Virus record (IMG/VR): IMGVR_UViG_3300046517_000889 | Coordinates: 1-20,633 of that record | Direction: 5' to 3' (one strand) | Length of the DNA: 20,633 nucleotides | Origin: a virus | Part shown: one piece after another, positions 1-20,633 of the stretch | Numbering within the stretch: position 1 is the first letter of the stretch | How the letters are laid out: each line of letters begins with the position of its first letter | Position numbers and translations under genes: made by a program | The notes under the pieces: generated by a model | What the model saw: the letters and a program-made list of their open reading frames with translations, nothing else | Told to the model about the DNA's origin: nothing | Database searches by the model: none

Positions 1-249
1 CGGCTCTGACTGCTGCGCCCCGGCCATAGACTGAAGCGGGGGCATCTGCTGGAGCCCGGTATCGCCCAGCTGCGCCATAGGCTGAAGCGGCTGCGGCTGG
101 TCAGGCTGTGCCTGCGGCGCCTGAAGCGAGTCGGCATTCTGCCCCACCGGGCGAGGGCCGAGCGCGTTCGGCGCAGCCGACTGCATCGCGGGGATAGGAG
201 AAACCCCCTTCACAGGCGGAAGGGGACCGTCGCCACTTTCGAGCGCCAT
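1..249 (-). CDS. Gln/Pro-rich virion-region protein, N-terminal part only
   Basis: The first 83 codons of a minus-strand gene that continues beyond the left edge. ATG at 249-247 overlaps the stop of the upstream gene in a TAATG junction, which argues for this start and for translational coupling. The visible peptide begins MALESGDGPLPPVKG and is rich in Pro, Gln, Ala, Leu and Met, with a loosely repeated pattern (PLQPMAQLG, then PPLQSMAGA). It looks disordered, like the neighbouring 626-aa protein, so it may be another internal or ejected virion component. No catalytic motif is visible and I cannot name a family. The Shine-Dalgarno (SD) sequence is weak. Confidence 0.7.
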   Translation of the reverse strand, partial: MALESGDGPLPPVKGVSPIPAMQSAAPNALGPRPVGQNADSLQAPQAQPDQPQPLQPMAQLGDTGLQQMPPLQSMAGAQQSEP

Positions 250-2129
250 TAGGCGTTACTCATTCCGAGTAGGCGGGATACAGACGGGCTGACTTCGCCA
301 GCATTCGACTGCGGGCCACCCGGTAGCTTCGGCTGCGGCCGAGGCGCCACCTTCGGGAGCTTAGGCTCTCCAAGAAGGTTGCCGAACGTCTCCGCGTGCT
401 GGCGGTACTGCTCCGATAGATCCATGAAGTGCTTGCGCTGCTCGCCAGTCGCGTGCGTGGCGTCCTCGCTGTACTTCTGAGACATCGACCGCGCGTGTGC
501 GCGGCCCTGCTCAAGCCCCTCGCGGTTCATCTTCATCTTGTCGCGGTTGGCGGTATCAGTCTCGCGCTGCTGGAAGATGTCGTTCTGCTGGTCTAGGCGC
601 TTCTGCGCCATGCTATTCTCGCCAGTCTTCTGCGCCATCTCAAACTGCTTCTCCTTGGAGTTAACCTTGGCGAGTTGCATCTTGAGGAGGGCCTCTCCAG
701 CCGTCCGCTCGCGCTCTGCGTTAAGGTGCTCGTGCGGATGCAGGATAGCCTGAATCACCTGCGGCGAGCCGCCAGCAAGCCCGACGAGGATTGCTCCGAT
801 GAACTGAACGACGGACGGCGGCTGATTGTTCAGCTTCGTGATCTGGTCATACGTAGCCTTCGCCTCTGCGATGGCGCGGTCGAGATCGGGGTCGTCGTGG
901 AACTTCGCCTTCAGCCAAGTCTCGGCCTTTTCTGGCGAGTTGACGCCAGTGTTGTTCATCTCCTTCGCCAGCTTCGCAGCTGCGGGGGCAATGACTCCGG
1001 CAATCTGGTTCATCATCTCCGGCTGGCCGATGGTTGCAGAATACGCGCCTTCAGTCTTTGCGCCCGGGTTCTTTTCTGCGAACGTCCCGCCGCGCTCCTT
1101 ATCGAGCCCGGCGAAGAAGTCAGACTTACCGCTAGGCGCCGGAGCGGCCGACGCTTCTGGGCCGTTCTGCGGGCGCCCAGTGGAATCCTTACCGTGCGCG
1201 TCGAGCCACTCCTGATACCCAGACGGCGTTTTGCCAGAGAACATCCCGGGATGGCGCCTGTCATACTCTGCCGCGTCAACCTTAGGGTTCAGGAAGTCGT
1301 CATAGGACCCCTCGGTCCCAAGCTTCTCTCGCCACGTCGGCTCTTTGTTTGCCTTATCCTGCTCGAATGCAGAGAGAATGCTGTCGAGGCCCTGCTTGAC
1401 GCCAGCGGCCTGCTCCGGCGTCCCGCGCAACTTGTCAGGGTTAGGGTTGCCATTCGCAGAATTCAGGATGTCGTCGAGTCCCTGCGCAGTGTCGGCCGCC
1501 TGCCCCGGGGTGCTTCGCAGGTTATCAGGATTGACGCTAGGGCCGGGCGTTTGGATCGCCTGCGCCTGCCGCAGTGCGTTCTCCACCTCTTCGTCGTGGC
1601 CGCCCTTGTCGATCTTGTAAGCCTTATTGATCGCCTCGTCTGTATTATCCGGCGACTGTAGCTTCTTCGCCATCTCAAGCAGCTTGTCGATGTCGGCAAG
1701 ATCGTCGTCGTACTTTCCCTTCGGAGGAGGGGCGCCAGCCTTTAGGAGCGCGTCCATCGCATCCGACGCGGACATCTGCGGCTGAGCAGCTGGCGCCGGG
1801 GCCGATCCGGTATTGAGCAGGTCGTCCATCGCCGCATTCGCTGTCGGCGGGGGAGGCTGTGCGCCACCGGGCGGGGGCGTCGGAGGAGGCGTATTCGGCT
1901 GCCCGGTCGCCGCCATAGCGGCGCCCTGCTGCGCGGGCATAGAGCCCTTGGCCTGCATCGCCTGCATCGCAGCCTGCTTGAGCTGTACTGATTCCTGCGC
2001 GTTTGGCTGCCGCGGGGCCGTGGGATCTCCGGCCTGCTGCTGCTGCATCAGCTGCGCGACGATATCCTTGACGTCGCCGAGCTGCTGCGGCTGGCCGATC
2101 TGGTTGTAGTTGTCGAATAGACCCGGCAT
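249..2129 (-). CDS. large Gln/Pro-rich, coiled-coil virion (ejection-like) protein
   Basis: 626 aa; ATG preceded by GAGG at 6 nt. Residues 1-130 are low-complexity Gln/Pro/Ala, with a poly-Pro stretch around 80-95 and a duplicated AMDDLL / AMDALL motif (100-105, 124-129). Residues 200-222 and 230-252 are a tandem repeat of about 23 residues (NPDxLRxTPxQAA...QGLDxIL). One hydrophobic segment, about 437-463, is long enough to insert in a membrane. It is followed by a charged, probably coiled-coil region (466-545). Position at the far end of the morphogenesis block, behind the adaptor and hub, together with a membrane-active helix plus coiled coil, fits an internal protein ejected with the DNA in podoviruses. 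That role is inferred; no enzyme domain such as a transglycosylase is visible. Its N-terminus resembles that of the upstream 128-aa protein. Confidence 0.85.
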   Translation of the reverse strand: MPGLFDNYNQIGQPQQLGDVKDIVAQLMQQQQAGDPTAPRQPNAQESVQLKQAAMQAMQAKGSMPAQQGAAMAATGQPNTPPPTPPPGGAQPPPPTANAAMDDLLNTGSAPAPAAQPQMSASDAMDALLKAGAPPPKGKYDDDLADIDKLLEMAKKLQSPDNTDEAINKAYKIDKGGHDEEVENALRQAQAIQTPGPSVNPDNLRSTPGQAADTAQGLDDILNSANGNPNPDKLRGTPEQAAGVKQGLDSILSAFEQDKANKEPTWREKLGTEGSYDDFLNPKVDAAEYDRRHPGMFSGKTPSGYQEWLDAHGKDSTGRPQNGPEASAAPAPSGKSDFFAGLDKERGGTFAEKNPGAKTEGAYSATIGQPEMMNQIAGVIAPAAAKLAKEMNNTGVNSPEKAETWLKAKFHDDPDLDRAIAEAKATYDQITKLNNQPPSVVQFIGAILVGLAGGSPQVIQAILHPHEHLNAERERTAGEALLKMQLAKVNSKEKQFEMAQKTGENSMAQKRLDQQNDIFQQRETDTANRDKMKMNREGLEQGRAHARSMSQKYSEDATHATGEQRKHFMDLSEQYRQHAETFGNLLGEPKLPKVAPRPQPKLPGGPQSNAGEVSPSVSRLLGMSNA

Positions 2130-2137
2130 TTGTTACC

Positions 2138-2524
2138 TCACATGAACATTCCGGCGATAGAGGCCATCTGGCTCATAGAGCCACCGCCACCACCGCCACC
2201 ACCGCCGCTGCTCCATGAAGGCCACGAAGCGGGGGCCGAATCCTTTGGGGCTACCATCGCCATCGCCTCGGCGGGCTTCTCCTGTCCAAGGGACGGCGTT
2301 GCCTGCTGCGGCGCTGACGCCTCCGGCGAGACGCTGACAGAGCCGTCTTGATTCTCTTTCGGGCCGCCACCGCCTCCCGAGAACTTCTGTGCGCCGCCCT
2401 GCCACGATGGCCAGCTTGCCCCGGCACTCGGCGCAGGCTTGAGCATGGCGAGCGCCTGCTTGTAGTCGTTCTCGGCGCCGAGCGACGGCTGCGCCTGCTG
2501 GTTGTATTCGTCGAACATTCCCAT
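2138..2524 (-). CDS. Gly-rich small virion-region protein
   Basis: 128 aa; ATG directly abuts the upstream stop (TAA ATG), with GGGGAT upstream as a possible SD. The N-terminus (MGMFDEYNQQAQPSLG) matches that of the downstream 626-aa protein (MPGLFDNYNQIGQPQQLG), so both may share a targeting or assembly signal. The motif SAxASWPSW occurs twice (33-41 and 96-104). There are glycine runs at 50-54 and 107-115; the longer is encoded by a CCA/CCG microsatellite-like tract. No known domain is visible. The protein is mostly disordered in appearance and I assign no function beyond probable virion component by position. Confidence 0.75.
   Translation of the reverse strand: MGMFDEYNQQAQPSLGAENDYKQALAMLKPAPSAGASWPSWQGGAQKFSGGGGGPKENQDGSVSVSPEASAPQQATPSLGQEKPAEAMAMVAPKDSAPASWPSWSSGGGGGGGGGSMSQMASIAGMFM
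2181..2208. repeat. CCA/CCG trinucleotide tract
   Basis: Plus-strand reading is an irregular run of CCACCG/CCACCACCG units. On the minus strand it encodes the nine-glycine run near the C-terminus of the 128-aa protein. Tracts like this can vary in length by slippage; any variation here would change linker length in frame. Confidence 0.7.
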
Positions 2525-3124
2525 TTATGCCATCCCCGATGCGCCAAGAATGGCATTCAGCCAGTCCTGCGCCATCTCAGTATAGAACATGTGCCTATTG
2601 TTCTTGATCGTGTGGTTGTAGTTCGTGAGCGCGACATCCGCGGCCTTCTGCTGGCTTCCGGCGTTCGACACCATCGACGATGCAAGGTCGCGCGCACGCT
2701 GTAGTCCAGTGCCCACGGCCTGCCCGCCGCCGCTCTGCGCTGGCTGAGACACGTCAGTCGGCAGGCGGTACGATCCTACGGTGCCGGGAGGACCCGCCTG
2801 CCCCGGGCCAGTCTGTAGGCCAGTGCTAGGGTTGGCATACTGCGCGCCGGGGTTCGGGGGCGTCTGAGGCGCGGTCTGCGCCCACTGGTCGCCAGTGCCG
2901 TTCCCGAACGAGGACTGCCCAACGCCGCGGGCCGCAAAACTCTCGGCAGACTGGAGAGGCACGAGAGGCGCCTGCTCGCCAGTGATCTGCACATTGTTAT
3001 TAGCCTGATTCAGGTTGTTGCGTAGCCCTTCGCGTTCAGAGTATTCCTGATTCTTCAGATTCTTGTACTTCATGTAGCTGTTCCACGCGCCGAACAGCCC
3101 GCCAGTAGCTCCACCGCCGCCCAT
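2525..3124 (-). CDS. Gly/Gln-rich virion-region protein, possible internal protein
   Basis: 199 aa; strong SD AAGGAGG 4 nt before ATG. The N-terminus carries a glycine-rich hydrophobic segment (MGGGGATGGLFGAWNSYMKY) followed by a polar helix (about 20-45). A long Pro/Gly/Gln-rich middle (50-140) follows, then a C-terminal helical region (about 145-199). A Gly-rich amphipathic N-terminus plus disordered middle in the slot after the hub is common for small ejection or tail-tip proteins, but I recognise no specific family. It starts 9 nt after the hub stop and abuts the 128-aa gene, so the genes are probably co-transcribed. Confidence 0.8.
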   Translation of the reverse strand: MGGGGATGGLFGAWNSYMKYKNLKNQEYSEREGLRNNLNQANNNVQITGEQAPLVPLQSAESFAARGVGQSSFGNGTGDQWAQTAPQTPPNPGAQYANPSTGLQTGPGQAGPPGTVGSYRLPTDVSQPAQSGGGQAVGTGLQRARDLASSMVSNAGSQQKAADVALTNYNHTIKNNRHMFYTEMAQDWLNAILGASGMA

Positions 3125-3133
3125 TGATCCTCC

Positions 3134-4978
3134 TTAAATCACGCCCGGGTTGAAGATTTCGCCCCAGACCGTGATGCTATGAATCGTCACTGGTTTGTCC
3201 GCAAGGTTTGCCGCCACCTTAATCTGGTGCAGCTTCCCGCGCTTGTTTTTCGTGCGCTTCATGCGCTTGACCGGGCCTTCCGTTGACACGTTCATCGTGT
3301 CCGAGTACCCGGTATCCGTCCCATTGATAAGGTGCGTCACTGTGATCGCCCAGTTACCCGTGTTATCGGCGTGTAGGTCAATCTCTGCGAGGTGCGCTGG
3401 CGAAGCCGAGATCCCAAAGTCTTCCAGCTTCGTCACCCAGTACATATTGATCGCAGCGCTGTCGTCGTTGGTGCCGCTCTCGTCTACGTATACTATAGCA
3501 GAAGCGTTCGATCCAGCCAAAAGCCTACCGTCAGGATGTCCAGCGTAGCGTGAGAACGGCTTGGTCGCGTTCAGGCCCCAAACGCCTCGCTCAAGGTCGA
3601 GAGCGAACTGACTGTCGTTCGCCCCGGCGCTAGAGGAATAAGACAGGCGGATCGTCGTGCGCCACTTGCCCATGGCGAGCGTCGCCTGCCCAACGATGGC
3701 GTCGTAGGACGGCTTGATATTCTGAGACAGCTTCGTAGGCACGGTCTGCTGGATGACGTAGACGCCGCGGTTAGTGGCGGCCACGATCATGTTATCGTAG
3801 CTGACCATGCAGTCCGGCCCTTGGACTCCAAAGTCTGCCATCTTCTGCACGGCGAAGTCGAACGTCGAGCTGCCCGTGACGATGTAGAGCTTGCCTTCGG
3901 TGCCTCCAGAGGAGGGAGAAATCTTGGAGATCGCCGCAAACAGCCCGCCGCTCGCAACGCAGTTCACGATCATCCCGTCGCCGTTGTTGATGACGATGGA
4001 CCCAGCGTTATCCGCGCTAACATAGTCTTCTTCCGAGTTTAGCGCGCTGAAGGTGACTGCCGAGGAGTTATCCTGAAACCACCACACGCGCGAGCGATGG
4101 ATCATCCCGCCGATGGAATTTGCCGGAGGTGAGCCGCCCAGCGCCACCGCCGTCACGACATCCACCGTTTTCCACGGGCCGCCAGCCTTATTCCCGATCA
4201 GCAGCAGGTTGTTGTAGAGCATGAAGTGGACGCGCGAGTTCAGCGTTGGAGTGGCGCCTGAGAGGGGCGAGCCCCACGTTCCCGCGCTGATGTCGTGGAT
4301 CGTCGTGCCCTCGGACGCAACGACAAGGCCCTTCGTCGAGAGGATATACCCACGCGACGCAATCGGGACAGTGCCGAAGTGGACGGTGACGCGCGCACGG
4401 ATATAGAATGCCGCCGTGCCGTTCAGCGTCGTAGAGGCCCAGCTGCCCGGGGGAGTGAACGTCACCGTACCAGTGGCCGTTAGGCCGGAGGTGCTGTCCG
4501 TCGTCGTCAGCGCAGTCCAAGCCGAGCCGTTCCAGTATTCCCAAGCGAGCGTGCCGCCAACGCCAAGGGTTGTCAGAGTGATCCCAATGGCCGCGAACGT
4601 CGTAGCGAAGCCGATGGCGCAGTAATCGTTCAGCGCCGCGCCAGCAGGGAAGAGAGACGCCGCCCCTGCCTGATTGAATGCGCTCGTGATATCCATGAAC
4701 ACTGCCGCCGCAGTCACCTGCCAGACCTTGAGCGCGCCGACGTTGTACTGCGAGCCAGCGAATAGGCCGCTGATGCCCGTGCCAGTAGGGCTACCCTTGG
4801 CAGACGCCGTGAAGCGAGAATATCCCTTGCGCGTCTTCAGGCTGCCAAAGTTGCTGACGTCGAAGTTCTTGGCATCGCCCGACTGATGCGGAGGCAGCTG
4901 GTGAGGCGGGTATAGCGTGTTGATACCGCCGTCCAGTTTGTCGAACTTGACTGCCTTTTTGTTTTCAGTATCGCTCAC
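3134..4978 (-). CDS. beta-rich tail hub/stabilisation-like protein (P22 gp10-type position)
   Basis: 614 aa. The start is GTG at 4978-4976, within a GTGA overlap with the adaptor stop; the SD is weak, so translation probably relies on coupling. The N-terminus (LDGGINTLYPPHQLPPHQSG, 15-34, then a KNFDVSNFGSLKTRKGY segment) is typical of podovirus hub or beta-propeller proteins that bind DNA-exit machinery. Residues about 90-200 contain a separate sandwich-like module with the pattern WEYWNGSAWTAL...TGTVTFTPPGSW...FYIRARVT, often seen in phage tail proteins. The remainder is repetitive beta strands with no catalytic motif. Directly following the adaptor gene, it fits the P22 gp4-gp10 order. Assignment as a hub is by pattern and position. 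Confidence 0.82.
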   Translation of the reverse strand: MSDTENKKAVKFDKLDGGINTLYPPHQLPPHQSGDAKNFDVSNFGSLKTRKGYSRFTASAKGSPTGTGISGLFAGSQYNVGALKVWQVTAAAVFMDITSAFNQAGAASLFPAGAALNDYCAIGFATTFAAIGITLTTLGVGGTLAWEYWNGSAWTALTTTDSTSGLTATGTVTFTPPGSWASTTLNGTAAFYIRARVTVHFGTVPIASRGYILSTKGLVVASEGTTIHDISAGTWGSPLSGATPTLNSRVHFMLYNNLLLIGNKAGGPWKTVDVVTAVALGGSPPANSIGGMIHRSRVWWFQDNSSAVTFSALNSEEDYVSADNAGSIVINNGDGMIVNCVASGGLFAAISKISPSSGGTEGKLYIVTGSSTFDFAVQKMADFGVQGPDCMVSYDNMIVAATNRGVYVIQQTVPTKLSQNIKPSYDAIVGQATLAMGKWRTTIRLSYSSSAGANDSQFALDLERGVWGLNATKPFSRYAGHPDGRLLAGSNASAIVYVDESGTNDDSAAINMYWVTKLEDFGISASPAHLAEIDLHADNTGNWAITVTHLINGTDTGYSDTMNVSTEGPVKRMKRTKNKRGKLHQIKVAANLADKPVTIHSITVWGEIFNPGVI

Positions 4979-5826
4979 AGATAGGCCGTCGAAATCCGGC
5001 GATTATTCTTATCGCGCGTCAGCATCCGGATCTCCCGGCGCGCTTCCAATCTCTTCTGCGTGTAAATCTGTAGTTCTTCGGCCGCCTGCTTATCTCGCCC
5101 GTCCTGCTTGAGTGCAAGATACATGGCGTAGTGCACTGGCGTGCGATGGTACTGAGTCTGGAACGACGGGGCGTCAGTCGTGGCACTGAGGTATTTGTGC
5201 GAGTACGAGTACGTCATCACCATGTCCATCCGGAACACTGTCGCGCCGCTAAGATGTTGTGCCGCGGCCGTGCCGCCTTCGCCACGCTTCAGCAGTGAAA
5301 GCTGCGTTACCCCATCGTTCGCCTGATACGGGATCTGTTCGCTGTCGATCAGCACGAGTCCGGCCGGGGACTGGAACTTCGTTGCATCCGTCACGGTCAT
5401 GCTCGTGCCGTTGGCGGCCAGCGTAGTCGTCGTCAGGAGAGACGAGCTCGACGTTGTGCCGGGCGCCGGGCCGAGATACAGCTCGTTATTGATGATCGTG
5501 TAAGCCTGCGGCGTCGAGACGGAGATCCTGCGGTTCATATAGCCGCGGGACTTGAACTCCTGCGGAGACAGATACGGGATCTCGTACTGGCCGTTCTGAT
5601 ACCACATCATCGTCATCGTGTGGAGGAACTCTGTCGGCAGCACATAGCGGTACTGCTTAGCGGTCACGAAGAAGCCGTACTCTCGCCACTGCGGTTCGAC
5701 GTAGTTGGCGAAGTCCTCGCACCCGAGATTCAGATAAAGCGTTGCCGGGACGGCAGAGATGAAGCCACCGCCGACGTCTCGGAATCGCGTCTGAAGGTCA
5801 GTAATCAGCTGTGATAGGGCGGCCAT
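4975..5826 (-). CDS. head-to-tail adaptor (P22 gp4-like) with inserted beta module
   Basis: 283 aa; start ATG at 5826 in a TAATG junction with the upstream stop, GGAG 7 nt before it. The N-terminal helical part (LITDLQTRFRDVGGGFISA, then a CEDFANYVEPQWREY helix) and a C-terminal helical part (HRTPVHYAMYLALKQDGRDKQAAEELQIYTQKR) match the general layout of adaptor proteins that dock under the portal ring. Between them, residues about 130-200 form a Thr/Gly-rich module (TTTLAANGTSMTVTDATKF...LIDSEQIPY...RGEGGTAAAQHLSGA). That pattern is usual in phage tail and fibre proteins and unusual inside an adaptor. Expected role: extends the portal and receives the tail hub. Confidence 0.82.
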   Translation of the reverse strand: MAALSQLITDLQTRFRDVGGGFISAVPATLYLNLGCEDFANYVEPQWREYGFFVTAKQYRYVLPTEFLHTMTMMWYQNGQYEIPYLSPQEFKSRGYMNRRISVSTPQAYTIINNELYLGPAPGTTSSSSLLTTTTLAANGTSMTVTDATKFQSPAGLVLIDSEQIPYQANDGVTQLSLLKRGEGGTAAAQHLSGATVFRMDMVMTYSYSHKYLSATTDAPSFQTQYHRTPVHYAMYLALKQDGRDKQAAEELQIYTQKRLEARREIRMLTRDKNNRRISTAYL

Positions 5827-6161
5827 TAAATATCTCCAGTCCAGCCTTTAACCGTGGCGCCGGGATTCTTCAAGATCGCCTCGACGGCATCCTCCAAAGT
5901 CCTCATCGCCTTCTCGTAATCCACCGACAGCGGATCAGTCCTATGCCTGTACAGGACCGTGGCGGCCTTGACTATCTTATGAAAAAGCTGACCAAGGAAG
6001 CGCACGCGGTCATTATCAAGAGCCAAGATAGCAATTCTTGCGGCAGCGTCGGGCTTCCCGCGCGCAATATCTTTGAGCGCGTGACGATATGCCGCACAAA
6101 CGGCATCGGCAGCATCGCAATTCGGACAGGAATCTCTTCGTACTTCTTTTTCATCGGACAT
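5826..6161 (-). CDS. small Cys-containing helical protein, unknown
   Basis: 111 aa from ATG at 6161-6159, chosen because GGAGGAG lies just upstream; the longer reading from 6191 would lie deep inside the previous gene without an SD. It overlaps the preceding DUF115-like gene by 11 nt and joins the adaptor through TAATG. The N-terminus contains CPNC and a further Cys (RRDSCPNCDAADAVCAAY, about 10-27), possibly half of a metal site. The rest is helical (DNDRVRFLGQLFHKIVKAA, AMRTLEDAVEAILKN). No recognised family. Its position between transferase-like genes and the adaptor is compatible with either a head-completion role or a partner of the transferase-like proteins. Confidence 0.82.
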   Translation of the reverse strand: MSDEKEVRRDSCPNCDAADAVCAAYRHALKDIARGKPDAAARIAILALDNDRVRFLGQLFHKIVKAATVLYRHRTDPLSVDYEKAMRTLEDAVEAILKNPGATVKGWTGDI

Positions 6162-6843
6162 TCCGCTCCTCCAGCCACTTATGGAAGTCACTGTTGAGCG
6201 CGATCTCCTCGCCGATGGTCGTCTTCTTGAGAGGCAGGTCGCCCCATTGAGTCCCGATCTTAGATGCGTCGCGCAGCATCACTTCCTTCGGAAGCCATTT
6301 GCGCGTGTTCGCCAGCGCCTCGTTGATGCGGGCGAACGTGAACGTGTAGACGCTATTCCAGTCCTTCGCGGCGTCTTCTGCCTCACGCTGCTTGATCTCG
6401 TGCGGCATGACATGGTTATCGCAGCCAACCATGACGATCCGGCAGCTACCCATGCGCATTGCCACCGAGATCGCGCCGATCAGCGACGTCGCCCGGTGGA
6501 CGAGCTTCCCATCCTTCAGGTCGCGCTCAAGGTCGTCGAGACACCGCTCCCAGACGAACGTTTCCGGGTCGTACATGTCACGGAATTTGTCCACGCCGAT
6601 CCTGATGGCAGCCTTCGCGTTCGGATGGTCCTTCGACTTCTCGTATGCGTCTCCGTCAATCCAGAACCAGTATTCAGCGGGGATCTCCTCGATAGCTTTG
6701 TTGATGGCGATGCGGAAGACGTTAGGCCGCGGCTCTTTCAGCTTGTTCTTAGCATAGACGATGGACGGACCCATGCCGACAATGAACGCCAAGTCGCCCT
6801 TGCGCGTGCCGTACAGCTCGCGCGCCAACTTCTCGCTACTCAT
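6151..6843 (-). CDS. DUF115/MptE-like Rossmann protein, second copy (candidate glycosyltransferase)
   Basis: 230 aa. ATG at 6843-6841 sits in an ATGA overlap with the first copy and has a perfect SD (GGAGGAG, 5 nt); a longer open frame up to 6924 is ignored for this reason. Features: RELYG (8-12), nucleotide-binding-like loop IVGMGPS (21-27), IAINKAIEEIPAEYWFWIDGDA (45-66), KDHPN (71-75), and the strand-helix MRMGSCRIVMVGCDN (129-143). This architecture matches the DUF115/MptE-like group, which includes 6-hydroxymethylpterin diphosphokinases and Maf flagellin nonulosonate transferases and resembles GT42 sialyltransferases. It is a diverged paralogue of the gene just upstream (shared RELYG, GxGPS, KDHPN and MG..RIV..G.D). 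Substrate unknown. Given neuA and neuB in the same window, transfer of a CMP-activated sugar is a reasonable guess, but only a guess. Confidence 0.85.
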   Translation of the reverse strand: MSSEKLARELYGTRKGDLAFIVGMGPSIVYAKNKLKEPRPNVFRIAINKAIEEIPAEYWFWIDGDAYEKSKDHPNAKAAIRIGVDKFRDMYDPETFVWERCLDDLERDLKDGKLVHRATSLIGAISVAMRMGSCRIVMVGCDNHVMPHEIKQREAEDAAKDWNSVYTFTFARINEALANTRKWLPKEVMLRDASKIGTQWGDLPLKKTTIGEEIALNSDFHKWLEERNVR

Positions 6844-7607
6844 GCGATCTCCTCCAGCTTGACCTTCGGGACAGGCATCGCCCCCATCGAAGCGTCCAGT
6901 ATCTCCACTGGCCGCTCGTACCATTCGCTCTTATCGCGCTCGAACATCTCGAGGGTCCGCTCGCGCGTGCCAATGTGCTGCGCCAGCAGCCAGTCTTTAT
7001 CCTTGCCGGGCTGGACGAATCCGTCCGAGTACCCAACGCTAAGGTCCGTGCCGATAGTCACGATACGCGCGGCGCCCATGCGGATCGCAAGATGGATCGC
7101 CCATCCGAGCGTGATCTCGTTCCAGTAGAGCGGGCGAGACGACAGCGGCCAGCGAGACGGCTTGCCGCTCGCCTCGATACCATACAGCTCCATCCCCGGC
7201 GCGTGCTCCATGACCTGACACGAGACGATCTTCTGTGCGCGCTGCGTGTTCGGATGGTCCTTCAGCTCCAGTAGCGCATCTGGATCGTGCGCGAGGAAGT
7301 ACGTGGCCGGGACGCTCTTGATGGAGCGGTTGATCGACATGATGGTGCGCTTCGACTTGGCGAGCGTCTCGGCGGCGCCAGCTAGCGACGGGCCAGAACC
7401 AGTGATGATGATGGTTTCCCCTTCGTGCCTGCCGTACAGCTCGCGCATGTGCCTCCACGGCTGCTTCCCAGCGCGCTCTATAATAGCATCCCACGTATCA
7501 TTACGATACGTGTTGGGCCAGATATTCTCCTCCCACGTATCCCCCGGATCGAGCATCCGGAGCAGGCTGCGAGAGCGGAGCTTCTTTTCAGTCGTGAGAA
7601 TGAACAT
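6840..7607 (-). CDS. DUF115/MptE-like Rossmann protein, first copy (candidate glycosyltransferase)
   Basis: 255 aa from ATG at 7607 (256 from the TTG immediately before it). Motifs: RELYG (55-59), IIITGSGPSL (66-75), MSINRSIKSVPATYFLAHDPDA (90-111), KDHPN (116-120), the helix-strand WAIHLAIRMGAARIVTIGTDLS (169-190), and a C-terminal helix with HIGTRERTLEMFE (211-223). The GSGPSL loop and RMG..RIV..G.D signature are typical of the DUF115/MptE-like family and of GT42-like sialyltransferase folds. An N-terminal extension of about 50 residues is absent from the second copy. The gene directly follows the capsid block and is preceded by a stable hairpin whose 3' arm contains the likely SD (GAGGG). 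Proposed role: sugar transfer to a virion or surface target. Alternatives are a pterin/nucleotide pyrophosphotransferase or a non-catalytic relative. Confidence 0.85.
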   Translation of the reverse strand: MFILTTEKKLRSRSLLRMLDPGDTWEENIWPNTYRNDTWDAIIERAGKQPWRHMRELYGRHEGETIIITGSGPSLAGAAETLAKSKRTIMSINRSIKSVPATYFLAHDPDALLELKDHPNTQRAQKIVSCQVMEHAPGMELYGIEASGKPSRWPLSSRPLYWNEITLGWAIHLAIRMGAARIVTIGTDLSVGYSDGFVQPGKDKDWLLAQHIGTRERTLEMFERDKSEWYERPVEILDASMGAMPVPKVKLEEIA

Positions 7608-7611
7608 CAAG

Positions 7612-7635
7612 GGTTGCCCTCTTTCGAGGGCAACC
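7612..7635 (-). promoter_or_regulatory. 10-bp hairpin with GAAA tetraloop covering a ribosome binding site
   Basis: Perfect inverted repeat: plus strand ggttgccctc (612-621), loop tttc, gagggcaacc (626-635). In the transcript the loop reads GAAA closed by C-G, a stable GNRA-type tetraloop. The 3' arm contains GAGGG, the only SD candidate for the DUF115-like gene starting at 7607 (or TTG 7610). The stem begins 11 nt after the stop of the 185-aa head gene. No U-run follows, so it is a poor classical terminator. Lowering translation, protecting an mRNA 3' end, or processing between capsid and transferase genes are all possible. Confidence 0.75.
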
Positions 7636-7646
7636 GAAGGTGCTCA

Positions 7647-8204
7647 TTACTCAAGTTCGATGTAGGCTTTGCCAGTCGTGTTGGTCGTCGAGTGCGTCGA
7701 AGCCGCGAAGCCGATGTTGCGCTGGAGCATCGCGCGGATCTCCGCGCCGCTGACCTTCGTGGTCGCCGCGATCTTGATGACGCGAGCCTTCATGTTGGCC
7801 GTAGTCGAGGGGTCCGAGAAGAGGTAGAGGCCCTTCGCCCAAGACATGCCAGTTCCGGCCTGCTTCTTGAGGTTGGACTGATACCCCTTGGTCTTCACCC
7901 AAGCATACGTCGCGTCGGTGACAACCGACTGATACACGCCCATCGCCAGACCGGACGCGCCGGAGCCGATGGCGCCCGTGACCTTCCACGGGAGCGCAAT
8001 CGTCACCCCGCGGTACGCCAGCCCGCCCGCCACAGTGGCGACCGAGTTGGCCGAGTGCAGGATGTAGCGATAGACTTCAACACCGAGAGAGAGCGTGGTT
8101 TCCTCCATGCGCATCGTGCCAAGCGGATACTGCTGTGCAGCGTTTCCGAGGCTGGTCACGTCTTCGCCGAAGGTAATCGCATGAGCGATTCTGCCGCGAG
8201 CCAT
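7647..8204 (-). CDS. probable head structural protein (decoration-like position)
   Basis: 185 aa; strong SD AAGGAG 7 nt before ATG, in keeping with high expression. It directly follows the major capsid gene. Composition is that of a virion structural protein: few charged clusters, many Ala/Gly/Ser/Thr, predicted beta and short helices (EVYRYILHSANSVATVAGGLAYRGV, AIGSGASGLAMGVYQSVV), ending in a Ser/Thr-rich tail (ASTHSTTNTTGKAYIELE). No catalytic motif. Position suggests a capsid decoration or minor head protein, but I do not recognise the fold. The Ser/Thr-rich tail makes it one candidate acceptor if the downstream transferase-like proteins glycosylate the particle (speculative). Confidence 0.85.
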   Translation of the reverse strand: MARGRIAHAITFGEDVTSLGNAAQQYPLGTMRMEETTLSLGVEVYRYILHSANSVATVAGGLAYRGVTIALPWKVTGAIGSGASGLAMGVYQSVVTDATYAWVKTKGYQSNLKKQAGTGMSWAKGLYLFSDPSTTANMKARVIKIAATTKVSGAEIRAMLQRNIGFAASTHSTTNTTGKAYIELE

Positions 8205-8222
8205 TGTCTTTCTCCTTGCTTA

Positions 8223-8250
8223 TAGCCGTGCGAATTGCGACGGCGGGCTA
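8223..8250 (-). other. inverted repeat after the major capsid gene
   Basis: The 49-nt gap between the major capsid gene and the next gene contains gccgt (225-229) / acggc (240-244) and an alternative outer pair tagcc (223-227) / ggcta (246-250). The stem is short and no U-tract follows, so I do not call it a terminator. It may slightly tune read-through or mRNA stability behind the capsid gene. Confidence 0.35.
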
Positions 8251-8253
8251 AAG

Positions 8254-9201
8254 TTAGGGCTTGAGAACGCTCATGCCCGAGAACATGCGACGGTTCCGGA
8301 ACAGGAAGTTGCACGTCGCGCCGAGACGCCAAATGCGAATCGCCTGATTCGCGGGGGGCGGGATCTTCTCCACGGTGAAGTTGTCGTCCTTGTGGACATA
8401 CATGTTCATGTGGCGGGAGTTCAGATAGAACAGCCACGAGTCAGCCGTGCCCGCGCCCGTGCCGGGGCAGTGCGAGTCATGGAAGATCGGGATGTCGTTG
8501 AACAGGATGAACTTGAAGCCGCCAGCCGCCGTCTGCTCGCCACCGAACCGCTGATTGGCCTGAAGCAGGGACCAGACCTTCCGGTACACGGGCTTGGTCG
8601 TCACCATGATGTCAGGCGAATCGGAGCCGATGGTCGCGTCGAGGTAGTTCTGTTCGATCTGAGACAGAGAAATCGCCGACGTCGCCGTATCGGTATCCGA
8701 AATCCAGTTCGAGAAATCCGTGGGAGAGATGCTGTGATGCGTGGTCGAAACCGAGATCAGGTTACGCATGCCCGTGACGCCAGTGGCGCTGTCGCCGTTG
8801 GTCGAGAACAGGTCCGTCGAGATCAGGTCGGCCATCTTCAGGTGGGCGTTCTTCGTCTTGGTCTGGATCAGGTCAACAACCGCCTCGTCGCCGCTATTGC
8901 GCAGAATGTCATGCTTGGTGATGACGACGTGGACGTAGTAGAGCTTCCAGTTGGCGACAGCCGCCGTGTCAGTGTCAGTAGGCTGAGTGGACAGGATGTC
9001 AGCGCCCTGATAGGAACCGCCAGCTTCGAGCTTCTTGTACGTCACAACGCTCTGAATCTGGGAACCACCGGACGCCGTAATCTGCCCCGTCTCACGAAGG
9101 TGATAGAAGAGAGAGGCGGAATCGTAGATGTTATCTTCCGCGCCACTCTCAAGCAGGTTCAGCGTGGTCGCTTCAACCTGCGTCGAAAACGGGAGGGACA
9201 T
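8254..9201 (-). CDS. major capsid protein (HK97-like fold inferred)
   Basis: 315 aa; ATG preceded by GAGG at 8 nt, 4 nt after the scaffold stop. Hallmarks are the slot right after the scaffold and an N-terminal arm followed by a helix (ESGAEDNIYDSASLFYHLRE). A spine-helix region follows (DEAVVDLIQTKTKNAHLKMADLISTDLF), then a central beta/alpha domain with TTKPVYRKVWSLLQANQRFGG. The C-terminal beta domain contains the FNDIPIFHDSHCP segment and ends IRIWRLGATCNFLFRNRRMFSGM. These are common in capsid proteins of small podo- and siphoviruses. No protease gene is adjacent, so assembly may use scaffold exit without cleavage as in P22, though a protease outside the window cannot be excluded. It forms the icosahedral shell. 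Confidence 0.88.
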   Translation of the reverse strand: MSLPFSTQVEATTLNLLESGAEDNIYDSASLFYHLRETGQITASGGSQIQSVVTYKKLEAGGSYQGADILSTQPTDTDTAAVANWKLYYVHVVITKHDILRNSGDEAVVDLIQTKTKNAHLKMADLISTDLFSTNGDSATGVTGMRNLISVSTTHHSISPTDFSNWISDTDTATSAISLSQIEQNYLDATIGSDSPDIMVTTKPVYRKVWSLLQANQRFGGEQTAAGGFKFILFNDIPIFHDSHCPGTGAGTADSWLFYLNSRHMNMYVHKDDNFTVEKIPPPANQAIRIWRLGATCNFLFRNRRMFSGMSVLKP

Positions 9202-9205
9202 TTAA

Positions 9206-10015
9206 TTAACCTCGTTTGTTCGCAGCGAATACCTTTCCGGCATACGCGCGTTCCTGAGCGGGGGTGAGCTTGCCTTTAGGCCGTTCGTTACTCGTCGCCC
9301 GAGCCGAAGATGAAGCCGCCTGAGATCCCATCAGTCGGGAACCCTGTCCCTTGCGGATCTCGTCTTCCTTCGCCTGCTGCCCGGCCGCATGAGCCATTGA
9401 GAGTCTCTGAGGTAGGACGGTACTGTTGTACGAGAGTTCGATCATCTGTTGAGGAGTGAGATTCGCGCGCTGGAGCCATTCGGCGTTAGCGCCGATGTAC
9501 TCAGCCATGCTATGCCACTCCTTGTCGTTGATGTCTTTGTGCTTGTCGCGGAACTCATACTGAGCCCGGTCCTGCTCATCGACAAGCCGAGCCTGTCGAA
9601 GCTCTTGGACTTCGGACTTCAGAGAATGCATCTGCTGAAGCACTTCCGGGTGCGCCTGAGCCGTGTCCTTCACCGCCTGTTGCGGGGACTGTCCAGCACG
9701 AATACGCTGGAGCACTTCCTGCTGCAACCTCGGGTCGCTTTTGACGACATCGAACACTGCCCTGAGCCCGGCATTCTCGCGCTGTAGGTTGGACCGCTCC
9801 TGACTGACGCGGGTGAACTCACCCTGCCATCTCTGAGCGCCCTTGTACAGCTCGTCTTCTCCCTTGTACGTGGTATCGCCAAGGCGATACTCACGGGGAG
9901 TCGCACCGCCGCCTGTGTTGCTTGGAGCTGCCGTCTGTCCGGCCTCTGTCACTCCGGCCTGCGGGTTCGCCGCCTCCGAAGCCGCCTCGCCGCCAGTCGC
10001 CATCTCATCTGCCAT
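9206..10015 (-). CDS. capsid scaffolding protein
   Basis: 269 aa; ATG at 10015, AAAGG about 9 nt upstream. The acidic, Ala/Gly-rich N-terminus (about 1-40) is followed by YRLGDTTYKGEDELYKGAQRWQ, then a long charged and Gln-rich helical/coiled-coil middle (about 60-150, e.g. SQERSNLQRENAGLRAVF, HSLKSEVQELRQARLVDEQDRAQ). The C-terminus is basic (SNERPKGKLTPAQERAYAGKVFAANKRG), as expected for binding coat protein. Its position directly upstream of the major capsid gene is the standard scaffold slot. It would direct procapsid size and then leave or be degraded. No protease motif is fused to it. Confidence 0.85.
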   Translation of the reverse strand: MADEMATGGEAASEAANPQAGVTEAGQTAAPSNTGGGATPREYRLGDTTYKGEDELYKGAQRWQGEFTRVSQERSNLQRENAGLRAVFDVVKSDPRLQQEVLQRIRAGQSPQQAVKDTAQAHPEVLQQMHSLKSEVQELRQARLVDEQDRAQYEFRDKHKDINDKEWHSMAEYIGANAEWLQRANLTPQQMIELSYNSTVLPQRLSMAHAAGQQAKEDEIRKGQGSRLMGSQAASSSARATSNERPKGKLTPAQERAYAGKVFAANKRG

Positions 10016-10049
10016 GTGAACTGACCTTTCCGGCTTTCCGCCGCTTTGC

Positions 10050-10077
10050 TTCTCCGATCTTCAAGGGCGTCGGAGAA
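10050..10077 (-). other. 8-bp hairpin between small gene and scaffold
   Basis: Perfect inverted repeat ttctccga (10050-10057) / tcggagaa (10070-10077) with a 12-nt loop, in the 68-nt gap upstream of the scaffold gene. It lies 7 nt past the preceding stop codon and is not followed by a U-run. It may act as an RNA processing or stability element; no direct evidence. Confidence 0.45.
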
Positions 10078-10083
10078 CTACCC

Positions 10084-10401
10084 TTACTTCTTTTCGTGTC
10101 GCTCTGTGTTGGTCTTGCCCTTGGCGTGCTTCGCCTTACCGTGGGCAATCGCCTTACCGAGGGCCGCCTTGCTCTTGCCATGCGCGAGCTTATGGGCGCT
10201 ACTTAGCATCCCAAGGCCGCCGTCTTCTGAGACATCGGCTACTACAGCCCCCGCGTCATCGTTACCATCTGGGGCAACCATGGCGCCGCCACTTTGGTCC
10301 TGCACCGCCTGCGCGGCGCCCGGCTGGTCCGTGCGATCAGCGAAATTCGCCATCGAGCCCGGCGACTTCATACGCTGCGCAAGCATTTCTGCAATATTCA
10401 T
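10084..10401 (-). CDS. small protein with Lys/His/Ala-rich histone-like tail
   Basis: 105 aa; ATG in an ATGA overlap with the upstream gene, GGAGG 9 nt before. Residues 1-20 form a short helix (MNIAEMLAQRMKS). Residues 25-65 are acidic/Ala-rich and probably disordered. Residues 69-105 are strongly basic with an imperfect repeat AHGKSKAALGK / AHGKAKHAKGK, similar in style to histone-H1-like nucleic-acid-binding tails. Located between portal and scaffold genes. It could be a DNA-condensing internal head protein or an assembly factor; family unknown. Confidence 0.8.
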   Translation of the reverse strand: MNIAEMLAQRMKSPGSMANFADRTDQPGAAQAVQDQSGGAMVAPDGNDDAGAVVADVSEDGGLGMLSSAHKLAHGKSKAALGKAIAHGKAKHAKGKTNTERHEKK

Positions 10402-10592
10402 TTCACTTCGCCTCCAAGTGCGCCGCCACGCTTGAACGGGAGCGCTTCGCCTCTGATTGGCTTCTGGTCCTGCTGGTGCATGAGATTCTCAAGATCAGGC
10501 TTTGCATCTCGGAGTAGCCTGAAGACGCTCTTGCCCATCGGGGCGCCACGCATACCGCGCACGCCAACCAGATACTTGCCTCTGTCTTCCAT
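10398..10592 (-). CDS. small basic protein, unknown
   Basis: 64 aa; ATG abuts the upstream stop (TAA ATG) with GGAAGG a few nt before. It is basic and Gly/Arg-rich at both ends (MEDRGKYLVGVRGMRGAPMG; PFKRGGALGGEVK) with a short helix in the middle (FRLLRDAKPDLENLMHQQD). It overlaps the next gene by ATGA. It shows no known domain and is one of four short genes lying between portal and scaffold. Confidence 0.75.
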   Translation of the reverse strand: MEDRGKYLVGVRGMRGAPMGKSVFRLLRDAKPDLENLMHQQDQKPIRGEALPFKRGGALGGEVK

Positions 10593-10829
10593 TTACCTTC
10601 CGGTCAGGCCCGGCTGCCCCGGGTTCTTGAGCCCCGGCGATCCCTTGGTCTGGTAGTTCACGACTGCATCGCCCGCATTCGACGTGGCCGCGCCACCCAT
10701 CGGGGGCGGGGTATCAGTCGGTCCGGCCGACGCCGTGGGTGCGGCGTTACTCGCACCAATCGGCGGGGCGCCGTTCATCTTATGAAAGAGGTTCTCGGCG
10801 CCTCTGACAAAATGCTTGAACCAGCTCAT
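10593..10829 (-). CDS. small Pro/Gly/Ala-rich protein with amphipathic N-terminus
   Basis: 78 aa; ATG 3 nt after the previous stop, SD weak. The N-terminus is an amphipathic aromatic helix (MSWFKHFVRGAENLFHKM), after which the protein is Gly/Pro/Ala/Thr-rich and likely disordered. No family recognised. Support is tight packing between genes, high GC third positions and lack of a competing frame. Confidence 0.7.
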   Translation of the reverse strand: MSWFKHFVRGAENLFHKMNGAPPIGASNAAPTASAGPTDTPPPMGGAATSNAGDAVVNYQTKGSPGLKNPGQPGLTGR

Positions 10830-10832
10830 GTC

Positions 10833-11039
10833 TTAGTCCAGTACCGCGGGGCGGTTGTGCGTCACCTTCATGCCAGAAGGCATTCCCTTTGACCCGAACT
10901 CGACGGGAGACTTGATCGAGCCAGACTTGCTCGACTTGCGGAAATCCGTGCCGGGCTTCTTACCCTGCCCGATGCCCTTGTCCCCATACTCGATGGGAGA
11001 GCTGATCTTGCCGCCGCTGGACGACTTACGGAACGCCAT
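10833..11039 (-). CDS. small protein made of two tandem repeats
   Basis: 68 aa; excellent SD (AGGAGG, 5 nt before ATG). Residues 3-26 and 33-56 are clear copies of one unit: FRKSSSGGKISSPIEYGDKG and FRKSSKSGSIKSPVEFGSKG. Each unit is rich in Ser, Lys and Gly with a central SPIEYG/SPVEFG core. It sits 12 nt downstream of the portal stop. The strong SD suggests substantial expression, perhaps as a minor head component. No known domain. Confidence 0.8.
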   Translation of the reverse strand: MAFRKSSSGGKISSPIEYGDKGIGQGKKPGTDFRKSSKSGSIKSPVEFGSKGMPSGMKVTHNRPAVLD

Positions 11040-11051
11040 GGTTTCCTCCTA

Positions 11052-12953
11052 TTACCGGGGGCCAGCCCCGAGTTTATTGTGCATACCCATCAACTGTGCC
11101 ATTTGTTCTGGTGAAGGGCGCTGGCCGGGCTGGTTCGCCTGCCCCTGCTGTTGCGGGGGAGGCTGCCCGGGCTGAGCGCCCTGCTGCGCCTGAGCCTGCT
11201 GCTGTTGCGCCTGTTCCATCTCCTGAGCGATCTGCTGCCACTTATCCCAGCCAGAGGCGCGGAGCAGTTCCCGCATTGGGAGGGCGCCGCGGTCGAACAG
11301 AGTGATCGCCTGCTGGAACTTCGCCGCCTTGGACACCGGGAGCGTCGATCCGGCGCCGATCCGGACGTCGAACTCGGCATCTTCCGGAATGACGTTGGAC
11401 TGCGCATCGAACGTGGGCTGCATACCAGCCATTTGCCCGTCCTCGCCCATGTACGGCTCAGCGCCGGACGGCTTGTTGACGGCGAAGAACTGGTTCGCGT
11501 CCTGCCCAACGATACGGAACACGCGCATTGCCGTGTAGTGCTTTTGAATGTAGTGAATCATGATCTTGCCCGTGCGCCGCAGCGACGCCTCCATCAGGCG
11601 GATCTTCGGCCTCATTCTGGCGGCAGCTGCGTCGGCCAGCTGCTCCAGAGCAACGCCAGCATCTACGCCGGGCGGGTGAACGCCCTGCATCACTTCGACG
11701 TTGCCAAGGATGCTATTCATGTCCTGCTTGTCGCGGTCCTGCACTTGGAACAGGCCGCCGAGATCCATCTGCGGCAGCATCCACGCAACAGACTGCGGGC
11801 CGCCTTCGGCCGGGATCGCCTTGCCGGGCTCGACTTCAAGATTCTCAAGGTCGTTTCCGGCGCCCGGGTCATACACGATCAGCGGGCTGGCGCAGTAACG
11901 TAGGATGTCAAGGATCATGCCGCGACGCTTATTGATCTCGTACTGGAGGTTCTCCACGAGTCCGACTTCGCCGGACGCCCAGATAGACCAAGGCAGCTTG
12001 TAGTCTGCGAAGTGGACGAACGGAGCCATCGAAAAGTCAGTCTCCTCCTCCGGCTCAAGCACGAGATCGGGAGTCACGACAGACTTCTTCCAGCGCAGCG
12101 ACTTCTTGTCGAGTGCCCACCGCTCCATCACAGTCACGGTGTTCTTCTTGTGAGGCGAGTCCTTAGTCTGGAAGGGCGTGCGATATTCCCACACGTCGCT
12201 GTTGCTAGTCGTCGGGATGTTGTATGACGAACGCACGCCGCCCGGGCGCTGGCCAACCTGCGGCCTATCGACAGTGATCGACGGGTCCTTGATCTTCTCC
12301 AGAACTTGATCGGCCTTATCGGGCCACAGCATCGCCACGCGCCGGAGGGACATCTGCTCGACGTGCACGATGATATCGGCGTCGTCGATTGAGGTTGCCT
12401 CGGGATTGAAGAACATGCACAGCGGATCGACGTTCACGATAGAGATGTCGCCAGTACCTTTGCCCTTGCTGGGGTCCCACAGGATCTTCCAAAACCCATT
12501 GCCAAAGATCAGCGTGTTGAGCATGGTGCCGGGGAGCTTGACGTCGCAGTCATTCTCCTCCCACAGCCATTCCACGATAGCCTGAATCACGGTCGCAATG
12601 ATCTCGTGCTCCGGCTGCCGAGGGATGACCGCGATCTGCGGGCGGTTGTCTGTAATGACCGCCAGCAGCGAGTTGACGGCAGCCGTAATCAGCGAGATCG
12701 TCGGCGTGCTCTGCCACTCCTTCTGCATCCCGCTCCAGTGCTGCGCCATGTATAGCATCGCGTACCGCTTCCAGTCCGCAGGATTGACCTGAGAGTGCTT
12801 GTACGCCTTCTGGTCCTCGAATTCCTTCCACACGAACGACAGGAACTCGTCGTCGTTCATCTTCCCGTCATCGCCCTCGTCGCCACCGCTGCCGGGAGGC
12901 TTCGACGCGCCCTTGTCGCCCATCGTGGTCGGGCTGGTATTCGTTTCGGGCAT
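11052..12953 (-). CDS. portal protein (P22-like)
   Basis: 633 aa; ATG at 12953 in a TAATG junction. The N-terminal 30 residues are disordered. Recognisable portal features follow: a helical start with YAMLYMAQHWSGMQ, then NSLLAVITDNRPQIAVIPRQPE (the DNRP segment common in portals). A wing/stem region contains DPLCMFFNPEATSIDDADIIVHV. The long helical barrel includes NKRRGMILDILRYCASPLIV and ALEQLADAAAARMRPKIRLMEASLRRTGKIMI. The C-terminal tail (about 560-633) is Gln/Pro-rich (QQQQAQAQQGAQPGQPPPQQQ). Twelve copies normally form the ring through which DNA is packaged and ejected. It lies upstream of scaffold and capsid as usual, though four small genes intervene. Confidence 0.9.
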   Translation of the reverse strand: MPETNTSPTTMGDKGASKPPGSGGDEGDDGKMNDDEFLSFVWKEFEDQKAYKHSQVNPADWKRYAMLYMAQHWSGMQKEWQSTPTISLITAAVNSLLAVITDNRPQIAVIPRQPEHEIIATVIQAIVEWLWEENDCDVKLPGTMLNTLIFGNGFWKILWDPSKGKGTGDISIVNVDPLCMFFNPEATSIDDADIIVHVEQMSLRRVAMLWPDKADQVLEKIKDPSITVDRPQVGQRPGGVRSSYNIPTTSNSDVWEYRTPFQTKDSPHKKNTVTVMERWALDKKSLRWKKSVVTPDLVLEPEEETDFSMAPFVHFADYKLPWSIWASGEVGLVENLQYEINKRRGMILDILRYCASPLIVYDPGAGNDLENLEVEPGKAIPAEGGPQSVAWMLPQMDLGGLFQVQDRDKQDMNSILGNVEVMQGVHPPGVDAGVALEQLADAAAARMRPKIRLMEASLRRTGKIMIHYIQKHYTAMRVFRIVGQDANQFFAVNKPSGAEPYMGEDGQMAGMQPTFDAQSNVIPEDAEFDVRIGAGSTLPVSKAAKFQQAITLFDRGALPMRELLRASGWDKWQQIAQEMEQAQQQQAQAQQGAQPGQPPPQQQGQANQPGQRPSPEQMAQLMGMHNKLGAGPR

Positions 12954-13330
12954 TACCGCATACGCCTTTCAGGATTGAGGCCGCGACAGTCTGTGATCTT
13001 TTCTTTCGGGAACGGGTCGCACGACGAGACGTCTGGCGCGCCGAGGCGCGACATGTCGCTATCGCTACGCGCGTCATACCGTTCGCCACGCTTGTAGCCG
13101 GGCATGAGGTGCGGATAGCGCCGCGCGACGTCGCGGAACGCAGCGTCGATGTCCTTGGTCGTCTTCAGCTTGGAAGCCTTCTTCGATCCAAAGACAAACC
13201 GGAAGATGTCTTTTGTCTTCTGGTTGATCGCGGCGTTCCGGACGTGCGACGTCAGGAGCCCAGTAGAGAGCCCCAAGGTCGCGCGCCCGCCACACTCCAC
13301 GCACTTGACCCACTTCGGGATGTGCGCCAT
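12953..13330 (-). CDS. small zinc-ribbon-like protein upstream of portal
   Basis: 125 aa from ATG at 13330. The N-terminus has KCVECGG (CxxC at about 9-12) and two further Cys lie near the C-terminus (SSCDPF, TDCRG), a possible but incomplete metal site. The middle is helical and basic (KTTKDIDAAFRDVARRYPHLMPGYKRGERY). No SD precedes the ATG, and the frame stays open upstream for about 20 codons back to a TGA without an ATG, GTG or TTG, so the true start could differ (an ATT near 13387 is possible). It joins the portal gene by TAATG. Function unknown. Confidence 0.78.
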   Translation of the reverse strand: MAHIPKWVKCVECGGRATLGLSTGLLTSHVRNAAINQKTKDIFRFVFGSKKASKLKTTKDIDAAFRDVARRYPHLMPGYKRGERYDARSDSDMSRLGAPDVSSCDPFPKEKITDCRGLNPERRMR

Positions 13331-13385
13331 GGAGGCGATACGTTCGGTGACGTGCTTGCCGTGGTAGAAGCTGTAGAGAGGAATT

Positions 13386-13586
13386 CTACTTCTTCGTTTC
13401 CTCGGACCCGTGTTCTTTCAAGTCAGCGACCGGAACGTTGTTACAGACAATCGCCTCTCCGTGCGCCGCCATCGGCGCAACTGCGACCATCGTTCTCCCG
13501 CACGTCCCGACATAGATTGCATGGGCAATGTGCTGCGCCCCATTATGCAACACAACCGACCCTACCTTCACCTTGTGTGCTTCCAT
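13386..13586 (-). CDS. small beta-rich protein, first gene after the late promoter
   Basis: 66 aa: MEAHKVKVGSVVLHNGAQHI..., strand-rich with two Cys (GTCGRT, IVCNN) and a charged C-terminus (DLKEHGSEETKK). No SD is visible. The ATG lies 8 nt after a TTGACA-N17-TACACT promoter-like sequence, so transcription would start at or within a few nt of the start codon, giving a leaderless or near-leaderless message. No family recognised. Confidence 0.72.
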   Translation of the reverse strand: MEAHKVKVGSVVLHNGAQHIAHAIYVGTCGRTMVAVAPMAAHGEAIVCNNVPVADLKEHGSEETKK

Positions 13587-13592
13587 CCGTAG

Positions 13593-13623
13593 TTAGTGTA
13601 TAACCTACACTAAGTCCTGTCAA
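13593..13623 (-). promoter_or_regulatory. sigma70-type promoter overlapping an inverted repeat (candidate operator)
   Basis: On the minus strand: -35 TTGACA (13623-13618, consensus), 17-nt spacer, -10 TACACT (13600-13595). A perfect 8-bp inverted repeat, ttagtgta (13593-13600) / tacactaa (13606-13613), covers the -10 box and part of the spacer, so a dimeric regulator bound there would block RNA polymerase. The -35 lies 4 nt after the terL stop. The element CTTAGTGT-N6-TACAC recurs at 20473-20455. Likely drives the head and tail genes to the left. Confidence 0.7.
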
Positions 13624-13626
13624 GCC

Positions 13627-15498
13627 CTAGTACGACGTTCCGAACCTATCGACCTTGAACTTCCCGGACAGCAGGCGCTTCTTCTTCTCAGCCATCAGCT
13701 GCCCGAGGTGATGGGCGAGATTCGCCTGCTCCGGGGACACCTTCGGCGCCACCTCCGGCTCGTCGGCGCCCTCGTAGACATCCACGGGCTTTGCCTCTTT
13801 CGGCTTGATCGTGTATAGGCCCTTCACGAACTCAGACACCATCGCGTACTCCACGGCGTCCGTGCCGTGATCGAAGCCGGGGGCGAAGTCGTCGCCCGCG
13901 TTCCTGTCCACCTCGTGCCCCTTCAGGTCGATGATGCGCGGGATGCCGTCCTCGCCCTTCGCCACGTACCGCTTCCATTTACGCGACTCGAAGTCCGTCC
14001 GAGTCCTGATGGCTTCCGGGGAGATCCTGAACAGTGGCTTGTTCTTCTCGTCGCGCGCCAGCATGTGAGACGAGAGCACTTCGTAGCGGTAGTTCTTCCA
14101 GTTCTGTCCGGTGGACTGCCGCTTGCGCGCGGACTTCATCGGCTTCAGGCCATAGCGGTTCAGCTCCATCGCCGCAATCCGGCCGGAAGGGTCGTGCCAG
14201 AACGATTTGATGCGCGGCCATAGCTTGCCCGCCTTCTGCCTGATGCGGGTCGCGTGCTCCTTGAGCGACACGCCCTTTTCTTCCGTGTAGTATTCCCCGA
14301 TTACGTGCCAGACGTTTTTGACTCGCGCCAGAAACACGCACACAAATGGGTCGTTGAACCCAAAGTCAATCCCGCAGCACAGATAGGCGTCATTAGGGAC
14401 TGTGGCGATGGTGTACTCGGAAGTGTGAGAGGTACGGTCGAAGTGACTGTACACAACCCCCTCGAAGCCAACGTACTCCGCGAATAGTTCGCGGCGCGCA
14501 ATAACCGGATCTTTCTGCGAATAATCCTTGCGCAGCTGTTCAATCTCGTGGCGAGCGACGTATGTGTTGTCGAAGGTCGAACAAGTAATGACAGCGATGC
14601 GAGGATCTCCAGTGCAGTCCACAGGCTCGTGATCCTTCGGGCCATAAAGCCGAGTGTCCGCATCAAGTAGGTCGTAGTGGTCATAGACGCACACGCCGCA
14701 TCGGCCGCACCGATAGGCGCGGTCAACAACCTCCGTCTTGGTCCAGTGGGCCGGGTAACTCGGCGTTCCCGTCATTAGAATGATACCACCCGACTCCATG
14801 ACGCGGCCCTTCACGATGTCGAATACCTCGGGCTTCATATGCTGGCACTCGTCCAGCCACGCGCCAGAGATGGTAGGGCCGCGCATACGGTCGGGGTGTT
14901 CGCCAGAGTGGTGTTCGATGACGTAGTAATACTCCGGCACGGAGCGGGATGGACGCATGAGGAAGTGTGCCGGGCCTTGGTCGCTTGACCGCTTATAGTG
15001 TACGAGGGCGTCGCCCGCGGCATTCTGGAAGATGCGGATTGGGGTCCGCGTCATCGCGTTTGTCGGGGACACCATGAAGAAGAGATTAGGGATACGGTCG
15101 TACTTGTAGATGTGCTTGAGCACTTCGTAGGCGCCGGAGACAGTCTTACCACTCCGAATGCCTGCGAGAAAGAACACGATGCGTGCGCCCGCTTCAATCG
15201 CGCGAGAGAAAATGTCCTGCTTCGGGTGGGGCCGATACTCGATAACCACGCCATCGGATTCGACGCCATCGGTCACTCCTTTGTCGTGGGCCGGATGCTC
15301 ATTGATAAGATGGTGTAGCGTTGGTTTAACTGGAATGCCGGGCGGCAGTCCCTTATCTCGAAGTTGCGGCCCGGGCTTCGTGCGCGGGCGCACCGTCACC
15401 ACCTGTGCGGCTAGATCGACATGCTTCTTCGCTTTGCACTTGAAGCAGAGCTGCCGCTTAGTGAACTTGAACATCTGCCGCCCACACCTGCGGCACAT
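13627..15498 (-). CDS. terL: terminase large subunit
   Basis: 623 aa from ATG at 15498. ATPase: Walker A LAGIRSGKT (111-119), Walker B GAWLDE (212-217), coupling motif TGTP (243-246). RNase-H-like nuclease: GIDFG with D378, WHDPSG with D436, GTDAVEYA with D547. The packaging ATPase usually begins near the RPHPKQDIF segment (residue 89); the 87 residues before it are an extension with a CxxC...CxxC ribbon (CRRC 2-5, CFKC 18-21). A second cysteine cluster CGRCGVC lies at 264-270, between ATPase and nuclease. The ATG has no SD and the frame is open for 34 further codons upstream, through a hairpin, so an upstream non-AUG start is possible. It cuts concatemeric DNA and drives it through the portal. 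Confidence 0.93.
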   Translation of the reverse strand: MCRRCGRQMFKFTKRQLCFKCKAKKHVDLAAQVVTVRPRTKPGPQLRDKGLPPGIPVKPTLHHLINEHPAHDKGVTDGVESDGVVIEYRPHPKQDIFSRAIEAGARIVFFLAGIRSGKTVSGAYEVLKHIYKYDRIPNLFFMVSPTNAMTRTPIRIFQNAAGDALVHYKRSSDQGPAHFLMRPSRSVPEYYYVIEHHSGEHPDRMRGPTISGAWLDECQHMKPEVFDIVKGRVMESGGIILMTGTPSYPAHWTKTEVVDRAYRCGRCGVCVYDHYDLLDADTRLYGPKDHEPVDCTGDPRIAVITCSTFDNTYVARHEIEQLRKDYSQKDPVIARRELFAEYVGFEGVVYSHFDRTSHTSEYTIATVPNDAYLCCGIDFGFNDPFVCVFLARVKNVWHVIGEYYTEEKGVSLKEHATRIRQKAGKLWPRIKSFWHDPSGRIAAMELNRYGLKPMKSARKRQSTGQNWKNYRYEVLSSHMLARDEKNKPLFRISPEAIRTRTDFESRKWKRYVAKGEDGIPRIIDLKGHEVDRNAGDDFAPGFDHGTDAVEYAMVSEFVKGLYTIKPKEAKPVDVYEGADEPEVAPKVSPEQANLAHHLGQLMAEKKKRLLSGKFKVDRFGTSY

Positions 15499-15511
15499 TG
15501 GAGGAAGGGAA

Positions 15512-15546
15512 GGGATAGGCGGCAGGTCCGAATTGCCGCCTATCCC
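15512..15546 (-). repeat. 13-bp perfect inverted repeat just before terL
   Basis: Plus strand gggataggcggca (15512-15524), 9-nt loop, tgccgcctatccc (15534-15546). It lies 14 nt upstream of the annotated terL ATG in the gap after the small-subunit-like gene. In RNA it gives a strong GC-rich stem followed by a pyrimidine-rich stretch, not a U-run. It could be a pac/cos-type recognition site, a translational or transcriptional control hairpin, or a coding sequence if terL starts upstream. Confidence 0.75.
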
Positions 15547-15560
15547 GCCTTTGGGGGGTT

Positions 15561-15579
15561 GAGCCGGATCGCCCGGCTC
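15561..15579 (-). repeat. second hairpin in the terL leader
   Basis: gagccgg (15561-15567) / ccggctc (15573-15579) with a 5-nt loop. It lies 14 nt from the 13-bp hairpin, with a G6/C6 run between the two (15553-15558). The two stems fill the 101-nt space between the preceding gene and terL. Confidence 0.6.
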
Positions 15580-15599
15580 TGGAGAGAGCTGTGTGTCCG

Positions 15600-15845
15600 T
15601 TATTCCTTCGGCTTCTCCGGACCTTTGACCATCGAATGTTGCACGATCTGCACCCCCAGTTTCCGCTGATCCCCCTTGATCCCAGAGCCAGTATACTGCT
15701 CCAGACGTGACAGCAGGTCCACGGCGCGCAGCTTGTCGTCTGTATTCTCGGCGTTGTCGATGACGCCATTCAGGATCTTCCTGAGATACGCCTTCGGCAC
15801 GGCCTCGTCAGAAGCGATCTCTTTGCCGCAATGCGGGCAGTTCAC
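15600..15845 (-). CDS. small zinc-ribbon protein in the small-terminase position
   Basis: 81 aa; GTG at 15845 in a GTGA overlap, AAGGG 6 nt upstream. It starts with a half zinc ribbon (MNCPHCGKEI), followed by a helical region (KAYLRKILNGVIDNAENTDDKLRAVDLLSRLEQYTG). The DKLRAVDLLSRLEQ helix resembles the segment seen in many small terminase subunits (KLkALelLgk), and the gene sits immediately upstream of terL. However, the protein is short for TerS and lacks a clear N-terminal HTH. It could be a reduced or atypical small terminase, or simply a DNA-binding accessory protein. Confidence 0.75.
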   Translation of the reverse strand: MNCPHCGKEIASDEAVPKAYLRKILNGVIDNAENTDDKLRAVDLLSRLEQYTGSGIKGDQRKLGVQIVQHSMVKGPEKPKE

Positions 15846-16117
15846 TTGAATCCCTTCCGGAGCTGGCGGTTCTCTGCCTCAAGCGCTGAGACTTTATCTG
15901 CAAGCTTTTTATTCTCAGCGATCAGGTACGCAGTCGTGTCTGTCAGGATCGGCGCCGGGAGCTTGAGCCATAGCCACGCGCGCTTCACCGCGCGGTAGAT
16001 GATGTTGAGAGGGATCGGTAGTACGATACACTCGGCGACGTCAGGATAGTACCATGCAATGCCCTGCCACCACTTCAGCTCGTAGCCTTCCATCATCCGG
16101 TGTTTGCTGATTCTCAT
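15842..16117 (-). CDS. small protein with membrane-interfacial segment and C-terminal coiled coil
   Basis: 91 aa; ATG in an ATGA overlap, SD weak. Residues 15-55 are rich in Trp/Tyr and hydrophobics (LKWWQGIAWYYPDVAECIVL, then an AVKRAWLWLKLPAP segment), suggesting membrane association. Residues 60-88 form a heptad-like coiled coil (LIAENKKLADKVSALEAENRQL). It follows a TM/coiled-coil gene of similar design, so the two may interact. A lysis (holin or spanin-like) role is conceivable but nothing specific is visible. Confidence 0.75.
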   Translation of the reverse strand: MRISKHRMMEGYELKWWQGIAWYYPDVAECIVLPIPLNIIYRAVKRAWLWLKLPAPILTDTTAYLIAENKKLADKVSALEAENRQLRKGFK

Positions 16118-16428
16118 TGTTTCTTCGGTGCAGGCCCAGAGAATTTGCTCTGGTCCTCCTGCACATCCTCGACTTCACGCGACGCGACTGGAGGCTGGAA
16201 CCTACCCATCCAAGAGAACTGCTCTTTCTGCACCTGTTGGCGCGCGATCTTATCGGCCATGGCCGTAAGCTGCTGCTCATTCACCTGTTTCTGAGCAGCC
16301 TTACCAGCAAGTAACGGCATCATGTTCAGCCAGCGAAGCATATGGTATGCCACGACGCCGAGGCAGAACACGAAGACGTGAGAGAAGACCAATAGGATCA
16401 GCGCGATCCACATAGGCCAAGCATTCAC
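16114..16428 (-). CDS. single-pass membrane protein with coiled-coil tail
   Basis: 104 aa; GTG at 16428 in a GTGA overlap, AGGA upstream. One strong N-terminal transmembrane helix (residues about 4-28, WPMWIALILLVFSHVFVFCL onward) is followed by a short amphipathic stretch and a Gln/Lys-rich helix (AAQKQVNEQQLTAMADKIARQQVQKEQ). The tail is disordered (KFSGPAPKKQ). The layout resembles small phage inner-membrane proteins, including some holins and spanin subunits, but there is no endolysin nearby to support a lysis cassette. Function unknown. Confidence 0.78.
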   Translation of the reverse strand: MNAWPMWIALILLVFSHVFVFCLGVVAYHMLRWLNMMPLLAGKAAQKQVNEQQLTAMADKIARQQVQKEQFSWMGRFQPPVASREVEDVQEDQSKFSGPAPKKQ

Positions 16429-16757
16429 GCTTCCTGCCCCTCCTGCCCGAACCCTGCAACCGGGTCAATGGCCCGGGCGTCAATCAGCGCGGCAGCCTCC
16501 TTCGTTAGGGCTGGCGTCAGATTGTCATCATAATCACGTAGCAAGGTCAACTTGTTACCTTGCTCGCGCGGTTTGCTGGTCATAATGTAATCCTGCTTGC
16601 AACGAAGGCACTCCATGCGCCATAGGAACTTCACAGACCCATCCGTCGATGCCATCTCAAACGTGCGGCCATCTGGGATGGTCTGGAAGATCGGAGTGGC
16701 AGAGAAGAAGTTGAAGCCGCAAAAACACTTCAGGTCGCCCTTCAACTCAAACTCCAT
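16425..16757 (-). CDS. small zinc-ribbon protein
   Basis: 110 aa; ATG in a TAATG junction, SD AAGGAG 8 nt upstream. Two CxC/CxxC pairs (KCFCGFNFFS near residue 11-13 and MECLRCKQDY near 49-52) form a plausible four-Cys zinc ribbon. The C-terminal part is acidic and helical (LTPALTKEAAALIDARAID). It follows two other cysteine-ribbon genes. Such small ribbons usually bind nucleic acid or protein partners; no specific role can be given. Confidence 0.8.
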   Translation of the reverse strand: MEFELKGDLKCFCGFNFFSATPIFQTIPDGRTFEMASTDGSVKFLWRMECLRCKQDYIMTSKPREQGNKLTLLRDYDDNLTPALTKEAAALIDARAIDPVAGFGQEGQEA

Positions 16758-17335
16758 TACTTGTTCTCCTTGGCCTTCTCAGCGGCGACACGCGCGTCGA
16801 ACTGCTGCTTCGACGAGATGATATTCGTCTGCACGATGGTGTTCGTCGGATTGGCGAAGTTCGCCTCGCCGCGGGCCGCGCGGGCGCGGAACTCCTCGGC
16901 GCGCATCTCTCCGACCTTGCGGCCGATGAACTGCGGGCGCGGGACCTTCACGGTTCGCGGCTTGCCGGAGTATTCGTCGATGATCTTGAGCGTCTCTTCG
17001 ATGGTATCGTCTTCCATGATCTCGTGGCCTTCGGCGTCCACTTCTCCGCTCGGGCGCTGCTTGCGATACCAAATGATATCGCAGTCATTCGATCCGACCC
17101 CGCCGCGCTCGCAACGGAAGTTCGTCTCGCTATGCGTCACGCGACGCTTGTGCCCGCAGTGGCAGACGAAGATGTACGCGCCGGGAGGATCGGCGTACAG
17201 CGTGCGCGAGAACGCGCCCGTGACCGCCTGCTCCTCGCTCTGCTCGTCCACCGCACCATCAATGCCGGGGACCACGAGTTCCTTGATCTTGCCCTTCAGG
17301 ATGATCCTTTTGGGCTTGAAAATTTCTCCAGCCAT
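16757..17335 (-). CDS. zinc-ribbon protein, paralogue of the preceding gene
   Basis: 192 aa; ATG in a TAATG overlap, AGGAG 8 nt upstream. The ribbon VCHCGHKRRVTHSETNFRCE plus a downstream NDC (about 56-85) gives four Cys. It is similar to the upstream 111-aa protein (CECGW...VNDSEPNFRCERP...DVPC). After the ribbon come an acidic stretch, PRPQFIGRKVGEMRAEEFRARAARGEANFANPTNTIV, and a C-terminal charged helix. No catalytic residues are visible. The shared NFRCER signature shows that the two genes arose by duplication. Confidence 0.82.
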   Translation of the reverse strand: MAGEIFKPKRIILKGKIKELVVPGIDGAVDEQSEEQAVTGAFSRTLYADPPGAYIFVCHCGHKRRVTHSETNFRCERGGVGSNDCDIIWYRKQRPSGEVDAEGHEIMEDDTIEETLKIIDEYSGKPRTVKVPRPQFIGRKVGEMRAEEFRARAARGEANFANPTNTIVQTNIISSKQQFDARVAAEKAKENK

Positions 17336-17670
17336 TACTTAGTCTCCTCTTCTGTATCGTCTTCCAAATCCGCTGCCGTCATACCAAGAACGGCCAGCGC
17401 GTCGGCCCGCTTCTGCTCTAATGTGCGAAGGTACTCTGTCGCTTCTTCCTTGGCGCGACGGACCTTCCACTCCTCGATCAACGGCGCCAACTTCCACTGA
17501 TACTTACACGGGACATCCGTGGCATCAACGATTGGGCGCTCGCAACGAAAGTTCGGCTCGGAGTCATTCACGACCCGAGTGCAGCCGCGGCGCCAGTCTT
17601 CCCATCCGCACTCGCAGAAGAAGTTCCAGCAACCCGGCTCGCCCTTACGGGGCTCAACGTATGCGGTCAC
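17335..17670 (-). CDS. zinc-ribbon protein (GTG start)
   Basis: 111 aa from GTG at 17670, chosen because it forms a GTGA overlap with the upstream stop and has AGAGGG 7 nt before it; the longer open frame to 17703 begins inside the previous gene. Cysteines: CWNFFCECGW, RRGC, NFRCERP, DVPCKYQW, enough for one zinc ribbon and perhaps more. The C-terminus is a charged helix (EEWKVRRAKEEATEYLRTLEQKRADA) with an acidic tail. Paralogous in its ribbon to the next gene downstream. Function unknown. Confidence 0.8.
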   Translation of the reverse strand: MTAYVEPRKGEPGCWNFFCECGWEDWRRGCTRVVNDSEPNFRCERPIVDATDVPCKYQWKLAPLIEEWKVRRAKEEATEYLRTLEQKRADALAVLGMTAADLEDDTEEETK

Positions 17671-17849
17671 TTGGCAGCCCTCTTCTTCCCGGCCTCGGCC
17701 CACGTTGCCATCTTGTGTGCACCGTACTTCTTGCGGCCCGCCGCAGCCGCGATGGCCTTGGCAGAATCCGCCGTATACCCCTGCCCAGTCAGGTGCTTCG
17801 TGAGCGCCTGAAATCTCCCGCCACCGCCCGGCTTCATGCTCTTAGGCAT
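17667..17849 (-). CDS. small basic phage protein with GRKKYG motif
   Basis: 60 aa; ATG at 17849 overlaps the neuB-like stop by 8 nt, with GGAGG 6 nt upstream. Sequence MPKSMKPGGGGRFQALTKHL ... AAAAGRKKYGAHKMATWAEA ... KKRAAK. Short basic proteins with a GRF(x)AL start and a GRKKYG(x)xK(M/F) motif are common in tailed phage genomes, usually near morphogenesis genes, but their function is not established as far as I know. Confidence 0.8.
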   Translation of the reverse strand: MPKSMKPGGGGRFQALTKHLTGQGYTADSAKAIAAAAGRKKYGAHKMATWAEAGKKRAAK

Positions 17850-18687
17850 GTGTGTCCTCCGTCACTACCTTCAACTTCTTGGCGATTTCCACTTCTCCAT
17901 CCTGCATCTTCGTCCGTCCATCCCACGCCTCATTCACAGCCTTGATGTCGCGCACGAGCTTCTGCATCCCCTGCGGCTCAAGACTGGCCGCATGGTCCGT
18001 ACCCTTCATCGTGCGATCAAGCGTGAAATGCCGCTCAATGTACTGAGCGCCGAGGGCGAATGCCGCGATGTCCAGCGCGATTCCGTTATGGTGTCCGGAA
18101 AAACCAACCGCAGCGCCGCAGCGCGAGATGTTGCGGATGTCGAGCAGCTTAACCTCTCCAGCAGGAGACGGGTACGTACTCGTGCAAGCGTAGACGACGA
18201 GCTTGTCACCGAAAAGCTCCTTCCACTTCGGGACGACGGTATTGAGCGGGTAGTCGATCATCCCCGCGGAAACGTGGACTTCTTTGCCCCAGTTATTCGC
18301 CACGTACTTCAGCAGGTCCCAGTCCTCGTTGTGCGCGGACGGGATCTTAAGGAAGTCCATCGGGATATGCTTAACCGCGTCGTAGGCATCCTTGTCCCAC
18401 ACGGACACGGCGTACTTCACGCCAGCCATCCGGCACCAGTTCCACAGCGTCTCATGTCCCTTCGTGTCGAACTCCAGCGCGAGGCGATGCTCGCCATACG
18501 TGGCGCCGAAGCTGTGAGGGTTGTCGTAGGGCTTATTGAAGCGCTCTGCACCCATGAGCCCGGGAGTACGCTTCTGGAACTTCACGTAGTCCACGCCACA
18601 TTCCGCGGCGGCATGGATCATCTTCTTTGCTAACCCCAGATTGCCCTGATGGTTGCATCCGACTTCGGCGATGATCTTAGTCCACAT
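17842..18687 (-). CDS. neuB: sialic acid/nonulosonate synthase-like protein lacking the SAF domain
   Basis: 281 aa; ATG 18687 overlaps the methyltransferase stop by 11 nt, with AGGGGG 7 nt upstream. NeuB-family barrel motifs in order: EVGCNHQGN (8-16), YVKFQKR (34-40), SVWD (95-98), KIPS (114-117), TSTYPSP (169-175), GFSGHH (195-200), IERHFTLD (217-224), GTDHAASLEP (229-238). His residues in GFSGHH and ERHF match the metal-binding His of NeuB. Family members condense phosphoenolpyruvate with ManNAc or a related 6-deoxy sugar to give sialic, legionaminic or pseudaminic acid. Usual length is about 340-350 aa; this one ends where the C-terminal SAF (antifreeze-like) domain would begin. That domain supplies a substrate-binding Arg across the dimer, so activity or substrate may differ. 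The exact sugar cannot be decided here. Confidence 0.92.
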   Translation of the reverse strand: MWTKIIAEVGCNHQGNLGLAKKMIHAAAECGVDYVKFQKRTPGLMGAERFNKPYDNPHSFGATYGEHRLALEFDTKGHETLWNWCRMAGVKYAVSVWDKDAYDAVKHIPMDFLKIPSAHNEDWDLLKYVANNWGKEVHVSAGMIDYPLNTVVPKWKELFGDKLVVYACTSTYPSPAGEVKLLDIRNISRCGAAVGFSGHHNGIALDIAAFALGAQYIERHFTLDRTMKGTDHAASLEPQGMQKLVRDIKAVNEAWDGRTKMQDGEVEIAKKLKVVTEDTHA

Positions 18688-19321
18688 GCTTCGGCCCCCT
18701 GCAAACGAACGTCATCTCCGGCGTGCCCATCGAAGTCTCCCCGGCCTGCACGTCCTCGAAATACTTGAAGCAGACCTTCTCCAGTTCGGCCTTGCTGTAC
18801 TCGTGCTTGTGCCACGGGTTCGGCACGCGGGAAGAAGACTCGGGCACTTCGGCCGTACCTTCCTTGATCGGCGTCGTGATGACGCACACGCCATTGTCGG
18901 ATAGGTGCTTCGACGCTGTAGCGATAAGCCGTTCGCCCTGTTCTGGTTCCATGTGCTCGATGACTTCGAGTGCCGTGATGAAATCGAACTTCACGTCGTA
19001 GGCCCGCACATGCCCGCCATGGATGTACGAGACATTCTCGCCGCGGTTATGGACGTCGCGCGCATACTCGACGGCCTTGATGTCGGCGTCAACTCCAATG
19101 ACGTTGCGGAAGTGGCGAGAGATAAGCTCCGTCCCATACCCAGACCCAGAGCCAATATCGAGCGCCCATTCCTTTGTCTCCAGATCGAATCCGAACGTCA
19201 ACGCTAAAAGGTATCTCTGGTAGTGTCTGAAGACGAGTAAAGGATCGTCCGACTTCGTGGCCGGGATGCCATGCTTTCCGCTCGTGTACAGGTACAGCTG
19301 TTCCGTCTTGTGTTGGCTCAA
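18677..19321 (-). CDS. class I SAM-dependent methyltransferase (TTG start)
   Basis: 214 aa from TTG at 19321, in a TTGA overlap with the upstream stop and with AAGGAG 8 nt before it. Motif I LDIGSGSGYGT (54-64), acidic residue after strand 2 in GVDAD (76-80), and ALEVIEHM (117-124) are typical of UbiG-like class I methyltransferases. VCVITTPIKEGT follows as motif III. It has no target-recognition domain, so DNA methylation is unlikely; small molecules or sugars are the usual substrates. Sitting between neuA and neuB and coupled to neuB, O-methylation of the nonulosonate or its carrier is a reasonable hypothesis. Confidence 0.88.
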   Translation of the reverse strand: MSQHKTEQLYLYTSGKHGIPATKSDDPLLVFRHYQRYLLALTFGFDLETKEWALDIGSGSGYGTELISRHFRNVIGVDADIKAVEYARDVHNRGENVSYIHGGHVRAYDVKFDFITALEVIEHMEPEQGERLIATASKHLSDNGVCVITTPIKEGTAEVPESSSRVPNPWHKHEYSKAELEKVCFKYFEDVQAGETSMGTPEMTFVCRGPKHVD

Positions 19322-19527
19322 TGGCCTCTCTCCTTAAGCGATCTCTCCAGAAACGCCCTCTTATATTCGGGTGGGGCGGAATACCACAGCCTGCTCGACA
19401 GGCGCATCAGCTCGTCATTGAGCTGCATCGTTCGGAGCGCCTCGATCAAATTCTTCTTGCCGCCGTATCGCTGGATGGCCTCTTCGGGCACCTTCAACAT
19501 CTGGATCTTCGGGAAGAGTGCGCTCAT
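19318..19527 (-). CDS. small helical protein, unknown
   Basis: 69 aa from ATG at 19527, in an ATGA overlap with the preceding small membrane gene; a GTG two codons earlier (19533) is an alternative. The sequence (MSALFPKIQMLKVPEEAIQR...ERSLKERGH) is charged and mostly helical, e.g. NLIEALRTMQLNDELMRLSS. It has no Cys and no known motif. It is embedded in the sugar block and coupled at both ends, so it may act with the methyltransferase or the cytidylyltransferase, but this is only by context. Confidence 0.75.
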   Translation of the reverse strand: MSALFPKIQMLKVPEEAIQRYGGKKNLIEALRTMQLNDELMRLSSRLWYSAPPEYKRAFLERSLKERGH

Positions 19528-19670
19528 ACCCACGTCCCGTCATGCTCCTCTGCCGGTGCTGGAGCGGGTGGCGGGAGCAGCTCCTCGTCAGACGTCGTGA
19601 ACAGCAGCCCGATCTCCAGTAAGATCCCAACGAGAAATAGGATAATGGCCGCGACTGCGAGCTTCTTCAA
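19524..19670 (-). CDS. 48-aa single-pass membrane or exported peptide (TTG start)
   Basis: Starts at TTG 19670 in a TTGA overlap with the neuA-like stop; SD GGAGGG lies 4 nt upstream, which decides the start. The peptide is Lys-Lys followed by a long hydrophobic helix (LAVAAIILFLVGILLEIGLLF, read as two parts around residues 4-24), then an acidic Pro/Ala tail (LLPPPAPAPAEEHDGTWV). It ends in an ATGA overlap with the next gene. The absence of a signal-peptidase AxA or lipobox favours a membrane anchor over secretion. Function unknown; possibly localises the sugar enzymes or acts at the membrane. Confidence 0.72.
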   Translation of the reverse strand: MKKLAVAAIILFLVGILLEIGLLFTTSDEELLPPPAPAPAEEHDGTWV

Positions 19671-20317
19671 ATGGCCCTCCGCGCATGGTCCCATAAAGCC
19701 CGTGCCGCCACCAAGTCCTCTTCTGTGTCGATGTCGATATACGGCCCGCGCTCAATATGCACGCGCCCGCGGTTGACATTCCCGGTAATCATGAGCTTCC
19801 TACGTTCGAGAAAGGCGGGCACCCGAACTGCGTAAATGGCGCCCGTAACCACGAGTCGCGGTACACGGCCCTGCTCGTTCAAGTTCGAGTGCCTCGCCCC
19901 TTCATCGACAGTGTAGGAATAATCCTTCCGAACCCCAGTGCATGACGGGAAGTCCTCCAAGGCCGAGATGCAGGCTTTGATGTCGTCCACATGCCGGAGT
20001 GGGTGCGTGGGATTCAGAAGGACGAACGCATCGTAACCTGTGTGGCGCGCGAGGACATCCGATATGACAGTCTCGATAGGCGAGTCATCTTGGCTCAAGT
20101 CCATGGCCCGCGGCTCGATCTCGAAGAAGTCTTTCTGCTGTGCCCTGAACGACAGGATCTTGGGGTCATCCGTCGTGACTAGCGTGAGATCCACGCCTGC
20201 GGCATATGCCTGCATGGCGGCGTGGCCCCAGAGTGGCCTGTGCCATAGTAGCGCATTGTTCTTACCCGGGAAGCGCTTACTCCCCTCTCGGGCAGGGACA
20301 ATAGCCAACGTTCTCAT
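19667..20317 (-). CDS. neuA: CMP-nonulosonate (sialic acid type) cytidylyltransferase
   Basis: 216 aa from ATG at 20317 (GGAG 6 nt upstream, ATGA overlap with the preceding small gene); the longer open frame to 20392 is not used because it runs through that gene. Nucleotide-binding signature VPAREGSKRFPGKN (7-20), VTTDD (47-51), NPTHPLR (102-108), GAIYAV (159-164) and the metal-binding DIDTEEDL (195-202) match NeuA/PseF-type enzymes. These couple CTP with sialic, legionaminic or pseudaminic acid to give the CMP-sugar. KdsB (Kdo) is the main alternative, but the short length and the neuB-like gene in the same block favour a C9 sugar. Cytoplasmic. It provides the donor for glycosyltransferases, of which the two DUF115-like proteins are the only candidates in this window. 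Confidence 0.9.
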   Translation of the reverse strand: MRTLAIVPAREGSKRFPGKNNALLWHRPLWGHAAMQAYAAGVDLTLVTTDDPKILSFRAQQKDFFEIEPRAMDLSQDDSPIETVISDVLARHTGYDAFVLLNPTHPLRHVDDIKACISALEDFPSCTGVRKDYSYTVDEGARHSNLNEQGRVPRLVVTGAIYAVRVPAFLERRKLMITGNVNRGRVHIERGPYIDIDTEEDLVAARALWDHARRAI

Positions 20318-20436
20318 CTCTCTCTCCACCAAGCCTTTACGTAGTCCCACGCCATGAGTACCCCAATCGTCATGGTCGTGATCGAGACGCACACGACAGC
20401 CACTAACCCAAGGAAGATCAAGAAGTCCCCGATCAT
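20314..20436 (-). CDS. 40-aa single-pass membrane peptide
   Basis: ATG at 20436 (SD weak, GGGTAGG just before), ending in an ATGA overlap with neuA. Sequence MIGDFLIFLGLVAVVCVSIT, then TMTIGVLMAWDYVKAWWRER: one transmembrane helix from about 5 to 29 with an aromatic/basic C-terminal end, so the C-terminus is probably cytoplasmic. It is the first gene of the sugar block visible here and sits just downstream of the intergenic control region. No homologue recognised. Confidence 0.7.
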   Translation of the reverse strand: MIGDFLIFLGLVAVVCVSITTMTIGVLMAWDYVKAWWRER

Positions 20437-20633
20437 CCTACCCAGCCCCACTGCGTGTACGTTCAACACTAAGAGTTAAACGCATGGGCAGTGTATTTGT
20501 TACGGTCTAAAATCGTAAATAGTGATCTGCACGGGAGAGATTAGAGGAGTCACACACACGCGCACTCGAAACCGGGGCAATGGGGGTCCACCGGGGGCAG
20601 GTGCAGCCTTCCATCGTGCGGGAGCAGACCCAC
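20437..20633. other. regulatory intergenic region, possible end of an upstream gene
   Basis: About 200 nt before the first visible gene. The leftmost part holds promoter- and operator-like elements (see the separate entry). From about 20550 to 20633 the minus strand is open in all three frames with no clear winner. One frame ends at TGA around 20553 after about 27 codons with high GC third positions, so the tail of an upstream gene is possible but cannot be confirmed. A short GTGTGTG tract lies near 20551-20560. No terminator with a U-run is visible. Confidence 0.5.
20455..20519 (-). promoter_or_regulatory. candidate promoter and repeated operator-like half-sites
   Basis: On the minus strand: TTTACG (20519-20514), 18 nt, TACACT (20495-20490) is a moderate sigma70-like promoter. 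Downstream, CTTAGTGT (20473-20466), 6 nt, TACAC (20459-20455) repeats exactly the spacing and bases of the element overlapping the promoter at 13595-13614. Together with TACACT this gives three TACAC/GTGTA half-sites in 41 nt. The arrangement suggests control of both transcription units by the same regulator. Confidence 0.5.

Follow-up and report, generated by a model that had tools for sequence, protein, structure and literature searches.

A phage gene set that may make a nonulosonic-type sugar and attach it to the phage's own virion

It is proposed that the phage behind IMGVR_UViG_3300046517_000889 makes, activates and probably methylates a nonulosonic-type sugar and transfers it to its own virion proteins; we put the probability of this whole scheme at about one half. 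The window (the whole stretch of DNA analysed, 20,633 nt) carries genes for NeuB, a methyltransferase and NeuA in one overlapping minus-strand block upstream of the terminase gene, and two DUF115-like genes (A and B) behind the capsid gene; all features of the window described below lie on the minus strand. NeuB would condense phosphoenolpyruvate (PEP) with a six-carbon sugar that the host supplies; this sugar probably derives from mannose or ManNAc and may carry a 6-phosphate. NeuA would add CMP to give a CMP-activated nonulosonic-type sugar acid. The neighbouring methyltransferase would probably methylate the sugar acid, and the two Maf/GT42-like DUF115 proteins would transfer the sugar to Ser or Thr of virion proteins, with the capsid protein or the adjoining 185-aa protein as the likeliest acceptor. 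The scheme builds on the genes and their families, on the conserved catalytic residues in NeuB, on the fold modelled for B and on the co-occurrence of the set in a sister phage.

The NeuB-type sugar-acid synthase (17842..18687) is a single-domain protein of 281 aa that matches PF03102 with an E-value of 3.4e-58 and 197.4 bits, above the gathering score of 22.1. Alignments place its active-site equivalents at E8, K36, Q38, K114, H199 and H220, matching E25, K53, Q55, K129, H215 and H236 of NmNeuB, all of which are conserved; we take these NmNeuB residues to be the PEP and metal residues. The protein thus resembles the NeuB/KDN-9-phosphate synthase family (PF03102) as a TIM-barrel synthase with PEP and metal residues, but differs in lacking a SAF domain, none being found by Pfam search, and in falling far under the cut-off of TIGR03569 (N-acetylneuraminate synthase equivalog), with 186.6 bits against a curated 399.65 and a match that stops at 266 of 329.

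In a tree with long branches, NeuB groups with SAF-less NeuBs. A HAD phosphatase lies within 4 kb of the short NeuB in 51 of 65 cellular loci and is fused to NeuA in 41, the 65 being the loci with the closest short NeuB relatives, picked by phage-derived patterns. In two such loci the best HAD match is the KDN-9-phosphatase NF058599 (1e-39 to 2e-42), at scores under the KDN curated cut-off and with KdsC nearly as high. These KDN-9-phosphatase-like neighbours suggest a phosphorylated sugar of the mannose type as a possible precursor, and the neighbours of the nearest cellular NeuB relatives point to 6-phosphorylated mannose or ManNAc. With the rest of the scheme unchanged, the product could then be a Kdn-type sugar made from mannose-6-phosphate, a common host metabolite, instead of sialic, pseudaminic or legionaminic acid; the missing SAF domain, the SAF-less grouping and the HAD neighbours speak for this version, which we regard as a real but minority possibility. 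It is weakened by the lack of a match to a HAD-type sugar-9-phosphatase in the window or the sister phage, by the sub-cut-off HAD scores with KdsC nearly equal, by the long branches and the way the loci were chosen, and by NanE, a ManNAc-6-phosphate enzyme, in an unrelated phage lineage with a similar cassette. The sequence-only reading had seen no gene for a ManNAc-type precursor; the window indeed lacks a precursor gene, and visual inspection of the 39.9-kb sister phage's ORFs revealed none either, but the term ManNAc-type needs widening, given that the cellular NeuB relatives mostly adjoin KDN-9-phosphatase-like HAD enzymes. The missing precursor and sugar-9-phosphatase genes were counted against the scheme as a whole.

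The NeuA-like CMP-sugar-acid cytidylyltransferase (19667..20317, preferred start codon at 20317; 216 aa) matches PF02348 (NeuA/KdsB) with an E-value of 7.9e-10 and 39.3 bits, above the gathering score of 22.6, carries the N-terminal R-x-G-S-K-x-x-P-G-K motif as REGSKRFPGKN, and has KdsB and NeuA as its PDB matches. PseF and KdsB models match it weakly, and TIGR03584 (pseudaminic acid cytidylyltransferase) gives 49.9 bits against a curated 205.7. The class I SAM methyltransferase (18677..19321, 214 aa) matches PF13489 with an E-value of 5.6e-13 and presumably acts on the sugar. Two small ORFs come from the ORF list: one of 56 aa with a single hydrophobic stretch between NeuA and the methyltransferase (19524..19694), for which no homologue was found in the sister phage, and one of 71 aa overlapping the methyltransferase start (19318..19533), without a Pfam match. 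The coupled block of NeuB-like, NeuA-like and class I methyltransferase genes noticed earlier is thus borne out by Pfam matches and overlapping genes, and family membership and residues give good support to the prediction that the phage synthesises a NeuB-type sugar acid and activates it with CMP.

All five genes recur in a diverged, independent sister phage of 39.9 kb (G002), at identities to the window of 51% (NeuB), 43% (methyltransferase), 57% (NeuA), 53% (A) and 56% (B), which at the sequence level confirms that the gene set is beyond chance. The NeuA-methyltransferase-NeuB block of G002 lies on the opposite strand, opposite to its structural genes, and this strand switch implies that the block moves as a unit; its A/B pair again lies behind the capsid gene, and the phage encodes a tyrosine integrase (PF00589, E 3.3e-21). 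A second relative, the fragment L007, keeps the pair, in which an extra DxD-containing ORF with the motif VDADAEV separates A from B; the pair is found within the morphogenesis block in all three phages. Scans with A, B, NeuA, capsid and terminase identified no close relatives other than the sister phages, and searches for close relatives with the methyltransferase and NeuA added nothing to G002 except distant methyltransferases and a single weak NeuA match; phage records contained no megablast match to the window. The family is small, comprising three records, and the co-occurrence of the five genes, which the sequence-only reading had proposed to survey, held in G002, the only relative with enough sequence. 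The small family, the strand of the neu block in G002 and the integrase were also counted against the scheme. A chimeric assembly was judged unlikely, the neu genes resembling those of the sister phage and overlapping ORFs connecting NeuB with the genes just downstream.

The packaging genes separate the neu block from the DUF115-like pair and the block moves independently of them, as it might if it were a metabolic or cargo module with no connection to the pair. We consider this very doubtful: two phages retain both block and pair despite a 40-60% difference between their proteins, and other NeuB phages carry sialyltransferase-type genes too.

DUF115-like proteins A (6840..7607, preferred start codon at 7607) and B (6151..6843, preferred start codon at 6843), both putative CMP-sugar transferases, are paralogues with 31% identity and lie where the earlier claim of two DUF115/MptE-like paralogues behind the capsid genes had put them, between the major capsid protein and 185-aa protein genes and a tail or head-tail gene. 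Both fall under the PF01973 gathering score of 34.6, A with 31.2 bits (E 2.3e-7) and B with 23.6 bits (E 5e-5), and phrog_4603 'alpha-2,3-sialyltransferase' matches A at 1e-4 and B at 1e-3. Up to an E-value of 1, the window gave no match to the GT42 family PF06002 and hmmsearch with an A/B profile gave none to PDB sequences; hhalign of B against CstII gave a probability of 9.6% over a short alignment that is in register at T-S. A tblastn search of phage records with A and B gave nothing, and a single-protein scan with A found no relatives. B keeps equivalents of GT42 R129, T131 and S132 in all three phages (HRATS, HRSTS and HRNTS), whereas A lacks the Arg; the R129-x-T131-S132 motif presumably has a donor-site role. 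The R-x-T-S motif is missing from the cellular DUF115 proteins aligned. Single-domain cellular DUF115 proteins also occur near short NeuBs (L053, E 3e-14). No equivalents of the GT42 catalytic His188 or of Tyr156/Tyr162 were found in A or B, in a region where the alignment is uncertain.

The model of B (pLDDT 69) has the MptE-like/DUF115 domain fold, as its matches to 5mu5 and HPPK indicate. Its best match over the longest stretch is the Maf nonulosonyltransferase 5mu5 (Z 11.4 over 169 residues), followed by GT42 CstI/CstII (Z 9.3-9.9), with unrelated FtsZ folds clearly lower at about Z 6. Archaeal HPPK reaches Z 9.1 at a lower rmsd (2.6 Å over 127 residues), and thiamin pyrophosphokinases (TPK) share the fold at Z 7-9. 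The model of A is poor (pLDDT 54) and, with Maf at Z 8.2, SteA at 8.2 and HPPK at 7.5, too weak to decide alone; its SteA/TPK matches were set aside as evidence of function. Since archaeal HPPK has the same fold and the GT42 catalytic His is absent, sugar transfer by the pair is a matter of inference. The HPPK match of B, the SteA and HPPK matches of A and the missing His would also suit proteins of the MptE/TPK/SteA fold that have nothing to do with the neu block and act as phosphotransferases or in a structural role. Such a role appears improbable in view of Maf and then GT42 as the longest-stretch matches of B, its R-x-T-S motif, the phrog_4603 matches of both proteins and their co-occurrence with neuA and neuB. 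The earlier claim that the pair transfers the sugar draws support from the fold (Maf first, GT42 next) and, for B, from R-x-T-S, which make a transferase role probable; it is tempered by the missed PF01973 cut-off, the HPPK fold, the lack of equivalents of GT42 His188, Tyr156 and Tyr162, and the missing Arg of A. Structure prediction and HMM searches, named earlier as the check, likewise gave PF03102, PF02348 and the Maf/GT42 fold of B, but a sub-cut-off PF01973 and no GT42 family match. Cut-off misses, GT42 residue losses, the HPPK/TPK fold and the poor A model were counted against the scheme.

The central pfam01973 domain of Maf is similar to Cst-II, and CbMaf transfers Neu5Ac or Kdo to Ser/Thr of flagellin (PMC11339370). 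The phage pair resembles these flagellin nonulosonyltransferases in domain fold and nonulosonate setting and, if our reading is right, in transfer to a self-assembling surface protein, but Maf has three domains (PMC11339370), whereas the phage proteins are paired single domains of about 230-256 aa under the Pfam cut-off. With CstI and CstII the pair shares the fold, a GxGPS loop, an N31 equivalent and, in B, the three motif residues; it differs in the missing family match, His and Tyr equivalents, and in A the Arg.

The major capsid protein (8254..9201; phrog_9953, E 5e-42; 20% Ser+Thr) is a possible sugar acceptor. Between it and the pair, a 185-aa protein (7647..8204), without a family match in Pfam or PHROG searches, is 50-54% conserved in both relatives and has 19% Ser+Thr; it could be a head decoration protein and acceptor. 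A tail or head-tail protein (4975..5826; phrog_6013 tail protein, E 8e-5), conserved at 57-63%, closes the slot. In an unrelated HK97-type lineage (L002 and L004; NeuB also in L003 and L005) the order is MCP-NanE-NeuB-NeuA-MTase-GT8-GT29-like-head-tail adaptor-head closure. This cassette resembles the gene set of the window in its NeuB, NeuA, methyltransferase and transferases, which there all lie in the slot flanked by the capsid and head-tail adaptor genes, but the head genes are HK97-type, NanE is the lineage's own, and GT8 and a GT29-like protein replace the DUF115 pair. The jumbo phage LR756508 has NeuB amid four GT29 sialyltransferases.

The slot behind the capsid gene and its counterpart in the unrelated lineage lead us tentatively to favour the particle over the host surface as the target. 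The same pathway could instead place the sugar on a host surface polymer, blocking superinfection or changing serotype, a use in keeping with the integrase of G002, with its neu block opposite the late genes, as expected for lysogeny or an early function, and with a marine virus whose NeuA and LPS genes were interpreted as host-surface modification (PMC5332604). No ORF was recognised as a flippase, polymerase or membrane glycosyltransferase, all three phages have the transferase-like pair within their morphogenesis block, and the unrelated lineage carries the entire cassette at the corresponding position, all of which makes a host-surface target rather unlikely. DNA glycosylation was set aside, visual inspection of the window and G002 ORFs having turned up no base-modification gene. 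The sequence-only reading, in which the phage makes a sialic-like sugar and transfers it to its particle or to a host polymer, is thus supported in part: synthesis and CMP-activation stand, transfer is backed partly, by fold, and the particle is the tentatively favoured target.

Virion glycosylation is known in few phages, and in the accounts available the sugar is not shown to be phage-made. In mycobacteriophages both capsid and tail proteins of the virion are glycosylated (Freeman 2023, cited in PMC12619734); these phages share glycan-bearing virions with our proposal, but where PMC12619734 deals with them nonulosonate synthesis genes are not described, whereas here a phage-made, phage-activated sugar is suggested. 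In two lineages that are unrelated and use transferases of different families, a sialic-acid cassette recurs in the capsid/head-tail slot, and this leads to the testable prediction that virions of both lineages carry nonulosonates. We tentatively suggest, with somewhat less than even confidence, that the phage makes a sugar of Kdn or sialic type, activates it with CMP, methylates it and attaches it by O-linkage to its capsid through paired single-domain Maf/GT42-like transferases, that HK97-type phages reached this arrangement independently with GT29-like transferases, and that virion nonulosonylation is recurrent. Such a nonulosonate coat would alter the charge and recognition of the particle.

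The window spans an entire viral contig of 20,633 bases, and all recognisable genes in its ORF list lie on the minus strand, in the order, from right to left, NeuA, two small ORFs, a class I methyltransferase (MTase), NeuB, several small genes, terminase, portal, scaffold, major capsid protein (MCP), a conserved 185-aa protein, the DUF115-like paralogues A and B, and the tail genes. The sequence-only reading had proposed a NeuB/NeuA/MTase block and two DUF115-like paralogues; Pfam and PHROG matches and the gene positions confirm both. NeuA (19667-20317; PF02348, E 7.9e-10) is a cytidylyltransferase-like protein, the MTase lies at 18677-19321 (PF13489, E 5.6e-13) and the NeuB-type synthase at 17842-18687 (PF03102, E 3.4e-58). 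The MCP (8254-9201) is followed by the 185-aa protein, A (6840-7607; PF01973 2.3e-7, phrog_4603 1e-4) and B (6151-6843; PF01973 5e-5, phrog_4603 1e-3); both PF01973 matches are under the cut-off, and phrog_4603 is annotated as 'alpha-2,3-sialyltransferase'. Overlaps of 4 to 28 bases join adjacent genes in the neu and A/B blocks alike, a pattern as in coupled translation. Two adjoining cysteine-bearing paralogues (16757-17335 and 17335-17703, minus strand; CxC...C pattern) share about 36-40% over 58-77 residues.

It is likely that the phage itself synthesizes and activates a nonulosonate-type sugar, on which the MTase, as a member of the same block, may act. The window NeuB conserves the catalytic residues, lacks the C-terminal SAF domain and falls under the TIGR03569 cut-off. 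Its closest cellular relatives (up to 49%), in a set chosen by phage-derived patterns, are likewise mostly single-domain, and a tree with long branches groups the window, G002 (sister phage) and L002 (an HK97-type phage) NeuBs with this cellular clade (99). Of 65 cellular loci with such relatives, 51 encode a KdsC/KDN-9-phosphatase-like HAD protein at a distance of no more than 4 kb, and in 41 of the 51 it is fused to the cytidylyltransferase; in two loci examined the HAD matched NF058599 (KDN-9-phosphatase) at 1e-39 and 2e-42, under the curated cut-off and with KdsC close. The SAF-less clade and these neighbours suggest that the precursor may be a 6-phosphorylated sugar (Man-6-P or ManNAc-6-P), with the phosphatase supplied by the host. 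No sugar-precursor gene was seen among the ORFs of the window, as noted from the sequence before, or those of the 39.9-kb G002, read by eye. A Kdn product would be a variant of the best explanation, and the rival readings are not all mutually exclusive. In an Oscillospiraceae polysaccharide locus (L053), a single-domain NeuB is preceded, about 1.3 kb upstream, by a single-domain DUF115 protein (3844-4707, plus strand; PF01973 E 3e-14); strong DUF115-like matches occur near single-domain NeuBs in three further cellular loci.

The head genes are shared with two IMG/VR contigs, G001 (15.0 kb, MCP 88%) and G002 (MCP 71%), and in each of them A and B occupy the slot they have in the window. No close relatives beyond these emerged from scans with A/B, terminase, NeuA and B, and the MTase scan added distant methyltransferases only. 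In G002, NeuA, MTase and NeuB form one block in the window's order on the strand opposite to the structural genes; the block has thus retained its unity and changed its location. G001 stops short of this region and is uninformative on neuA/neuB. Between its A and B, G001 has an extra 213-aa ORF (L007:10747-11388, plus strand) that carries a VDADAEV motif and may encode a glycosyltransferase of GT-A type; neither Pfam nor PHROG gave a match for it. G002 encodes a tyrosine integrase (L014:822-1697; PF00589 E 3.3e-21), so the lineage may be temperate.

A and B are probably glycosyltransferases. The B model (pLDDT 69, pTM 0.75) matches the Maf glycosyltransferase 5mu5 (Z 11.4, 169 residues, 3.6 A), GT42 CstI/CstII (Z 9.3-9.9 in the best rows, 164-176 residues) and archaeal HPPK (Z 9.1, 127 residues), against Z about 6 for unrelated FtsZ; the poor A model (pLDDT 54) matches SteA (8.2), Maf (8.2), HPPK (7.5) and GT42 (about 6-7). 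As the fold is common to HPPK, a chemistry other than sugar transfer is possible for the modelled proteins. In an alignment with CstII (sequence verified against PDB chains), A and B have the GxGPS loop and an Asn equivalent to N31, and B keeps R-x-T-S (R129/T131/S132) in all three phages; A and the aligned cellular DUF115 proteins lack its Arg, and neither A nor B has equivalents of His188, Tyr156 or Tyr162. The pfam01973 domain of Maf has been likened to Cst-II, and CbMaf can modify Ser/Thr of flagellin with Neu5Ac and Kdo (PMC11339370). In apparent working A and B are closest to Maf/GT42 transferases, although the tests made place them in neither family.

A parallel cassette is found in L002, from an unrelated lineage whose HK97-type head is unlike that of the window phage: NanE (PF04131 E 2e-30), NeuB, NeuA, MTase, GT8 and a putative GT29 sialyltransferase (weak match, E 0.01) are flanked immediately by the genes for the major head protein and the head-tail adaptor (L002:9342-13773). 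L004 has the same cassette, and L003 and L005 the same NeuB; L002 and L004 were examined in full, with domain searches on L002. In a 484-kb phage record (LR756508.1 310778-335587), NeuB is surrounded by four GT29 sialyltransferase-family genes (E 1.6e-26 to 5.6e-32). In the marine Kyanoviridae virus MH319754.1 (10113-13810), a cytidylyltransferase, an aminotransferase-like gene and NeuB are accompanied by a small GRGKSLEKL-motif protein resembling GT42/DUF115 with no family match. On the viral contig IMGVR_UViG_3300027865_000681, NeuA and NeuB occur with several methyltransferases and a number of DUF115-like genes; the record gives five PF01973 matches.

Viromes have already yielded NeuB and NeuA (PMC3877843), and a marine virus has been described with NeuA (PMC5332604), so these components have precedents in phages; we found no account of their combination and genome position. 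Mycobacteriophage virion glycosylation is established (Freeman 2023, as cited in PMC12619734). The gene slot of A/B and the independent L002 lineage favour the virion as target, and the G002 integrase and opposite-strand neu block mildly oppose it. Overall, we give a probability of about 0.5 that the sugar would be transferred onto the phage's own virion rather than onto the host surface.
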